Positions 1 to 64,000 of a DNA stretch of 64,000 nucleotides are shown one piece after another; positions within the stretch are counted from its first letter, which is position 1, and each line of letters opens with the position of its first letter. Source of the stretch: Candidatus Paraburkholderia kirkii (GTDB taxonomy: Bacteria > Pseudomonadota > Gammaproteobacteria > Burkholderiales > Burkholderiaceae); the NCBI GenBank assembly GCA_001189345.1, contig LFKV01000005.1, positions 1-64,000 of the forward strand. The letters are read 5' to 3'. Below the pieces are notes generated by a model. The model saw nothing but the letters and a program-made list of their open reading frames with translations. It did not search any database and was not told the origin of the DNA. A program made the translations under genes and the position numbers.

Positions 1-285
1 CGTTGGAATGGAAACGAACGGTCGTCGAGCAGACATTTGAACCAGGAGCCTCGGTCGCTCGGGTCGCCCGCGACAACAACGTCAATGCCAACCAAGTCTT
101 CGGCTGGCGCAAGCTCTATCAGGACGGGAGCCTATCGGCGGTCTGCCGGCGAGCACGTGGTGCCGGCATCTGACCTAGCCGAAGCAATGAAGCAGATTCG
201 CGAGCTGCAGCGATTGCTAGGAAAGAAGACGATGGAGGTAGAAATCCTCCGTGAAGCAGTGGAGTATGGTCGAACAAAAAATTGA
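1..285 (+). pseudogene. IS2-group transposase OrfA, frameshifted, partial
   Basis: OrfA is the helix-turn-helix DNA-binding subunit of the IS3-family transposase. Reading from base 2, the peptide has the typical [15 protein letters not shown] segment. A two-base loss near 144 then shifts the frame, which continues as [15 protein letters not shown], the leucine-zipper-like end of IS2 OrfA. The second copy at 29700 reads through the orfA end in frame, whereas this copy stops early because it has lost bases in an A-run, a GC dinucleotide and a G-run. The N-terminus is outside the window. Confidence 0.8.
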
Positions 286-1179
286 CTGCGCTCACCATTG
301 CTGCCGGGGACGACCGTTGAAGACGATCTGTGAAGTCCTGGGGGTGTCGCGCTCGAATCTCGCAGTCAAGTCGAAGCGGCCGGCTGACTGGGTCGACCGG
401 CGCAAGATGCCCGTGCTCGACGACACGGCGCTTGTCGCCGAACTTCATGAGTTGTTAGGCGACGCGCCGACGTATGGATACCGAGGTGCTTGGGCGTTGC
501 TGAGGCGAAGCCGGGACATGCTGGCTCAACCGCGAGTAAATGCAAAGCGCGTGTATCGCGTGATGCGTCGCCACGGCCTGCTGCTTGAACATCGCCCTCG
601 GCACGCCTCGTCTACGCGTCGGCATGACGGCAAGGTCGCGGTGGATAGCAGCAACATGCGCTGGTGCTCGGATGGCTTCGAATTCCGCTGCGATGCGGTG
701 TCCCATTGCGTGTCGTCTTCGCACTCGACTGTTGCGACCGCGAAGCCATGAGTTGGGCCGCGAGCACAGGCGGTTACACTGGCGATATGGTGCGTGACGT
801 CATGCTTCAAGCCGTCGAGAACCGCTTCACCGGCGCGTTGAAGGCCGACAGGGAAGTCGAGTGGTTAAGCGGCGATGGTTCCTGCTACATTGCCGATGAC
901 ACATTGAAGTTCTCTCGAAAAATCGGACTGAAGCCAGTAACGACACCCGTCAGAAGTCCGCAAAGCAACGGGATGGCCGAGAGCTTCGTTAAAACGATAA
1001 AGCGTGATTACGAAACGATAAAGCGTGATTACGTTTCGTGGATGCCGAAACCCGACGCCAGGACGGCGCTGCAAAATCTGGCCATCGCGTTCGACCACGA
1101 TAACGAGTCACACCCGCACAGCGCCCTTAAATACCGCTCGCCGCGCGAGTTTCGTCGGCAAGCAAATCCTCCAACCTAA
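251..1179 (+). pseudogene. IS2-group transposase OrfB (DDE integrase), frameshifted
   Basis: OrfB supplies the DDE catalytic domain (rve fold). The DDE context is visible: RWCSDGFEF, then WLSGDGSCY, then [11 protein letters not shown]. The frame changes near 692, within the sequence after FEFRCD. At 992-1033 a 21-base unit is exactly duplicated in tandem, adding seven residues (ETIKRDY) between the catalytic Glu helix and the WMPKPD segment; this insertion keeps the frame. The protein would be split and therefore inactive. It resembles E. coli IS2 InsD along its length, including the [13 protein letters not shown] end. Confidence 0.85.
992..1033 (+). repeat. Exact 21-bp tandem duplication in IS2-group orfB
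   Basis: Two identical adjacent copies of a 21-base unit starting AAACGATAAAGCG occupy 992-1012 and 1013-1033. Related IS2-group proteins have only one copy (TIKRDY followed by the W-M-P-K-P segment). It is one of at least ten such microduplications in the window. Confidence 0.95.
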
Positions 1180-1388
1180 GCGGGACCGGCTGTCCGGTTA
1201 TGCGGGGGCAAGTCCACGATCGTGAAAGCGGAGCTCAAACCGCGCAAGACACTCGTAATAACCGTAGTCACGAACGAGGAAGGTGTGCGCTATATGCCCG
1301 ATCTCCTCGGTTTACGCGTGATGACGAAAGAAATGAGCCTCGACGCAGAAGGCGGAACGTCGAATATATGCCGGTCGCGTCGCCTTCG

Positions 1389-2325
1389 TCAGGCCTTAGC
1401 CGTCAGGAAGCTCTGTGCGAGCTGTTTCCACAAGTGATCGGCGGCCGGAGACAAGCGGCGGCCCACACGCGTCATCATCTGGCTCGCGAATCCCGCTGCG
1501 ATCGGATGATCGATCGGCACCGCGACCAGTTCGCCCAGATCAATGCCGCGCCGTGCCAATGCCGCGCCGTGCCGTGATCGACGACATGAACGCCACGCCC
1601 AGTCCCGCCGCCGCAAGCGTCTGCGCCGTGTTGAACAGGTCGACGCGATATGCCGGAATCACATTCGGCCGGACGTCGTCGAGCAGCGACTGCACGAAAT
1701 ACTGCACGCCGAAGGTTTCCGTCATGAAGATGAGCCGCTCGCTCGCCAGCTCTGCCGGCGGCACCTTCGCCATCACCGCGAAACGATGCGTCGGCGCTAC
1801 CATCGCGCACAGCGGCCGCTCGGCGAACGGGTGGATGCGCATCGCCGGATCATCGGCGGAGCGAGCGCACAAGCCGATATCGACTGCATCGTCGCGCACG
1901 AGCGAGAGCACCACGGGCGTCGGGCCGGAGCGGATTTCGACGAGGATGTCGGGATAGGTCATCGAAAAGCGCTGCAGCGCCCGCGCGATCAGGTTGCCGA
2001 TGAATTCCTCGCCGACGCCGAGCGCCACGCGGCCCCGCCGCAAGTGACGGTATTCCTCCAGACGCGCGGCCAGATCGCGCTGACGCCGCTGCCTGTCGTG
2101 ATAGTGGTCGATCAGCAACTGACCGATTTCCGTCACGACCACATGCTGCCCGCGCCGCTCGATCAGCGGAAAGCGCAGCCGCCGCTCCAGCGCCGCGACC
2201 TGCCGGCTGATCACCGAGGGGTTCACGCCGAGCGCTTCCGCCGCCATGCGCACGCCGCCCGTCGCGGCAATTTCGGCGAGGTAGCGGAGCGACCGCTCGC
2301 CGATGTCGTCGATCCAATCGCGCAT
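1389..2325 (-). pseudogene. LysR-family transcriptional regulator, frameshifted by a 16-bp duplication
   Basis: The start chosen (Met at 2325, MRDWIDDIGERS) opens a winged helix-turn-helix with GGVRMAAEALGVNPSVISRQ, followed by a LysR effector-binding domain. The frame is lost at 1542-1573, where a 16-base unit (AATGCCGCGCCGTGCC) is repeated exactly; removing one copy restores a continuous protein ending in QLAQSFLTAKA at 1389. The gene is divergent from the M20 amidohydrolase/MFS operon and would be expected to regulate it. About 90% of the protein before the lesion is intact, but the end of the effector domain is scrambled, so function is doubtful. Confidence 0.85.
1542..1573 (+). repeat. 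Exact 16-bp tandem duplication in lysR-type gene
   Basis: AATGCCGCGCCGTGCC occurs twice without spacer. Deleting one unit restores the reading frame of the LysR-family regulator on the minus strand, so this is the inactivating lesion. Confidence 0.95.
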
Positions 2326-2421
2326 TCGGGACCTGACCGGCTGATTGTTGACCAAAAGGCAACATTTTAAATGCACTCAGGTCATCGGTCGATTTTTTCG
2401 TCGATGCAATACTCCGGCCTT

Positions 2422-2433
2422 TACGTATACGTA
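2422..2433. promoter_or_regulatory. 12-bp palindrome in the LysR/M20 divergent promoter region
   Basis: TACGTATACGTA is a perfect palindrome in the 134-base gap between the divergent LysR gene and the amidohydrolase start, 27 bases upstream of the latter. Position suggests an operator; there is no direct evidence of which protein binds it. AAGGGAG at 2441-2447 is a good ribosome binding site for the ATG at 2460. Confidence 0.4.
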
Positions 2434-2459
2434 TCCATAAAAGGGAGCAGTCCCGCGCC

Positions 2460-3658
2460 ATGAGTGAAACGCACGAATCCCGTTACTGCGAACTCGCCGA
2501 TCTCGCCGACGCCCGTTTGCAGCTCGACGAAATCCGCCATCACATCCACCAGCATCCTGAGTTGTCATACGAGGAAGCGGCGACGTCGCGCTTCGTCGCC
2601 GAAAAGCTCGAAGCCTGGGTTACGACGTGACGCGCAATATCGGCGGTTACGGGCTCGTTGCATCGCTCAAGGCAGGGACGAGCATGCGCACGGTCGGCAT
2701 GCGCGCTGACATGGATGCGTTGCCGATCCAGGAACAGACGGGCCTCGACTACGCGAGCGTCCACGACAGCAAGATGCACGCGTGCGGCCACGACAGCCAC
2801 ACGACCGTCTTGCTCGGCGCGGCGCAGCAGCTCGCGAAGACGCGCAACTTCGACGGCACGGTGCACCTGATCTTCCAGCCCGCCGAGGAAGCGGGCGCGG
2901 ACAGCGGCGCGGAGCGCATGATCGCCGATGATCTCTTTCAGCGCTTTCCGTGCGAGGCGATTTTCGGGCTGCACAACCATCCGGGCGTGCCGGTCGGCAC
3001 GTTCGGCTTTCGCGCGGGGCCGCTGATGGCCGCATGCGATACCGTCAAGGTGCGCATCACCGGACGTGGCGGGCATGCGGCGCGCCCGCATCTGGCCGTC
3101 GATCCGGTTCTGGTCGGCAGCAGCATCGTGATGGCGCTGCAGTCCGTGGTGTCGCGCAACATCGATCCGAACGAAGCGGCCGTCGTCACCGTCGGCTCGT
3201 TCCGCTCGGGCCACGCGGCGAATGTGATTCCGGAAGACGCCGTGTTCGAAATGAGCGTGCGCTCGTTTTCGCCGACGGTGCGGGAGACGCTGGAAACGCG
3301 CATTCGCGCGCTGATCGCGTCGCAGGCGCAGGCGTGTGGCGCGAGCGTCGAGATCGACTTCATTCGCGGCTATCCGGTGCTCGTCAACAGCGCCGCCGAA
3401 ACCGAGTTCGCGCGCCAGATCGCGGAAGAGCTCGTCGGTCCGGAGCATGTGATTGCGCCGTTTCCGCCGATCGCGGGCAGCGAGGACTTCGTGTACTACC
3501 TGCAGAAGGTGCCCGGCTGCTTCGTGCGTCTCGGCAATGGCGAAGGCCGTCCGATGCTGCACAACGCCCGCTACGACTTCAACGACGACAACCTTACCAT
3601 CGGCGCGGCCTTCTGGACGCGTCTCGTCGAACGCTTCCTGACGAAGGAGCGTGCATGA
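2460..3658 (+). pseudogene. M20-family amidohydrolase (hippurate hydrolase/aminoacylase type), one frameshift
   Basis: M20 metallopeptidases of this type hydrolyse N-acyl amino acids in the cytoplasm using two metal ions. The start at 2460 (MSETHESRYCELADL) follows an AAGGGAG site. One base is missing near 2620, within the codons for AW-GYDV, and the rest continues in the next frame to 3658. Family motifs present are GMRADMDALP, HACGHDSHTT (metal ligands), FQPAEEAG, GRGGHAARPH and MLHNARYDF. A downstream transporter starts at 3655, overlapping the stop (ATGA), so the two were translationally coupled. With only one lesion it is either a recent pseudogene or one sequencing error. Confidence 0.85.
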
Positions 3659-4968
3659 GCGCCACGACACACACGCTTTCCGGACCGGCCGCCGATGCCG
3701 CGCAGATGACTCCCGCGCAGCAGCGCAAGATCGTGTTCGCGGCGGTCATCGGCAATCTGCTCGAATTCTTCGATTTCACCGTCTACAGCTATTTCGCGCT
3801 GACGATCGGCCGCCAGTTCTTCCCCTCGGACGATCCGGTCACGTCCTCGCTGCTCGCGTTCGCGGTGTTCGCCGTCGGCTTCGTGATGCGCCCGCTCGGC
3901 GGATTCGTGCTCGGCCGCTATGCTGACGCGCCGGCCGCAAGCCCGCGCTCACGCTTACGATTTTGCTGATGGCGATCGGCTCTGTGGCCATCGGCTTCGC
4001 GCCGAACTATGCGCAGATCGGGCTGGCGGCGCCGGTGCTGATCGTCGTGGCGCGACTCGTGCAGGGCTTCGCGCAGGGCGGTGAATTCGGCGCCGCGACC
4101 GCGACCTTGCTGGAAATGGGCGGCGCCAAAAGCCGCGGTTTTCGCGCGAGCTGGCAACTGGCGAGCCAGGGCGCCGCGGCGCTGCTCGGCTCGAGTATCG
4201 CGGCGAGCCTCGGGTTTCTGCTGTCGGATGAGACCATGACAGTTAGGGCTGGTGCATTCCATTTCTGCTGGGTACGCGCATCGCGCCGGTCGGCATTTAT
4301 CTGCGCCGCCACATTCGCGCGGAAGCGCCCGCCGCGAAAGCGGTCGCGACCCGCGACGATCCGAAGCGCGGCCTCTACGTGCGCAACTGGTTCCTGACGA
4401 TCTTCGCGATCATGGGCATGTCGGTGTCGACGTACGTGATGATGTATTACATGCCGACGTACTGCATCCAGTACCTGCATTTGCCGTCGAAGATGTCGAT
4501 GCTCGCGGGCGTTGTATCCAGCGTCATCTCGCTCGTGATGTGCCCCGTCTACGGCGCGTGGTCCGATCGCATGGGGCGCCGCAAGCCGTTGACGGTAATC
4601 GGCCGCGTCGCGTTGATCGTGCTGCTGTACCCGGCGTTCTGGGTGATGACGCATTTTCCGTCGCTGTCGGTCGTGCTGGCCGCGCTCATCGTGCTGATGC
4701 TCTGCTATACGATGCGATGGACTCCGCGCCCGCCTCTGCACTGATGCCCGAAAATTTTCCGAAACATGTGCGCGCGAGCTACATGTCGAGCGCGTATGCG
4801 ATCGCGGTGTCGGCGTTCGACGGCACGGCGCAGTTCGTCGCGGGCTCGCTGATCCGCGCGACGGGCAGCAAGATGGCGCCTGCGTGGTACATGATCGGTT
4901 GTGTGCTGATTTCGCTGATCGCCGTGTCGATGTTCGAGGAAACGGGCGGCAAGGCGCTCGACGACTGA
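3655..4968 (+). pseudogene. MFS transporter, metabolite:H+ symporter type, multiple frameshifts
   Basis: The N-terminal part (AAVIGNLLEFFDFTVYSYFA, then FVMRPLGGFVLGRYAD) is typical of the MHS subfamily of 12-helix MFS proteins that import organic acids or related metabolites with protons. The reading frame changes near 3930, 4245 and 4725. Pieces in the three frames are collinear and together account for a full-length protein ending in FEETGGKALDD at 4968. Overlap with the amidohydrolase stop indicates an uptake-plus-hydrolysis operon under the divergent LysR gene. The number of lesions makes this a clear pseudogene. Confidence 0.85.
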
Positions 4969-4993
4969 ACCGTCCGTCGTCTCCATCCTTTCA

Positions 4994-5031
4994 GAACGAC
5001 GATCGGCGATCCTGATCGGTGCCGGTCGTTC
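4994..5031. repeat. Imperfect hairpin between MFS and dipeptide-binding protein genes
   Basis: GAACGAC at 4994-5000 pairs with GTCGTTC at 5025-5031, with further GATCGGC/GCCGGTC complementarity inside. No T-run follows, so it is a weak terminator candidate or an RNA-stability element in the 224-base gap 4969-5192. Confidence 0.35.
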
Positions 5032-5192
5032 CTAGATGCGCAGTCCGCGAGGTGCGGTTCGCCACGCCGGCTCACGAGCATCTCACCGAGTTTTTTATCT
5101 GAGCGGTCTGCGGCTTGCCCGAAATTCCTCGCGCAGGTCCTATCCGCACGCGCCCCCGGCAGGGCTGGATCGAACGAGAACCTGGAGAAAAT

Positions 5193-6550
5193 ATGGCACA
5201 TCACGGTCTGCTGCGCGGCCTGCGCATCACGGCGATCGCAGGCGTCGCAGCGACATCCGTCGGCATTGCGGGCAGCGCTCTGGCCGAACCGATCGCGGGC
5301 AAGACGCTCGTCTACTGCTCGGAAAGCAGCCCGGCCGGATTCGATTCCGCACAGTACACGACCGCACAGTACACGACGAGCGTCGACTCGACTACAGTGC
5401 ATCCGCGCTTCCCGTCTACGACCGCCTCGTCGAGTTCGTGCGCGGCGGCACGAAGGTCGAGCCGGGTCTCGCCGAAAGATGGGACGTATCGCCCGACGGC
5501 AAAGTCTACACGTCCCATCTGCGCCATGGCGTGAAGTTCCACACAACGAGCTACTTCAAGCCAACCCGCGACTTCGATGCGGACGATGTCGTGTTCACGT
5601 TTGAGCGGATGCTCGATCCGCACCAGCCGTTTCGCAACGCGTATCCGGTGCCGTTCCCGCGCTTCGTCGACATGGGGCTCGACAAGCTGATCATGAAGGT
5701 CGAGAAGCTCGATCCCTATACGGTGCGCTTCACGTTGGCCGAGCCAAATGCGCCGTTTATCCAGAACATGGCGATGGCGTACGCGTCGATCCTGTCGGCC
5801 GAGCAGCCGGGCTTCAACCTGGGCTACCTCGTGTACAACGTCGAGCACAGCCGCTCGGCAACGTCGACGTGCGTCGCGCGCTCGACATGGCGATCGACAA
5901 GAAGGCCATCGTCAACATCGTCTACCAGGGCGCCGGGCAGGCCGAGGACGCGCCCATGGCACCCGCGCAATGGTCGTACGACGGGAACCTGAAAGGCGCG
6001 GCGTACGACCCGGCGAAAGCCAAAGGCCTTGCTCGCGAATGCGGGCTTCCCGAACGGCTTCGACATCACGCTGTGGGCGATGCCGGTTCAGCGGCCGTAC
6101 AACCCGAACGCCCGGCTGATGGCCGAGATGATCCAGGCCGATTGGGCGAAGATCGGTGTGAAGGCGAAGATCGTCACGTACGAGTGGGGCGAGTATCTGA
6201 AGCGCGCGTACGCGGGCGAGCACGACACGATGCTGATCGGCTGGACCGGCAACAACGGCGACCCGGACAACTGGCTCGGCACGCTGCTCGGCTGCGACGC
6301 GGCGAAGGGCGACAACGACTCGCGATGGTGCTACAAGCCGTTTGACGACCTGATCCGCAAGGGCCGCACGACGATCGGCCAGGACGCGCGCACGAAAATC
6401 TACATGCAGGCGCAGCAAGTCTTCGCGCAGCAGTTGCCGTTCTCGCCGATCGCGAACTCGACCGTCTATCAGCCGGCGCGCAAGAACGTTGTCGACATGC
6501 GGATCGAGCCGCTCGGCTACGTGCGCTTCGATGGTGTCAGTGTGAAGTAA
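5193..6550 (+). pseudogene. dppA: Dipeptide ABC transporter substrate-binding protein (DppA-like), frameshifted
   Basis: Family SBP_bac_5 proteins bind di- and oligopeptides in the periplasm for an ABC importer. The start at 5193 gives a signal peptide ending GSALAEPIAG and then LVYCSESSPAGFD. An in-frame 15-base tandem duplication follows at 5347-5376, repeating AQYTT. Frame changes occur near 5390, 5860 and 6045; collinear segments include DVSPDGKVYTSHLRHGVKFH, GWTGNNGDPDNW and FSPIANSTVYQPA up to 6550. No permease or ATPase genes follow; the next gene is a LacI regulator on the other strand. The gene is not functional as it stands. Confidence 0.85.
5347..5376 (+). repeat. Exact 15-bp tandem duplication in dppA-like gene
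   Basis: CCGCACAGTACACGA is present twice in direct succession. It keeps the reading frame but adds five residues absent from DppA relatives. Confidence 0.93.
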
Positions 6551-6621
6551 CTCGAGCTGCTTCGTCTTGCGTCGGCTGGGCATGTCTGGGTGACGTACGA
6601 AACGCGACGTTCGCCTTGTGG

Positions 6622-7838
6622 TCAAGCCTTCCCGGCGCAAACACGGCAGCACATGGCATATCGAGGAAAGATTCGCGATGCGGCTGCCAGCAATGGCCGA
6701 TCTCTCTGAGACGTATCCGTCTCAACTGCCATCAATTTTCCGGTGCCGAGCCAGTGGAATCGCGTTCGACAATCGAGACATCGAGCATCGGCGGACCATT
6801 CAGCGGCTTTTCCGGCGATTCGATCTATCAGGTATTGAGCCGCCAGCTCGCCCATCTGGCGGTCCGGTACACGTATGGTTGTCAGGGCAGGCTGAAAGTG
6901 CGCCGCGAGCTCGATGTCGTCGGAGCCCGAGATCGACACTGCATCGGGTACTTCCAGGCCCATCTCCTTTGCCTCGAGAAGTGCGGCTATCGCCAATGCA
7001 TCATTCCCGCAGATGATGGCGGTCGGCGCCGGATCAGCATGCATCATTCGCTGAAACGCAGCCGTGCAAAAGGAATGCGGGCGGTCGCGTTGTCGGCCAT
7101 GACGGCCAGATGCTGCGGCCTGACGGCAAGCCCGTTCCGGGCAGGCGTGTCGGTGATTGCCTTCAGCCGCGCCTCGACGCGACTGTTGTCCTTCTGCGAC
7201 TGGAAAACCACTCCGAACCGACTATGGCCGAGCTGAAGCAGACGTTCCGTCATCGTTCCGTCATCAATTCGTACGCGCGAGTGTGCTCGAAGTCGACGCA
7301 AGGCCGTTCACTGTCCGCGCGCCGGCCGAAGGTGATGACGTATGGTATGCTTTTCGACTCGAACAGCTCGAACAGCGCGTCAGGATAATCGTCGCCGACG
7401 AGCGCGAGCGCGTCGACGCCTCGAGCGATCATGCCTCGCGCCTGCCGGTAGCCCTCCATGGGATCGTACGACGAGTAGGCGACAAACACAGCCAGTCCCT
7501 CCACGCCGAGGCGAGCCTGGAAAGCCTGGAGCTGCTGGTGAAATTTCTCGTGCTGGAGTGTGGGCACGATCGATTCGACCGCATACGAGCGGCGAGAGAC
7601 GAGCGAACGGGCCGCTGCATTCGGTTACCCAGTCCAATTGGGTAATGGCAGCCTGAACCTTGGCTCGTGTCTGCTCCGTGACTTTCGTTGGTTCGTTCAG
7701 GAACCGCGACACGGTGGCGGTAGACACGCCGGCCAGCAACGGCTGCGCCGTCAACGCGGCGTTGGCGGAGGCCAGCATCTCAGATTCGGTTTGGCGGGAG
7801 GCAGCAGCGTCGCCTGCCGAGTCGTTGGAGACTCTCAT
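6622..7838 (-). pseudogene. LacI-family transcriptional regulator, multiple frameshifts
   Basis: The N-terminal region contains GVSTATVSRFLNEPTKVTEQ, the LacI helix-turn-helix and hinge. Collinear pieces in different frames then give the periplasmic-binding-like effector domain (PTLQHEKFHQQLQAFQARLG, GYRQARGMIARGVDALALVG, PTAIICGNDALAIAALLEAK, ALTTIRVPDRQMGELAA). Lesions include a one-base insertion near 7632, further indels, and an exact 11-base tandem duplication at 7243-7264. The gene is divergent from the ACS-type MFS gene, and the gap between them holds LacI-type operator palindromes, so it was the local repressor. The last ~60 codons near 6622 are scrambled. Confidence 0.82.
7243..7264 (+). 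repeat. Exact 11-bp tandem duplication in lacI-type gene
   Basis: CGTTCCGTCAT is present twice in succession at 7243-7253 and 7254-7264. Eleven bases shift the minus-strand reading frame between the ...ELMTER and MTERLLQLGHSRFG segments. Confidence 0.93.
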
Positions 7839-7855
7839 AGCAAGTCATACCTCGA

Positions 7856-7874
7856 TGTAAGCGATGCGCTTACA
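7856..7874. promoter_or_regulatory. LacI-type operator palindrome
   Basis: TGTAAGCGATGCGCTTACA is an inverted repeat with perfect 8-base arms and a 3-base centre, 18 bases upstream of the LacI-family start. The TAAGCG/CGCTTA arms are typical of LacI/GalR-family operators. Its place suggests autoregulation of the repressor gene. Confidence 0.75.
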
Positions 7875-7937
7875 ATGAGTGTTTTCCCTTAATGACACAA
7901 CTCGGCGTTCAAGTGCAGGATGCCGTCGGACTGCAAA

Positions 7938-7950
7938 TGTAAGCGCTAAT
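7938..7950. promoter_or_regulatory. Second LacI-type operator-like site
   Basis: TGTAAGCGCTAAT shares the TGTAAGCG half-site of the 7856 palindrome and is nearly symmetric around GCGC. It sits in the middle of the divergent intergenic region. Confidence 0.5.
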
Positions 7951-8026
7951 CATACTACTAAAACGAACAATCATTCGTAATATCCGAATTCGTGAGATCG
8001 ATCTCCACGATTCTCTGCAATGTATG

Positions 8027-8040
8027 ATTTACGCTTACAT
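8027..8040. promoter_or_regulatory. Third operator-like half-site near the MFS gene
   Basis: ATTTACGCTTACAT carries the CGCTTACA half-site in the same orientation as the right arm of the 7856 palindrome, 72 bases upstream of the MFS start. Together the three sites could permit repression by looping. Confidence 0.4.
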
Positions 8041-8111
8041 TTCCACCGATTGCCGGCGGGAAAACAGGCATCGCCCACCGGGAAAAGCGCAGCCGCGCCC
8101 TTACTGACCAC

Positions 8112-9466
8112 ATGCGCTCGCATGAATACACGGAGACATCAAACCGCCCCACACTTCCGCCGGCTCCCCCGCGGATTCGGCGCCAGCAATGGGTCGCAAT
8201 GACCTTGCTCATGCTAAGCGGCGTGATCAATTATCTGGACCGCGGCACTTTGGACCGCGGCACGCTCGCGGTGGCCAACGAGCTCGTCCACGGCGACCTC
8301 GGGCTCACCATGGGGCAGATGGGAATCCTGCTGTCGGCGTTCTCGTGGACCTACGCGGTGTGCCAACTCCCCATCGGCGTGCTGGTGGATCGGATCGGGT
8401 CTCGCTGGCTGCTGGGCATTGGTCTGGTCATCTGGTTGATCTCGCAGGCCGCGGGCGGCTTTGCCGCGACGTTCGGCTTTTTTGTAGCCGCCCGGCTCGG
8501 GATCGGCGAGGCGCCTCAGTTTCCGTCTGCGGCCCGAGTCGTCGGGAATTGGTTTCCGCCCACGTCGCACGGTACGCCCACCGGCATTTTCAACTCGGCA
8601 TCGCCGCTCGGAATCGCGCTGGCTCCGCTTGTCCTTTCGCCATTGATTGCGGTTTCTCGACTGGCGCTGGGCTTTCATGACGGGTACTGCCGGCCTGGTC
8701 GTGGCGCTCATCTGGGTCGCTGTGTATCGGGACCCTGTGAAGTCGCGGATGTCCGAGGAGAGAGGAGCGTGCCTACCTTGAATCCGGTGTCGAAGTCGCG
8801 GAAAAGCCGCCCGCCAATGTCAGCTTCGCGGAGTGGCGCGCCCCGTTTTCCTACCCCGCCACGTGGGGCATGCTGATCGGATTTTTTAGCTCCGTGTACC
8901 TCAACTGGGTCTATCTCACCTGGTTGCCGGGCTATCCCAGAACAGCACGGCACATGAGCCTCGCGAACATGGGTTTCGCCGCGGCGGTCCCGTTCTTTTG
9001 CGGCTTCCTGGGTGCTCTGGTCGCCGGCTGGGTCTCGGACCGCATCGCAAGCAAGAGCGCGTCACCGGTAGGCGGACGCCGGAACGCGATGGTATTTGCG
9101 ATGCTCGGCATGGTCATCTTCACGGTGCCCGCCGCGAAAGTATACGATCGCCCTGGCGTGCATCTCGGTCGTGATCTTTCTTGCCAATGCTTCGTCCGCG
9201 TGCGCGTGGTCGCTCGCAACCGTCACGGCGCCGCCCAGCCGGATCGCCTCGCTCGGCGCGATTCAGATTTCGGCGGGTTCCTCGGCGGCGCGTTGGCGCC
9301 GCTGCTGACCGGATATATCGCACAGGCATGGTCATTCGTCCCGGCGCTTTTGACCGGCGCGGGCATCGCTCTTGTCGGAGCGCTGGCGTACCTGTCCCTG
9401 ATCCGCAAACCGATTCCGGAACGAGACTCCGCGGCGAACACCGTTCCGTTCCAGGTCTCGACCTGA
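8112..9466 (+). pseudogene. MFS transporter, anion:cation symporter (ACS) type, multiple frameshifts
   Basis: ACS-family MFS proteins import sugar acids and aromatic or organic anions. The start at 8112 leads into MTLLMLSGVINYLDRGTLAV, then LPIGVLVDRIGSRWLLG and GEAPQFPSAARVVGNWFPP, all characteristic. A 15-base near-exact tandem duplication at 8236-8263 repeats LDRGT in frame. Frame changes near 8660, 8750, 8830, 9140 and 9270 break the C-terminal half, which still shows FFSSVYLNWVYLTWLPGY and GALAPLLTGYIAQAW. It heads the cluster with a DapA-like aldolase, dehydroquinate synthase and PfkB kinase and would have brought in their substrate. Confidence 0.85.
8236..8263 (+). repeat. 15-bp tandem duplication in ACS-type MFS gene
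   Basis: TGGACCGCGGCAC occurs at 8236 and again 15 bases later, giving LDRGTLDRGT where relatives have one copy. The duplication is in frame. Confidence 0.9.
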
Positions 9467-9518
9467 CAGCGCGCGGCACACAGCAAATCGTCAACCATTT
9501 TCAAGAGGAGCAGGCATC

Positions 9519-10514
9519 GTGAACATCAATATGCCGACAACTGCCATCGAGGGCATCGTCCCGGTCATGTTTACCCCTTTTCTCGATTACCCCTTTTCTC
9601 GACAGCGGTGAAGTCGACTACGCGGAGCTGGAGCGTCTGATCGAGTGGTACGTGGCGCACCGATCGGATGCGCTGTTCGCCGTCGCCCAGTCGAGCGAGA
9701 TGCAGTTCCTGACCCTCCCTGAACGGGTAGCGATCGCGCGATTCGTCGTCGAGAAGGTGGGTGGTCGCCTTCCCGTCGTCGCGTCCGGCCATATCAGCGA
9801 CTCCATCGACGGTCAGATCGAGGAACTCCGCGCGATCGCATCCTCCGGGGTGCAGGGCATCGTGCTCGTCACCAACAGGCTCGACCCGAAACACGAAGGT
9901 ACGGCGGTGTTCCTTGCCAACCTTCGTCAACTGCTCTCCTCGCTGCCGCCGGAAGTGCCGCTCGGCCTGTACGAGTGTCCGGCGCCATATCGTCGATTGC
10001 TTACCGATCACGAGCTCCAAGTGTGCATCGATTCGGGGCGGTTCGTGATGTTGAAGGACGTGAGCTGCGACCTGAGCACCGTTGCCCGGAGAGTGGCCAT
10101 GGCAGAAGGGTCGCCGCTCAAGATCCTGAATGCCAATGCGGCCATCGCGTGGGGCGCGATGAAAGCAGGCGCGGCAGGATTCAACGGGGTATTCAACAAC
10201 TTCCATCCCGATCTCTATCAATGGCTGCGCAGCGACAGCGCAAGCCATCCGGCGCTCGCAGCGGAGCTGTCGACCTTTCTCGTGCTTGCGGCCGTGTCGG
10301 AAGCACTCGGCTATCCCGCGCTTGCGAAGATGTACCGCCAGCGTATCGGCACATTCTCGTCGATCCGTTGCCGCGCAATCGACTATGCTATGACGTCCGC
10401 CAGCGCTTCTGGGCCCTGGATGCCGTGCTGGACAAGATCGTCGCCGGCACCGAAGACTTTCGTTCAAGGATCTCCGCTTTGTCGCTAGAGCCGCGTCATC
10501 GCGAAGCAGGCTAA
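9519..10514 (+). pseudogene. DapA/N-acetylneuraminate lyase-family aldolase, frameshifted by a 16-bp duplication
   Basis: This family of TIM-barrel Schiff-base enzymes cleaves or condenses pyruvate-type substrates. The start (GTG 9519 or ATG 9531) gives IEGIVPVMFTPFLD, then a 16-base tandem duplication at 9572-9602 shifts the frame. The rest continues from 9603 as SGEVDYAELERLIEWYV. YECPAPYRR supplies the conserved Tyr, and FVMLKDVSCDL the Schiff-base Lys. A second frameshift near 10390 changes the end; the original stop was probably at 10514. The gene lies 24 bases before the dehydroquinate synthase, in the same operon. The true substrate cannot be told from sequence alone. Confidence 0.82.
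9572..9602 (+). repeat. 16-bp tandem duplication in aldolase gene
   Basis: TACCCCTTTTCTCGAT is followed at once by the same sequence (last base changed). Removing one unit joins MFTPFLD to SGEVDYAEL in frame. Confidence 0.93.
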
Positions 10515-10538
10515 CCAACATCAAACACGTAATTGAAA

Positions 10539-11660
10539 ATGAGTGACGTAATCGCCGCCGGGCAGCGAAACGACAAACGCATCGTCCAGATCGAGCTTGA
10601 CGACCGTAGTTACTCGATCGTGATCGGGCGCCGTCTGTTCGATGACGCATCGGTCTGGTCGAGCGCTGGCGAAGGCGACTGCGCAGCCATCGTCACCAAT
10701 ACGACCGTCGGGCCGCTGTACGCGGCCACGCTCGAACGCGCGATCTCGAGCCAGTTCAGGCGCGTGATCCATATCGAATTGCGCGACGGCGAGGAATTCA
10801 AGGATGCCGCGTCGCTGAATCACATTTTCGACCGGCTGCTTTCAGAGCGCGCGGACAGGAAAACCGTGTTGTTCGCGCTGGGAGGCGGCGTGGTGGGCGA
10901 CATGACCGGTTTCGCGGCAGCATGCTACATGCGCGGCATTCCGTTCGTGCAGGTCCCGACGACGCTGCTCGCTCAGGTCGATTCATCGGTCGGCGGCAAG
11001 ACGGCCATCAATCATCCTCTCGGGAAAAACATGATCGGGGCGTTCTATCAACCGCGACTTGTCGTGGCCGACCTGGACACGCTCTCGACGCTTCCTGCCC
11101 GCGAGTTTGCCGCGGGATTTGCCGAGGTGATCAAGTACGGCCCCGTGCTCGATCTTCGGTTCTTCGACTGGATCGAGGCGAACATCGACGCACTCATTGC
11201 ACGCGACGCCGAGGCACTGGGGTACGCCATACAACGTTGCTGCGAATTGAAGGCTGAGGTCGTGGCCAAGGACGAACACGAGGCGGACGTGCGGGCGGTT
11301 CTCAATTTCGGGCATACCTTCGGTCACGCCATCGAAACCGGGGCCGGCTATGGCGTGTGGATGCACGGTGAGACCGTCGGTTGCGGCATGGTGATGGCCG
11401 CCGACCTGTCGGCGCGGCTCGAGATAATCTCGGGGGCATTCGCGATTCGATTGCGCCGCCTGATCGAGCGCGCCGGGCTTCCTGTCGTCGGGCCGCGACT
11501 GGGCGCCGATCGATATCTCGAACTGATGCGTCACGACAAGAAATCGGAGGGAGGTGAGATTCGCTTCGTGCTGCTCGATGAAGACGGTCACGCGAGCGTC
11601 ATGCCCGCGCCGGATACGATCGTGCGTCAGGTGATCGACGCCAATTGTCAAACCGGTTGA
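10539..11660 (+). CDS. aroB: 3-Dehydroquinate synthase family protein (AroB-like), intact
   Basis: Dehydroquinate synthase converts DAHP to 3-dehydroquinate using NAD+ and zinc. The 373-residue protein has all the expected residues: D148, K154 (SVGGK), K163 and N164 (GKNMIG), E196, K199, R252, N256, H259, H263 and H276, with E196, H259 and H276 as the predicted zinc ligands. GKN and the two His in GHTFGHAIE argue for true dehydroquinate synthase rather than 2-epi-5-epi-valiolone synthase, which differs there. It is the only undamaged gene in its cluster. The usual aroK neighbour is absent, so it is probably a second copy with a special role, or a paralogue whose ancestral copy lies elsewhere. 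I chose the ATG at 10539; the ribosome binding site is weak. Confidence 0.85.
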   Translation: MSDVIAAGQRNDKRIVQIELDDRSYSIVIGRRLFDDASVWSSAGEGDCAAIVTNTTVGPLYAATLERAISSQFRRVIHIELRDGEEFKDAASLNHIFDRLLSERADRKTVLFALGGGVVGDMTGFAAACYMRGIPFVQVPTTLLAQVDSSVGGKTAINHPLGKNMIGAFYQPRLVVADLDTLSTLPAREFAAGFAEVIKYGPVLDLRFFDWIEANIDALIARDAEALGYAIQRCCELKAEVVAKDEHEADVRAVLNFGHTFGHAIETGAGYGVWMHGETVGCGMVMAADLSARLEIISGAFAIRLRRLIERAGLPVVGPRLGADRYLELMRHDKKSEGGEIRFVLLDEDGHASVMPAPDTIVRQVIDANCQTG

Positions 11661-11671
11661 GGGATCACATC

Positions 11672-12379
11672 ATGTCCGAGAAGCACATCATCTGCCTGGG
11701 CTCCGCCCTGTGGGACACCATTTTCCGCGTGGACCATATCCCGCCGCATGGCGGCAAGATTTTGCCGACCGTTGCACTGCAAGGCGCCTCGGGGATGGCG
11801 ACGGTCGCAGCAGTCAGCATCGCGCGGCTTGGCGGCCGGGTCAGTCTGTGGAGCCGCATCGGCGACGACCATACCGGCCAGATGTTCATCGAAGATCTGG
11901 CTCGCGAAGGCGTGTCGACGGTGGGCGTCCGGCAATTGCCGAATGTGCGCACGCCATTCTCGACGATTCTGGTCGACAAGCACGGAGAGCGGTTGGTGGT
12001 GCCGTATTTCGATCCCGCACTCGATACCGACACGCGGTGGTTACCGCTGCACGAAATCGCGGGCGCGGGCGCGGTCCTCTGCGACATGCGTTGGCTGCAA
12101 GGCGCCGAGCAGCTGTTTTCACACGCACGACGCCTGGGTATTCCGACCATTCTCGACGCCGACGTCGCTCCGGTCGACGACCTTCGAGCCGTCATCGTGG
12201 TTCTGCAGCGGCCCTGGCGCTTACCGGATGCGAGTCGAAGGCGCGTTATTCGAGCACGATATATTGCCAATTACCATTCGGCCAGCTACCAGGACGAGTT
12301 CACCGGCCGCTTACATCGCTTCAGGATCGAAAAGAAGGGCGTTGAGGAAGCTCGGACTGAAAATGCTGGTGGACAGTAG
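11672..12379 (+). pseudogene. PfkB-family sugar kinase, C-terminus lost
   Basis: PfkB/ribokinase proteins phosphorylate sugars or nucleosides. The start at 11672 (MSEKHIICLGSALWDTIFRV) follows the dehydroquinate synthase stop by 11 bases. The N-terminal lid and substrate region (GGKILPTVALQGASGMATVA, LGGRVSLWSRIGDDHTGQMF) are clear to about residue 172 (nucleotide 12190). After that the sequence is unrelated to PfkB, and the GAGD motif with the catalytic Asp is missing, so the protein cannot be an active kinase. What lies between 12190 and 12320 is not recognised; it may come from another gene joined by deletion. Confidence 0.8.
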
Positions 12380-13660
12380 CCATGTCGCTTTCAAAGTGAC
12401 GCAACTCTTCCTGCCGGCGCGATTCCGACCATCCCAACACCTCCGCGGCAATGCGCGACAGTTGCTCGGCCCACTCTCGTCCCAGCGAAGGATTCAGACC
12501 GTCAGGCAAGCGACGCCGGATCAAATCGGCAAGACGCACGACATGTTCACGCATGATAATTTGCCTAAGATCCGCCGTTCGCAACGAGGGGCCCGGTCGA
12601 TCGAGCATCCCCTTCGGCGGCGCTGCTCGCCTGCCCAGGAAGCGCTCGATCGACCGGGCAGCCAGACGCCCGGCGTGACGATGCATCATGATGTACGAAC
12701 CGGTCATGGTGACCATCCCCGGCATTTGCGGATTTTCAATGGCACGCACGGGCAAGCTAACCGTTACGCCGTCGAGCGTCGACATGGGCCGCACGCCGCA
12801 CCAGCAATGGTGCACGTCTTTGCGCGAGAGGTGCAGACCAGGGAACAGCAGGTTCGCTTCCCGCAAAATGTAGTCGACTTCCGACTCCAGTACGCGGACG
12901 CTATCCGGGTCTTCGCCGACTACGGCCTCGGTTGGTCCGATGAAAAATGGTATTCGCCCCACGGGAAGACATAGTACGGTTCTCCCTTGCTCGAAAACGC
13001 TTCCAACCCTTGGCCGCGCCATGCATCCGGCAGGCGCACCATTACGTTGACGCCTTTCTTTCCGATGACCCTTTTCGTTTCACTGCCTGCGCGACTACCC
13101 GGCACACGATCGACCCATGAGCCTGCCGCATTCACGACCGCATGTGTTCTGGCGCACACGTGCCCCTGTGCCTCGGGCGCCTGTTCTTCCAACGTGATTT
13201 CCCACATCGAATCGCGCCGTTGAACGTCGATCACACTGGCGTAGGTATGGATGGTCGCGCCACGCTTCTCGGCATCGAGCGCCGTGTCTACGCAGATGCG
13301 CTCGGGCCACGCATACATGTACTCTTCGAAAACCCCGACGCCGGACACCGCACCACCGAGGCCCGCGATCATGTCGCTCTCCTTGATCGCCTGTTCCAGC
13401 GAAAGCTCACGATATGCGAGCGGCACCTTGCGGCTCGCCACGGTTTCCATCAGCCGGAATCCGAAGCCGATCAGCCAGCGAGGATACCGGTCGCCCTTTC
13501 GAAACGGATAGTGAAAACGGTGCTTGGCGAGGCGCTGCGGCATGTCGGCAACCAGTTCTGCCCGGCAGTGCATGATGTTTCGGGCGTAAAGGAATCGTCT
13601 CATGACGGTGACAGGCCGAAAGGGTATCTGCCACAACGGAAAGTTCGGCGCGAGATGGGC
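12321..13660 (-). pseudogene. FAD-dependent glycerol-3-phosphate dehydrogenase-like protein, truncated and frameshifted
   Basis: Segments such as GGAVSGVGVFEEYMYAWPER, VVNAAGSWVDRV, FIGPTEAVVGEDPDSVRV and VHHCWCGVRP fit the DAO/GlpD superfamily of membrane-associated FAD oxidoreductases. The N-terminal Rossmann motif that binds the FAD ADP moiety is absent: homology starts abruptly near 13660, where a VapC fragment begins on the other strand. A frameshift near 12950 separates the two halves. The gene converges with the PfkB remnant and may have served the same catabolic cluster. Its exact substrate is unknown. Confidence 0.72.
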
Positions 13661-14031
13661 CGCGGCCCCCGCAAAAGCCCGAGCCGGTCGCGCGGCGCTT
13701 CGCGCAATGCCATGTCGGCGACGTGGTGATGTCCTCGATCACCTACGCCGAACTGCAATTCGGTGTCGCGACGAGCGCGCGGCCGGCGCGCGAACGCGCC
13801 AACCTGGCGTCGCTTGTGGAATTGATCGAAGTCGCGCCGTTCGGGGAAGCGGCCGCGGCCGCCTACGGCCCGATCCGGTATGCCTCGCGCGAGCGCAACC
13901 GGAACGCGCTCGACAAGCGGATCGCCGCTCACGCGGTCGCGCTGGGCGTGCCGGTCGTCACCAACAACGTAAAAGACTTCGAAAGCTACCCCGGCGTGAC
14001 CGTCGAAAACTGGCTCCACGACAATGCGTGA
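13660..14031 (+). pseudogene. VapC-type PIN-domain toxin, N-terminus missing
   Basis: PIN-domain VapC toxins are endoribonucleases neutralised by a partner antitoxin. The readable part (PEPVARRFAQCHVGDVVMSS, ITYAELQFGV, ALDKRIAAHAVALGVPVVTN) covers the second and third acidic motifs through to KDFESYPGVTVENW at the end. The first motif, MLDTN with its essential Asp, is missing, and no antitoxin gene precedes it; the upstream sequence is the GlpD-like gene on the other strand. A deletion between the two genes explains both truncations. Confidence 0.75.
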
Positions 14032-14131
14032 CTCGCGATCCGCCCGGGGGCTATCGGGGAGACGCGCCCTCACGGTCGCCTAATTCTCCCCGATCAAACT
14101 TCCCTCACATGCTGCACGACAGGAGGGAAAG

Positions 14132-14299
14132 ATGAAGATCGAACCGACACCCATTGCCGCGGCCTCGTTGACCGCCGACGAGGCGAATCGCGAAGCGCCG
14201 CCCGAAGACGCCGCGCCCGACGCAGCCGCGTCTTCGGAGTCGATGCGCTACGAAGACCTCCTGCCCTACTTGCTTCTGCCGATGGCCGGTGCGTACTGA
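14132..14299 (+). CDS. Small hypothetical protein, 55 aa
   Basis: The reading frame MKIEPTPIAAASL...LLPYLLLPMAGAY follows a perfect AGGAGG ribosome binding site at 14121-14126, five bases before the ATG. Codon third positions are GC-rich as in neighbouring genes. It is acidic in the middle (ANREAPPEDAAPD) and ends in a short hydrophobic stretch (LLPYLLLPM). No family is recognised and no function can be proposed. Confidence 0.65.
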   Translation: MKIEPTPIAAASLTADEANREAPPEDAAPDAAASSESMRYEDLLPYLLLPMAGAY

Positions 14300-14321
14300 A
14301 CATACCGCTTTGGAGCAGCCA

Positions 14322-14708
14322 ATGTTCACATGAGAAGGTGTCTCCTACGAGTTTCATCACATGGGCATCCCGACGCGCGAGCCGCGCGAAGGCGAGCGTT
14401 ACAGTCCGCAATTCCGCATGTACACGAGCGACGCCGAATGCGGGCTCCTGCGCATTCAATATCACTGCTTCGAAGCAGGCAGCGCGCTGCCCGAACTCAT
14501 GCGCACCGTGCCGCACGCGGCGTTCAAGGTGAGCGGGTCGAAGGCAAGACGGTGCTGCTCGGCCCGTACGAACCGATCGACGGCTTTCGCGTCGCGGATT
14601 CAGGACGGCGAAGCGCCCGTCGAGCTGATCGAGACGACGCTCACCGACGAGCAGATCTGGCGTCGCGCGGAAAGCGGCAATCAGGCGTCGATGTATCGTC
14701 AGGAGTGA
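14322..14708 (+). pseudogene. Glyoxalase-like (VOC-type) protein, frameshifted
   Basis: The reconstructed protein begins with SYEFHHMGIPTREPREGERY and has alternating strands with AECGLLRIQYHCFEAGSALP and VEGKTVLLGPYEPIDGFRVA, matching short VOC-fold proteins; this assignment rests on pattern only. The presumed ATG at 14322 is followed within four codons by a TGA, apparently from a two-base insertion. Two further compensating shifts near 14535 and 14600 scramble about 20 residues. It is followed by a strong terminator. Confidence 0.55.
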
Positions 14709-14742
14709 GTCCGTCGCGCGGACAACACCGTCGGCGAGGATG

Positions 14743-14783
14743 AAAAAGCGCGGTGCGCCATCGAAGGCGCACCGCGCTTTTTT
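14743..14783 (+). terminator. Intrinsic terminator, bidirectional
   Basis: A 17-bp perfect stem (arms 14743-14759 and 14766-14782; AAAAAGCGCGGTGCGCC) has a 6-base loop and ends in a T-run. It separates the plus-strand VOC-type gene from the minus-strand lipoprotein gene. Confidence 0.9.
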
Positions 14784-14860
14784 CCGCTTCGTCGACGGCA
14801 CCGTCCGGCACCGGCCAATCGCCTGTCTCGCGAGATTTCGACAGGCCGGCGCCCGAAGCA

Positions 14861-15337
14861 TCAGGTCGTCATGCGCGTGATGCCGCCGCTCGACAACAAC
14901 CGCACCCGCTTACCGGCGTAGAACATCTGCCCGTCCGCTGCCTGAGTGATCGCGCGCAGATCGCCGTTGTCGAGGCGCACGGTGATTTTGAGACCTCTCT
15001 GCCGATCGAGCCGGCCCTGAACCTGATCGCCCGCGACCGCGCCCGCAATGCCGCCGATCACGCCGGAGAGCAGCGAGCCATGCCCGCGGCCGATCGCGCT
15101 GCCCGCCACCGCGCCGAGCAAGCCGCCGCCGAGCGCCCCGAACGGGCTCGGCCGGCCGTTGTCGTTCTCGATCGTCACGCCGCGCACGCTTTCCACGGTC
15201 GCCATGCGCACCGTCTGTTCATGCTGGGTCTGCAGGTTGTCGTAGACGTCGGCGGAACTTCCCATGGATGCGCAACCGCTCATGCCCACCGTGCAGGCAA
15301 CGGCCAGCGTGCACACGGCGATAATCGACTTGTTCAT
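14861..15337 (-). CDS. Glycine-zipper outer-membrane lipoprotein (SlyB/OsmB-like)
   Basis: The 158-residue protein has a lipoprotein signal peptide with lipobox LSGC-type MSGC (Cys22). A glycine zipper follows at about residues 68-105 (ALGGGLLGAVAGSAIGRGHG, GVIGGIAGAVAGD), then a C-terminal beta segment (ITVRLDNGDLRAITQAADGQ). SlyB-like lipoproteins stabilise the outer membrane under stress. The gene is intact and monocistronic, ending at the terminator at 14743-14783. The length and zipper are normal for the family. Confidence 0.85.
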   Translation of the reverse strand: MNKSIIAVCTLAVACTVGMSGCASMGSSADVYDNLQTQHEQTVRMATVESVRGVTIENDNGRPSPFGALGGGLLGAVAGSAIGRGHGSLLSGVIGGIAGAVAGDQVQGRLDRQRGLKITVRLDNGDLRAITQAADGQMFYAGKRVRLLSSGGITRMTT

Positions 15338-15516
15338 TTCTTGCTTCTCAGATCAGGCGATGTCTTATCGGGATCGGACCGCGATGCGTGCATCGCGGCG
15401 CCACGGAAAGCATCGTAAAGAGGCTGAATGAGCGTTGAATGAGGACGCGCGGCGCGCTTGACCTGCGTGATTCGAGCGCCTATACAGACTCTCACCGCCC
15501 GCGACCGGAGTCCTGA

Positions 15517-16289
15517 ATGGCAAGAAACGCGATCCCGCTCATGCTTTACCCCGTCGCGCTCGCCGCCTGCTCGACGGACAGCGCGAACACCGGTTCCAAC
15601 GGAGTGCCGCTGCCGGGCGCCGTCACGACGACGCTGCCCTCCGGCAGCGTCTACAAAGGCTCGCTCAAGGGCAGCACGGCCGACGCCACGCTCCTCATGC
15701 TCTTCGACGGCACCGCGTATCTCTTCTACGGAGGCGCGGGCGGTGCCGGTCTCGCGGGGGTCGCGGTAGCGACGAACGGCGTGCAGACGGGCGGCGGACG
15801 CTTCACGGCCACGTCGGCGTTCGACTATCGACCGGGCAAGACGAGCGCTTCGCCCGCCGTATTCAGCGCGGACTTCTCGCGCGCGCCCGCCGTCGACGGA
15901 ACCGTCTCGTACAAGGATGGCAACGCGGGGCTCGCCTTCACGGCAAGCGCGCGGCCCATGCTCGACGTCGCGCCGGACCACGCCAACGCCGGCGGCCTCT
16001 ATAGCGGACGCGGCATGTCGCTCGGCGGGACGACGCAGACGCGCGTCACGGTCGCGGGAGACGGCTATCTCGCCGGCACGACCACATCGGGCTGCATCTT
16101 CAAGGGAACGGTGGCGCCGCACGAGGGCGCGAACGCCGCCTACGACGTCTCCGTGACCTTTGGACCCGCGCCTTGCCCGCTGCCCGATGCCGCCGTGACC
16201 GGTACGCGGTGCTCGACGTTGCGCGTCTTCTGGTGGCGTTGCCGAGCCCGGACCGCGCGAACGTGTTTCTTTTCGACGGGAGGAAGTAG
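15517..16289 (+). pseudogene. Hypothetical lipoprotein, late frameshift
   Basis: The start at 15517 gives a short signal with lipobox LAAC at Cys18, followed by a Gly/Thr-rich region resembling transferrin-binding-protein-type or autotransporter-like beta structure (SGSVYKGSLKGSTADATLLM, GVQTGGGRFTATSAFDYRPG). One base is missing near 16201; restoring it gives ...YAVLDVARLLVALPSPDRAN and a stop at 16289. As it stands the protein runs in a wrong frame to 16341. No precise family or function is recognised. Confidence 0.65.
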
Positions 16290-16521
16290 CCGGCGGACGA
16301 AACCGCGCGACGGAAGAATTTCCCGTTCGCCGCTTACATAGACAATTTCTATCCTAAGATTGTTTTCATCGCAGGCAGTGTTGCGGCGTTCGCGTGTGCT
16401 TGCGTCAACGGAATCAGACTTGTTGTCCAGTGCATCTTCCAGAAGCCGTACTGCTTTTCATCAGACCGGAGCGAGGCGCTGAAGCGCCGGCTTCGGGTCG
16501 ACAAAAACAGGAGACAACCAG

Positions 16522-17788
16522 ATGAACGCAACGCTCAAGCTCTTGCCGCTGGCCGTCGGTGCGATGTTCGCCTGCCTGCCCCATGCGAATGCGGCACAGG
16601 ACAACGTCAGCACACTTTCGAATTTCCGTCAGACCGGCAACACCACGCCTCCCGAGACCATCCCTCAGGCCGGAACGACCGCCGACACGCTGCGCAAGAA
16701 TCTGGAGCAGATCAAGCTGCCGCCCGGTTTCAAGATCGAACTCTATGCGGTCGTGCCGGAAGCGCGGCACATGGCGATCGAGCTGTCGACGGGCGTCGTG
16801 TTCGTCGGCACGCGCAAGAACCGCGTGTGGCAGGTGACCGATCGCACCAAGCAGCGCGTGGCGAGCGACGTCGTGCAGTTCGCGTCGTCGGTGACGTTCA
16901 AGGTGCCCAACGGCGTGTGCTTCTCGCCTGACGGCGTGCTCTACGTGGCCGAGCAGAACCGCGTGCTGGGCTTCCCCGCCGCGCAGTTCTTCGGCGAGGG
17001 CGGGCCGGACGTGGCCGCGGCGGTCGTCGTGCCGCAGGCAAGCTCATTCCGACGCAATTCGAAAGCTTCAACCACGGCGCACGCACGTGCCGCGTCGGAC
17101 CGGACAAGAAGCTGTATATCGCGCTCGGTCAGCCATGGAACGTGCCGCCGAAGGACAAGCTCGCCGAACTCGACCGCAACGGGCTCGCCGGCATTATCCG
17201 CATGGACCAGAACGGCAAGAATCGCGAAGCCTATGCGCACGGCGTGCGCAACTCGGTCGGCCTCGACTTCAATCCGAAGGACAAGACGCTGTGGTTCACG
17301 GATAACCAGGTCGACGGCATGGGCGACGACATCCCGCCGGGCGAGCTGAATCACGCGACGAAGGCGGGCGAGAACTTCGGCTTCCCGTGGTACAGCGGCG
17401 GCAAGGTGCGCACGGTCGAATACAAGGACCAGAATCCGCCGGCGGGCGTTGTGTTCCCGCAGGTCGAATCCGCCGCGCACGCCGCCGACCTCGGCATGTC
17501 GTTCTACACGGCAAGATGTTCCCGCAGAAGTATCAGGGCGGCATCTTCGATGCGGAGCACGGTTCGTGGAACCGCACGAAGCCGATCGGCACGCGCATCA
17601 CGTTCGTTCCCGTCAAGGACGACGGCACGGCGGGCGAAGCCGAAGTCTTCGCGGAAGGCTGGCTCACGCCGAGCGGCGAGTACATGGGCTGCCCGGTCGA
17701 CGTGCAGATGCTGCAGGACGGCTCGCTCCTCGTTTCCGACGACTATGCAGGCGCGATCTACCGGATTTCGTACACGGGATCGAAATGA
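16522..17788 (+). pseudogene. PQQ-type sugar (sorbosone-like) dehydrogenase, two frameshifts
   Basis: Six-bladed beta-propeller dehydrogenases of this family oxidise aldoses or sorbosone in the periplasm with PQQ. The start at 16522 gives a signal peptide ending HANAAQD, and the propeller motifs include LPPGFKIELYAVVPEARHMA, PNGVCFSPDGVLYVAEQNRV, GVRNSVGLDFNPKDKTLWFT and HGSWNRTKPIG. A single G is missing near 17037 (Q-GKL) and another near 17512 (YT-GKM), so two one-base deletions split the gene. The stop overlaps the start of a cytochrome c gene (ATGA), its probable electron acceptor. Confidence 0.85.
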
Positions 17789-18102
17789 GATGCGGGCTGA
17801 CGGCGGTGGTGCTGGCGAGTGCGTTGGCCGCGGTTTCACATGCGGCGTTGGCCGCGGGCGACGTCAAGGCCGGACGGGCGAAGGCGGTCCAATGCGCGGC
17901 GTGCCACGGCATCGACGGCATGTCGAAACTGCCCGAAGCGCCCAATCTCGCCGGACAGACCGAGGAATATCTCATGAAGGCGCTCAACGATTTCCGCTCG
18001 GGCGAGCACAAGAACGAGATGATGTCGATGATGGCGAAACCCTTGTCGGACGCGGATGTCGCGAACCTGGCAGCATATTACCACAGTCTCGGCAAGCAAT
18101 GA
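17785..18102 (+). CDS. Class I cytochrome c (c553-like)
   Basis: The 105-residue precursor has a signal peptide cleaved near AALAAGD, a single haem site CAACH (residues 37-41) and a likely axial Met in the EMMSMMAKPLSDAD segment. It would carry electrons in the periplasm from the neighbouring PQQ-type dehydrogenase to the terminal oxidase. The start overlaps the dehydrogenase stop by four bases, showing coupled translation. The cytochrome is intact although the dehydrogenase is broken, so it may serve another donor or its decay may lag behind. Confidence 0.88.
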   Translation: MRCGLTAVVLASALAAVSHAALAAGDVKAGRAKAVQCAACHGIDGMSKLPEAPNLAGQTEEYLMKALNDFRSGEHKNEMMSMMAKPLSDADVANLAAYYHSLGKQ

Positions 18103-18179
18103 CCGGAGCGGCACATGTCGGGAAGTGTTGCGAATTTGCCGCGGCCCAGTGCCGATTGCGATTTTTTTTATTTTGGGGG

Positions 18180-18207
18180 TTGACGAAACTACCTAGGGGT
18201 TTATACT
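18180..18207 (+). promoter_or_regulatory. Strong sigma-70 promoter of a candidate small RNA
   Basis: TTGACG at 18180-18185 and TATACT at 18202-18207 are separated by 16 bases. No gene starts downstream before the terminator at 18246, so the promoter appears dedicated to a short transcript starting near 18213. Confidence 0.7.
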
Positions 18208-18212
18208 ATGAA

Positions 18213-18277
18213 CTGTCTCCTCCATGTCTCAACCGATGTGGATTTAAGCCCGCTCAACTGAAGCGGGCTTTTTTTTT
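18213..18277 (+). ncRNA. Candidate small RNA of about 65 nt with an anti-Shine-Dalgarno motif
   Basis: The interval from the predicted start of transcription to the end of the T-run is about 65 bases. It contains CTGTCTCCTCC early in the transcript, a sequence complementary to AGGAGG ribosome binding sites, then a short region and a strong Rho-independent terminator. There is no open reading frame of note. The layout (promoter, single-stranded CCTCC, terminator with long U-tail) is that of Hfq-type regulatory RNAs. I cannot assign an Rfam family from memory. It could instead be a short attenuated leader. Confidence 0.55.
18246..18277 (+). terminator. Intrinsic terminator of the candidate small RNA
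   Basis: AAGCCCGCT at 18246-18254 pairs with AGCGGGCTT at 18262-18270, with a run of nine T from 18269. The same hairpin would also stop minus-strand transcription of the nuclease gene that ends at 18304. Confidence 0.88.
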
Positions 18278-18303
18278 GGCCGCGTTTGCCGCAGCCTCCG
18301 GCG

Positions 18304-19416
18304 TTAGTCCGCGTCGCTGCGCCGCGCATCGAGCGCCTTGCGGGAACGCTCCAGTTCCTCCGCGATCAGCCGCTCGTCGGGCAGGACGGTCTGATACTCG
18401 GCCGCCAGAATCTTGTTCGGCAGGTTGTCGAGCGCGTAGCGCGCCTCGGCGCTGCCTTTTCCTGCGCACAGAATCAAACCGACGGGCGGATTTTCGCCCG
18501 GTTTCATCCAGTGCTCCGGCGCGTAGTTCAGGTATAGATGCATCTGGTCCGCGTCCGCGTAGCTGAAGCGTCCGACCTTGAGATCGACGACGAGACACTT
18601 CAGCCTGCGATGGAAGAACAGCAGGTCGACGCGAAACCACGTGTCGTCGATGCGCAGCCGCCTTTGCCGGCCGACGAACGCGAAATCGTCGCCGAGTTCG
18701 AGCAGGAAATCCGCTAGGCGCCGGATCAGCGCCTCCTCCAGATCCGACTCGGAATATTCGTCCCTGATGTCGAGAAATTCGAGCACGAACGGATCCTTGA
18801 TCGCCTCCTCGGGGGTGATCGTGTCGTCTGGCGCGCGCTCGGCGGCTTTCTCCAGCAGCGCCGCCTTGTTGCGCGACAGCGCGAGCCGCTCATACAGCTG
18901 GCTGTTCACCTGCCGGTCGAGCTGGCGCACCGACCAGCCCCCCGCAACGCCTCGCTTTCGTAGAAGGCGCGCGCTGCGTCGCTTTTGACGGACAGAAGGC
19001 GCACGTACGCCGACCACGGCAGCGCGAAGCGGGCGGCGAGCACGTCGAGACGCGCTTCGGCGGGAGCGGGAAGCGGGTCATGAGCGGATGTTCCAGACAC
19101 CGTCTGGAACATCCGCTCAGGCGGCCACTGCTGATAGAACGCGCGCATGTTGGCGAGATTCGCCTTGCCGAATCCCCTGCCGAAACGGTTCGTGAGATCC
19201 GCAGCCAGCCGCGCGATGAGCGGTCTCCCCCGTAAGCTGCCCGATGCGCACCGCCCTGCTCCGACTCGACGATCCACCGCCCGATTTTCCCAGTACGACG
19301 CCGTCATGATCGCGTTGACGCTCCGTGCCGCGGCGCGTCGCGCGCTTTCGAGCACCTGCACGATGCCCGAGCGGAATTCGTCGTAGTCGTTTTGTGGCCA
19401 TCGCGCGCTTGGTCAT
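18304..19416 (-). pseudogene. YhcG-like (DUF1016) PDDEXK-nuclease-domain protein, frameshifted
   Basis: The C-terminal domain (DDTWFRVDLLFFHRRLKCLV, VDLKVGRFSYADADQMHLYL) has the D-LK nuclease core of the PDDEXK_9/DUF1016 family. The N-terminal domain (LANMRAFYQQWPPERMFQTV) is the DUF1016_N helical part. Start ATG at 19416 (MTKRAMATK) is followed by a shift before DYDEFRSGIVQVLES, and others near 19270 and 18950. Collinear pieces give the whole protein, about 360 residues. Members of this family are linked with mobile DNA and restriction-type defence, but the role is not settled. Confidence 0.78.
19081..19119. repeat. Perfect 18-bp inverted repeat with 3-base loop inside the nuclease gene
   Basis: TGAGCGGATGTTCCAGAC (19081-19098) and its exact reverse complement (19102-19119) are separated by ACC. 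In the nuclease protein it encodes the PPERMFQTVSGTSAHD region. A palindrome this long inside a coding region is unusual and could form a cruciform or hairpin; there is no T-run, so it is not a typical terminator. Confidence 0.9.
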
Positions 19417-19786
19417 TCGTCGATTGTCTCCGTGCGGTACGGCCCGTCGGCCGCGCTTCCGCGTTCGAATATAGCGGAATTCGCCTCCCCGTCGAGGCGC
19501 GGTATCCGCACGGAGTTTTCGACTTTTCGATTGTGTTGGTCTCCTCGGTTGGTTTCCTCGGCGCCCCTCGCGCAAGGCTTGGGGTTTTCGTTCCCGGGCT
19601 CTTCGGCCCCGATTCGTTGTTGAGTGCGTGGTCTCCCCATCGCGAATTGCGTTGCGTACATCTAGGGCTTGTCCACAGTTTCTGTCTATAAGCCTGTGGA
19701 TATCGTTCTGGGTACTACCACAACGCATTGATTCCAAACTGCTTGCGTCCGACGCCCGGCAATGCGCCCCGTTCGCGCCGCCGGAC
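19417..19786. other. Gene-free stretch with DnaA-box-like sequences
   Basis: No convincing gene is seen in this 370-base stretch. CTTGTCCACAG at 19668-19678 and CCTGTGGATAT at 19693-19703 form an inverted pair similar to DnaA boxes (consensus TTATCCACA). They may have regulatory meaning or be remnants; an origin is not supported because no AT-rich unwinding region or replication genes adjoin. Confidence 0.35.
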
Positions 19787-19969
19787 TCAATCGTCGCTGG
19801 GCATGCACGACGCGAGAATCGCGTCGACGCGATTCATCTCCAAGCTAAAGATCGACTGCGGCGCCGAAACGCTCAGTTCGTCGGCGGCGGAGCGCGGCAA
19901 TGCCATTGCGATCGTGGCCGTTGCGAACTGCGCAACGATTATCGACAGGAGCCAGGAAAAGACGTACAT
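19787..19969 (-). CDS. Small putative exported or membrane protein, 60 aa
   Basis: From ATG at 19969 the peptide is MYVFSWLLSIIVAQFATATI followed by AMALPRSAADELSV and a short polar tail ending CMPSDD. The first 25 residues form a hydrophobic segment with an AMA-LP signal-peptidase-like site, and codon third positions are GC-rich. A TTG at 19984 could also start it. No ribosome binding site stands out and no family is recognised, so existence is uncertain. Confidence 0.4.
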   Translation of the reverse strand: MYVFSWLLSIIVAQFATATIAMALPRSAADELSVSAPQSIFSLEMNRVDAILASCMPSDD

Positions 19970-20090
19970 CGTCAACCTCGTCAAGTGAATCTCTCTGAAT
20001 CGGCGCGCGAGAACGTCAGCGCGTGATGTGAAGAGTCGAGCCGTGCGACGCTTCGCACAGTTCCACGGACGAGGGACTTGAAGGAGGGTG

Positions 20091-20765
20091 CTACGGACGG
20101 AGTGCGGGCGCGGGAACCGTCGAGACGTTCTGGGCGAGCGCCGCGGCCTCCTGTGCGCGCATCGCGCGGAGGAAGCCTTCGCGTTCGCGCAGGGCGCGCC
20201 AGTACTGCGCGATCGGCGGGGCGAAGCGTTCGCTCAGGCCCAGCAGTTCCGCGAGCATCACATCAGCGCATAGCCGACGGAAATGTCCGCCGCCGTGAAG
20301 CGCCCCGCGCACAGATAAGGTCCGCGCCTCGAGCGACGGCGCGAGCGTGCGCAGGCGCGCGTGAAACCATCGCGCATAGTCCTCGACGATTTGCGGCTGC
20401 CTGCGCTCCGGCGGCTCCAGATGCGCATAGCGCAAAACGAGCGTCTGCGGAAACGTGAGCGTCGCCTCGCCGAAATGCAGGAAGTTGAGATAGCGCCCGA
20501 AATCGGCCTCGTGCGGCGCGACGTCGAGCATACCCGGCGAGTAGCGCGCCACCAGATACTGGCAGATCGCCGCCGATTCGGTCATGAAGAGCGCGCCGTC
20601 CTCAAGCGCCGGAATCGTGCTGAGCGGATTCACTTCCATGAACGCGCGCGCAAGCACGCGCAGCGGAAACGGTAGCATCTTCAGTTCATACGGCACGCCG
20701 ACCTCTTCCAGCGCCTATAGCGGCCGGAACGAGCGCGCGCTCACGCAATGATGCAGCGTAATCAC
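20091..20765 (-). pseudogene. Glutathione S-transferase, nonsense mutation and frameshifts
   Basis: GSTs conjugate glutathione to electrophiles. A GTG at 20765 opens MITLHHCVSARSFRPL, then an in-frame TAG (20717-20719 on the plus strand) replaces the Trp codon of the usual RPLWALEE sequence; translation would resume as ALEEVGVPYELKML. The thioredoxin-fold part ends with NPLSTIPALEDGALFMTESA, carrying the glutathione-contacting ES. Two compensating indels between 20240 and 20320 scramble the start of the C-terminal helical domain. It sits 18 bases downstream of liuC. Confidence 0.8.
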
Positions 20766-20782
20766 GTCGATTCCTCCGCCGC

Positions 20783-21580
20783 TCAGCCGAGCCAGGCCGG
20801 TTTGCGCTTCTCCAGGAAACTGCGCACGCCTTCGCGCCCTTCGTCGGATGCGCGGATGCGGGCGATGCGCTCGGCGGTCTCGCCGATCAACGCTTCGTCG
20901 ATGTCCTTGCCCGCGAAATCCGCGACCAGCTTCTTGCACTCGCGCACGCCGTTCGGGCTGTTCGCGGCGATGTTCGCGGCGATCGCATCGACGCGAACAT
21001 CGAGCTCACCGGCCGCGACGGCTTCATGCACGAAACCGAGGCGCAGCGCTTCGGCGGCGTCGAAGCGCTCGGCCGTGACGAAATAACGATGCGCCGCGCG
21101 CGCACCCATCGCGCGAATCACGTAGGGCGCGATCGTTGCGGGCATCAGGCTGAGCTTCGCTTCGGAGAGACAGAAGTGCGCTGTGTCCGCGGCGACCGCG
21201 ATGTCGCATACGGCGACGAGGCCCATGCCGCCCGCGTAGGCATCGCCCTGCACGCGCACGATCACCGGCTTCGAGCACGCGTAGATCGTGTTGAGCATGG
21301 TGGCCAAGCCGAGCGCATCGGCGCGGTTCTCCGCTTCCGAATAGCCGGCCATGCGCTTCATCCAGTTGAGATCCGCGCCCGCGCAAAAGGCCGGGCCGTT
21401 CGCGCCGAGGACGATGACGCGCACGCCGGCGTCGTCGTTGAGCGCGCGGAAGGCGGCGGTCAGTTCGACGATGGTCGCGTCGTCGAAGGCGTTACGCACG
21501 TCGGGGCGATCGAGCGTCACGCGCGCGACATGGCCTTCGACGCCGATTTTCAGGCGTTGCAGATTCGATGCGTCGGTCAT
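20783..21580 (-). CDS. liuC: Methylglutaconyl-CoA hydratase-like enoyl-CoA hydratase (LiuC)
   Basis: The 265-residue crotonase-fold protein starts at 21580 after an excellent GGGAGGTGAC site. It has the oxyanion-hole segments GPAFCAGADLNWMKRMAGYS and GDAYAGGMGLVAVCDIAVAA. ADLNWMKRMAGYS is characteristic of LiuC, which hydrates 3-methylglutaconyl-CoA to HMG-CoA in leucine catabolism. The gene is undamaged, but the other liu genes are not in the window; upstream lies modA on the other strand. A general enoyl-CoA hydratase role remains possible. Confidence 0.82.
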   Translation of the reverse strand: MTDASNLQRLKIGVEGHVARVTLDRPDVRNAFDDATIVELTAAFRALNDDAGVRVIVLGANGPAFCAGADLNWMKRMAGYSEAENRADALGLATMLNTIYACSKPVIVRVQGDAYAGGMGLVAVCDIAVAADTAHFCLSEAKLSLMPATIAPYVIRAMGARAAHRYFVTAERFDAAEALRLGFVHEAVAAGELDVRVDAIAANIAANSPNGVRECKKLVADFAGKDIDEALIGETAERIARIRASDEGREGVRSFLEKRKPAWLG

Positions 21581-21601
21581 AGTGTCACCTCCCTTGAATT
21601 T

Positions 21602-21627
21602 GAGCATCGCTCAATTTATCGATGCTC
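21602..21627. repeat. Inverted repeat upstream of liuC
   Basis: GAGCATCG (21602-21609) and CGATGCTC (21620-21627) are exact reverse complements separated by ten AT-rich bases, 22 bases upstream of the liuC start. The position fits an operator. Confidence 0.5.
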
Positions 21628-21770
21628 GCAGCCTGCATTTACTGGTCAGTATCCACGAAAAACGCTACCACCGTCAACTCGACGGCATGAGTAACACTCA
21701 CAAACTGCGAACACCTCAATCATACGACAAGACCGGTGACCACCATGTCACGAAGCGCACATGCGCGGAC

Positions 21771-21792
21771 GTAATACAGTCGTATATATTAC
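21771..21792. promoter_or_regulatory. ModE-like palindromic site upstream of modA
   Basis: GTAATA and TATTAC arms flank a CGTATA core, about 100 bases upstream of modA. The AT-rich TATAT dyad resembles ModE boxes that repress mod operons when molybdate is plentiful. The match is by eye. Confidence 0.4.
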
Positions 21793-21878
21793 AGTGCTCG
21801 CCGGACCGCACGGCCGCACGCTCGCGGCCCGTCCAACGCGCCGCTAGAAGTCGATCCATAACCAGAATTTCAACTTGA

Positions 21879-24003
<2,125 letters not shown>

Positions 24004-24183
24004 TGTCCCATTCGCGTAAACGCGGGCGCCGCGGCGTTGTAAAAATGTCCGGTGCGGGCGATCAACTACTTCAGAGTTTACTTGAGGTTTACCGGTTCGC
24101 CGTTTATTCTTCGGCTTGCAGCTTGTTTTCCACAAACCGAAGAATTTTTTGCTTACCCAGGCCCGTCAGTGACTGCGAACTCC

Positions 24184-24772
24184 ATGTTAAGCGCCCGGCT
24201 TTCTGAAGTCGATCAATCCGTTTCGATCGAAACGCTCTTGGGGGTGGCCGCCCAAGCCACTGACATTCTCAACCAGATTCGCGATGCGATGGTGGAGCCG
24301 TATCCGCGCAAGAGTGCGCCGACAGCTCTCAGGCGGCGTCGCTGTGCGGCATCGACAAGCAGCGATTCCAGTATCTGACGACCAAGGGCGAACTGCCCGC
24401 AGGAACGTCCAAGGGCGCCGGCCGTAGCAAAGAATTCACGCTCGAGGAAACGCTGACCTGGATCCGTGCGACGAAGGAACGCGCTCGCCGGCCCGAGGGC
24501 AAGCGCGGGCGGATCGTGACCGTCGCTAATTTCAAGGGCGGCGTCGCCAAGACCACGACCGCCGTGTTGGCCGCGCAAGCGTTGACATTGCTCGGCCGCA
24601 AGGTGTTCGTCATCGATTGCGATCCGCAGGGCACGATCACGCAATTATGCGGCTGGGCGCCGGACGCGGAAATCTCGGACAATCGGACCCTTCTTCCGCT
24701 CATCTACGGCGATCAGAATACGCTCCAGTACGCGGTGCAAGAGACGTATTGGCACAATCTGGAGTACGCACC
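24184..24772 (+). pseudogene. parA: ParA-family partition ATPase, N-terminal fragment
   Basis: ATG at 24184 opens MLSARLSEVDQSVSIETLLG; after a frameshift near 24330 it continues as FQYLTTKGELPAGTSKGAGR, the winged-helix start of plasmid ParA proteins. VANFKGGVAKTTTAV is the deviant Walker A box and VIDCDPQGTITQL the Walker A' region. Homology ends near 24772 (QETYWHNL), losing the Walker B half of the ATPase. Such large ParA proteins segregate low-copy plasmids or second replicons. The companion parB is absent. The gene follows the integrase remnant, as in plasmid backbones. Confidence 0.82.
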
Positions 24773-25004
24773 CCGTAGTTTAGCGGAACGCGATGAGCAG
24801 TCAAGCGTTTGTCCTCCATTTTTCGAAATGGACGTACTTGATATGCGTATCGCGCAACATTCCGTTGCAGGCGAGGTTGTTTCTCGTCCGCAGAACCCCG
24901 ACATCGCCACCGGGGCCCACGATCGACAAGCGCTCGAAGAGTACGCTTGCGACCGATCCAACCTTCCGTGGGTGATTTTTCGCGCAGCACACCGCGTAAC
25001 CCAT
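24773..25004. other. Unassigned junction sequence between parA and replication-type gene
   Basis: No protein family is recognised on either strand in these 232 bases. They join the truncated parA to the start of the next gene and probably derive from another source through deletion or insertion. Confidence 0.4.
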
Positions 25005-26301
25005 ATGTCCGCCCTGCCCGCGCGTGCTCGAGCATTGCTCGCAGCGCTCGCCCGAACCGTCGATGCAGCTCATCCTTACGCCGCGATCTTCGCGCGGAGG
25101 GGACTGCTCACGGGCCGCGCCATGCAATCCATGCGAACCTTCTACCGCAGTCTGGACGATCTGGAAGCGACCGGGTTCATCTCGAGGCCGCCTCAAAAGC
25201 GCTATGGCAGTGCGGGCCTGTTCGGCCGCGCCTATATCCATCTCACGCCCAAAGCGGCTGCGCTGCTCGGGCTGATCGAGCCCGCACCTGAAATCGACAC
25301 GTCCGTCGTCGCTTCATCTGTTTTCGACGTCCACGACCGAGACGGATCTTTTTTTACGCCACCGTCTGTCACGGTGGCAGACGGCGCTATATATAAGGAT
25401 CTAAACCCTACTTACTCAAAAGAGACAGCCAGGACGCGTTCTCGCAGATCTTCAGCGCCTGCTGCCACTGGGTTTTCGTGAATTCCTGATCTTCAAACTC
25501 ATGCGCGATGCCAAGCGTCACGGCAAGCTTCTTTCCGATGTGGTCGAAGCCAGCTGGGACCATCTGCGGAACGCAACGCATCCGATCAGTTATCTGCGCA
25601 CGCTCCTGCGCGCCCCCGTCGATTTCGCTTATCGCGTATGCACTCGACGAGCAGCCGTGACAGCACGCGAGCAACAGCGCGAAAGGGCGCAACACGTCGA
25701 AAACACCATCATCGATCTCGCCGGCCAGGTGTTCGTGAGTCGCGATGGAGTCCGCACTTACCGCATCGCCGATGACGCCAGATCCATCACGATCCGTCAC
25801 CGGGACGAATCTCAGCTGCGCATCCATACCGGCAATTGGGCGCACGACTTCCTCGCCGCCGTCGAGGCCGGGCATATCGTCCGCAGGGCTTACGAGGCTT
25901 CTCACTGCGTTCTGCCCAGCGGGATTAATCAAGTTTGCATGACGGAGCAGACGAACTCGACGCGCACCGCGAGGCCTTCCTTCGAAACCCAGATCAACGA
26001 TTTGAAGCAAATCCTGCGCTTGAAGCGGGCCGGTGAAGCCCCAACTAACAAACCAGGAGATGCGTCGAGGGAGCCCATCAGGCCACCGCACCGGCAGATG
26101 CGAAGTCCATTTCCTTTGAACTCGCTTTGCAGGCGATATCCGGCCGGGCACCGTCCAGAGCATGATCGCGACCTATTTCGGCGGCAGTCGCGAACATCGC
26201 ATCGAGCGCGCATTTCATCAGACAAATACGTGCTTGTACGTAGCCGAGAAAAGTTTTTTAGAACAATCTGCTGCACCGCAGCAGATGCTGATATACTCTA
26301 A
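25005..26301 (+). pseudogene. Plasmid replication-type helix-turn-helix protein, frameshifted
   Basis: ATG at 25005 gives MSALPARARALLAALARTVD, then RRGLLTGRAMQSMRTFYRSL and GLFGRAYIHLTPKAAALLGL, a winged-helix region found in replication-associated proteins of Burkholderia plasmids and islands. The frame shifts near 25425, and the C-terminal part continues as KLMRDAKRHGKLLSDVVEAS, PISYLRTLLRAPVDFAYRVC and GQVFVSRDGVRTYRIADDA. The recognisable match ends near 26075; the tail to 26301 is unclear. Family naming rests on memory of similar proteins, so the replication role is inferred mainly from the parA and integrase neighbours. Confidence 0.6.
26268..26297 (+). promoter_or_regulatory. Candidate rpoD promoter with overlapping inverted repeat
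   Basis: TGATATACT at 26289-26297 is an extended -10 element. An inverted repeat CTGCTGC-ACC-GCAGCAG (26268-26284) covers the -35 position, which otherwise lacks consensus, so binding of a regulator there could control transcription. The start of rpoD is 184 bases downstream. Confidence 0.45.
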
Positions 26302-26480
26302 AATTGCGTCTTGGAGGCGATTGAAAAATGCAAACTGCGCGTTAATGCGGTCTGTGTGCTTTGCTCGATGCGATTTTCAGCAAGCCGTCCGTGGTCGAAG
26401 CTGTCATCGATATCATCGCGAGCCGTTACGCTCGCTCCCGGGGATCTGTCGTCGCCGAGCAAACCTGTCGAGGAGAAAGT

Positions 26481-28484
26481 ATGGCAAGTTTTGATCGGGA
26501 AGATTCGGAGCTGGACATCGTCGTGCCGGCGCGCAGGTCAGCAGGTCGGCGGGCGAGCAAAGGAAAGGGCCAGACCGGCACGATGCAGCCCGATGTCGCG
26601 ATGACGGCGGAGCAGAACGAAGAGCGTCAGCGCCGGATGCGCGCGCTCATCCAGTTGGGCAAGGAACGCGGGTACCTCACGCACGCCGAGATCAGCGACC
26701 ACCTGCCGGACAACTTCGCGGAAATTGCGGCGATGGAAACCATCGTCAGCACGTTCAACGACATGGGTGTCGCGGTCTACGAGCAGGCGCAGGATGCCGA
26801 AACGCTGTTACTGAGCGATAACGCCCCGAGCGTCGTTGCCGATGAGCAGTCGGAAGAAGAAGCGGAAAACGCGCTGTCGGCCGTCGATTCCGAGTTTGGC
26901 CGCACGACCGATCCCGTGCGCATGTACATGCGCGAAATGGGGGCGACCGAGCTGCTCACGCGCGCGGGCGAAATTGCCATTGCGAAGCGTATCGAAGACG
27001 GGCTGCACGAGATGATCCAGGCGATCGCGGCATGCCCCTCGACGGTTGCGACCATTCTCGCGGGCGCGGCGCAAGTCGAATCGGGCGAGCTGAAGATCGA
27101 CGATCTGGCCGACGGGCTCAAGGAAGACGATTCGGAAGAAGGGGATATTTCGGCTTCCGATGCAAGCGACTCGACCGATATCGATACGGACACCGATGAA
27201 TCCGACGATGATTCGGATGACGAAGACGATATCGACGGCGGCGATTCGGGCGCATCGAACGAAGCGCGCCTGAAGCAGTTGAAGGCGGGCTGTTTCGAAA
27301 TCTTCGCGCGCGTGCGCGTGCTGGCCGAGCAGGCAAGCAATCCGAAGGGATCCGGCGCCGTGGCGGCGAAGGCCGTCGAAAAGGCGCGTGCCGAAATCCA
27401 GCGCGAACTCGGTTCGATTCGCTTCACGGCGAAGACCATCGACCGCCTGTGTGCGGACGTGCAGCAGCAGGTTGCGCAGGTACGTGAAATCGAGCGCCGC
27501 GTGCTGCAGATCGCGGTCGACCGTTGCGGCATGCCGCGCGAGAAATTCGTCGAGTCCTTCCCGGGCCACGAGACCGATCTCGAATGGACGACGCGCGCGG
27601 CGGCGGCTTCGAAGCAATACGGCGCATCGCTCGAGCGCAGCCTGCCGGCGATTCAGGCAGAGCAACAAAAGCTCATCGACATCGAAGGCGTGGTCCAGAT
27701 GCCGCTCAAGCAACTCAAGCAGATCAACCGTCAAATGACGGCTGCGGAGCTGAAGATGCGTCAGGCCAAGCGCGAGATGATCGAAGCGAACCTGCGTCTC
27801 GTGATTTCGATCGCCAAGAAGTACGTCAACCGCGGCATGCAGTTCCTGGATCTGATCCAGGAAGGCAACATCGGTCTGATGAAGGCGGTGGACAAGTTCG
27901 AATATCGCCGCGGCTGGAAATTCTCGACGTACGCGACGTGGTGGGTGCGTCAGGCCGTGACGCGCTCGCTCGCCGATCAGGCCCGCACGATCCGCGTGCC
28001 GGTTCACATGATCGAAACGATCAACAAGCTGAACCGCATTTCGCGCGAGATCTTGCAGCAGACCGGTCAGGAAGCGCATCCGTCGGTACTCGCCGAGCGT
28101 ATGGAAATGCCCGAAGAGAAGATCCGCGGCATTCTCAAGATCGCGAAGCAGCCGGTGTCGCTGGAAACGCCGGTCGGCGAAGACGCCGACGCCACGCTCG
28201 GCGACATGATCGAGGACCAGGGCGCCACGTCGCCGGCGGACGCCGCGGTGCACGCGAACATGCGCGCCGCGATCGACGATGCGTTGAATGCACTGTCGCC
28301 GCGCGAAGCGAAGGTGCTGCGCATGCGCTTCGGCATCGACACGGCTTCGGACTACACGCTCGAGGAGCTGGGCAAGCAGTTCGACGTGACGCGCGAGCGC
28401 ATTCGTCAGATCGAAAGCAAGGCCATGCGCAAGCTCATGCACCCGAGCCGCGCGGACAAGCTCCGTCCGTTCCTGGATCGCTGA
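26481..28484 (+). CDS. rpoD: Primary-type RNA polymerase sigma factor RpoD
   Basis: The 667-residue protein starts at ATG 26481 after GAGGAGA. It has region 1.1 ([20 protein letters not shown]), region 1.2 ([20 protein letters not shown]), an Asp/Ser-rich acidic insert at about residues 214-256, the non-conserved region, region 2 ([35 protein letters not shown]), region 3 and region 4 ([20 protein letters not shown]). It directs RNA polymerase to housekeeping promoters. The usual dnaG and rpsU neighbours are missing: the upstream DNA is plasmid-like and an IS2-group element starts 22 bases after the stop. It could be the main sigma factor moved by rearrangement, or a second RpoD paralogue. 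Confidence 0.9.
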
Positions 28485-28583
28485 TCCGCGCGTTGCCCGA
28501 TTCGTCTGGACTTGCCCCCGCAAAAGCCGGACATGCGGTGACGCTTAAATTTTGAGGTAGTCTTCTGCCTATGTTTAAGCCTA

Positions 28584-29697
28584 GTCCATTGCGTTATTGA
28601 ATTAGCACCCTGTCTGTGTTCAGATACAGGTCATGGGTCAAAATGAACCTGACAGATATCGAACGTGAGCAACTGTTGTCGGCGGCGCGCAGCCGAACGG
28701 TGCGTGCGGCGGACGTGCGACGCGCAAAGTTGATCCTGATGCTCGAGGACGGCGAATCGCGCGACAGTATCATGCGCACACTGGGTTGCGATTCGCGCTT
28801 CATCGCACGCTGGTCGGGGCGCTTCCTCAGCGAGCGACTAGCCGGCATGTACGCCCGGCACCGCGGGCGGGCGCCTACGCAGCCACCGGCCAAACTGGAA
28901 GCGCGGGTGCTCAAGTGCACCCTCAAGCACAAACCCGCCGACGGTTCGACACACTGGAGTAGCTACAAGCTCGCAGCAGAACTCGGCGACGTATCGGTCT
29001 CGGCCGTGCAGCGCATCTGGCGCAAGCACGGCATCAAGCCGCAGCAGTTGGAGCGGCACATGGTCTCCAACGACCCGGACTTCGAGACCAAGGCAGCCGA
29101 CGTGATCGGGCTGTACCTGAACCCGCCGGCGCACGCAGCGGTGTTCTGCGTGGACGAGAAGACCGCGATCCAGGCACTCGATCGCAAGGACCGTATGCTG
29201 CCGCTGTCGCCCGGGCGCGCCGAGAGTCACGGCTTCGAGTACAAGCGCAACGGCACGCTCAGCCTGTTCGCGGCGTTCAATACTGCCACCGGCGAGGTGC
29301 TGGGCAAGACGGTGGCGCGCCACACCAGCGAGCAGTTCGTGGCCTTCCTGACCGACGTCGTCGCCAGCCAGCCCAAACGCCGGGAAATCCACGCGATCTG
29401 CGACAACGTCAGCAGCCATAAGACGCAGCGGGTTGCCGACTTCCTTGATGCGCAGCGCAACGTGCACCTGCACTTCACGCCGACCTACTCGTCGTGGCTC
29501 AACCAGGTGGAGAACTGGTTCTCGCGCATTCAGCGTGAAGTGATCGCTCGCGGCATCTTCACTTCGGTGAAGGATTGGGATCGCAAACTGATGCCGATAC
29601 ATCCGCGAACACAACAAGAACCCGAAACCGATCAAGTGGAAATATGACGATCCTTCGCGCCGGATTCGACCAGTGCCAATTCAATGACGCAATGGAA
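28584..29697 (+). mobile_element. IS630-family insertion sequence, about 1.1 kb
   Basis: Terminal inverted repeats of 25 bases (GTCCATTGCGTTATTGAATT... at 28584-28608 and its counterpart at 29673-29697) match at 22 positions. TA dinucleotides flank both ends (28582-28583, 29698-29699), as expected for this family. The right TA corresponds to the TA at 218-219 of the first IS2-group copy, but the left flank does not match the sequence preceding that TA, so the element is not in a simple insertion context. Confidence 0.9.
28643..29686 (+). pseudogene. IS630-family transposase, frameshift near the end
   Basis: IS630 transposases are DDE enzymes of the IS630-Tc1-mariner superfamily. ATG at 28643 starts MNLTDIEREQLLSAARSRTV with an N-terminal helix-turn-helix. 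Catalytic motifs are FCVDEKTAIQAL, HAICDNVSSHKT and YSSWLNQVENWFSRI. An extra C near 29594 shifts the frame after DRKLM and leads to a stop at 29640; without it the protein continues as RYIREHNKNPKPIKWKYDDP to 29686. All catalytic residues precede the shift, so residual activity cannot be excluded. Confidence 0.87.
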
Positions 29698-29699
29698 TA

Positions 29700-30021
29700 G
29701 GAAAGAAGACGATGGAGGTAGAAATCCTCCGTGAAGCAGTGGAGTATGGTCGAACAAAAAAATTGACTGCGCGCTCACCATTGCTGCCGGGGGACGACCG
29801 TTGAAGACGGTCTGTGAAGTCCTGGGGGTGTCGCGCTCGAATCTCGCAGTCAAGTCGAAGCGGCCGGCTGACTGGGTCGACCGGCGCAAGATGCCCGTGC
29901 TCGACGACACGGCGCTTGTCGCCGAACTTCATGAGTTGTTAGGCGACGCGCTGACGTATGGATACCGAGGTGCTTGGGCGTTGCTGAGGCGAAGCCGGGA
30001 CATGCTGGCTCAACCGCGAGT
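29700..30021 (+). pseudogene. Internal fragment of IS2-group orfA/orfB
   Basis: These 322 bases align with 220-537 of the window. Compared with that copy there are two substitutions and three indels (A7 versus A6, an extra GC, an extra G), which account for the whole length difference of four. The orfA end is in frame here ([18 protein letters not shown]), so this copy is closer to the ancestral sequence. It stops at 30021 and is joined to DUF2946 coding sequence. Confidence 0.9.
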
Positions 30022-30365
30022 CGATATGCGCGATGCTGTTGCTCTCGCTCGCGCCTACCGCATCCAGGCCATCGAGCGTGCACGCGGAGTCGTTGCTCGC
30101 GTCCGTGTGCGCATCCGAAGCGCATGCGCCGCGGCTCGCGCAGGAGCCAGGCGTACATCATGCGCAGCACGACGCGCTCGGTCATCTGCAAGCCTGCTCC
30201 TATTGCGACCTCATCGCGCACGCCCCCACGCCGCCGTCATGGCAGCAGCGCCCGGGCGTTGCATCGGCGAAGCGCGAAGCGTTCGAGGCGCACCATTTCA
30301 CCGATGCGCCTTGCGGCGACCTCATCCGCGCCGGGCAACCACGAGCCCCGCCCACTCACGCCTGA
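30022..30365 (+). pseudogene. DUF2946 family protein, 5'-truncated by the IS fragment
   Basis: The frame reads MLLLSLAPTASRPSSVHAES, then HALGHLQACSYCDLIAH, which matches the DUF2946 family, whose members have an N-terminal membrane segment and a CxYC-type motif near copper-homeostasis genes. The first residues and the start codon are missing because the IS2-group fragment ends at 30021 directly before the recognisable sequence. The downstream genes copC and PCuAC confirm a copper operon. Without a start the gene is likely silent unless translated from an internal site. Confidence 0.7.
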
Positions 30366-30488
30366 TTCGCGCTCGCACGCATAAGTCCTGCTCATCGCAT
30401 CACGCTGCACTGCCAGGCAGCGTCTTCCATCGGAACATCGCGGACATCGCTCGAAGCACGCCACGCTTCGAGCACGCAAGGATACGTC

Positions 30489-30851
30489 ATGAAGTCATCA
30501 TCGCTCGTACGCGGCGCGTTCGCGCTCGCATTCACCGGCGCGGCGCAATTCGCGCTTGCCCACGCATTGCCAAAGCTGCAAAATCCCGGGCCCGGCGCGA
30601 CCGTCGGCGCCCCCCGCGAAGTCGCGATCGACTTCAGCGAAGCGCTCGAACCGACCTTCAGCAAGCTCATCGTCACCGATGCGGGAGGCACGCAGGTCAA
30701 CACAGCGAAATCCGTCGCCGATGCCAACGACAGGAAGCACATGAGCGTCGCGCTCGGCAACCTCGCGCCCGGCGTCTACAAGGTGCAATGGACCGCGGTC
30801 GCCGCGGACGGGCATCGCACTCAAGGCCACTACAACTTCACCGTCAAGTGA
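30489..30851 (+). CDS. copC: Periplasmic copper-binding protein CopC
   Basis: The 120-residue precursor has a signal peptide with cleavage after AQFALA, leaving a mature N-terminus His-Ala-Leu-Pro. His25 (mature position 1) together with Asp107 and His109 in the C-terminal [10 protein letters not shown] segment is the Cu(II) site known for CopC. The beta-sandwich segments [20 protein letters not shown] and [18 protein letters not shown] are conserved. It binds copper in the periplasm, probably handing it to PCuAC or a membrane transporter. It starts 123 bases after the DUF2946 remnant and is followed after 7 bases by PCuAC. Confidence 0.9.
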
Positions 30852-30858
30852 GGCAACA

Positions 30859-31290
30859 ATGAAAAAAATCGCTGTACTCGCAGGCGCGCTCGCTTGCGCA
30901 TCCATCGCCCATGCCGCGACGCTCGAAGGCCGCGATTGCTGGATTCGCGCGATGCCACCCAACCTGCCGTCGTCGGGCTACTTCATCGTCGCCAACAACG
31001 GCGACACGCCCGCGACGCTCACGGGCGCACAAACGCCCGCCTTCGGCATGACAATGATGCACAAGTCCGAGAACAAGGGCGGCACGGCGACGATGTCGCC
31101 CGTCGATTCCGTCGACGTGCCCGCGCACGGCACGCTGAGCTTCGCGCCGAAGGGCTATCACCTGATGCTGGAAGAACCCGGCAAGCCGCTCAAGGTCGGT
31201 TCGACGATTCCCCTCACGCTTTCGTTCGCGAACAAGTCCACGCTCGAGGTGAATTGCGCCGTGAAGTCGGCGGCGGCGACCGGTCACTGA
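30859..31290 (+). CDS. Periplasmic copper chaperone PCuAC
   Basis: The 143-residue protein has a signal peptide ([13 protein letters not shown]) and the exact PCuAC copper-binding pattern: His68, Met79 (ten residues between), His101 (21 between) and Met103. PCuAC delivers Cu(I) to the Cu-A centre of cytochrome oxidase subunit II in the periplasm. It follows copC by seven bases and ends before a strong terminator, so the two form one operon with the damaged DUF2946 gene. It is intact, suggesting that oxidase assembly is under selection. Confidence 0.92.
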
Positions 31291-31320
31291 TCCCGTTCGC
31301 TTTCGCGCGCCGATAAAACG

Positions 31321-31356
31321 AAGCGCGCCGGGCTCGATGCCCGGCGCGCTTTTTTC
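31321..31356. terminator. Bidirectional intrinsic terminator between PCuAC and mrcA
   Basis: AAGCGCGCCGGG and CCCGGCGCGCTT form a 12-bp perfect stem with a 7-base loop, followed by six T. It lies between convergent PCuAC (+) and mrcA (-). Confidence 0.92.
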
Positions 31357-31377
31357 ATGTTCGACGAATCGAACGCT

Positions 31378-33927
31378 CTACGGCTTGTTGAACATGTCCA
31401 TGATCTGCTTGCGCTCGTCGGTCGTGACCTGCGGCGGCGCCTGCATTCCCGCCGGACCCACGCCGCCCATGGTGGTGGCGTCGCCCGCCATCGGATTGGT
31501 GTTGTCGAGCCCAATACTCGCGACGAAGCCCGCGCCCGGCGTGCGGTCCGCATAAAACAGCTCGCCGTCGACGGTCGTCACGCCGTCCGGCTTCGGCATC
31601 TGCTGCGGAATGCCGCGCAACGCGCGTCCCATATAGTCGACCCAGATCGGCAATGCGAGCTGCGCGCCGAACTCGCGGCTGCCGAGCGTCTTCGGCTGGT
31701 CGTAACCTATCCACGCGACCGCGACGAGTTGCTTCTGATATCCCGCGAACCAGCCGTCCTTCGCGTCGTTGGTCGTGCCGGTCTTGCCTTGCAGGTCATT
31801 GCGCTTCAGCACGTTGGTGCCGGAGCCCGTGCCCTGCGTCGCCACCGTGTGCAGCAGGCTGTTCATGATGTACGCGTTACGCGGCTCGAGCGTCTGCGGC
31901 GCGTTGCTGCCGGCCGTGAGCGGATTGGCGCGCGAGATCACGGTGCCGCGCGCATCGGCGACTTCGGCGATCAGGTACGGATTGATGCGGTAGCCGCCGT
32001 TCGCGAACACCGAGTACGCGCCGCTCAGCTGCAAGGGCGTGACGAGCCCCGCGCCCAGCGCGAGCGGCAGATAGGGCGGCGTCTTGTCCTTGTCGAAGCC
32101 GAACTTCTGCGTGACGAAGTCTTGCGCGTAGTTCGTGCCGATATACGACAGGATGCGGATCGACACGAGGTTCTTCGATTTCTGCAAGCCGGCGCGCATC
32201 GACATCGGGCCATCGGGCTGGTCGTCGTCCTTCGGCTCCCACGCGTCGCCGCCGGGTGTGGCCGCCGGGAAGTGCAGCGGCGCGTCGTTGATGATGGTCG
32301 CGGGTCCGATCCCTTTATCGAGGGCCGCCGAATAGATGAACGGCTTGAAGCTCGAGCCCGGCTGACGCCACGCCTGCGTCACGTGATTGAACTTGTTCTT
32401 GTTGAAATCGAAGCCGCCGACGAGCGCGCGGATCGCGCCGTCCTGCGGCACCATCGAAATCAGCGCGCCTTCCACTTGCGGCAGTTGCGTGATCTGCCAG
32501 TTGCCCTTGTCGTCCTTCGTGAGGCGCACGATCGCGCCCGGCTTGATCGCGAGCGCCTTCGACGCATTGCTGCGCAGCGCGGCCGCCGCGAAGCGCAGGC
32601 CGTCGCCGGAGATGGTCGCGGTATCGCCGCCGACGAACTGCGCCGTCACTTGCTTGGGGTTCGCCGCCGTCACCACCGCCGCAACGAGCTCGCCGTTGTC
32701 CGGGTGATCGACGAGCGCGTCTTCGATCGCCTCGGCGCGGTCGTTCGCGTTCGACGGCAAATTGACGTTGCCCTCCGGGCCGCGATAGTCGTGGCGGCGC
32801 TCGTAGTCCATCACGCCCTTGCGCACCGCGCGATAGGCGGCGTCCTGGTCGGCGGAATCGATGGTCGTCGTGACCGTGAGGCCGCGCGTATAGGTCTCTT
32901 CCTTGTACTGCGCGTACATCATCTGCCGCACCATCTCCGCGACATACTTGGCATGCACGCCGTACTCCGTGCCCGCGGACCGGGTGTGGATCTCCTCGGC
33001 CACGGCCTGGTCGTACTGCTCGCGCGTGATGAAATTCAGATCCAGCATGCGCTTCAGGATGTACTGCTGACGCACCTTCGCGCGCTTCGGATTGACGACC
33101 GGGTTATACGCCGAGGGCGCCTTCGGCAAGCCGGCGAGCATCGCGGCTTCGGCGAGCGTGATGTCCTTCAGGTCCTTGCCAAAGTAGACGCGCGCAGCCG
33201 CGGAGAAGCCATACGCACGCTCGCCGAGATAGATCTGATTCATGTACAGCTCGAGAATCTGATCCTTCGTGAGCGCTTGCTCGATCTTGTAGGCGAGCAG
33301 CATCTCGTACACCTTCCGCGTGTAGGTCTTCTCGCTCGACAGGAAGAAGTTGCGCGCCACCTGCATCGTGATCGTGCTCGCGCCCTGCGATGCGCCGCCG
33401 TGCATCAGATCGGCCATGCCCGCGCGCAGGATGCCGACGAAGTCGACCCCGCCGTGATCGTAGAAGCGGTAATCCTCGATCGCGAGCACGGCCTTCTTCA
33501 TCTGATCGGGAATGTCCTGAAAGCGCACGAGGCTACGGCACTCCTCGCCGAATTCGCCGATCAGCACGTGATCGGCCGTATAGACGCGCAGCGGCACCTT
33601 CGGCCGATAGTAAATGAGCGCGTTCAGCGAAGGCAGGTTCGGCTCCATCACAACGAGCGCATAGCCCACGACGAGCGCGCCCACCACCACGCCGATCGCC
33701 GCGAGACCCGCGAACCAGAGCGCGATGCGTGCGAGGACGGAGCGGCCGCCGCCCCCTCGATCGTTGCGGCCGTTGCGGCCGTTGCGGCCATTGCCGCGGT
33801 TGCCGCCATTGCCGCCGCCGTCGCGGCCGCCCGAGTCGTTGCGTGAATCGTTGCGAGAGTCGTTCCAGCGGGGTTCGCGATTGTATCGCGAGGATTTCGA
33901 TGAGTCGGGTCGTTTGATGATAGGCAT
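31378..33927 (-). CDS. mrcA: Penicillin-binding protein 1A (bifunctional glycosyltransferase/transpeptidase)
   Basis: The 849-residue protein polymerises and cross-links peptidoglycan. A cytoplasmic tail of about 62 residues rich in Asn, Gly and Arg (repeats of NGR and NDSR) precedes one membrane helix (about residues 66-93). The GT51 domain has EDYRFYDHGG (catalytic Glu151) and GASTITMQVARN. The transpeptidase has SSFK (nucleophile Ser), SKN and KTGTT. The frame is intact over 2.5 kb. The N/G-rich tail, encoded partly by 9-base GC-rich repeats (33760-33810), is unusual in length. The pilMNOPQ genes often divergent from mrcA in this group are not here. Confidence 0.93.
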   Translation of the reverse strand: MPIIKRPDSSKSSRYNREPRWNDSRNDSRNDSGGRDGGGNGGNRGNGRNGRNGRNDRGGGGRSVLARIALWFAGLAAIGVVVGALVVGYALVVMEPNLPSLNALIYYRPKVPLRVYTADHVLIGEFGEECRSLVRFQDIPDQMKKAVLAIEDYRFYDHGGVDFVGILRAGMADLMHGGASQGASTITMQVARNFFLSSEKTYTRKVYEMLLAYKIEQALTKDQILELYMNQIYLGERAYGFSAAARVYFGKDLKDITLAEAAMLAGLPKAPSAYNPVVNPKRAKVRQQYILKRMLDLNFITREQYDQAVAEEIHTRSAGTEYGVHAKYVAEMVRQMMYAQYKEETYTRGLTVTTTIDSADQDAAYRAVRKGVMDYERRHDYRGPEGNVNLPSNANDRAEAIEDALVDHPDNGELVAAVVTAANPKQVTAQFVGGDTATISGDGLRFAAAALRSNASKALAIKPGAIVRLTKDDKGNWQITQLPQVEGALISMVPQDGAIRALVGGFDFNKNKFNHVTQAWRQPGSSFKPFIYSAALDKGIGPATIINDAPLHFPAATPGGDAWEPKDDDQPDGPMSMRAGLQKSKNLVSIRILSYIGTNYAQDFVTQKFGFDKDKTPPYLPLALGAGLVTPLQLSGAYSVFANGGYRINPYLIAEVADARGTVISRANPLTAGSNAPQTLEPRNAYIMNSLLHTVATQGTGSGTNVLKRNDLQGKTGTTNDAKDGWFAGYQKQLVAVAWIGYDQPKTLGSREFGAQLALPIWVDYMGRALRGIPQQMPKPDGVTTVDGELFYADRTPGAGFVASIGLDNTNPMAGDATTMGGVGPAGMQAPPQVTTDERKQIMDMFNKP

Positions 33928-34417
33928 GACTGGGTTCGTTCGGCGCGCTGTGAAAGCGCGCGCTGCCGCGCTGCGATGCGCCGATGCTCTGGCGCTACTG
34001 CAAAGACGGGACGAGCGAAGGAGCGGGCCGGCTTCGACGGAAGCTTAACAGCGCATTTTAAAGAATTCGGGCGCGCCGCTACAAAACCGGTCGGACTTTT
34101 GTAAGCAAATGTCCTTCGACGCGCCGCTCCCGTCCCTGCGCGCGCAGGCGTGTGGTTACCCACAGAAAGTGTTGAGAGCCTTGTGGACAACCGTATGAGA
34201 AAATAGGCAAGTCTTTGATCGCGTGCCTTTTTTGCGCCATGCTCATCGCTTGCGATGCGAGGGGGGCCGCACCCACGGCCGCGCGCAAACCGCGATATGA
34301 TGGATGAACGGATTGCAGGTTCCCGGAACTCCGCGCGCGCACCCTGCGGTAAAGATGTCGTGCCGTTTGATGAACCGAAGTCGCGATCGCCTTACTGTTT
34401 GTGTTTGCGAGCCGCTC
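33928..34417. other. Gene-free region between mrcA and the RHH gene
   Basis: This 490-base stretch holds the promoters of the two divergent genes but no convincing coding region. TGTGGTTACCCACA at 34151-34164 is a hairpin-forming dyad, and TTGTGGACAA at 34181-34190 resembles a DnaA box. A comparable DnaA-box-like pair occurs at 19668-19703. Confidence 0.35.
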
Positions 34418-34831
34418 ATGACGAACAAACCCAGCGAACGCATCGTCGTTTTCGTGACTCCCGCGCAAAAGCTGGCCATCAGCAAGACAGCGGACGCCCT
34501 CGGCATCAGCGTGAGCGAGCTCATGCGGCGCGCCGTGCTGAACTTCAACGCGACGAGCGAGCAGATCAAGGTCGCGGGCATCGTGGACCGCTTGCGCGCG
34601 CCCAAGGCCCCGGACCCGCTCGATGTCGCGCTGAAAGCGGCCGTGCGCGAGGCCCGCGACGTGGCGGCGAACGCGAGCAAGCGCGCCGCGCAGGCGCGCA
34701 GCGCGGCCCAAGCGAATTCCGCGTCCGCCGCCTCCGACGACGGAATCGAGCAGGACGCCGGTCAGGACGACGGCGCGCAAGGCGCGGGCGAAGACGCCTC
34801 GCTCACCGACGGCGCGCGTTCCGGTCGTTGA
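34418..34831 (+). CDS. Ribbon-helix-helix type DNA-binding protein (CopG-like)
   Basis: From ATG 34418 the 137-residue protein begins MTNKPSERIVVFVTPAQKLA, a beta strand followed by two helices (ISKTADALGISVSELMRRAV) typical of ribbon-helix-helix repressors. The rest is an Ala/Lys/Arg-rich helix and an acidic low-complexity tail (DDGIEQDAGQDDGAQGAGED). Longer starts exist at 34304 and 34370 but have no better ribosome binding site. The gene stands alone; no toxin partner follows. Its target is unknown. Confidence 0.65.
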   Translation: MTNKPSERIVVFVTPAQKLAISKTADALGISVSELMRRAVLNFNATSEQIKVAGIVDRLRAPKAPDPLDVALKAAVREARDVAANASKRAAQARSAAQANSASAASDDGIEQDAGQDDGAQGAGEDASLTDGARSGR

Positions 34832-35079
34832 CGGCGCGCCCGCTCTCCTCCGTTCGCCTTCCCCCGCATCCGCCGCGCGCGTCGTTACACTCCTTAACCT
34901 TCCGTTAAGTCCCGATTAAGCCACGGCGTGCTCTAATGAGCGGGTAAACTCGGCGGGCGCGCGAGCCTCCAGCGTGAACGTCACATGGCGCTTGCAATCC
35001 CGCGCGATGCGCCTCACATTCGAGCCGCGTGAGCACGCGCGCAAGCGTGCACGCCGCCGTCTTCATCCAGGAGAAATAC

Positions 35080-35760
35080 ATGTCGCTTTTCGATTCCATC
35101 ACTCGCACGGTCAAAGGTCTCTTGAACGACGCCGCCGACACTATGCAGGACCCCTCGCGCGACGCGCGCCAGATCGTGCGCGAGCTCGACGACAGCATCG
35201 CGAAGGCGGAGAACTCGCTCATCGAGATCGAAGCGCAGGTCGCGACGCAACAGAGCAAGCGCGACGCCGCCGCGGAGAAGGCGCGCAAGTACGAAGACGG
35301 CGCGAAGCGCGCGCTGCAGGCCGGCGACGAAGGCCTCGCGCGCGAGGCGCTCGCGGCGCAGGCCAACGCCGAAACCGAACGCGACGCGCTCGCGGTAGAA
35401 CTGCAGACGCTCGAGCCGTCGGTCGAGCATCTCAAGACGCAGATCGCCGACATGCGCCAGCGCCGCAACGATCTCAACGCGCGCTCCAACATCCTTCAGG
35501 CGAAGCAGCAGATCGCGCAGGCCAAGGACACCGCGGCGACTGCGCTGGGCGGCATCGGCGGCAAGAATCTATCCGAGGATTTCCAGAAGCTCGAGGACAA
35601 GATCCAGCTCGCCAACGCCCGTTCCGACGCACGCCTGAATTCGGCCGACCAGAAGTCCGGCAAGGCGCTCGAAGACAAGCTCGCCGCGTTCAATCGCGGG
35701 CCTTCGGTCGAGGATCGTCTCGAAGCGCTGAAAAAGCAGCTGAACACGCCGGCGCAGTGA
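35080..35760 (+). CDS. pspA: PspA/IM30 family protein
   Basis: PspA/IM30 proteins form membrane-bound oligomers that maintain the inner membrane under stress. The 226-residue protein starts MSLFDSITRTVKGLLNDAAD, giving the amphipathic N-terminal helix, and continues as a long coiled coil (about residues 25-190; DSIAKAENSLIEIEAQVATQ, AETERDALAVELQTLEPSVE). ATG 35080 follows CAGGAGAAA. The TPR-domain membrane protein downstream probably belongs to the same unit. Regulators pspF or pspC are not present. Confidence 0.87.
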   Translation: MSLFDSITRTVKGLLNDAADTMQDPSRDARQIVRELDDSIAKAENSLIEIEAQVATQQSKRDAAAEKARKYEDGAKRALQAGDEGLAREALAAQANAETERDALAVELQTLEPSVEHLKTQIADMRQRRNDLNARSNILQAKQQIAQAKDTAATALGGIGGKNLSEDFQKLEDKIQLANARSDARLNSADQKSGKALEDKLAAFNRGPSVEDRLEALKKQLNTPAQ

Positions 35761-35774
35761 GTTTCCGGCATCCG

Positions 35775-35806
35775 AAAAGCGCACGCGCGGAAAAGCGCAC
35801 GCGCGG
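35775..35806 (+). repeat. Exact 16-bp tandem duplication after pspA
   Basis: AAAAGCGCACGCGCGG is repeated without spacer in the gap between pspA and the TPR gene. It lies outside coding sequence, showing that the microduplications are not confined to pseudogenes. Confidence 0.93.
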
Positions 35807-35923
35807 CGAACTCCCGGGCTCGCAGCGCGTCGCACGAATATGCGTTACCTTGAGCACTACCCCTTGCAGCACTCGTTTGCAGCTTCGACAGGAGACGGAC
35901 GTCCATCGCGTCCGGTCCGCATC

Positions 35924-37120
35924 ATGAAAAAGACCCTGACGGCCCTGGCATTGTCGCTGTCGCTCGCCTCCCCGCTCGCGTTCGCCGTGCCGATGGCGCA
36001 GCAGGTCGAGCAGTCGATGACGCAGGGCAACTGGCAGAAAGCCGACTCGCAGCTGAGCGAGGTCCTCGACGCCCATCCGAAGAACGCGCACGCGCACTAT
36101 CTGTATGCCCAGGTGCTCGATCGCGAGGGCCGCTACAGCGACGCCCTTTCGCATCTGCAGCAGGCGAAAATGCTCGATCCGTCCTTGAGCTTCACCGATC
36201 CGTCGCGCTTCGCCGCCACCCAGGCGCGCGTTCAGGCCGATGCGACGCGCGCCAGCATCTCGCCGCGCTCCGGCAACAGCGCGAACACGTCGACGGCGCA
36301 GAATCCGTTCAGTCAGGATCAGTCCGCCGCGCCGCAAAAGCACGGCCTGGGCATGGGCGCATGGATCGGGCTCGCGGTGCTGATCGCGGCAATCGCGCTC
36401 GTGTTGCGGTGGGGCCTGCGACGCGCCCGCGCGCGCGACGACGGCCAGGCCGAGGACGACCGCCGCGCGCAGATCAAGCGCGTCACCGAACTCCTCAACG
36501 ACGTGCGCACGCTCAAGCTCGACGTGCGGCTCTCCACCGCGCCCGGCCATGAGGCGCTTCTGCGAGACGTGGAGGGCGCGGAAACGCAGTTGCGCGGGGT
36601 GGTCGAGTCCTTGTCCGGCTCGAAGAATCCCGTGCCGCCCTATGCCATCGAGGATCTGGAGAACCAGGTCGCGAGCCTGAAGGCGCGCGCAGAAGGAAGG
36701 CCCGATCCGAACGCGGCGAACGCCGCGCAACCCGGCGCGCAGAATGCGTCGCCGTATGCGCAGGAAGCCGAGCGTTTCGGACGCAGCCAGCAGCAGCCGT
36801 ATCCGCAGCAGGGGCCCTATCCGCCCCAGCAAGGACAGCAGCCGCCCGTCATCATCCAGCAAGGCGGCGGCGGGTTCGGCGGCGGCATGGGCGGCCTCTT
36901 GACCGGCGTGCTGCTCGGCGAAGCATTGTCGCATGGGTGCGACCGCGTGATCGAGCGCGAAGTGCCCGTCGACCGTCCGGCCCAGAACGACGGCGGCGGA
37001 CTGGATTTCGGCAACAACAACGGCGGCGGCCTCGACTTCGGCAACGGCTCGAACGATTGGAACGACGGCGGCGGCGGCCTGGACCTCGGCGGCAACGACG
37101 ACGGCTGGCGCGATTCCTGA
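35924..37120 (+). CDS. TPR-domain membrane protein with Gly/Gln/Asn-rich C-terminus
   Basis: The 398-residue protein has a signal sequence (MKKTLTALALSLSLASPLAF), a tetratricopeptide region (MTQGNWQKADSQLSEVLDAH, HAHYLYAQVLDREGRYSDAL), a transmembrane helix near residues 143-162 (GAWIGLAVLIAAIALVLRWG), a short coiled coil, and a low-complexity tail with PQQ/PYP and GGGLDFGN repeats. The arrangement resembles partners of PspA-family proteins that act at the membrane under stress. ATG 35924 is chosen because it gives the signal sequence; an upstream start at 35840 would add an unlikely extension. Confidence 0.78.
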   Translation: MKKTLTALALSLSLASPLAFAVPMAQQVEQSMTQGNWQKADSQLSEVLDAHPKNAHAHYLYAQVLDREGRYSDALSHLQQAKMLDPSLSFTDPSRFAATQARVQADATRASISPRSGNSANTSTAQNPFSQDQSAAPQKHGLGMGAWIGLAVLIAAIALVLRWGLRRARARDDGQAEDDRRAQIKRVTELLNDVRTLKLDVRLSTAPGHEALLRDVEGAETQLRGVVESLSGSKNPVPPYAIEDLENQVASLKARAEGRPDPNAANAAQPGAQNASPYAQEAERFGRSQQQPYPQQGPYPPQQGQQPPVIIQQGGGGFGGGMGGLLTGVLLGEALSHGCDRVIEREVPVDRPAQNDGGGLDFGNNNGGGLDFGNGSNDWNDGGGGLDLGGNDDGWRDS

Positions 37121-37201
37121 CGCGCCGCGCGCACGTCGAAGACCTCGTTCGCGAGGCCTTTTTCATTTCCGGCCAGGAAAACGGAAATCGGGCGGGCGCG
37201 T

Positions 37202-37324
37202 TCAGTCGCCTCCGCCGAGAAAGCGCAGCAGGCTCCAGAGAAACTTGAAGAAGCCGACGATGAATTCCCAGATGCGTTCGAGCTGATCCCAGCTCGCGAC
37301 GCGCAGGAGGGCATGCAGGATCAT
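37202..37324 (-). CDS. Small hydrophobic protein, 40 aa
   Basis: The peptide MILHALLRVASWDQLERIWE continues FIVGFFKFLWSLLRFLGGGD. It has one hydrophobic helix rich in Phe, Leu and Trp, and the codon third positions are strongly GC-biased as in real genes here. A start without a clear ribosome binding site lowers confidence. It may be a small inner-membrane protein; no family is recognised. Confidence 0.5.
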   Translation of the reverse strand: MILHALLRVASWDQLERIWEFIVGFFKFLWSLLRFLGGGD

Positions 37325-37488
37325 GCCGGCGGGGACGCACGGTGACGAAGCGCCCCGCGTTCATGCGTTCGTGATATGTCCATCGCGGGAAAAAAGAAGG
37401 CGGCTCGCGCCGCCCTCCATCGCTATTGCAAAAGCCGCATGATAACCGGTCGCGCGAAGCGCCTTCGATCGTCGGCCCGCGGCCGAAA

Positions 37489-39699
37489 TCAGCCCTCCGC
37501 TTTCTTCTCTTCGCCTTCGGGCGGCACTTCGTCCGTCAGCGCTTCCTCGAGGCGCTTGAAAATGCGCCTCGTCGCGCCGCGCGGCTGAAGCGCGAACAGC
37601 AGCAGCGAACGGCCCGTCACCTGGTACACGTCGCCCGCGCCGAACTCCGGCAACTCCTCGCGGATCGGCGCGTTCGTGTCGATGAGGCAGATCCATTCGT
37701 CCGGGCCGGGAATATCCGGCAGCGTGAAATCCACCACGTCGTGATACGCGTTCACCACGAGCAGCAGCGTCGCGTCGGACGCGGGCTTGCGGATGCCCGT
37801 CGCCTGCGCGCGCCCGTCGATGACGAGCCCGAAGCAGCGCATGTTCGGATCGTCCCATTGCTCCTGCGTGAGTTCGTCGCCGCTCGCGCTTAGCCATTTG
37901 ACGTCGGCGACCTGCAGGTCCTTGATGAATTCGCCCGTCAGGAAACGCTGGCGCCGCAGCACCGGCAGGGTGTGACGCAGAGTCGTCAGCTTGCGCACGA
38001 ATTCGGTGAGCGCGCGACCGTCGTCCTCGATGTCCCAGTTCACCCAGCTGATGTCGTTGTCCTGGCAGTACGCGTTGTTGTTCCCTTGTTGCGTGCGGCC
38101 GAACTCGTCGCCCGCGAGAATCATCGGCGTGCCTTGCGAGAACAGCAGCGTCGCGAGCATGTTGCGCTTCTGGCGCTCGCGCAGCGCGCGGATCTCCGGA
38201 TCGTCGGTCGAGCCTTCGACGCCGCAGTTCCACGACTTGTTGTCCGAATGGCCGTCCTGGTTGTCCTCGCCGTTGGCCTCGTTGTGCTTCTCGTTGTAGG
38301 AAACGAGATCGTTCAGCGTGAAGCCATCATGCGCGGTGATGAAATTGACGCTCGCCCACGGACGGCGTCCGCGCTTGTTGAACTTGTCGCCGGACGCGGT
38401 CATGCGCGTCGCGAGTTCGGGCGCTTCCCCCTCGTCGCCCTTCCAGAACCCGCGCACCGTGTCGCGATAGCGGTCGTTCCACTCCGCCCAGCCGGGCGGG
38501 AAGCCGCCGACCTGATAGCCGCCCGGCCCGCAGTCCCACGGTTCCGCGATGAGCTTGACGCTCGAGAGAATCGGGTCTTGCCGGCAACTGTCGAGAAAGC
38601 CGCCGCCCTCGTCGAAGCCGTAGGGTTCGCGGCCGAGAATCGTCGCGAGATCGAAGCGGAAACCGTCGACGTTCATCTCCGTCACCCAGTAGCGCAGGCT
38701 GTCCGTGACCATCTGCAGGACGAGCGGATGCGAGAGATTGAGCGTGTTGCCCGTGCCCGTATCGTTGATGTAGTAGCGTGGCTCCTCCGGCATCAGCCGG
38801 TAATACGACGCGTTGTCGATGCCGCGAAACGACAGCGTCGGTCCGCGCTCGTTGCCTTCGGCGGTGTGGTTGTAGACCACGTCGAGAATCACTTCGAGGC
38901 CGGCCTCGTGCAGCCGGTCGACCATCTCCTTGAATTCGGCGATCACGCCCGGACCGCGCGCGAAAAAGCGCGGATCGGCGGCGAAGAAGCCGATCGTGTT
39001 GTAACCCCAGTAGTTCGTGAGGCCGCGATCGAGCAGATGGCTGTCGTTGACGAACGTTTGAATCGGCAGCAGTTCGACCGAGGTCACGCCGAGGCTCTTG
39101 ATGTACTCGACGATTTCCTTCTGTCCGAGCCCCTCGAACGTGCCGCGCATGGACTCAGGAATCGCCGGATGGGGCTTCGTGTAGCCGCGCACGTGAGTCT
39201 CGTAGAAGATCGTGTGCTCCCAGGGCACGCGCACGCGCGTCGGGTGCGTCCAGGAGAACGTCTGATCCACGACCTGGCATTTCTGCATGAAGGGCGCGCT
39301 GTCGCGCTCGTCGAAAGTGAGATCTTCGCTCTCCGCGCCGAGGGTGTAGCCGAACACCGCCGGGTCCCATTTCAAGGTGCCGACGTGCGCTTTCGCGTAC
39401 GGATCGAGCAGCAGCTTGTTCGGGTTGAAGCGATGCCCGGCCTCCGGCTCGTACGGTCCGTGCACGCGATAGCCGTAGACGGCGCCGGGCTCGAGCCCGT
39501 GCACGTACACGTGCCAGACTTCGTCGGTGTATTCGGGCAGTTCGATGCGCTGCGTTTCCTGCTCGCCCTTCTCGTCGAAGAGACATAGCTCGACCCGGGT
39601 CGCGTTCGCGGAAAACAGCGCGAAGTTGACGCCCTTCCCGTCCCAAGTGGCGCCGAGCGGAAAAGGGGAGCCTTCGGCAATGCGGAGTTCGTTCGGCAT
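37489..39699 (-). CDS. glgX: Glycogen debranching enzyme GlgX
   Basis: GlgX hydrolyses alpha-1,6 branches of phosphorylase-limit glycogen. The 736-residue protein starts at MPNELRIAEGSPFPLGATWD (39699), with an N-terminal CBM48 domain and a GH13 barrel. Catalytic motifs are VDGFRFDLATILG (nucleophile Asp), LIAEPWDCGPGGY (acid Glu) and FITAHDGFTLNDL (transition-state Asp). The frame is complete over 2.2 kb. It is divergent from the broken DUF2252 gene, and other glycogen genes are not in the window. Confidence 0.93.
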   Translation of the reverse strand: MPNELRIAEGSPFPLGATWDGKGVNFALFSANATRVELCLFDEKGEQETQRIELPEYTDEVWHVYVHGLEPGAVYGYRVHGPYEPEAGHRFNPNKLLLDPYAKAHVGTLKWDPAVFGYTLGAESEDLTFDERDSAPFMQKCQVVDQTFSWTHPTRVRVPWEHTIFYETHVRGYTKPHPAIPESMRGTFEGLGQKEIVEYIKSLGVTSVELLPIQTFVNDSHLLDRGLTNYWGYNTIGFFAADPRFFARGPGVIAEFKEMVDRLHEAGLEVILDVVYNHTAEGNERGPTLSFRGIDNASYYRLMPEEPRYYINDTGTGNTLNLSHPLVLQMVTDSLRYWVTEMNVDGFRFDLATILGREPYGFDEGGGFLDSCRQDPILSSVKLIAEPWDCGPGGYQVGGFPPGWAEWNDRYRDTVRGFWKGDEGEAPELATRMTASGDKFNKRGRRPWASVNFITAHDGFTLNDLVSYNEKHNEANGEDNQDGHSDNKSWNCGVEGSTDDPEIRALRERQKRNMLATLLFSQGTPMILAGDEFGRTQQGNNNAYCQDNDISWVNWDIEDDGRALTEFVRKLTTLRHTLPVLRRQRFLTGEFIKDLQVADVKWLSASGDELTQEQWDDPNMRCFGLVIDGRAQATGIRKPASDATLLLVVNAYHDVVDFTLPDIPGPDEWICLIDTNAPIREELPEFGAGDVYQVTGRSLLLFALQPRGATRRIFKRLEEALTDEVPPEGEEKKAEG

Positions 39700-39983
39700 G
39701 AGATGCTGTGTTCGAGCGATTGACGCCCGGGCGTCGGAATCGTTGCTGGCATTGCACGTTGCGAAACGGAGCGAAAGAAGCATGTCGCGTGCCCGTCGTG
39801 CAAGCCGGCGCGCAGCTTGCTTCGAGCCGCATGCGAAGTCCCTGAAACCCTCCCCGCGAGCGCGCCGCGTGTAAAACGTTCCGGTCGGCTCGCGCCGATA
39901 CACGCCGAGGTGCGCGGGAGCGCCGGATACGCCAGCATTCGGCTGACGCCCGACACGCTTTCATCGCCGAAGGAGAATACGCC

Positions 39984-41379
39984 TTGTCCACGCGCCCCGA
40001 TTCCACCACGACGAATTTCCCCGTCAACGGCACTGCCGAAGCGAGCCGCGCCGCCGGCCGCGCCCTGCGCGACGCCGTGCCCATCGAGGCGCATGGCGTC
40101 TGGACGCCCGAGTCCGATCGGCCAGACCCCGTCGAGCGCGTGCTGGCTGGCGGGCAACGCGGGCCGGCAGGAGCGGCTCATTGCGCTGCGCATGCAGCGC
40201 ATGGCGGAGTCGCCGTTCGCCTTCCTGCGCGGCTCCGCGACGGTCATGGCATGGGACCTGGCGAAGTCGCCGTCGATCGGCCACAACGTGATCATCGACG
40301 GCGACGCGCACATCAACAACTTCGGCCTCTTTCGCATGCCGCGCCAGGACGTCGTGTTCGACCTGAACGACTTCGACGAGACGCTCGTCGGTCCGTGGGA
40401 GTGGGATTTGAAGCGTCTGAGCGCGAGCATCAACGTCGCGGCGCGCGAGAACGACGTCGACGCCGCCGGGCGCGAACGCGCCGTGCGCTCGGCATGCGCG
40501 GCGTATCGCACAAGCATGGCCGAGCTCTGGCGCATGAGTCCTTACGACCTCTGGCAGATGCGCTCGTACGCGAGCGCGCTGCACATGGACGCGCCGACGA
40601 AACTCGACGCCGCGAAGAGCAAGCGACCATCGAGCGGACGGTCGAGCGCGCGATGAAGCGCTCGCACGCGACGATGCTCGCCAAGGTCGCCGAGTCGGCC
40701 GGCAAGAGCTTACCGCTTCAAGGTCGATCCGCCGATCCTCACCAAGCTCGACGCCGCCGAGAAAAATCATGTGATCGACGGGCTGAAGGCATATCTGCAG
40801 ACCATCGCGGGCGAATGGCGCATGATGATGCTCGAACGCTACGACGTCGCGGACGTGGCGCATCGCGTCGTCGGCGTTGGCAGCGTCGGCACGCGCGCGT
40901 ATCTCGTGCTGCTGCTCGGCCGCGCACTCGGCGACCCGCTTTTCATTCAGGTGAAGGAAGGCATCGTGCCCGCCGCCGCGCCCTTCGTGCCGCCGCTCGA
41001 CGAGCCGTTTCGCCATCAGGGGCGGCGCGTCGTGCACGGGCAACGGCTCATGCAGAGCTCGTCCGACGCGCTGCTCGGCTGGACGACCATCTCCGGGCGC
41101 GATTTCTACGTACGGCAGATGAAGCAGATCCGCGGCTCGATTCCGGTCGACTGGCTGCACGGCGCGACCTTCGATTATTACGCGTGGTGCCTGGGCCTTC
41201 TGCTCGCCCGGGCCCATGCGCGCACCGGCGACGCCGCGCTCATCGCGGGCTATTGCGGCAGTTCGGACAAGTTCGACGCGGCTTACGCGCTCTGGGCCGA
41301 GCGCTACGGCTCGCAGACGGTCGTGGACCACGCCGCGTTCCGCGCGGCGATCCGCGCGGGCCGCGTGCCGACCGCGTGA
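39984..41379 (+). pseudogene. DUF2252 family protein, three frameshifts
   Basis: The DUF2252 family has a kinase-like fold and unknown function. Pieces in two frames are collinear: SRAAGRALRDAVPIEAHGVW, then after a 4-base insertion near 40150 MAESPFAFLRGSATVMAWDL and GDAHINNFGLFRMPRQDVVF, then shifts near 40620 and 40715, and finally YLQTIAGEWRMMMLERYDVA through to the end at 41379. HxN and DLNDFDE motifs are typical. TTG at 39984 is the likely start. The gene lies opposite glgX with a 284-base gap holding both promoters. Confidence 0.8.
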
Positions 41380-41562
41380 AGCCGCACGCTTTATGACGCG
41401 CAGGCGGCGCGCAGTCGAATTGACTATCATTGACGGAGCCGCAACGGAACGCGCTCCGGTGTTAAATTCGGGTGCGTTTCGCCGGCGCTCCAATGGCATA
41501 GCCCTTGCTGACGCCCCAACCCGCAAAAAACCGTTTCGAACTTCTACTGGAGGAAGCCGCGC

Positions 41563-42009
41563 ATGAGCATGATTGTTGAAGAATTCAAGAATTTCGCCCT
41601 GAAGGGCAACGTCATGGACCTCGCGGTCGGCGTCATCATCGGCGGCGCATTCTCGACGATCGTGAACTCCGTCGTGAAGGATCTGATCATGCCGGTGGTC
41701 GGTCTCGCCACCGGCGGCCTCGACTTTTCCAACCTTTTCATACGGCTCGGACAGATACCGCCAACCTACAAGGGCAATCCCGATTCATACAAGGACCTGC
41801 AGACCGCGGGCGTCGCCGTGTTCGGCTACGGTTCGTTCATCACCACGCTGATCAACTTCCTTATCCTTGCGTTCATCATCTTTCTGATGGTCAAGTTCAT
41901 CAACAATCTGCGCAAGCCGGCCGAAGCCGCGCCGCCGCCCGCCACCCCGGAAGACGTGCTGCTCCTGCGCGAGATTCGTGACGAACTCAAGAAGTCGCCG
42001 CGCGTCTAG
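41563..42009 (+). CDS. mscL: Large-conductance mechanosensitive channel MscL
   Basis: MscL opens under membrane tension to release solutes on hypo-osmotic shock. The 148-residue protein has the conserved N-terminus ([20 protein letters not shown]), TM1 with the pore-lining [20 protein letters not shown], a periplasmic loop, TM2 ([20 protein letters not shown]) and the C-terminal helix [20 protein letters not shown] precedes the ATG. The gene is intact and stands alone. Confidence 0.95.
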
Positions 42010-42372
42010 ACCGGCCGATCCGCTGGAAGCCCGAGGAACCCGCGCGGCTCGCGCGGGTCTGCGCAGGATGCGCCCGCCCCTTTGGTGCGGCCCCCGCTTT
42101 TTTCTTTACGAAAGCTATTCGCGGGGGTAGCAGCAGGACTATTATTGAGATAGATGCTCAGAGGGATGCCAAGCGGGCCGCCAAACGGTCAACGGCACGA
42201 ATTGTGCGCCAAAGGCGTGCATCGGCACCAGCCGGTCGCGAATTTCAATGGCCCGAATCACCGTGACCTATTCACATCGATGCGCTATAAAAGATCGACG
42301 TGCGGCGCGCAAGACGGGAGTGGCCGCATGAGGACGCTGCGTTTCTTGCAATTCTTTTTCAGGCGAATTTTT
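42010..42372. other. Gene-free region after mscL
   Basis: A GC-rich hairpin with 9-bp arms (ACCCGCGCG / CGCGCGGGT, 42038-42058) lies 29 bases after mscL and may act as a transcription end without a U-tail. The rest of these 363 bases shows no convincing gene. Confidence 0.4.
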
Positions 42373-42819
42373 ATGTCATTCCCGAAAAAGCGTAAACGCG
42401 TGAAGGCCGAAGGCGATGAGTCTTTTCTCGCCGTGCTGCGGCACTTCAGGCCGTTCGGTCAGCTCGACACCAAGATTGCACGGGCTCGCGCCCAGGACGA
42501 GCCGGTGCTCTACGCACACGTTCTGCCGGGGCTCGATGTCCTGCTGTGCAGCGTGCGGGGCGCACAGCCGCCGTATCCGGCCATCGACGAGCTGCACAGG
42601 CGCTGTGTCGAATCGATCACCAACGCGCTCGAGCAGCCGCTCGACGGACTGGAGAACGGCGGTTACTGGTACGAGGCCAATGGTTTCGGCTTCCTTGTCT
42701 TCGCAAGCCGCGCCCGCGCGCAGATTCTGAGCGAATTCGGCGCAACGGTCTCGGCACGCAGGCGCCGAGGCACGCGTCGCCAGGACGCGGGCGACGCCGC
42801 CTCCCGTCCGCTGCGCTGA
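42373..42819 (+). CDS. Hypothetical protein, about 148 aa
   Basis: From ATG 42373 the protein starts MSFPKKRKRVKAEGDESFLA, a basic N-terminus, and continues with a compact mixed alpha/beta region (PVLYAHVLPGLDVLLCSVRG, ALEQPLDGLENGGYWYEANG) and a basic tail (RRRRGTRRQDAGD). ATG codons at 42328 and further upstream would extend it. Codon bias is coding-like. No family is recognised. It stands alone between mscL and dodecin. Confidence 0.55.
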   Translation: MSFPKKRKRVKAEGDESFLAVLRHFRPFGQLDTKIARARAQDEPVLYAHVLPGLDVLLCSVRGAQPPYPAIDELHRRCVESITNALEQPLDGLENGGYWYEANGFGFLVFASRARAQILSEFGATVSARRRRGTRRQDAGDAASRPLR

Positions 42820-43118
42820 GCGCTCGCGGGTCCTGTTCCGGCTATTCCCCTGGTCGTAGCCGACCTCGTTCGCGAGGCTCGGTGCGCCTGTGCACGCGGC
42901 CTGCGCGACACCGCGCAAACCCTGACTATTCCCGCACTCTTTCCTGTCCTTTAATGGAAGCCACGCGTTCCCGCGCCGGCGAGCGCGCCGCTCTCCCCGC
43001 ACCGCCGACGCCTTGCTCCCGCGCTTTCATGGCGCGCGCTTTGCTGCATTGAAATCGCAAGCTTTCCGCGACGACGCTGTCGCGCTGGCCGGTCCATCAC
43101 TACAAGGAGAAGAACACC

Positions 43119-43328
43119 ATGTCGGAACACGTCTACAAGCAGATCGAACTCACCGGCTCCTCGCCGCAGTCGAGCGACGAAGCCGTGCGCGTCGTGCTCG
43201 CGAAGGCCTCCAAGACGCTGCGCAACATGCACTGGTTCGAAGTGGTGGAAACACGCGGGCACATCGAGGACGGCAAGGTCCTGCACTGGCAGGTGACGAT
43301 TAAGGTGGGGCTGCGCATCGACGATTGA
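43119..43328 (+). CDS. Dodecin family flavin-binding protein
   Basis: Dodecins are small dodecameric proteins that store or sequester flavins. The 69-residue sequence has the canonical start [20 protein letters not shown], the flavin-stacking Trp in [13 protein letters not shown], and the strand [20 protein letters not shown] 43119 follows AAGGAGAAGAAC. It is full length, followed by a terminator, and monocistronic. Confidence 0.93.
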
Positions 43329-43348
43329 CGCATTTTTCCGGGCCATGA

Positions 43349-43390
43349 AAAAACCGCGCTCCGTTTTGCAACGAAGCGCGGTTTGTCTTT
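43349..43390. terminator. Bidirectional intrinsic terminator after dodecin
   Basis: AAACCGCGCT (43351-43360) pairs with AGCGCGGTTT (43374-43383), with A- and T-rich flanks on each side, between convergent dodecin (+) and the BMP-family gene (-). Confidence 0.8.
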
Positions 43391-43411
43391 CCACGGCTTG
43401 ACAGAGCGTGC

Positions 43412-44502
43412 TTACTTCGGCAGCGAGCCGTCCACGCCTTCCACGTACCAGTTGATGGGCTGCAGTTCCGGATCGGACAGCGTCTTGCCGGCCGGCACCT
43501 TCTCCGCGCCCGACTGATCCTTGATCGGGCCGCTGAACACATCCCACTTGCCGGTGTGAAGTTCGTCACGCTTCGCGGCGACCGCCTGCATTGCCTTCGC
43601 GGGAATCACGCCGCTGTTCAGGTCTTCGAGGTCCACGGCCTTCTGCGGAATGCCGAGCCACACCGGATCATTCTTCCACTTGCCGTCGAGCACCTGCTGG
43701 ATGACGTTGTTGTAATACACGCCCCAGTGCGCGACCACCGAGCCCAGGTGCGCGTTCGGGCCGAACTTCTTCATGTTCGAATCCCAGCCGAAGGTCCAGA
43801 CGTGCTTCTCGTTCGCCGTGTTGAGCGTCGCGTTGGAGTCGGTGTTCTGCAGTAGCACGTCGGCGCCCTGCCCGATTAGCGTTTCGGCCGCCTGCTTCTC
43901 CTTGCCCGGATCGAACCAGCTGTTGATCCAGATGACCTTCGTGTGGATCTTCGGATTCACCGAGCGCGCGCCCATCGTATAGGCGTTGATGTTGTTGCGC
44001 ACGACTTCGGGAATCGGCACCGAGGCGACGAAGCCGAGCGTGTTCGTCTTCGTCATGCGTAGCCCGCGGCGACGCCCGCGAGATACGCGCCCTGATACAT
44101 GCGCACGTCATAGGTGCCGAAGTTCTTCGCCTTCTTGAAGCCGGTAACCGTGAGGAAGACGGTGTCGGGGAAATCCTTCGCGACCTTCAGCGCAAAATCC
44201 TGATAGCCGAAGCTCGTCGCGAAGATGATCTTGTTGCTCTTGTTCGCCAGATCGCGGAACACGCGCTCCGAGTCCGCCGATTCCGGCACGTTCTCCACGC
44301 GCGTGATCTTGATCTTGCTGCCGTACTTCGCCTCGGCTTCCTTGCTGCCTGCATCGTGCGCAAAGGTCCAGCCCGCATCGCCCGGATTGCCGAGATAGAC
44401 GAACGCGACGCCGGGCGCATCGGCCGCCTGCGCGCTCAGCGCGGCGACGGTGGCGGACAGCGCGACAGTCGCCGTGATCGCCTTCAGCCATGGTTTGTTC
44501 AT
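43412..44502 (-). pseudogene. BMP-family ABC transporter substrate-binding protein, one frameshift
   Basis: BMP/PnrA-type binding proteins capture purine nucleosides or related ligands in the periplasm. ATG 44502 gives a signal peptide (AALSAQAADAPGVAFVY), then YLGNPGDAGWTFAHDAGSKE. The frame breaks near 44055 at GVAAGYA followed by TGA; the other part resumes as RMTKTNTLGFVASVPIPEVV and runs to DGSLPK at 43412. The remaining motifs (INSWFDPGKEKQAAETLIGQ, ADVLLQNTDS) are sound. No permease or ATPase genes adjoin. One small indel separates it from function. Confidence 0.85.
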
Positions 44503-44664
44503 TGTGATTCTCCTGGTCGATGTTGTGTGTGAAACGGTAACTTTTCGGTCGGCCCGCGCCAGTTTCGTCGGTCAAAAATATGAGCGAAACGTGTGTGCGG
44601 CACGGGAACAACACTGATCAGCTCGCCGCGAAAAACGGCTTGCCGAGCGACGCGGGCGCGTTCA

Positions 44665-44689
44665 GTCCGGTTATGCGGGGGCAAGTCCA
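44665..44689 (+). mobile_element. Solo right end of an IS2-group element
   Basis: GTCCGGTTATGCGGGGGCAA and the following GTCCA are identical to the right terminus at 1192-1216. No transposase sequence precedes it, so only the end of the element remains, about 160 bases upstream of the BMP-family gene. Confidence 0.85.
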
Positions 44690-44797
44690 CAAAGTGCGGA
44701 GCCGTGGCCATGCGGGGGGCGCGAACCACCAGCGCCTAGTGGCCATGCTTCAGTATGCCGCGTTTCCCATGCCGGACTTCACGGTCGATACCGCGGG

Positions 44798-45155
44798 TTA
44801 GCGCCGAAAGGGCCATCCCCCCTTCTCATGACCGCATGCATTAGCCGCCGTCCAAATATGTGCCGCCCATGCTTCCATCAACAGGCGGCGCTGCTCCAGC
44901 AAGTCGGTTCGGTAATACGCCGCTTCGACCTTGTTCACCATGGTGTGCGCAAGCGCGCGTTCGGCAAGATCGCGGGCGTAGCCGTTCTCGCTGGACCAGT
45001 CGCGGAAACTGCTGCGGAACCCGTGCGCCGTTGCGATGCGTCCGAACGGTCCAGGCTGCTTTCAGGTCGAACTCTCCCCACGTCGTGCCGCGCACTTCGC
45101 GCGCCGCTTTCTCGAATGTAAGTGCGGTGGCGGTGATTAAAAAAAATGAAGGCAA
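44798..45155 (-). pseudogene. P4-type tyrosine integrase, C-terminal remnant
   Basis: Reading the minus strand, ATAHGFRSSFRDWSSENGYA (with the HGFR catalytic His-Arg pair), DLAERALAHTMVNKVEAAYY and RTDLLEQRRLLMEAWAAHIW are typical of the catalytic end of integrases used by genomic islands. The upstream piece (EKAAREVRGTTWGEFDLKAA) is in another frame. The N-terminal two thirds are missing. Such integrases usually sit next to a tRNA gene; none is recognisable here. Confidence 0.75.
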
Positions 45156-45522
45156 GTCTCTGATTAGCTGAAGATCTTGCGGAACTTGTCATGCTGGACC
45201 ATATTATGGCGGTCTCCGTCTCCGCCAGCGCAGCAAGAAAAGCCCCGCAAGGTAACTTGCGGGGCTTTTTGTTTGTGCCCGCGACTTCGGCTCTATTCGT
45301 TCGTCATCCTGCACGTCATCCGCAATTTGTGACGAATCGCCTTGCGCTTTCAGACGTTTCTATCTTTTTTGATTCGCCATCGACAACTAACCTCGCGCAT
45401 CGCTTGTCTTTCGGCAAGTGAACACAACGCAACACAAGCATTCGTGCCTCCTATCGCGAACACTCGGCTGGATGCGTTGCCGCAAACAGGCAAATGCCAA
45501 TCTCAAGGTTATCAACTCAGTC
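45156..45522. other. Gene-free stretch between the integrase remnant and the OMP gene
   Basis: No gene is recognised in these 367 bases. They hold the terminator at 45240-45270 and the presumed promoter of the outer membrane protein gene. Confidence 0.4.
45240..45270. terminator. Intrinsic terminator
   Basis: AAGCCCCGCAAG and CTTGCGGGGCTT form a perfect 12-bp stem with a 4-base loop and a T-run. It would end transcription of a gene lost at the island scar. Confidence 0.88.
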
Positions 45523-46077
45523 ATGGCAGGTTTCAAGAAAGTAGTCGGGCCGCTGTTCGTTTCGCTGCTCTGCGCCGCGCAGGTTCACTCCGAGGCGCTG
45601 AATCCGACAGCGCTCAAGTTGCTGGGCGTCTACGGACCGCACAGCGCGTTCGCCGGCCCTTACGTCGGTGCGAAATTCGGTGTCAACTGGTCGGACATCA
45701 CGGGACCGAATGCCCGGTCGACCCACACGCCCGCCGAATTCCCGGGCCTCGTCGCCGGCTTGAACTACGACATTGTTCCGCTGGTGGTCGGTATCGAAGG
45801 GTTTGCCGACTTTCACTGCGGTTCGACCACTCGCGACGACGGCGGCTTCGACGTCAAATTCGGCGTGCCGGTCAACGGCAACATCATGCCGTACGCGCGC
45901 GTCGGCTTCACGGCCTCCTGGCCAGATACGCGTCTGCACTACGGCGGCGGCGTCGAATACAAGTTCGCCAAGAACTGGAGCGTCGCGGGCGAATACACCG
46001 GCGATGTCTCGAGCTACCAGGGTGGCCATCGCCATAACGACAGCGTGACTATCGGCGTGCATTACTACTTCTTCTGA
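45523..46077 (+). CDS. Putative outer-membrane beta-barrel protein
   Basis: From ATG 45523 the 184-residue protein has a signal peptide (GPLFVSLLCAAQVHSEA), then an eight-strand-like barrel: GPYVGAKFGVNWSDITG, FPGLVAGLNYDIVPLVVGIE, YARVGFTASWPDTRLHYGGG, KNWSVAGEYTGDV. It ends YYFF, a typical C-terminal aromatic for outer membrane insertion. It resembles opacity/OmpW-type small porins without clear assignment. A GTG start at 45418 would add 35 residues but bury the signal peptide, so the internal ATG is preferred. Confidence 0.65.
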   Translation: MAGFKKVVGPLFVSLLCAAQVHSEALNPTALKLLGVYGPHSAFAGPYVGAKFGVNWSDITGPNARSTHTPAEFPGLVAGLNYDIVPLVVGIEGFADFHCGSTTRDDGGFDVKFGVPVNGNIMPYARVGFTASWPDTRLHYGGGVEYKFAKNWSVAGEYTGDVSSYQGGHRHNDSVTIGVHYYFF

Positions 46078-46128
46078 TTCCGCTTCGCCGATGCGCGTGC
46101 GTTCCGGCGCTCGCGCATCGCGCCCGCG

Positions 46129-46883
46129 TCATTTCCCCGACGCGATCCGATCCTGGATATGCTTCGCGCGCCGGCGAGGACGGGTGCGAATCGAGCAGGC
46201 TCGAATGCCCGCCGTCGATCGACGCGAGCTTCTGGACGCCGTCACGAGTTCCGCCGGACTGTATCCCTTTTTCTTCTGCATGTCGAACGAGTAATCGTCG
46301 GCGGCGCGTTCCTGCGATTGCGAGAACTGCGCGTTGACGAACTTCTCGCTCAGATCGCCGAGCTGCGAGCCGGAAATGCTCGCGATCATGCCGAACCCGA
46401 CGAGACCACCGAGCGCGCCGCGGAAGTCGCATAGGCGACCTGCATCGCCTTCTTCGTGTGGCCGAGCGTGACGCCCCATCTCGTGGCCGACGACGCTGCG
46501 CACTTCCTCGTCCGTCATCAGGTCCATCAGGCCGCTGTAGATGCGCACGCAGCCGTTGGCCATCGCCCAGGCGTTGACGTCCTTCGTCATGTAAACCTTG
46601 TAGTTGACCGGCAAGCCGTTGATGTTGTCGCCGAGCTGGCTCGCGATCGTATTCAGGCGCTGCGTGTACGCGCTCGACGCCGGTGCGATCTGATTCTTGC
46701 TGTCCAGAGCTGCCCGCACGATTTGTCGGAGAGCGTGCGCACGTCGCGGTCGCTCAGCATGAGCGCCTGTGTCGCGAGCTGCCCGGATTGAGCGAGCGAA
46801 TCCGGATTGAAGCTGCCGATGCTGCCGCACGAAGCGAGCGCGGTCACGGTCGCAGCCGCGGCGCCCAAGCGAAAAATGCTCAT
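46129..46883 (-). pseudogene. M48-family metalloprotease lipoprotein, frameshifted
   Basis: M48 proteases of the envelope use zinc bound by HExxH. The start at 46883 gives a lipoprotein signal with lipobox LASC. After a shift near 46715 the frame continues SAYTQRLNTIASQLGDNING and AWAMANGCVRIYSGLMDLMT, then VVGHEMGRH in place of the HEMGH core. Further indels flank GALGGLVGFGMIASISGSQL. QERAADDYSFDMQKKKGYSP supplies the third zinc ligand region, and the tail AKHIQDRIASGK ends at 46129. At least four indels make it a pseudogene. Confidence 0.8.
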
Positions 46884-46986
46884 GTTGCCTTCTCTCTATG
46901 GTGTGGTTTTGAAGCCCGCATTGCACGGGTCGGCGAAATGCTCGATGGAGATCGTCGGGGCGACCACACGAAAATTACGATTTTAT

Positions 46987-47558
46987 TTAAAAAACCTGAC
47001 CCTCGACGATGGTCGGCGTGTCCTCGGTGTTCGCGTCGGTATAAAGATTGCCGTGCCGATCCGCCTGCACCGCGCACACCAGCGCGACCTGCGGCGTGAG
47101 ATCGATGAACATGCGCGCATACAGCTCGCTATACGCATAGATCGTATAGATCGCGCCGATCTCCAGCAGGCCGTCCTCGAGCAGCTGCGCGACGCGTAGG
47201 CTCTGCGGGCCCGCGAACGCGAAATCGACCTTGTGCGCGATGCCTTGCTCAAAGAGCGCGAGATGCTCCGGCCGGCTGATGCTCGAGATGAGCAGATGCA
47301 CGTCGTGCACGCGCCCGGGATCGAGCTTCGCAAAGGCGCACGAGAGGAAGTCGGCCTGCTTCTGGTTGTTGCCTTCGAGCGCGACGCGATCGCCCGCGAC
47401 GATCAGCGCGCTCAGCGCGTCGACGATGCGCGCGGGATCGAGCACCGGGCCGTCGAGCCACGGTTCGATCAGCTTTAGTCGCCGCGCCTTTTCCTGCGCG
47501 CGCGTTCCAGTTCCGGTTTGCGGCGAGCGCGTCGGCAGGTGTGGACGGGTTGGTTCAT
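46987..47558 (-). pseudogene. mdcA: Malonate decarboxylase alpha subunit, 5' fragment
   Basis: MdcA transfers the acyl-carrier protein between malonate and acetate in the malonate decarboxylase complex. The start MNQPVHT at 47558 leads, after a shift near 47510, to GDRVALEGNNQKQADFLSCA, VHDVHLLISSISRPEHLALF and PQVALVCAVQADRHGNLYTD. The protein stops after PTIVEGQVF near residue 190 of about 550, so most of it and mdcBCDE are lost. A 9-base tandem duplication at 47137-47153 inserts three residues (IYTIYAYS). The GntR gene upstream overlaps by four bases. Confidence 0.85.
47137..47153 (+). repeat. 9-bp tandem duplication in mdcA fragment
   Basis: ATAGATCGT is followed directly by ATAGATCG, adding three residues to the GAIYTIYAYSELY region; relatives have GAIHTYSELY-like sequence. 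Confidence 0.8.
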
Positions 47559-48350
47559 CGGTCTGCCTGTGAGGAGGCCGTTGGGGTCGCCCGGGAAGAG
47601 GCGGAAGCGCGCGGGCGGCGCTTCTTCCTGACGTGGCTCGCCTGGGCGAGCGCTTGCGCATCGGCGAGAAAGCGGTAGAGCAGTTCGCCGGTCGCGAGCA
47701 GATGGCGCGCGACCAGCGTCTGCGCCTTTTCGATGTCGCGCGCGGCGAGCGCCTCGAAGATCGCGCGGTGCTCGGCATCGGACGAATCCTTGTGGATCGG
47801 TAGCCCGAGCTTCAGACGCAGATAGCGCTCGCCGCGGCGATGCATCTGGCCGATCAGCTCCATCAGGCGCGGCCGGTCCGCGGGCGCGTACAGGCTCATA
47901 TGGAACTGCTCGTTGCGCACGACGTAGAGCGCCGGATCGGGCTCGTTCTCCGCGGCTTCGAGCAGGCGCTGCGCATTCGCGAGCGTCTCCGGCGTGTGGT
48001 GCGCGATCGCGATGCCGATGGCGAGACTCTCCAGCGACGCGCGAATCTCGTGGATCTCGCGCGCCTCGTCGGCGGACTGCAAGCTGACGGCCGTGCCGCG
48101 ATTCGGCTCGATCGTTACCCAGCCTTCGCTTTCGAGCTGGCGGAACGCCTCGCGCACCGGAATCGCGGAGACGGAGAAGCCGCGCGATCGCGTCCTGGCG
48201 CAGCGGCTCGCCTGGCACCAGCGAGCCCTCGACGATCGCGGAACGCAACGCATCCGCGATGAAGCGCGACGTGCTCTGGCGCGGCTCGAACTGCGCGTCG
48301 CAAAATGAGACCGGATGCGGTGATCCGGAAGCAGAGAGATCGGTCGGCAT
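47555..48350 (-). pseudogene. GntR/FadR-type transcriptional regulator, one frameshift
   Basis: From 48350 (MPTDLSASGSPHPVSFCDAQ) the winged helix begins with FIADALRSAIVEGSLVPGEP. Near 48172 the frame shifts within LSVSAIPVREAFRQLE, and the FCD effector domain follows (IHEIRASLESLAIGIAIAHH, RNEQFHMSLYAPADRPRLME, SSDAEHRAIFEALAARDIEK). It lies upstream of mdcA in the same direction and probably regulated malonate use together with the divergent MFS gene. Apart from the single shift the protein is well preserved. Confidence 0.82.
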
Positions 48351-48354
48351 GGCT

Positions 48355-48392
48355 AGGTGAAAGTGCGGGCTTGAGGTGAAAGTGCGGACTTG
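48355..48392. repeat. 19-bp direct repeat in the GntR/MFS intergenic region
   Basis: AGGTGAAAGTGCGGGCTTG is followed by a copy with one mismatch (48374-48392). It may be another microduplication or a pair of regulator sites. An AT-rich block with TTTTATATATAAAA lies just beyond, at 48411-48424, and is a likely promoter. Confidence 0.7.
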
Positions 48393-48509
48393 TCGCGTGT
48401 CAATATTCAAATTTTATATATAAAACTGCACGCGGAATCCCCGGTGCTTTCCTTAGACGCCATGACAAACACCAATCACCGGCGCGTTGTTAATTCCTTT
48501 AGGAGAGAC

Positions 48510-49819
48510 ATGGCCATGCCGACACTGCTGGATCGTCAGATAAGCGCCGCGCAAGCGCCGCGCGCGCCAGGAAGACGCCGCTCAACCGGTCGCAGATTAT
48601 GGGTTTCTGGGGTGCGTGGGCCGGCTGGACGCTCGACGGGATGGATTCGTTCATCTACGCGCTCGTGTTCGCGCTGGCGCTCACCGAACTGCTGCCGCGC
48701 TCCGGCTATGCCGCGACGCCGGCGAACGTCGGTCTCGCGGGCTCGATCCTGTTCGCGCTGTTCCTAGTGGGATGGGGACTGTCGTTCATCTGGGGCCCGC
48801 TCGCCGACCGCTTCGGGCGCACCAAGGTGCTCGCCGCGACCATCTTCACGTTCGCGATCTTCATCGGCTTCGCCGCGACCGCGCATACGGTGTGGGAGCT
48901 CGGCATCTATCGATTTTTCGCGGGCGTGGGCATCGGCGGCGAATGGGCGCGGGCGGGAACGTATGTCGCGGAGGCCTGGCCGGAGGATCGACGCAAGATG
49001 GGTGCCGGCTATCTGCAGACCGGCTATTACGCGGGATTCTTCCTTGCCGCCGTGCTGATGAACTATCGGTGCGGCGTTCGGCTGGCGCGCGATGTTCCTG
49101 GTCGGCCTGTTCCCGGTCGTCGTGTCGATCATGGTCCTGCTGCGCGTGAAGGAAACCGACAAGTGGGAGCGCGCCGAGGCCGTTCATCCGCACGTGAAGC
49201 ACGAGAGTTCGCTGAAAGCGATCTTCAACGCGCAATATCGCAAGCGCACCATCGTCGCGGCCGTGCTGCTGACCGTCGCGATCATCGGCCTGTGGGCCGG
49301 CGCGGTGTACGAGCCGTCGGCGGTCATTCAGCTCGCGACGAAAGCCGGCATGGGCAAGGCGGAAGCCGCGCGCATGGCGTCGATCGCCACGATCGTCGGC
49401 TGTCTCGCGCTGCCGCCGATGGCCGAGAAAATCGGCCGCCGCAAGACGCTCGCGGTGTACTTCGTCGGCATGGCAGCGTCGATCGCGCTCGCATTCGGCT
49501 GGGCGTTCTATCTGCCGAACGGGCTGGTGCCGTTCATCGCGCTGCTCGTCGTGCTCGGCTTTTTCGGCGGCAATTTCGCGCTCTTTTCGCTGTGTGGCTG
49601 CCCGAGCAGTTCGAAACCCGCGTGCGGGCGACGGCGTTCGCGTTCTGAACCTCGGTGGGCCGCTTCTTCGGCGCGATCGTGAACTTCGGCATCGGCGCGA
49701 TGGTGCTCAACATGAAGACGCTCGGCGTGCCGATCGCGCTCACGGCGATTGCGTTCCTGATCGGTCTCGCGGTCATTCCGCTCGCGCCGGAAACGAAGGG
49801 GCAGGAACTGCCGGGCTGA
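48510..49819 (+). pseudogene. MFS transporter, frameshifted
   Basis: ATG 48510 after AGGAGAGAC opens MAMPTLLDRQISAAQAP. An 11-base tandem duplication (48543-48564) then precedes a frame change, after which MGFWGAWAGWTLDGMDSFIY and GPLADRFGRTKVLAATIFTF follow, typical of 12-helix MFS sugar- or organic-acid importers. More shifts near 49075, 49590 and 49648 break the C-terminal half, which still shows MAEKIGRRKTLAVYFVGMAA and ends PETKGQELPG at 49819. It is divergent from GntR and mdcA, so malonate or a related acid is a plausible substrate. Confidence 0.82.
48543..48564 (+). repeat. 11-bp tandem duplication in MFS gene
   Basis: AGCGCCGCGCA is followed by AGCGCCGCGCG. It falls between the intact N-terminus and the first membrane helix, where the frame is lost. 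Confidence 0.85.
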
Positions 49820-49840
49820 GTGGCGCGAAGCTTCCCGCAG

Positions 49841-49877
49841 ACGGCGGCCCGCAAGATTCGAGGCCGCCGTTTTTTTG
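49841..49877 (+). terminator. Intrinsic terminator after the MFS gene
   Basis: ACGGCGGCC (49841-49849) pairs with GGCCGCCGT (49862-49870), followed by seven T. Confidence 0.88.
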
Positions 49878-50005
49878 CATGCGAACCTTGCTTTTCGTAA
49901 TCTGTTGCTCGGTAATAGGACGTTACCAAGTCGAACACTCGCGGCGGCATCCGTCCGATATAGTCCCGTCAACACAACAAACGACCCATCGAGGTGGGGC
50001 TTCAC

Positions 50006-50316
50006 ATGAACAAGGTTTCGAAGGCTTCCGTGCTGGCTGGCGCCGTCCTGATCGGCGGCTTGACGTTGTCCGGCGCGGCCATGGCGGAATGTCCGTGGGC
50101 GTGAACATCGGGGTACCCGCGCCTGTGTACGTTGCGCCGGCGCCAGTCTACGCGCCGCCCCCGCCGCCGGTCTATGCGCAGCCGGCCATCGTGATCGGCT
50201 GGCACGGCGACCGTTACTGGGACGGCCATCGCTACTGGAATCGCGACGAGTGGTATCGCAATCACGGCCACGGCCACGGATACGGACATGACCACGGCCG
50301 TCACGGCTGGCATTGA
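50006..50316 (+). pseudogene. Small secreted Pro/His-rich protein, one frameshift
   Basis: ATG 50006 gives a signal peptide (NKVSKASVLAGAVLIGGLTL, SGAAMA). A one-base change near 50090 then shifts the frame. The mature part reads MSVGVNIGVPAPVYVAPAPV, with repeated PAPVY, then GWHGDRYWDGHRYWNRDEWY and a His-rich end (HGHGHGYGHDHGRHGWH). It is a paralogue of the intact gene at 50585. His clusters suggest metal binding, but the function is unknown. Confidence 0.72.
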
Positions 50317-50584
50317 TCGTCTTGTCTGCGACAGGCGTTTCCGGGAAAGCCATCCGTCAGCAGCGGGTGGCTTTTTCATTTCCGTCGATGACCGAAGGAG
50401 GGATTCGCCACCGTCGAGCGGTTCGCGGGCAATTTCAGCCCGCGTGCAATGTAACAAAAGGTAAGCTTTCTCTTGACATTACGCCGGGCCAGGCAAAATC
50501 TTACAAAGCTGAAATATTGCGCTGAAAGCTTTCCGTTATATTTTGTCGCAAGCGAACAAGCAAAAGAGCGAGGCCCGTTTACAT

Positions 50585-50860
50585 ATGAACATGAATATCT
50601 CGGGACGTATCTTGGCGGGCGTGCTGGCCGTCTCGGCCTGGTGCGCGACGGGCGCCGCGCGCGCGGACGTGCACGTGGGCGTGAACGTTGGCATTCCGGC
50701 GCCGGTGGTGATCGGCTGGCACGGCAACCGCTATTGGGACGGCCGCCGCTACTGGAGCCGCAACGACTGGAATCGCCATCACGGGCATGGGCGAGGGCCG
50801 CATCGCGGACCGCCGCCGGGGCACGGACACGGGCACGGCGGTCCGAATGGACACCGCTGA
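50585..50860 (+). CDS. Small secreted His-rich protein, 91 aa
   Basis: The intact paralogue of the 50006 gene has a signal peptide (ISGRILAGVLAVSAWCATGA, ARA), then DVHVGVNVGIPAPVVIGWHG, NRYWDGRRYWSRNDWNRHHG and a tail with repeated HGHG and GP. The GWHGxRYWDGxRYW core is shared with the paralogue. Such proteins are common as short periplasmic proteins in Burkholderia. Metal binding is possible from the His content. A strong terminator follows. Confidence 0.75.
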   Translation: MNMNISGRILAGVLAVSAWCATGAARADVHVGVNVGIPAPVVIGWHGNRYWDGRRYWSRNDWNRHHGHGRGPHRGPPPGHGHGHGGPNGHR

Positions 50861-50891
50861 GCGCCCGGCCGGAAACGGCCGCAGCAAATAG

Positions 50892-50929
50892 AAAAGCGCC
50901 GCTCGCGTGACACGAGCGGCGCTTTTTTC
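50892..50929. terminator. Bidirectional intrinsic terminator
   Basis: AAAAGCGCCGCTCG and CGAGCGGCGCTTTT form a perfect 14-bp stem with a 7-base loop and T-run, between the convergent His-rich gene (+) and fabI (-). Confidence 0.93.
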
Positions 50930-50949
50930 CGAAGCCGTGAAACGCACGG

Positions 50950-51747
50950 TTATTCCGCCTCGCCGCCCATTCCGCCGACGACCGCGTGGAACCCGGCGTC
51001 GACATGGACGACTTCCGCGCTCACGCCCGCCGACAGATCCGACAGCAGGAACGCCGCGACATTGCCTACCTGCTCGATCGTCACGTTGCGCTTGAGCGGC
51101 GCGTTCTCTTCGACGAAGTTCAGAATCTTGCCGAAGCCCTTGATGCCGCTCGCCGCGAGCGTCTTGATCGGGCCGGCCGAAACGGCGTTGACGCGCACGC
51201 CCTTGCCGCCGAGCGACGGCGACGCCGCCATGTAACGCACGCTCGCTTCGAGCGAGGCCTTCGCGAGACCCATCGTGTTGTAGTTCGGCAGCGCGCGCTC
51301 GGCGCCGAGATAGGAGAGCGTGAGCAGCGAGGAGCCGTCTTTCAGCATCGGCAGCGCGGCCTTGGCGAGCGCGGGGAAGCTGTACGCGGAGATGTCGTGC
51401 GCGACGCGGAAGTTCTCGCGCGTCATGCCGTCGAGAAAGTCGCCCGCGATCGCCTCGCGCGGCGCGAAGCCGATCGAGTGGACGAGGTCGTCGAGGGTGT
51501 CCCAGCGTCCCCTGAGCGATGCGAAGAGCGCTTCGATCTGCGCATCGTCGGCGACGTCGCAGGGATAGACCATGTCGCTGCCGAACTCGGTCGCGAATTC
51601 GGTGATGCGCTCCTTGAAGCGCTCGCCGACATACGTGAACGCGAGCTCCGCGCCTTCGCGCTTGCAGGCTTCGGCGATGCCGTAAGCGATCGAGCGGTTC
51701 GACAGCAGGCCCGTCAGCAGAATTCGTTTTCCAGCGAGAAAGCCCAT
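50950..51747 (-). CDS. fabI: Enoyl-ACP reductase FabI (NADH)
   Basis: FabI reduces enoyl-ACP in the last step of each fatty-acid elongation cycle. The 265-residue short-chain dehydrogenase starts [20 protein letters not shown] (51747), after AAGGAGCATTC. Catalytic residues are Tyr146, Tyr156 and Lys163 in [20 protein letters not shown], the usual Y-X6-K arrangement of FabI. The frame is intact, as expected for an essential gene. It is divergent from the yej operon. Confidence 0.95.
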
Positions 51748-51996
51748 GAATGCTCCTTCTTTGATGTCAATGTCGCGCGCGGGCGGCGGGGCTGAGTGCG
51801 GTCGCGAGTGCCGCGCGCATCGTGCGTCGCGCGATCGGCCTGCATGCGAGCCTTGAGCCGCAAGCCGAACGGCGCGTGATTTTGGGTAGAATTCTCTCAC
51901 ATCGCAATGCCCCGCCGAGGATTCTCGCGCGTTCGCTTCGGGCCTCCGCCCGGGTCACTCAACCGCTTCACGCATGCACATCGCGCCAAGAGGCAC

Positions 51997-53694
51997 ATGA
52001 CGACTCGCAAGACGATCCGCTCGTTCCGCGCCTCACGCAACCTGATCTGCAAGTTCATCGCCCTGGTGCTCGGCGGATCGATCGCATGGCTCGCGAGCCC
52101 GGCTTACGCGGTCCATGCAATCGCTCAATACGGCGAGCCCAAATATCCGGCCGGTTTCAGGCACTTCGATTACGTCAACCCCGACGCACCGCGCGACGGC
52201 ACGCTCGTGCTCGCCAACCCGAACCGGCTGACGAGCTTCGACAAGTTCAATCCGTTCATGCTGCGCGGCAATCCCGCGCCCGGTCTTTCGCTGATGTTCG
52301 AGAGCCTGACGGGACGGGTAGTCTCGATGAAGTGTCGAGCGCGTACGGCCTGCTCGCCGACGACATTGCCGTGGCGCCGGACGGCATGTCGACCACCTTC
52401 CACATCAATCCGAAAGCGCGCGTCTCCAACGGAGATCCGGTCACTGCCGACGACGTGAAGTTCTCGTTCGAGACGCTGAAGAGCCCGCAGGCCGCGCCGC
52501 AGTTTTCCGTGTACTTCGGACAGATCGCGCCTGATCGACCGGTACGACAACGGCCGCACCATTTTGTACCGGCGCAATCCCGATTACTGGGGCGCGTCGC
52601 TGCCGGTGCGGGTCGGCACGTTCAATTTTACGCATATCGACTACAAGCTGTATTCGGATGCCACTGCCCGCCTCGAGGCGTTCAAGGCGGGCGAGTACGA
52701 CGTGCTCGTCGAGTATGTCGCGCGTAGCTGGGTGCGGCGCGATATCGGCAAGCGCTTCGACAGCGGCGAGCTGATCAAGCGCGAGTTTCCGCAGCACAAC
52801 GGCACCGGCATGCAGGGCTTTTTCATCAACACGCGGTGGCCGCTCTTCAAGGACGTGCGCGTGCGCCAGGCGCTCGATTTCGAGTGGCTCAACCGGCAGC
52901 TGTTCTTCAATCAATACAAGCGCATCGACAGCTTCTTCGTCAACACCGATCTGCAGGCGAAGGGCAGGCCGGACGCAGGCGAACTGGCGATCCTGAATCC
53001 GTTGAAGAAGGATCTCGATCCGTCCGTGTTCGGAGCGATGCCGCGCCAGCCGGACACCGATCCGCCCGGCTCGCTGCGCGCGAATCTGATCAAGGCGCGC
53101 GCGATGTTCGCCCAGGCCGGCTGGACCTATCGCGATGGCGCGCTGCGCAACGCGAAGGGCGAGCCCTTCGTTTTCGAGATTCTGGACGACACGGGCGGCG
53201 GCGCGTCGATGGAGCCGGTCGCGGCCGCGTTCGGGCGTAATCTGCAGAAGCTCGGCATCGCGATGAACTTTCGCACCGTCGACTACGCGCTGATCCAGAA
53301 GCGTCTCGATGCATTCGACTTCGACATGACGAGCGTGCGCATGCCCGACGTGCAGGTGCCGGGCACCGAGCAGGTCTCGCGCTTCGGCAGCAAGTCCGCC
53401 GACGAGCAGGGCTCGGACAATCTCGCGGGCGTGAAGTCGCCGGCGGTCGATGCGATCCTGCAGAAAGTGGTCTCGGCGCAGACGCGCGAGCAGCTGGTCG
53501 ACGCGACGCACGCGCTCGATCGCGTCCTGATGAACGGCTACTATGTGGTGCCGCACTGGTACTCGGCGACGCATCGCGTGGCGTATCGCAACACGCTCGC
53601 ATATCCGGCGACATTGCCGCTGTACTACGGCGCCGAGGACTGGGTCATATCGACGTGGTGGGCCAAACCCGCACCCGCCGCCGCGGCGAAATAG
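51997..53694 (+). pseudogene. yejA: Peptide ABC transporter substrate-binding protein YejA-like, frameshift and deletion
   Basis: YejA-type SBP_bac_5 proteins bind oligopeptides, including microcin C, in the periplasm. ATG 51997 gives a signal peptide (LGGSIAWLASPAYAVHAIAQ), then GEPKYPAGFRHFDYVNPDAP, a YejA hallmark. Frameshift near 52313; the next frame has GLLADDIAVAPDGMSTTFHI. At about 52524 SVYFGQIA is followed directly by LIDRYDNGRTILYRRNPDYW, so 50-60 residues found in relatives seem deleted. The rest to 53694 is continuous. It heads the yejABEF operon. Confidence 0.85.
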
Positions 53695-53707
53695 AGGAAG
53701 GCGCGCC

Positions 53708-54747
53708 ATGTGGAGCTACATCCTTAAACGCATTCTCCTGATGATCCCGACGCTCATCGGCGTGCTCACGCTCACCTTCGTCGTGATCCAGTTCGTGCCG
53801 GGTGGTCCGGTGGAGCAGGCGGTGCACGACCTGCGGCGCGGCAGTGCGGAGGCGGGCGGCGGGGGCGGCTTCGGGCTGCGCACGCATACCGGCGTCGACG
53901 CGCAGCAGGTCGCGCAACTGAAGGCGCTCTATGGCTTCGACAAGCCGCCGCTCGAACGCTATTTCTCGATGCTCGGCAAGTTCGCGCGCTTCGATCTCGG
54001 CGACAGCTACTTCAGGCATCAGAGCGTGTGGTCGCTGATCGTGTCGAAGCTGCCGATGTCGATCAGCATCGGTTTGTGGACGTTCTTTCTCACGTATCTG
54101 ATATCGGTGCCGCTCGGCATCGCGAAGGCGGTCAGGAACGGCTCGAGGTTCGATGTCGCGACGAGCCTCGTCGTGCTCGTCGGCTTTGCGATTCCGGGCT
54201 TCGTGCTGGGCGTGCTGGTGCTGTTCGGCGGCGGATCGTTCTGGCAACTGTTCCCGTTGCGCAATCTCACCTCCGACAACTGGGCGACGCTCTCGCTCGG
54301 CGGCAAGATTCTCGACTACCTGTGGCACATCACGCTGCCGGTGGTCGCGTCGGTGGTGGGCAGCTTCGCCGTCGTCACGATGCTCACGAAAAAAGCCTTT
54401 CTCGACGAGATCCGCAAGCAATACGTGCTCACCGCGCGCGAAAGGCCTGAGCGAGCGGCGCGTGCTTTGGAAGCACGTGTTCCGCAACGCGCTGCTGCCG
54501 CTGATCGTCGGCTTTCCGGCGGCGTTCATCGGCGCGTTCTTCACGGGCAGCCTGCTCATCGAGACGCTGTTCTTGCTCGACGGGCTCGGTCTGCTCTCGT
54601 ACGAATCCGTCCGTGCAGCGCGACTATCCGGTCGTGCTCGGCACGCTCTATCTCTTCACGCTGATCGGCCTCGCGACTAAGCTTGTCTCGGACCTCTGCT
54701 ATGTCTGGGTCGATCCGCGCATCCAATTCGAACAACTGGAGCGCTGA
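53708..54747 (+). pseudogene. yejB: Peptide ABC transporter permease YejB-like, frameshifted
   Basis: YejB is one of two inner-membrane permeases of the importer. ATG 53708 starts MWSYILKRILLMIPTLIGVL with the first helix, then FVVIQFVPGGPVEQ, typical of DppB-type permeases. Membrane segments [20 protein letters not shown] and [20 protein letters not shown] follow. The frame breaks near 54447, in the EAA-loop region ([20 protein letters not shown]), and again near 54608, before the end [17 protein letters not shown] at 54747. It follows yejA by 13 bases. Confidence 0.85.
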
Positions 54748-54748
54748 T

Positions 54749-55864
54749 TTGAATCGAGCCGCTTCATCGAGATCGTCGCGGCGCGCCGCCAACGGCAGCG
54801 ACGCGCAACCGCTGCGCGGCGAAGTATCGGCGCCGCCGGGGCGGCGGGTATGGCTGCGCTTCAGGCAGCATCGGCTCGGATACTGGAGCCTCATCGTGTT
54901 CGTCGCGGCGTTCGTCATCAGCCTCGCGGGGTCGCTGTGGTCGAACGACAAGCCGCTCGTCGTGCGCTATCAGGGGCAGTTCTACTTTCCGCTCGTGAAG
55001 ACCTATGCGGAGACGACCTTCGGCGGCGACTTCCCGACGCCCGCCGACTATCTCGATCCGTTCGTGCGCGACCGCTTCAGCGCGCCCGGCAACTTCGCGA
55101 TCTATCCGCCGAATCACTACTATCACTACTACTACGACACGCTCAATTACTTCTCGAAGGGCTCGAATCCGGCGCCGCCCTCGCGCGAGAACTGGCTCGG
55201 CACCGACGACCGCGGCCGCGACGTGTTCGCGCGGCTCGTGTACGGCTTTCGCGTGTCGGTGCTGTTCCGCGCTCGTGCTCACCGCGATCGGCACGATTCT
55301 CGGCGTCCTGGCAGGCGCGGTGCAGGGTTACTTCGGCGGCAGGATCGATATCGCCGGGCAGCGTCTGACGAGATATGGAGCGCGTTGCCTGATCATCTTC
55401 GCGTCGATCTTCGAGCCGAGCCTGATCCTGCTGATCGTTCTCCTGTCGCTGTTCGGCTGGATCGGCCTGTCGGATTACGTGCGCGCCGAGTTCCTGCGCA
55501 ACCGCACGCAGGACTACGTGCGCGCGGCCCGCGCGATGGGTCTCTCGAACTGGCGATCATCTGGCGGCACGTCTTGCCCAACAGCCTGACGCCTGTCATC
55601 ACGTTCCTGCCGTTTCGCATGAGCGGGGCGATTCTCGCGCTGACGAGCCTCGATTTTCTCGGCCTGGGCGTGCCGTCGCCGACGCCGTCGCTCGGCGAGC
55701 TGCTCGCGCAGGGCAAGGCCAATCTCGATGCGTGGTGGATTTCGCTCTCGACCTTCGGCGTGCTCGTCGCGACCCTGTTCTTGCTGACCTTCATGGGCGA
55801 TGCCTTGCGCAACGCGCTGGACACGCGCATCGCCGATGCGGTCAAGGCGGGAGGCGGGCAGTGA
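54749..55864 (+). pseudogene. yejE: Peptide ABC transporter permease YejE-like, frameshifted
   Basis: TTG 54749 opens MNRAASSRSSRRAANGSDAQ, then the first helix SLIVFVAAFVISLAGSLWS and the YejE-type periplasmic loop (LVVRYQGQFYFPLVKTYAET, PNHYYHYYYDTLNYFSKGSN). The frame shifts near 55272, 55370 and 55555; collinear pieces include SLILLIVLLSLFGWIGLSDY and the EAA region TQDYVRAARAMGLSN with WRHVLPNSLTPV. The C-terminus [14 protein letters not shown] ends at 55864, overlapping the ATPase start by four bases. Confidence 0.85.
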
Positions 55865-57437
55865 GCGCCCCGCTGCTATCGATTCGGGACCTGCGCGTGC
55901 GCTTCGGCGACACGCTCGCCGTCGACGGCGCGAACCTCGACATCCGCGTGGGCGAGCGCGTGGCGCTCGTCGGCGAATCGGGCTCGGGCAAGAGCGTGAC
56001 GGCGCTCTCGATCCTGCGCCTGCTGCGCGACGCCGAACTCACCGGCTCGATCCGCTTCGCCGGCGAGGACTTGCTCGCGAAGAGCGAGCACGCGATGCGC
56101 GGCCTGCGCGGCTCCGACATCGCGATGATCTTCCAGGAGCCGATGACCGCGCTCAATCCGCTCTACACGGGCGGGACCAGATCGGCGAGATGATTCAGCT
56201 GCACGACGGCGCAAGCCCGCGCGAGGCGCGGCAGCGGGCGATCGCGCTGCTCGCGCGCACGGGCATTACCGAGCCGGAAAAGCGCGTGGACAGCTATCCG
56301 CATCAGCTTTCGGGCGGGCAGCGCCAGCGCGTGATGATCGCGATGGCGCTCGCGTGCCGGCCGCGTCTTCTGCTCGCCGACGAGCCGACCACGGCGCTCG
56401 ACGTGACGATCCGCGCGCAGATCATCGAATTGCTGCTGGAGCTGCAGCGCGACGAAGCGGAAAAGCGCGGCATGGCCGTGCTGCTCATCACGCACGACCT
56501 GAATCTCGTCAGGCGCTTCGCCGAGCGGGTCGCGGTGATGGAAAAGGGCGTGCTGGTCGAAAGCGGCGCGGTCGAGGACATTTTCACGTCGCCGCAGCAT
56601 CCGTACACGCAGCGTCTTCTGAACAGCAAGCCGAAGCGCAGCGTGCTGCCTGTGCTGCCGATCGCGCCCGTGCTGCTCGACGCGAAGAACGTGTCGGTCG
56701 ACTACCCGACGCGTCTGCCCGGTTTCGCCGGCTGGTTCCGGCGCGGCCGGTTCAAGGCCGTCGACGACGTCACGCTGACGGTCCGGCAGGGCGAGACGCT
56801 CGGCATTGTCGGGGAGTTGGGCTCGGGGAAATCCACGTTCGCGATGGCGCTGCTCGGCCTGCGGCGCATCTCGAACGGCGTCGTGCAGTTTCAGGGCCGC
56901 GCGCTCGGCGATTTTCGCGGACGCGAAAAAACCGTGCTGCGCTTGAATCTGCAGGTCGTGTTTCAGGACACGTTCAGCTCGCTGCCGCCGCGGCAGACGG
57001 TGGAGCGGATCGTCGGGGAAGGGCTTGCGCTGCATCGCCCGGAGCTGGACGCCGCCGCGCGCCGCGACAAGGTGGTCGCCATGCTGCGGGAAGTCGGCAT
57101 GGACCGCGCGGCGCTCACGCGTTACCCGCACGAGTTTTCGTGCGGACAGCGGCAGCGCATCGCGATTGCCCGTGCGCTGGTGCTGGAACCGAGCATCCTG
57201 ATCCTCGACGAACCAACCAGCGCACTCGATGTTTCCATTCAGAGTCAAGTACTTGCGCTATTGGCCGACATTCAGAAGAAGCACAACCTCGGTTACGTTT
57301 TCATTAGCCACGACCTGCAGGTGATCGGCGTGATAGCACACCGCGTCGCCGTGATGCGAAATGGTTTTGTCGTCGAGTCGGGCGAAGTAGAGAAGATTTT
57401 TGCGAACTCCTCGGACGAATACACCCTCAGCTTCTGA
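55861..57437 (+). pseudogene. yejF: Double ATP-binding protein YejF-like, one frameshift
   Basis: YejF carries two ABC ATPase domains for the importer. GTG 55861 starts [20 protein letters not shown]. Domain 1 has Walker [10 protein letters not shown] and signature LSGGQRQRV with [13 protein letters not shown] frameshift near 56178 splits it between the Q-loop region and [12 protein letters not shown]. Domain 2 has an altered Walker A (GELGSGKST, normally GESGSGKS), an altered signature (FSCGQRQR, normally LSGGQ) and [14 protein letters not shown]. The C-terminus ends early with SSDEYTLSF. The substitutions suggest relaxed selection. Confidence 0.87.
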
Positions 57438-57513
57438 GGGCAGACCTCGATTCCTAAAAATCTTTCTTTTTCACCAATTGGGTGCTCGTCTCGATTGTAT
57501 TTTTCTATTTCTT

Positions 57514-57542
57514 TTGACAGTTAAATAATTTATGGCTAGTAT
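57514..57542 (+). promoter_or_regulatory. Candidate promoter of the NlpC/P60 gene
   Basis: TTGACA (57514-57519) and TAGTAT (57537-57542) are separated by 17 bases in a strikingly AT-rich 167-base gap (57438-57604). The coding start is 63 bases downstream of the -10 box. Confidence 0.55.
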
Positions 57543-57604
57543 CCCTCAAAACTTTCGCGTATCTTCCTGATTTATCAGTCTTTAATTGTAAAATCTACCG
57601 ACCG

Positions 57605-58264
57605 ATGCAGCCACTATCGTTGACTCAGACATGCGCGCGCGCCGCCGCGAGCATGTTAATCGGCCTCCTGATGACAACAACTTCCGGCGCGTTCGCAGAC
57701 GAAGTCAGCAGTAGCAGCCAAAATGCCAGCAACGGCATTTTCTCCTCGAATAAATCCACTGGCGCAGCGAGCGCAGACGCCGCACCGGCTCCGGGCGGCG
57801 CGAAGTCGTTTCTGTCGGGCGTCGCGAGCAAGGCGGGCGACGTCGTCGTCGGCGCGCTCAACATGATCGGCGTGCGCTATCGCTGGGGCGGCAATTCGCC
57901 TGATTCGGGTCTCGATTGCAGCGGCTTTGTGCGTTACGTGTTTCAGGACACGCTCGGCATAACCCTGCCGCGCCGCGCCGAGGAAATGAGCCGCGTCGGC
58001 GAGAAGGTTCGCGTGTCGGATCTGAAGCCGGGCGATCTCGTATTCTTCAATACGATGCGCCGCTCGTTCTCGCACGTCGGCATCTATATCGGCGACAACA
58101 AGTTCGTGCATTCGCCGTCCACCGGCAGCACGATCCGCGTCGACGACCTGGAAGACGGCTACTGGGAAAAGTGCTTTCAGGGTGCGCGCCGCATCGAGAA
58201 CGCGCAGTTCAACGACGGCTCCGACCTGCGCCAGCGCGTGAACGCCACGATCGGCGGTTACTGA
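57605..58264 (+). CDS. NlpC/P60 (C40) peptidoglycan hydrolase
   Basis: C40 endopeptidases cut peptide stems of peptidoglycan. The 219-residue protein has an N-terminal signal sequence, a Ser/Ala-rich linker, and the catalytic domain from about residue 80: Cys105 in SGLDCSGFVRYVF, His157 in SFSHVGIYIG and His169 in NKFVHSPS. The frame is intact. It is probably exported to the periplasm and acts on cell-wall turnover. It follows the broken yej operon but has its own promoter and terminator. Confidence 0.88.
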   Translation: MQPLSLTQTCARAAASMLIGLLMTTTSGAFADEVSSSSQNASNGIFSSNKSTGAASADAAPAPGGAKSFLSGVASKAGDVVVGALNMIGVRYRWGGNSPDSGLDCSGFVRYVFQDTLGITLPRRAEEMSRVGEKVRVSDLKPGDLVFFNTMRRSFSHVGIYIGDNKFVHSPSTGSTIRVDDLEDGYWEKCFQGARRIENAQFNDGSDLRQRVNATIGGY

Positions 58265-58284
58265 TCGACCGGCTCGCCGCCGCG

Positions 58285-58319
58285 AAAAGCCTGCCTCCTT
58301 CCGGGACGCGGGCTTTTTG
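58285..58319 (+). terminator. Intrinsic terminator after NlpC/P60 gene
   Basis: AAAAGCCTGC (58285-58294) pairs with GCGGGCTTTT (58308-58317; one G-T wobble), with more T following. Confidence 0.75.
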
Positions 58320-58410
58320 CTTTTTGACGGTCCGAATACGCGCGCGAAGTCGATCGGCGCCATCGGAAAGCCTCATTGCACGCGCCTGCAAAAGCCGTTA
58401 TAGCTTTCAG

Positions 58411-58509
58411 ATGAACTTTTTCACGTTCCCCTTCTCGCTGTTCCCGGCTGGTGCGTCCGCTGCTTCGTCGGCACGCGCACTATCGCTACTAGCGCGCCTA
58501 CCGTGCTGA
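58411..58509 (+). CDS. Putative leader peptide for leuA attenuation, 32 aa
   Basis: A reading frame of 33 codons starts MNFFTFPFSLFPAGASAASS and ends RALSLLARLPC, 131 bases upstream of leuA. It contains four CTA leucine codons within seven positions (GCA CTA TCG CTA CTA GCG CGC CTA); CTA is very rare in a genome this GC-rich. E. coli leuL likewise uses a cluster of rare CTA codons to sense leucine through ribosome stalling. The early Phe-rich part is unusual. No clear ribosome binding site precedes the ATG, so translation is inferred. Confidence 0.5.
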   Translation: MNFFTFPFSLFPAGASAASSARALSLLARLPC

Positions 58510-58545
58510 TTCGTCTCGCCTCCCGTCTGCTCGTCCATTCAGGTT

Positions 58546-58568
58546 TTCGACGCCAGCGGTGGCGCGAA
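58546..58568 (+). promoter_or_regulatory. Hairpin between leader peptide and leuA
   Basis: TTCG-A-CGCCA pairs with TGGCG-CGAA around a GCGG loop, 36 bases after the leader-peptide stop. It could be the terminator or antiterminator stem of a leucine attenuator, although no long U-run follows directly. Confidence 0.4.
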
Positions 58569-58639
58569 CACCCGGATTCCCTTTTGCGTTTCCTCCCGAT
58601 ATTTCCAACAATCGATAAATTTCTCCACAGGAGCTCGAC

Positions 58640-60193
58640 ATGGCAGCAGACAAGTTGATCATTTTCGACACGACCTTGCGCGACGGCGAGCAGTCCCCCG
58701 GCGCATCGATGACGAAGGAAGAGAAGATCCGCATCGCGAAGCAGCTGGAGCGCATGAAGGTCGACGTGATCGAAGCGGGCTTCGCGACCAGCTCGAACGG
58801 CGATTTCGACGCGATCAACACCATTGCGTCGCTCGTGAAGGACAGCACGGTCTGCTCGCTCGCCCGCGCGAACGACAAGGACATCCAGCGCGCCGCCGAT
58901 GCGCTCAAGCCCGCCAACCACTTCCGTATCCATACGTTCATCGCCACTTCGGCGCTGCACATGAAGAAGAAGCTGCGCATGACGCCGGAGCAGGTCTACG
59001 AGCAGGCGCGCCTCGCCGTGCGCTTCGTGCGCAAGTTCACCGACGACGTGGAGTTTTCGCCGGAAGACGGCAGCCGCTCGGATATCGACTATCTGTGCCG
59101 CGTGCTCGAAGCCGTGATCGACGAAGGCGCGCGCACCATCAACATCACCGATACGGTCGGCTACGGCATTCCCGAGTATTACGGCAATCTCGTCAAGGCG
59201 CTGCGCGAGCGCGTGCCCAACTCCGACAAGGCGATCTGGTCAGTGCACTGTCACGACGACCTCGGTCTGGCGGTGGCGAACTCGCTCGCCGGCGTGAAGA
59301 TCGGCGGCGCGCGTCAGGTCGAATGCACGATCAATGGTCTGGGCGAGCGCGCGGGCAACACGTCGCTCGAAGAGATCGTGATGTCGGTGAAGACGCGCAA
59401 GGATTACTTCGGACTCGATCTCGGTATCGACACGACGCAGATCGTGCCCACCTCGAAGCTCGTCTCGCAGATCACCGGCTTCGTCGTGCAGCCGAACAAG
59501 GCCGTGGTCGGCGCAAACGCCTTCGCACATGCGTCCGGCATTCACCAGGACGGCGTGCTGAAGGCGCGCGACACCTACGAGATCATGCGCGCGGAGGACG
59601 TGGGCTGGAGCGCGAACAAGATCGTGCTCGGCAAGCTGTCCGGCCGCAACGCGTTCAAGCAGCGTCTCGAGGAACTCGGCGTGCAGCTCGAATCCGAAGC
59701 GGACGTGAACGCCGCGTTCGCGCGCTTCAAGGATCTCGCCGACCGCAAGGCCGAAATCTTCGACGAAGACATCATGCAGATCGTCTCCGAGGAGTCGGCG
59801 GAAGCGCAGGCGAAGGAGCACTTTCGCTTCGTGTCGATGAAGCAGCATTCTGAAACCGGCGAGCAGCCGCAGGCGCAGGTCGTGTTCGCGGTGGAAGGCA
59901 CCGAGGTCACCGGCGAGGCGCGCGGCAACGGCGGCAACGGTCCGGTCGACGCGACGCTGCACGCGATCGAATCGAAGGTCGAGAGCGGCGCGGAGCTCGT
60001 GCTGTACTCGGTCAACGCGATCACGACCGGCACGCAGGCGCAGGGTGAGGTGACGGTGCGTCTGTCGAAGAGCGGACGCATCGTAAACGGCGTGGGCACC
60101 GACCCGGATATCGTCGCGGCGTCGGCCAAGGCGTATATCGCCGCATTGAACAAGCTGCACTCGAAGGTCGAGAAGCTCAATCCGCAGCTCTGA
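58640..60193 (+). CDS. leuA: 2-Isopropylmalate synthase
   Basis: LeuA condenses acetyl-CoA with 2-oxoisovalerate in the first committed step of leucine synthesis. The 517-residue protein starts [20 protein letters not shown] after AGGAGCTCGAC. Motifs are [36 protein letters not shown] (metal His pair), [18 protein letters not shown], and the C-terminal LeuA dimer domain that binds leucine for feedback inhibition ([20 protein letters not shown]). The frame is intact over 1.55 kb. leuA followed by rpsO and pnp is the order expected in Burkholderia chromosomes. Confidence 0.96.
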
Positions 60194-60220
60194 CGATCGA
60201 GGCCGTTCCGTCTGAAGCGA

Positions 60221-60247
60221 AAAAGCCCTCGAAAGAGGGCTTTTCCT
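60221..60247. terminator. Intrinsic terminator after leuA
   Basis: AAAAGCCCTC and GAGGGCTTTT form a 10-bp stem with a GAAA tetraloop (60221-60244), flanked by A and T runs on both sides; it serves leuA (+) and the convergent lipoprotein remnant (-). Confidence 0.92.
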
Positions 60248-60260
60248 TGGTGCGAGGCGC

Positions 60261-60690
60261 TCAGAACAGATTGCGCCGGTCGGGATCGTGCAACGGGTCG
60301 GGTGTCTTCTGCGTCAGGCGCAGGATGCCCTGATCGTCGAAATAGAAGATTGTACATCAGGTACCAGATGTTCGCCTCCATGTAGCGATAGGTCCAGACT
60401 TCGCGCTTCATCAGCGGAAAATAGGACGTCTCCACCGGCCGGCCGAAGTTGACGAGTACGTCCTTTTTCGTCCAGGTGCCGATCTGCGCCTTGTAGAACT
60501 CGTTCTCGTCGAGCACTTGCCTCACGCTCACGATCTTGCCGGACGCGTCGATGTCGGCGGCGGTGGTGGTTTCGCCGAGCGGTTGCGTGGGCCTGAGGCG
60601 CTTGCCGCCGTTGGGCAAGTCGTAGACCTCGCGCGGCTGACCGAGGCGGGCGGTCACCGCAGCGCTCGTTGCCGCAATCGATCGGCAAAA
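60261..60690 (-). pseudogene. Outer-membrane lipoprotein fragment (SmpA/BamE-like), truncated and frameshifted
   Basis: The minus strand reads AVTARLGQPREVYDLPNGGK, AADIDASGKIVSVRQVLDEN, WTKKDVLVNFGRPVETSYFP and WTYRYMEANIWYLMYN. After a shift near 60350 it ends FDDQGILRLTQKTPDPLHDP. The beta strands match SmpA/OmlA-type proteins. The N-terminal signal and lipobox are missing: at about 60690 the coding sequence meets a plus-strand ABC-transporter gene that also lacks its start. A single deletion removed both 5' ends. Confidence 0.7.
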
Positions 60691-61609
60691 CGCGCGCGAG
60701 CCCGACCGCCGCGTGCTGTTTCTAACTATTCCGCCGACGATCCCGCGCTCACCAACGATGCGTGCAGCTTCTGGCACTTCCGCTTCGATGCCCACGCTGG
60801 CATGCGCATGGACGCGCTCGCCGATGCGCTCGAGGACGATCGCGCGGTGAAGAAGGTGTATCTGCTGAATCAGGACTACAGCTTCGGCCACGACGTGAGC
60901 CGCGAGGCGCAGCGCGCGCTGAGGGCGCGGCGGCCGGACATCGCGATTGCCGGCGACGAGTTTCATCCGATCGGCCGCGTGAAGGACTTCGCGCCGTACA
61001 TCGCGAAGATCCGCGCGAGCGGGGCCGATGCGGTCATCACCGGCAACTGGGGCAACGATCTTGCGCTGCTCGTGAAGGCTGCGCGCGAGCAGGGCCTCGA
61101 CACGAAGTTCTACACGTTCTACGGCAACAGCCTGGGGGCGTCCGCGGCGCTCGGCGATGCCGGCGTGAAGCGCGTGATCTCGCGGTGGCGGACTGGCATC
61201 CGAACGCCGCCCGCGCGGCTTCCGACGCGTATTACCGGGCGTTCCGCGCCCGCTATTCCGCTGCGGCGGACGACTATCTGGTGGCGCGCATGCCATTGAT
61301 GGTTGAAATGCTCGCCGCCGCGATGACGCGCGCGGGCAGCGCGGACCCGCTCGCGGTGGCGCGCGCGCTGGAAGGCATGAAATTCGACGGCGAGGGCTTT
61401 CATCCGTCGACGATGCGCGCCGAAGACCATCAGCTGATCCAGCCCCTTTATATGATGGAGATGGACTGCGCGGGCACGCCTGGCGTGAGGTTCGACAACG
61501 AGGGGGCTCGGGCTACGGATTCCGGACGCTGCTTGCCGTTCCCGCGGACAAGACCGTCCCACCGACGACCTGCAGGATGGCGCGGCCGGCGCTGGGGCGC
61601 AGCGACTGA
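60690..61609 (+). pseudogene. Branched-chain amino-acid type ABC substrate-binding protein (LivK-like), 5'-truncated
   Basis: The reading frame has LFLNYSADDPALTNDACSFW, VKKVYLLNQDYSFGHDVSRE, PYIAKIRASGADAVITGNWG and DTKFYTFYGNSLGASAALGD, all typical of Peripla_BP_6 binding proteins. Signal peptide and first ~100 residues are absent. Frameshifts occur near 61190 and 61500, after which YGFRTLLAVPADKTVPPTTC leads to the stop at 61609. No permease genes adjoin. Its 5' end was lost with that of the neighbouring lipoprotein gene. Confidence 0.8.
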
Positions 61610-61611
61610 AG

Positions 61612-61640
61612 TTCGCCGGGACATGGGAATGTGCTATACT
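61612..61640 (+). promoter_or_regulatory. Candidate rpsO promoter
   Basis: TATACT at 61635-61640 is a good -10 box; TTCGCC at 61612-61617, 17 bases upstream, is a weak -35. It lies 150 bases before rpsO and just after the stop of the LivK-like remnant. Confidence 0.5.
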
Positions 61641-61789
61641 TTGAACTTCGCTTTTGGCGTAATCCGCGGAATCCGAATCTCTCGGCTTTCCGGCGAGGCC
61701 GAAAACGAAACCTGAAATGCAGTTCACATGTGTAACCCACGGCACGGCCTTTCTTCCGTGACCGCCTGTTCGTTTTAAAGGAAAAGCAA

Positions 61790-62059
61790 ATGTCCGTAGC
61801 AGAAATCAAGAAGTCCGACATCGTCGCAGAATACGCGCGCGGCGCCAACGACACCGGCTCCCCCGAAGTGCAAGTCGCATTGCTGACGAGCCGTATCAAC
61901 GAACTGACCATCCACTTCAAGTCGCACTCGAAGGATCACCACAGCCGCCGCGGTCTGCTGCGCATAGTGAGCCGCCGTCGCAAGCTGCTCGACTATCTGA
62001 AGGGCAAGGATGCGGATCGTTATCGCTCGCTGATCGAAAAGCTGGGTCTGCGCAAGTAA
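61790..62059 (+). CDS. rpsO: 30S ribosomal protein S15
   Basis: S15 binds 16S rRNA helices early in assembly of the small subunit platform and also represses its own translation. The 89-residue protein starts [20 protein letters not shown] after AAAGGAAAAG and contains [40 protein letters not shown] and [12 protein letters not shown]. Length and sequence are normal. It precedes pnp, the standard bacterial arrangement. Confidence 0.97.
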
Positions 62060-62087
62060 TTGGCGCCAAGCGGCCAGTGTTCCAACG

Positions 62088-62128
62088 AAGTGCCTGTGTC
62101 AGTCCGCTGATACAGGCACTTTGTTTTT
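62088..62128 (+). terminator. Terminator or attenuator between rpsO and pnp
   Basis: AAGTGCCTGT (62088-62097) pairs with ACAGGCACTT (62112-62121), followed by TGTTTTT. It may reduce read-through from rpsO into pnp, as the t1 terminator does in E. coli. Confidence 0.82.
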
Positions 62129-62271
62129 GTACGCTTCGGCCGTGAAGTGGTGCGCGATCGCTTCCGGCGGTCGGTGCGCATCGTAATCGACAGTTTCGGC
62201 AGTTCATTGCTTTACCCGGATGCAATCGTCCGGTGCGACACTCGGTCCAGCCTCGCGGCAGAGCTTTGTGT

Positions 62272-62315
62272 CATTCCAGCGCGGCGCGTGCGCACGCGTG
62301 TACCGCGCTGGAATG
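62272..62315 (+). promoter_or_regulatory. Long hairpin in the pnp leader
   Basis: CATTCCAGCGCGG (62272-62284) and its exact reverse complement CCGCGCTGGAATG (62303-62315) enclose an 18-base GC-rich loop with its own GCGTGCGCACGC dyad. It lies 93 bases before the pnp start. In E. coli, pnp is autoregulated through a leader hairpin cut by RNase III, and this is a good candidate for the same role. Confidence 0.6.
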
Positions 62316-62407
62316 GCATAACACACCTCTTACGCGTGGCTCCTCCGGACCGCCCCGCCAGCGCCGACCGAGCGGCGCGGCGCAACGTCAACGTAGAAGG
62401 AGTCGTA

Positions 62408-64000
62408 ATGTTCAATAAAATCGTCAAAGAATTTAAGTGGGGACAGCACAACGTCCGCCTGGAAACGGGTGAGGTCGCTCGTCAGGCGAGCGGCGCGGTG
62501 ATCGTCGACGTCGAAGACACCGTCGTGCTCGCGACCGTCGTCGGCGCGAAGACCGCCAAACCGGGCCATGACTTTTTCCCGCTGACGGTTGATTACCTCG
62601 AAAAGACCTACGCCGCCGGCAAGATCCCGGGCGGGTTCTTTCGTCGCGAAGGCCGTCCGTCGGAAGGCGAGACGCTCATCTCGCGCCTGATTGACCGGCC
62701 GCTCCGTCCGCTCTTCCCGGAAGGCTTCTATAACGAAGTGCAGGTCGTGATCCACGTCCTGTCGCTCAATCCGGACGTTCCGGCCGACATTCCCGCGCTG
62801 ATCGGCGCATCGGCCGCGCTCGCGGTCTCTGGCTTGCCGTTCAACGGCCCGGTCGGCGCCGCGCGCGTCGCCTACATCAACAACGAATACGTGCTGAACC
62901 CGACGCGCCCGCAGATGAAGGAATCGGCGCTGGATCTGGTTGTCGCCGGTACGGAACGCGCGGTGCTGATGGTCGAATCCGAAGCCCAGCAACTGTCTGA
63001 AGAAGTGATGCTCGGCGCTATCGTGTTCGGCCACGAGCAGATGCAAACGGCCATCGACGCGATCCACGAACTCGTGCGCGACGGCGGCAAGCCCGAGTGG
63101 GACTGGCAGCCGGCGCCGAAGAACGAGGCGCTGATCGCGCGCGTGACGGAAATCGCCAGGCCGGAACTCGAGGCGGCTTACCAGCTGCGCAATAAGCAGG
63201 CGCGCTCGGCCAAGCTGAAGGAAGTGTACGCAGCGACCTCGGCCAAGCTCGCGGAAGACGCCGCGGCCTCCGGCACGACGGCGCCGGACAACGCGACCGT
63301 CGGCAACGTGCTGTTCGACATCGAAGCAAAGATCGTTCGCTCGCAGATCCTGAACGGCGAGCCGCGCATCGACGGCCGCGACACGCGCACCGTGCGCCCG
63401 ATCAAAATCCGCACGGGTGTCCTGCCGCGCACGCACGGCTCGGCGCTCTTCACGCGCGGCGAAACGCAGGCAATGGTCGTGGCGACGCTCGGCACCAAGG
63501 GCGATGAGCAAAGCATCGACGCGCTCGAAGGCGAATACCGCGAGCGCTTCATGCTCCACTACAACATGCCGCCGTCCGCGACCGGCGAAACCGGCCGCGT
63601 GGGCTCGCCGAAGCGCCGCGAAATCGGCCACGGCCGTCTCGCGAAGCGCGCGCTGGTCGCGTGCCTGCCGAGCGCCGACGAGTTCGGCTACTCGATCCGC
63701 GTCGTGTCGGAAATCACCGAATCGAACGGTTCGTCGTCGATGGCTTCGGTCTGCGGCGGCTGCCTCGCGCTGATGGACGCCGGCGTGCCGATGAAGGCGC
63801 ACGTCGCGGGCATCGCGATGGGCCTGATCCTCGAAGGCAACAAGTTCGCGGTTCTGACCGACATCCTCGGCGACGAGGATCATCTCGGCGACATGGACTT
63901 CAAGGTGGCCGGCACGGCGCAGGGCGTCACCGCGCTGCAGATGGACATCAAGATCCAGGGCATCGCGAAGGAAATCATGCAGGTCGCGCTCGCGCAGGCG
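62408..64000 (+). CDS. pnp: Polyribonucleotide nucleotidyltransferase, partial at window end
   Basis: PNPase degrades RNA 3'-5' by phosphorolysis, often with RNase E. ATG 62408 starts [20 protein letters not shown], giving the first RNase PH domain ([60 protein letters not shown]), the alpha-helical linker, and the second RNase PH domain ([60 protein letters not shown]). 531 codons are visible; the KH and S1 domains lie beyond the window. The frame is intact. Confidence 0.97.

Follow-up and report, generated by a model that had tools for sequence, protein, structure and literature searches.

The window, the whole 64-kb stretch of DNA analysed here, carries the following short tandem duplications, given with their coordinates, strand and what was found at each.

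992..1033, + strand: 21-bp in-frame doubling in an IS transposase (rve domain), doubled in 11 of the 13 IS copies read.
1541..1573, - strand: 16-bp frameshifting duplication in a LysR-family regulator gene; one unit is missing in the single aligned relative, and the frame switches here.
5347..5377, + strand: tandem doubling of 15 bp within the gene of a family-5 solute-binding protein; across the site, each of the seven relatives shown is shorter by 20 bp.
7243..7265, - strand: 11-bp frameshifting duplication in a LacI-family regulator gene; one unit is missing in the single aligned relative, and the frame switches here.
8236..8263, + strand: 15-bp near-exact in-frame duplication in an MFS transporter gene with other frame breaks; one unit is missing in the single aligned relative.
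9571..9602, + strand: doubling of 16 bp close to the start of a DHDPS-family gene; net gain of 16 bp against the single aligned relative, in which the gap falls into 12+4.
23793..23819, + strand: 13-bp duplication in a DUF3701/phage-integrase-family gene; the frame switches at the site, which is the evidence for its newness.
35774..35806, no strand: 16-bp unit doubled in the spacer that separates a PspA/IM30 gene from a TPR gene.
47137..47153, - strand: 9-bp near-exact in-frame duplication in a malonate decarboxylase alpha-subunit gene; 9 bp are missing in all seven relatives shown.
48355..48392, no strand: 19-bp duplication with one substitution between the copies, noncoding in relatives; not listed in the initial annotation.
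48542..48563, + strand: 11-bp frameshifting duplication in an MFS transporter gene, the frame of which is also broken at other points; 11 bp are missing in all seven relatives shown.
55113..55131, + strand: exact doubling of 9 bp in coding DNA, a derived state; absent from the initial annotation.
59922..59940, + strand: 9-bp exact in-frame derived duplication in leuA, the frame of which remains open.

All ten tandem repeats reported in the initial annotation are present in the sequence, with positions right to within 1-2 bases. The repeat at 8236 is near-exact (13 of 15 positions match) and that at 47137 consists of 17 bp of a 9-bp period. Nine exact or one-short tandem pairs with a period of at least 11 were observed in the window, whereas 20 simulations with a fifth-order Markov model gave an expectation of 0.2. 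The window is also denser than its own genome, at 14 versus 5.6 exact pairs per 100 kb with a period of at least 11, densities that rest on 9 pairs in 64 kb and 48 distinct units in 864 kb, respectively. The units were described initially as unrelated in sequence, which was borne out; the duplications are real mutations and do not form a repeat family.

Ortholog DNA or reading-frame evidence indicated that eight of the ten sites are new in the lineage, the others being 992, which is IS-borne, and 35775. The 992 unit is single in two diverged IS copies among the 13 read, and its doubling is a trait of an IS variant rather than an independent local event. A comparison of the 35774 region with plasmid records gave four Paraburkholderia fungorum matches at 72% identity over 69% of the query, with the spacer lying outside the comparison. 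At 5347 the 20-bp difference is split 15+5 in one of the seven relatives shown and 6+14 in the other six; judged from these alignments the 15-bp unit is likely a lineage gain, though not cleanly isolated, since the 20-bp difference spans the site in all seven. The 11-bp gap at 48542 is split 2+9 in two of the seven relatives. Four sites (1542, 7243, 9572 and 23793) had been called out of frame, and a frame switch was found at 1541, 7243 and 23793, while at 9571 an alignment was obtained for the downstream frame but not, by itself, for the upstream one. The duplication at 48542, absent from that out-of-frame list, sits on a frame switch as well. Two further exact repeats, at 7358 (9 bp) and 20959 (12 bp), were rejected as not new, the one aligned relative having equal length at each.

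In three-way alignments totaling 287 kb, polarised with two larger same-genus genomes only, derived tandem duplications with exact units of 3-60 bp numbered 61 here, with 7 and 4 for the relatives; for units of at least 8 bp the numbers were 19, 0 and 0. Lineage substitutions over the same 287 kb were nearly equal (13,191 here versus 12,855 and 13,042). These final counts were obtained by length-difference calling, in place of gap-based calling, by which near-exact insertions of 8-30 bp numbered 10 here versus 2 and 0 in the relatives. The excess was seen in each batch, with 46, 6 and 3 duplications in 216 kb and 15, 1 and 1 in 70 kb, the second batch resting on 5 of the 16 stretches sought from G011. 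There were 41 sources from the genome itself (the window and 40 stretches), of which those without aligned relatives add nothing to the polarised counts. A two-way comparison with the relative G001 alone gave 27 to 1 for units of at least 8 bp (427 kb), and a smaller difference, 117 to 68, for the 3-5 bp class. The second 400 kb sample of the genome was sparser than the first, with 21 pairs of period at least 10, five of them the IS unit. The initial view of the duplications as widespread and lineage-specific is upheld: orthologous loci were compared, and the density here was found to be far above that in the relatives, not equal to it.

The excess of duplications is recent, because comparable duplications in the relatives have diverged copies. 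Nineteen of the 30 derived units here are still exact, versus 0 of 11 and 0 of 2 in the two relatives, and the copies of the remaining 11 have since diverged. As duplications with diverged copies are equally many in G001 (11) and here (11), the class of mutation is not peculiar to this lineage. An assembly artefact, for example contig ends abutted with their overlap unmerged, could be entertained for an assembly in 48 contigs, but the varied unit lengths, the copies that have diverged, and the fact that in genes with open frames the unit length is divisible by three (18 bp for L126, 12 bp for L244 and 9 bp for leuA) make it very improbable.

The genome is reduced and pseudogene-rich. It measures 3.9 Mb versus 5.5-10.1 Mb in 17 other genomes of the genus, with G003 (2.4 Mb, 60% complete) set apart, and where both relatives have coding DNA it carries 135 frameshifting indels versus 32 and 52, so that by both size and gene disruption it shows decay relative to same-genus genomes. 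Relaxed selection in this decaying genome explains some share of the duplications, and the main rival to our reading is that it explains all of them, a recently host-restricted genome with many dead genes keeping, at an ordinary rate of mutation, what larger genomes purge. The frameshifting indels are in keeping with this, as are the rise in coding single-base indels (121 versus 66 in the two relatives together) and the older duplications of like kind carried by the relatives. DNA that is noncoding in the relatives speaks against it: single-base indels there are about equal (51 versus 85 in the two relatives), whereas duplications number 10 versus 3 (p=0.008), a contrast that loses force if larger genomes strongly constrain intergenic insertions. 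In coding DNA, duplications (51 versus 8) are likewise in excess when set against the single-base indels (p=0.001). Measured against deletions of 3-60 bp, the coding excess holds (p=0.03), but the noncoding one is not significant (10 versus 3 duplications, 7 versus 6 deletions; p=0.41), which again suits relaxed selection. We consider relaxed selection by itself a serious explanation, somewhat less probable than the one that we favour, to which we would give a probability of roughly 0.45: a recent, lineage-specific pile-up of homology-independent tandem duplications of 3 to about 24 bp, in which a raised rate is added to relaxed selection. We infer that the duplication rate itself rose, beyond the effect of relaxed selection.

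Among the units of at least 8 bp (n=27), junction homology of 0, 1 and 2 bases was found in 14, 9 and 1, versus an expected 14.4, 7.8 and 3.1, and three had 4-8 bases. For distinct units of at least 10 bp (n=52), the corresponding numbers were 22, 20 and 4, with six longer, versus 27.7, 15.0 and 6.1 expected. These 52 exact units span 10-24 bp, and a scan for periods up to 100 bp in 864 kb found no exact unit longer than 24 bp. Because junction homology is at chance and exact units stop at 24 bp, the longer class is not explained by copying between pre-existing repeats. Replication slippage between such repeats, one of the mechanisms proposed initially, is accordingly not supported for units of at least 8 bp. 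As an overall account it could draw on the three units with 4-8 bases of homology, and slippage may also underlie the 3-5 bp class; with homology not above chance in the 27 units, not clearly above it in the 52, and PolA present, we regard it as improbable. Insertion sequences are abundant in the genome, and departed transposons that left both target-site copies behind would also produce short tandem repeats, but no single unit size was found, lengths running from 3 to 24 bp, and this origin is scarcely credible. At the 22 zero-homology junctions, C at five bases to the outside and G at five bases to the inside looked raised; this motif was set aside, since in four other sets the rise in these bases is slight and the value is uncorrected for the many positions examined.

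End-joining genes are the usual suspects for duplication marks of this kind, and in bacteria it is PolA that has a flap nuclease domain. MutS, MutL, RecA and PolA each scored over the cut-off without an internal stop, so that damage to mismatch repair or recA, raised initially, was not found, and loss of mismatch repair, RecA or PolA was rejected as the cause. Both Ku and LigD are absent from this genome; G003 apart, Ku is present in the 11 other genomes searched for it and LigD in the seven other same-genus genomes searched. An IS occupies the place of the ku-ligD segment of the relatives. Of the repair defect suggested in the initial annotation, then, the loss of Ku and LigD stands, with no damage found in MutS, MutL, RecA or PolA. 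The initial annotation had also offered end filling at staggered breaks, and two traits of fill-in and end joining are seen: units are short, of overhang size, and show no junction homology beyond chance (27 and 52 units). The third, dependence on Ku and a dedicated ligase, does not hold at present, and since Ku and LigD are missing, canonical end joining cannot be the present source of these duplications. Ku-LigD joining of filled-in staggered breaks before the genes were lost, the explanation nearest to the initial one, would fit this anatomy and the occurrence of both genes elsewhere (LigD in seven, Ku in 11 genomes); with both genes now gone, and with two Ku-carrying relatives free of young duplications of at least 8 bp, it is quite unlikely, if a shade less so than slippage.

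Yeast lacking the flap nuclease Rad27/FEN1 accumulates short tandem duplications at the lagging strand, flanked by several bases of repeat; it differs from the present case in those flanking repeats, junction homology here being at chance level and PolA present. The mammalian small tandem duplications at protruding-end breaks are likewise short, head-to-tail and of unique sequence, need no pre-existing repeat, and have two nearby nicks on opposite strands as their proposed source (PMC5730883, PMC8355091). The breaks in that system were made with Cas9 nickases (PMC5730883, PMC8355091), and Ku80 and Lig4 were needed in mouse cells, whereas Ku and LigD are absent here (PMC5730883). Among small insertions in human DNA, short tandem duplications are described as the most common kind, and in mouse cells they have been tied to Ku-dependent joining (PMC5730883), a dependence that speaks against a Ku-free fill-in route.

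In the reading that we favour, the duplications arise by a Ku-independent route, without homology. A short stretch between opposite-strand nicks might be copied on both sides and then rejoined end to end; alternatively, a flap displaced on the lagging strand might be ligated without removal, the joining in either case being done by some ligase that is not LigD. A size limit of about two helical turns would be in keeping with a segment small enough to melt or to be displaced. We hold paired-nick copying or flap ligation of this kind to be a tentative candidate, unlikely on present odds. It is more doubtful still that loss of Ku and LigD itself opened such a route, with paired nicks or displaced flaps yielding homology-free duplications no longer than about two helical turns and leaving a readable signature in reduced genomes without non-homologous end joining. 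Both reduced genomes of the genus that were examined, this one and G003 (60% complete, its duplications counted and not polarised), are without detectable Ku and rich in such duplications.

A search of titles and opening lines in the open-licence PubMed Central literature found no report of such a duplication pattern in a bacterium. In mutation accumulation lines of Teredinibacter turnerae, a symbiont, indels accumulate and break genes as they do here (PMC5833318), but deletions exceed insertions there, 73 to 33, whereas tandem duplications are prominent here, and the available part of that report describes no tandem-duplication class (PMC5833318). If a bacterium makes or keeps such duplications while lacking both Ku and LigD, this would indicate a different route, and the bacterium would be a simple organism in which to seek it. 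It would also show that in reduced genomes genes can die by way of small insertions, whereas the T. turnerae report stresses deletions (PMC5833318).

In the 64 kb window, the initial annotation listed ten duplications in head-to-tail arrangement, with units of 9-21 bp, and all ten were confirmed, differing from the listing by no more than a base or two. Exact pairs with a period of 11 or more numbered nine in the window, against 0.2 from a fifth-order Markov model of the same stretch. The Candidatus Paraburkholderia kirkii genome, which we infer to be that of a host-restricted symbiont, totals 3.91 Mb in 48 contigs and is 97% complete, the window being bases 1-64000 of contig 5; of 18 other same-genus genomes, 17 measure 5.5-10.1 Mb and the remaining one, G003, has 2.4 Mb at 60% completeness. 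A scan of 464 kb of the P. kirkii genome found 39 exact pairs with a period of at least 11 (8.4 per 100 kb), six being a single 21-bp unit within copies of an insertion sequence (IS), compared with seven in 400 kb from 13 normal-size relatives (1.75 per 100 kb) and 16 in 250 kb of G003 (6.4 per 100 kb). A second 400 kb of P. kirkii gave 21 pairs with a period of at least 10, the IS unit accounting for five, and the pooled 864 kb held 52 distinct units of at least 10 bp, 48 of which were at least 11 bp (5.6 per 100 kb). Duplication density was higher in the window than on average in its genome. One 20-bp doubled unit was sampled twice (stretches L129, 18493-18533, and L248, 7435), and may mark a further mobile element that includes a tandem pair.

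Parts of the window and of sampled stretches were compared with their orthologous regions in G001 and G011, both larger genomes of the same genus, an exact pair being scored as derived in one genome when both others were shorter by exactly one unit. The first batch (216 kb) gave 46 derived exact duplications in P. kirkii and 6 and 3 in the relatives (at least 8 bp: 14, 0 and 0), and the second (70 kb) gave 15, 1 and 1 (5, 0 and 0). Pooled, there were 61 in P. kirkii versus 7 and 4, and 19 versus 0 and 0 at 8 bp or more, while lineage substitutions were 13,191 versus 12,855 and 13,042. With 12% mismatch allowed, the first batch held 18 duplications of 8-40 bp versus 3 and 2. Two-way comparison with G001 alone over 427 kb gave 27 to 1 for units of at least 8 bp and a smaller contrast, 117 to 68, for units of 3-5 bp. 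Derived insertions and deletions of 3-60 bp in the three-way alignments stood at 100 to 38 in P. kirkii, 37 to 7 in G001 and 12 to 14 in G011; the surplus in G001 may be a polarisation effect.

Local alignments showed that the second unit was missing from relatives at window positions 1541, 7243, 8236 and 9571 (a single relative aligned at each), 47137 and 48542, with a gap-placement caveat on 9571 and 48542. The duplication at 5347 sits inside a 20-bp difference from relatives, and two further exact repeats, at 7358 and 20959, are old rather than new to the lineage. Relative to the relatives' open frames, the frame switches on the duplication at 1541, 7243, 23793 and 48542. Genes hit encode LysR and LacI regulators, two MFS transporters, a DHDPS-family enzyme, a DUF3701/phage integrase, a malonate decarboxylase subunit and a solute-binding protein; the duplication at 35774 lies in a spacer. 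The duplication at 992 belongs to the IS, an abundant family found at window 31-1207 and 29698-30021 and at many sampled loci, with no match at E 1e-20 in the other loci compared. The 21-bp doubling, in frame inside the transposase, was present in 11 of the 13 IS copies read, as if carried along while the element multiplied.

Frameshifting indels in DNA that is coding in both relatives numbered 135 in P. kirkii versus 32 and 52, indicating that constraint has been lost in this genome, and relaxed selection alone is the strongest rival explanation for the surplus of duplications. Single-base indels were used as a yardstick separating mutation from lost constraint, the two relatives being counted together. 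In DNA that is noncoding in the relatives, duplications were 10 versus 3 and single-base indels 51 versus 85 (p = 0.008); in coding DNA the figures were 51 versus 8 and 121 versus 66 (p = 0.001). Measured against deletions of 3-60 bp, the coding duplications were again in excess (deletions 31 versus 15, p = 0.03), and the noncoding ones were not significantly so (7 versus 6, p = 0.41). Taken together, these contrasts favour, and do not prove, a raised duplication rate. With up to a quarter of mismatch between copies, derived duplications of 8-40 bp numbered 30 in P. kirkii, 19 of them exact, and 11 in G001 and 2 in G011, exact in neither. Those with diverged copies were thus equally frequent in P. 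kirkii and G001 (11 each), which makes short duplication an ordinary mutation class of long standing in the genus, with a recent excess in P. kirkii.

The evidence speaks against an assembly origin, since the copies have diverged in 11 of the 30 derived duplications, unit lengths vary, and units are multiples of three where the gene frame stays open (18 bp in sampled stretch L126, 12 bp in L244 and 9 bp in leuA).

A repair or replication-slippage defect had been suggested as the cause. Junction homology was taken as the bases by which the period extends beyond two units, with a chance match of 0.27 a side. The 27 derived units of at least 8 bp had 0, 1 and 2 bases in 14, 9 and 1 cases (chance expectation 14.4, 7.8 and 3.1) and 4, 5 and 8 bases in one each, which is close to chance and argues against slippage between repeats for units of this size. 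Among the 52 distinct units of at least 10 bp, 22, 20 and 4 had 0, 1 and 2 bases (expected 27.7, 15.0 and 6.1) and six had more; none of these exact units exceeded 24 bp in a scan reaching 100 bp. Across the 22 zero-homology junctions of the 864 kb, C at the fifth base outside and G at the fifth base inside seem raised, an apparent bias that is weak in other sets and comes from many positions examined without correction.

As to repair, MutS, MutL, PolA and RecA were all present, scoring over the cut-off without internal stops. Ku was detected neither in the whole P. kirkii assembly nor in G003, and was present in 11 of 11 other same-genus genomes searched; the LigD ligase domain was over the cut-off in the seven searched besides G003, which has a 67-bit fragment, and gave only a 31-bit fragment match in P. 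kirkii. The ku and ligD frames of G001 lie inside a 10 kb segment (stretch L215, 1156-11163) that aligns through in G011, and on contig 7 of P. kirkii (L125, 9841-11150) nothing but a copy of the 992-family IS lies between the flanks of this segment. On the aligned sequences, the simplest reading is that an IS-linked deletion removed the end-joining genes. A misjoin at the repeat could possibly have produced this junction, but the lack of Ku throughout the assembly agrees with deletion.

The class of mutation itself is already known. Short tandem duplications in mouse cells originate at breaks whose ends protrude and require Ku80 and Lig4 (PMC5730883), and in human and mouse cells 3' overhangs are filled in before joining (PMC8355091). 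The P. kirkii duplications are like these products, but the joining enzymes are missing from its genome. Beside an inferred rise in duplication rate, our best account proposes a Ku-independent route that would act on paired nicks or displaced flaps, its products being preserved by relaxed selection. In searches of open-licence papers, we found no lineage-specific recent burst of short tandem duplications for a bacterium without Ku and LigD.

The window also encodes a 707-aa RpoD-like sigma factor (26361-28484), whose best named relatives (72-73%) are in Paraburkholderia and Cupriavidus, one plasmid-borne; rather than the housekeeping factor, this may be an additional RpoD. Window 20388-24763 matches contig 3 of another genome, G012, and 45214-63947 matches the largest G001 contig, so sequence from different replicons may have been joined in the window.
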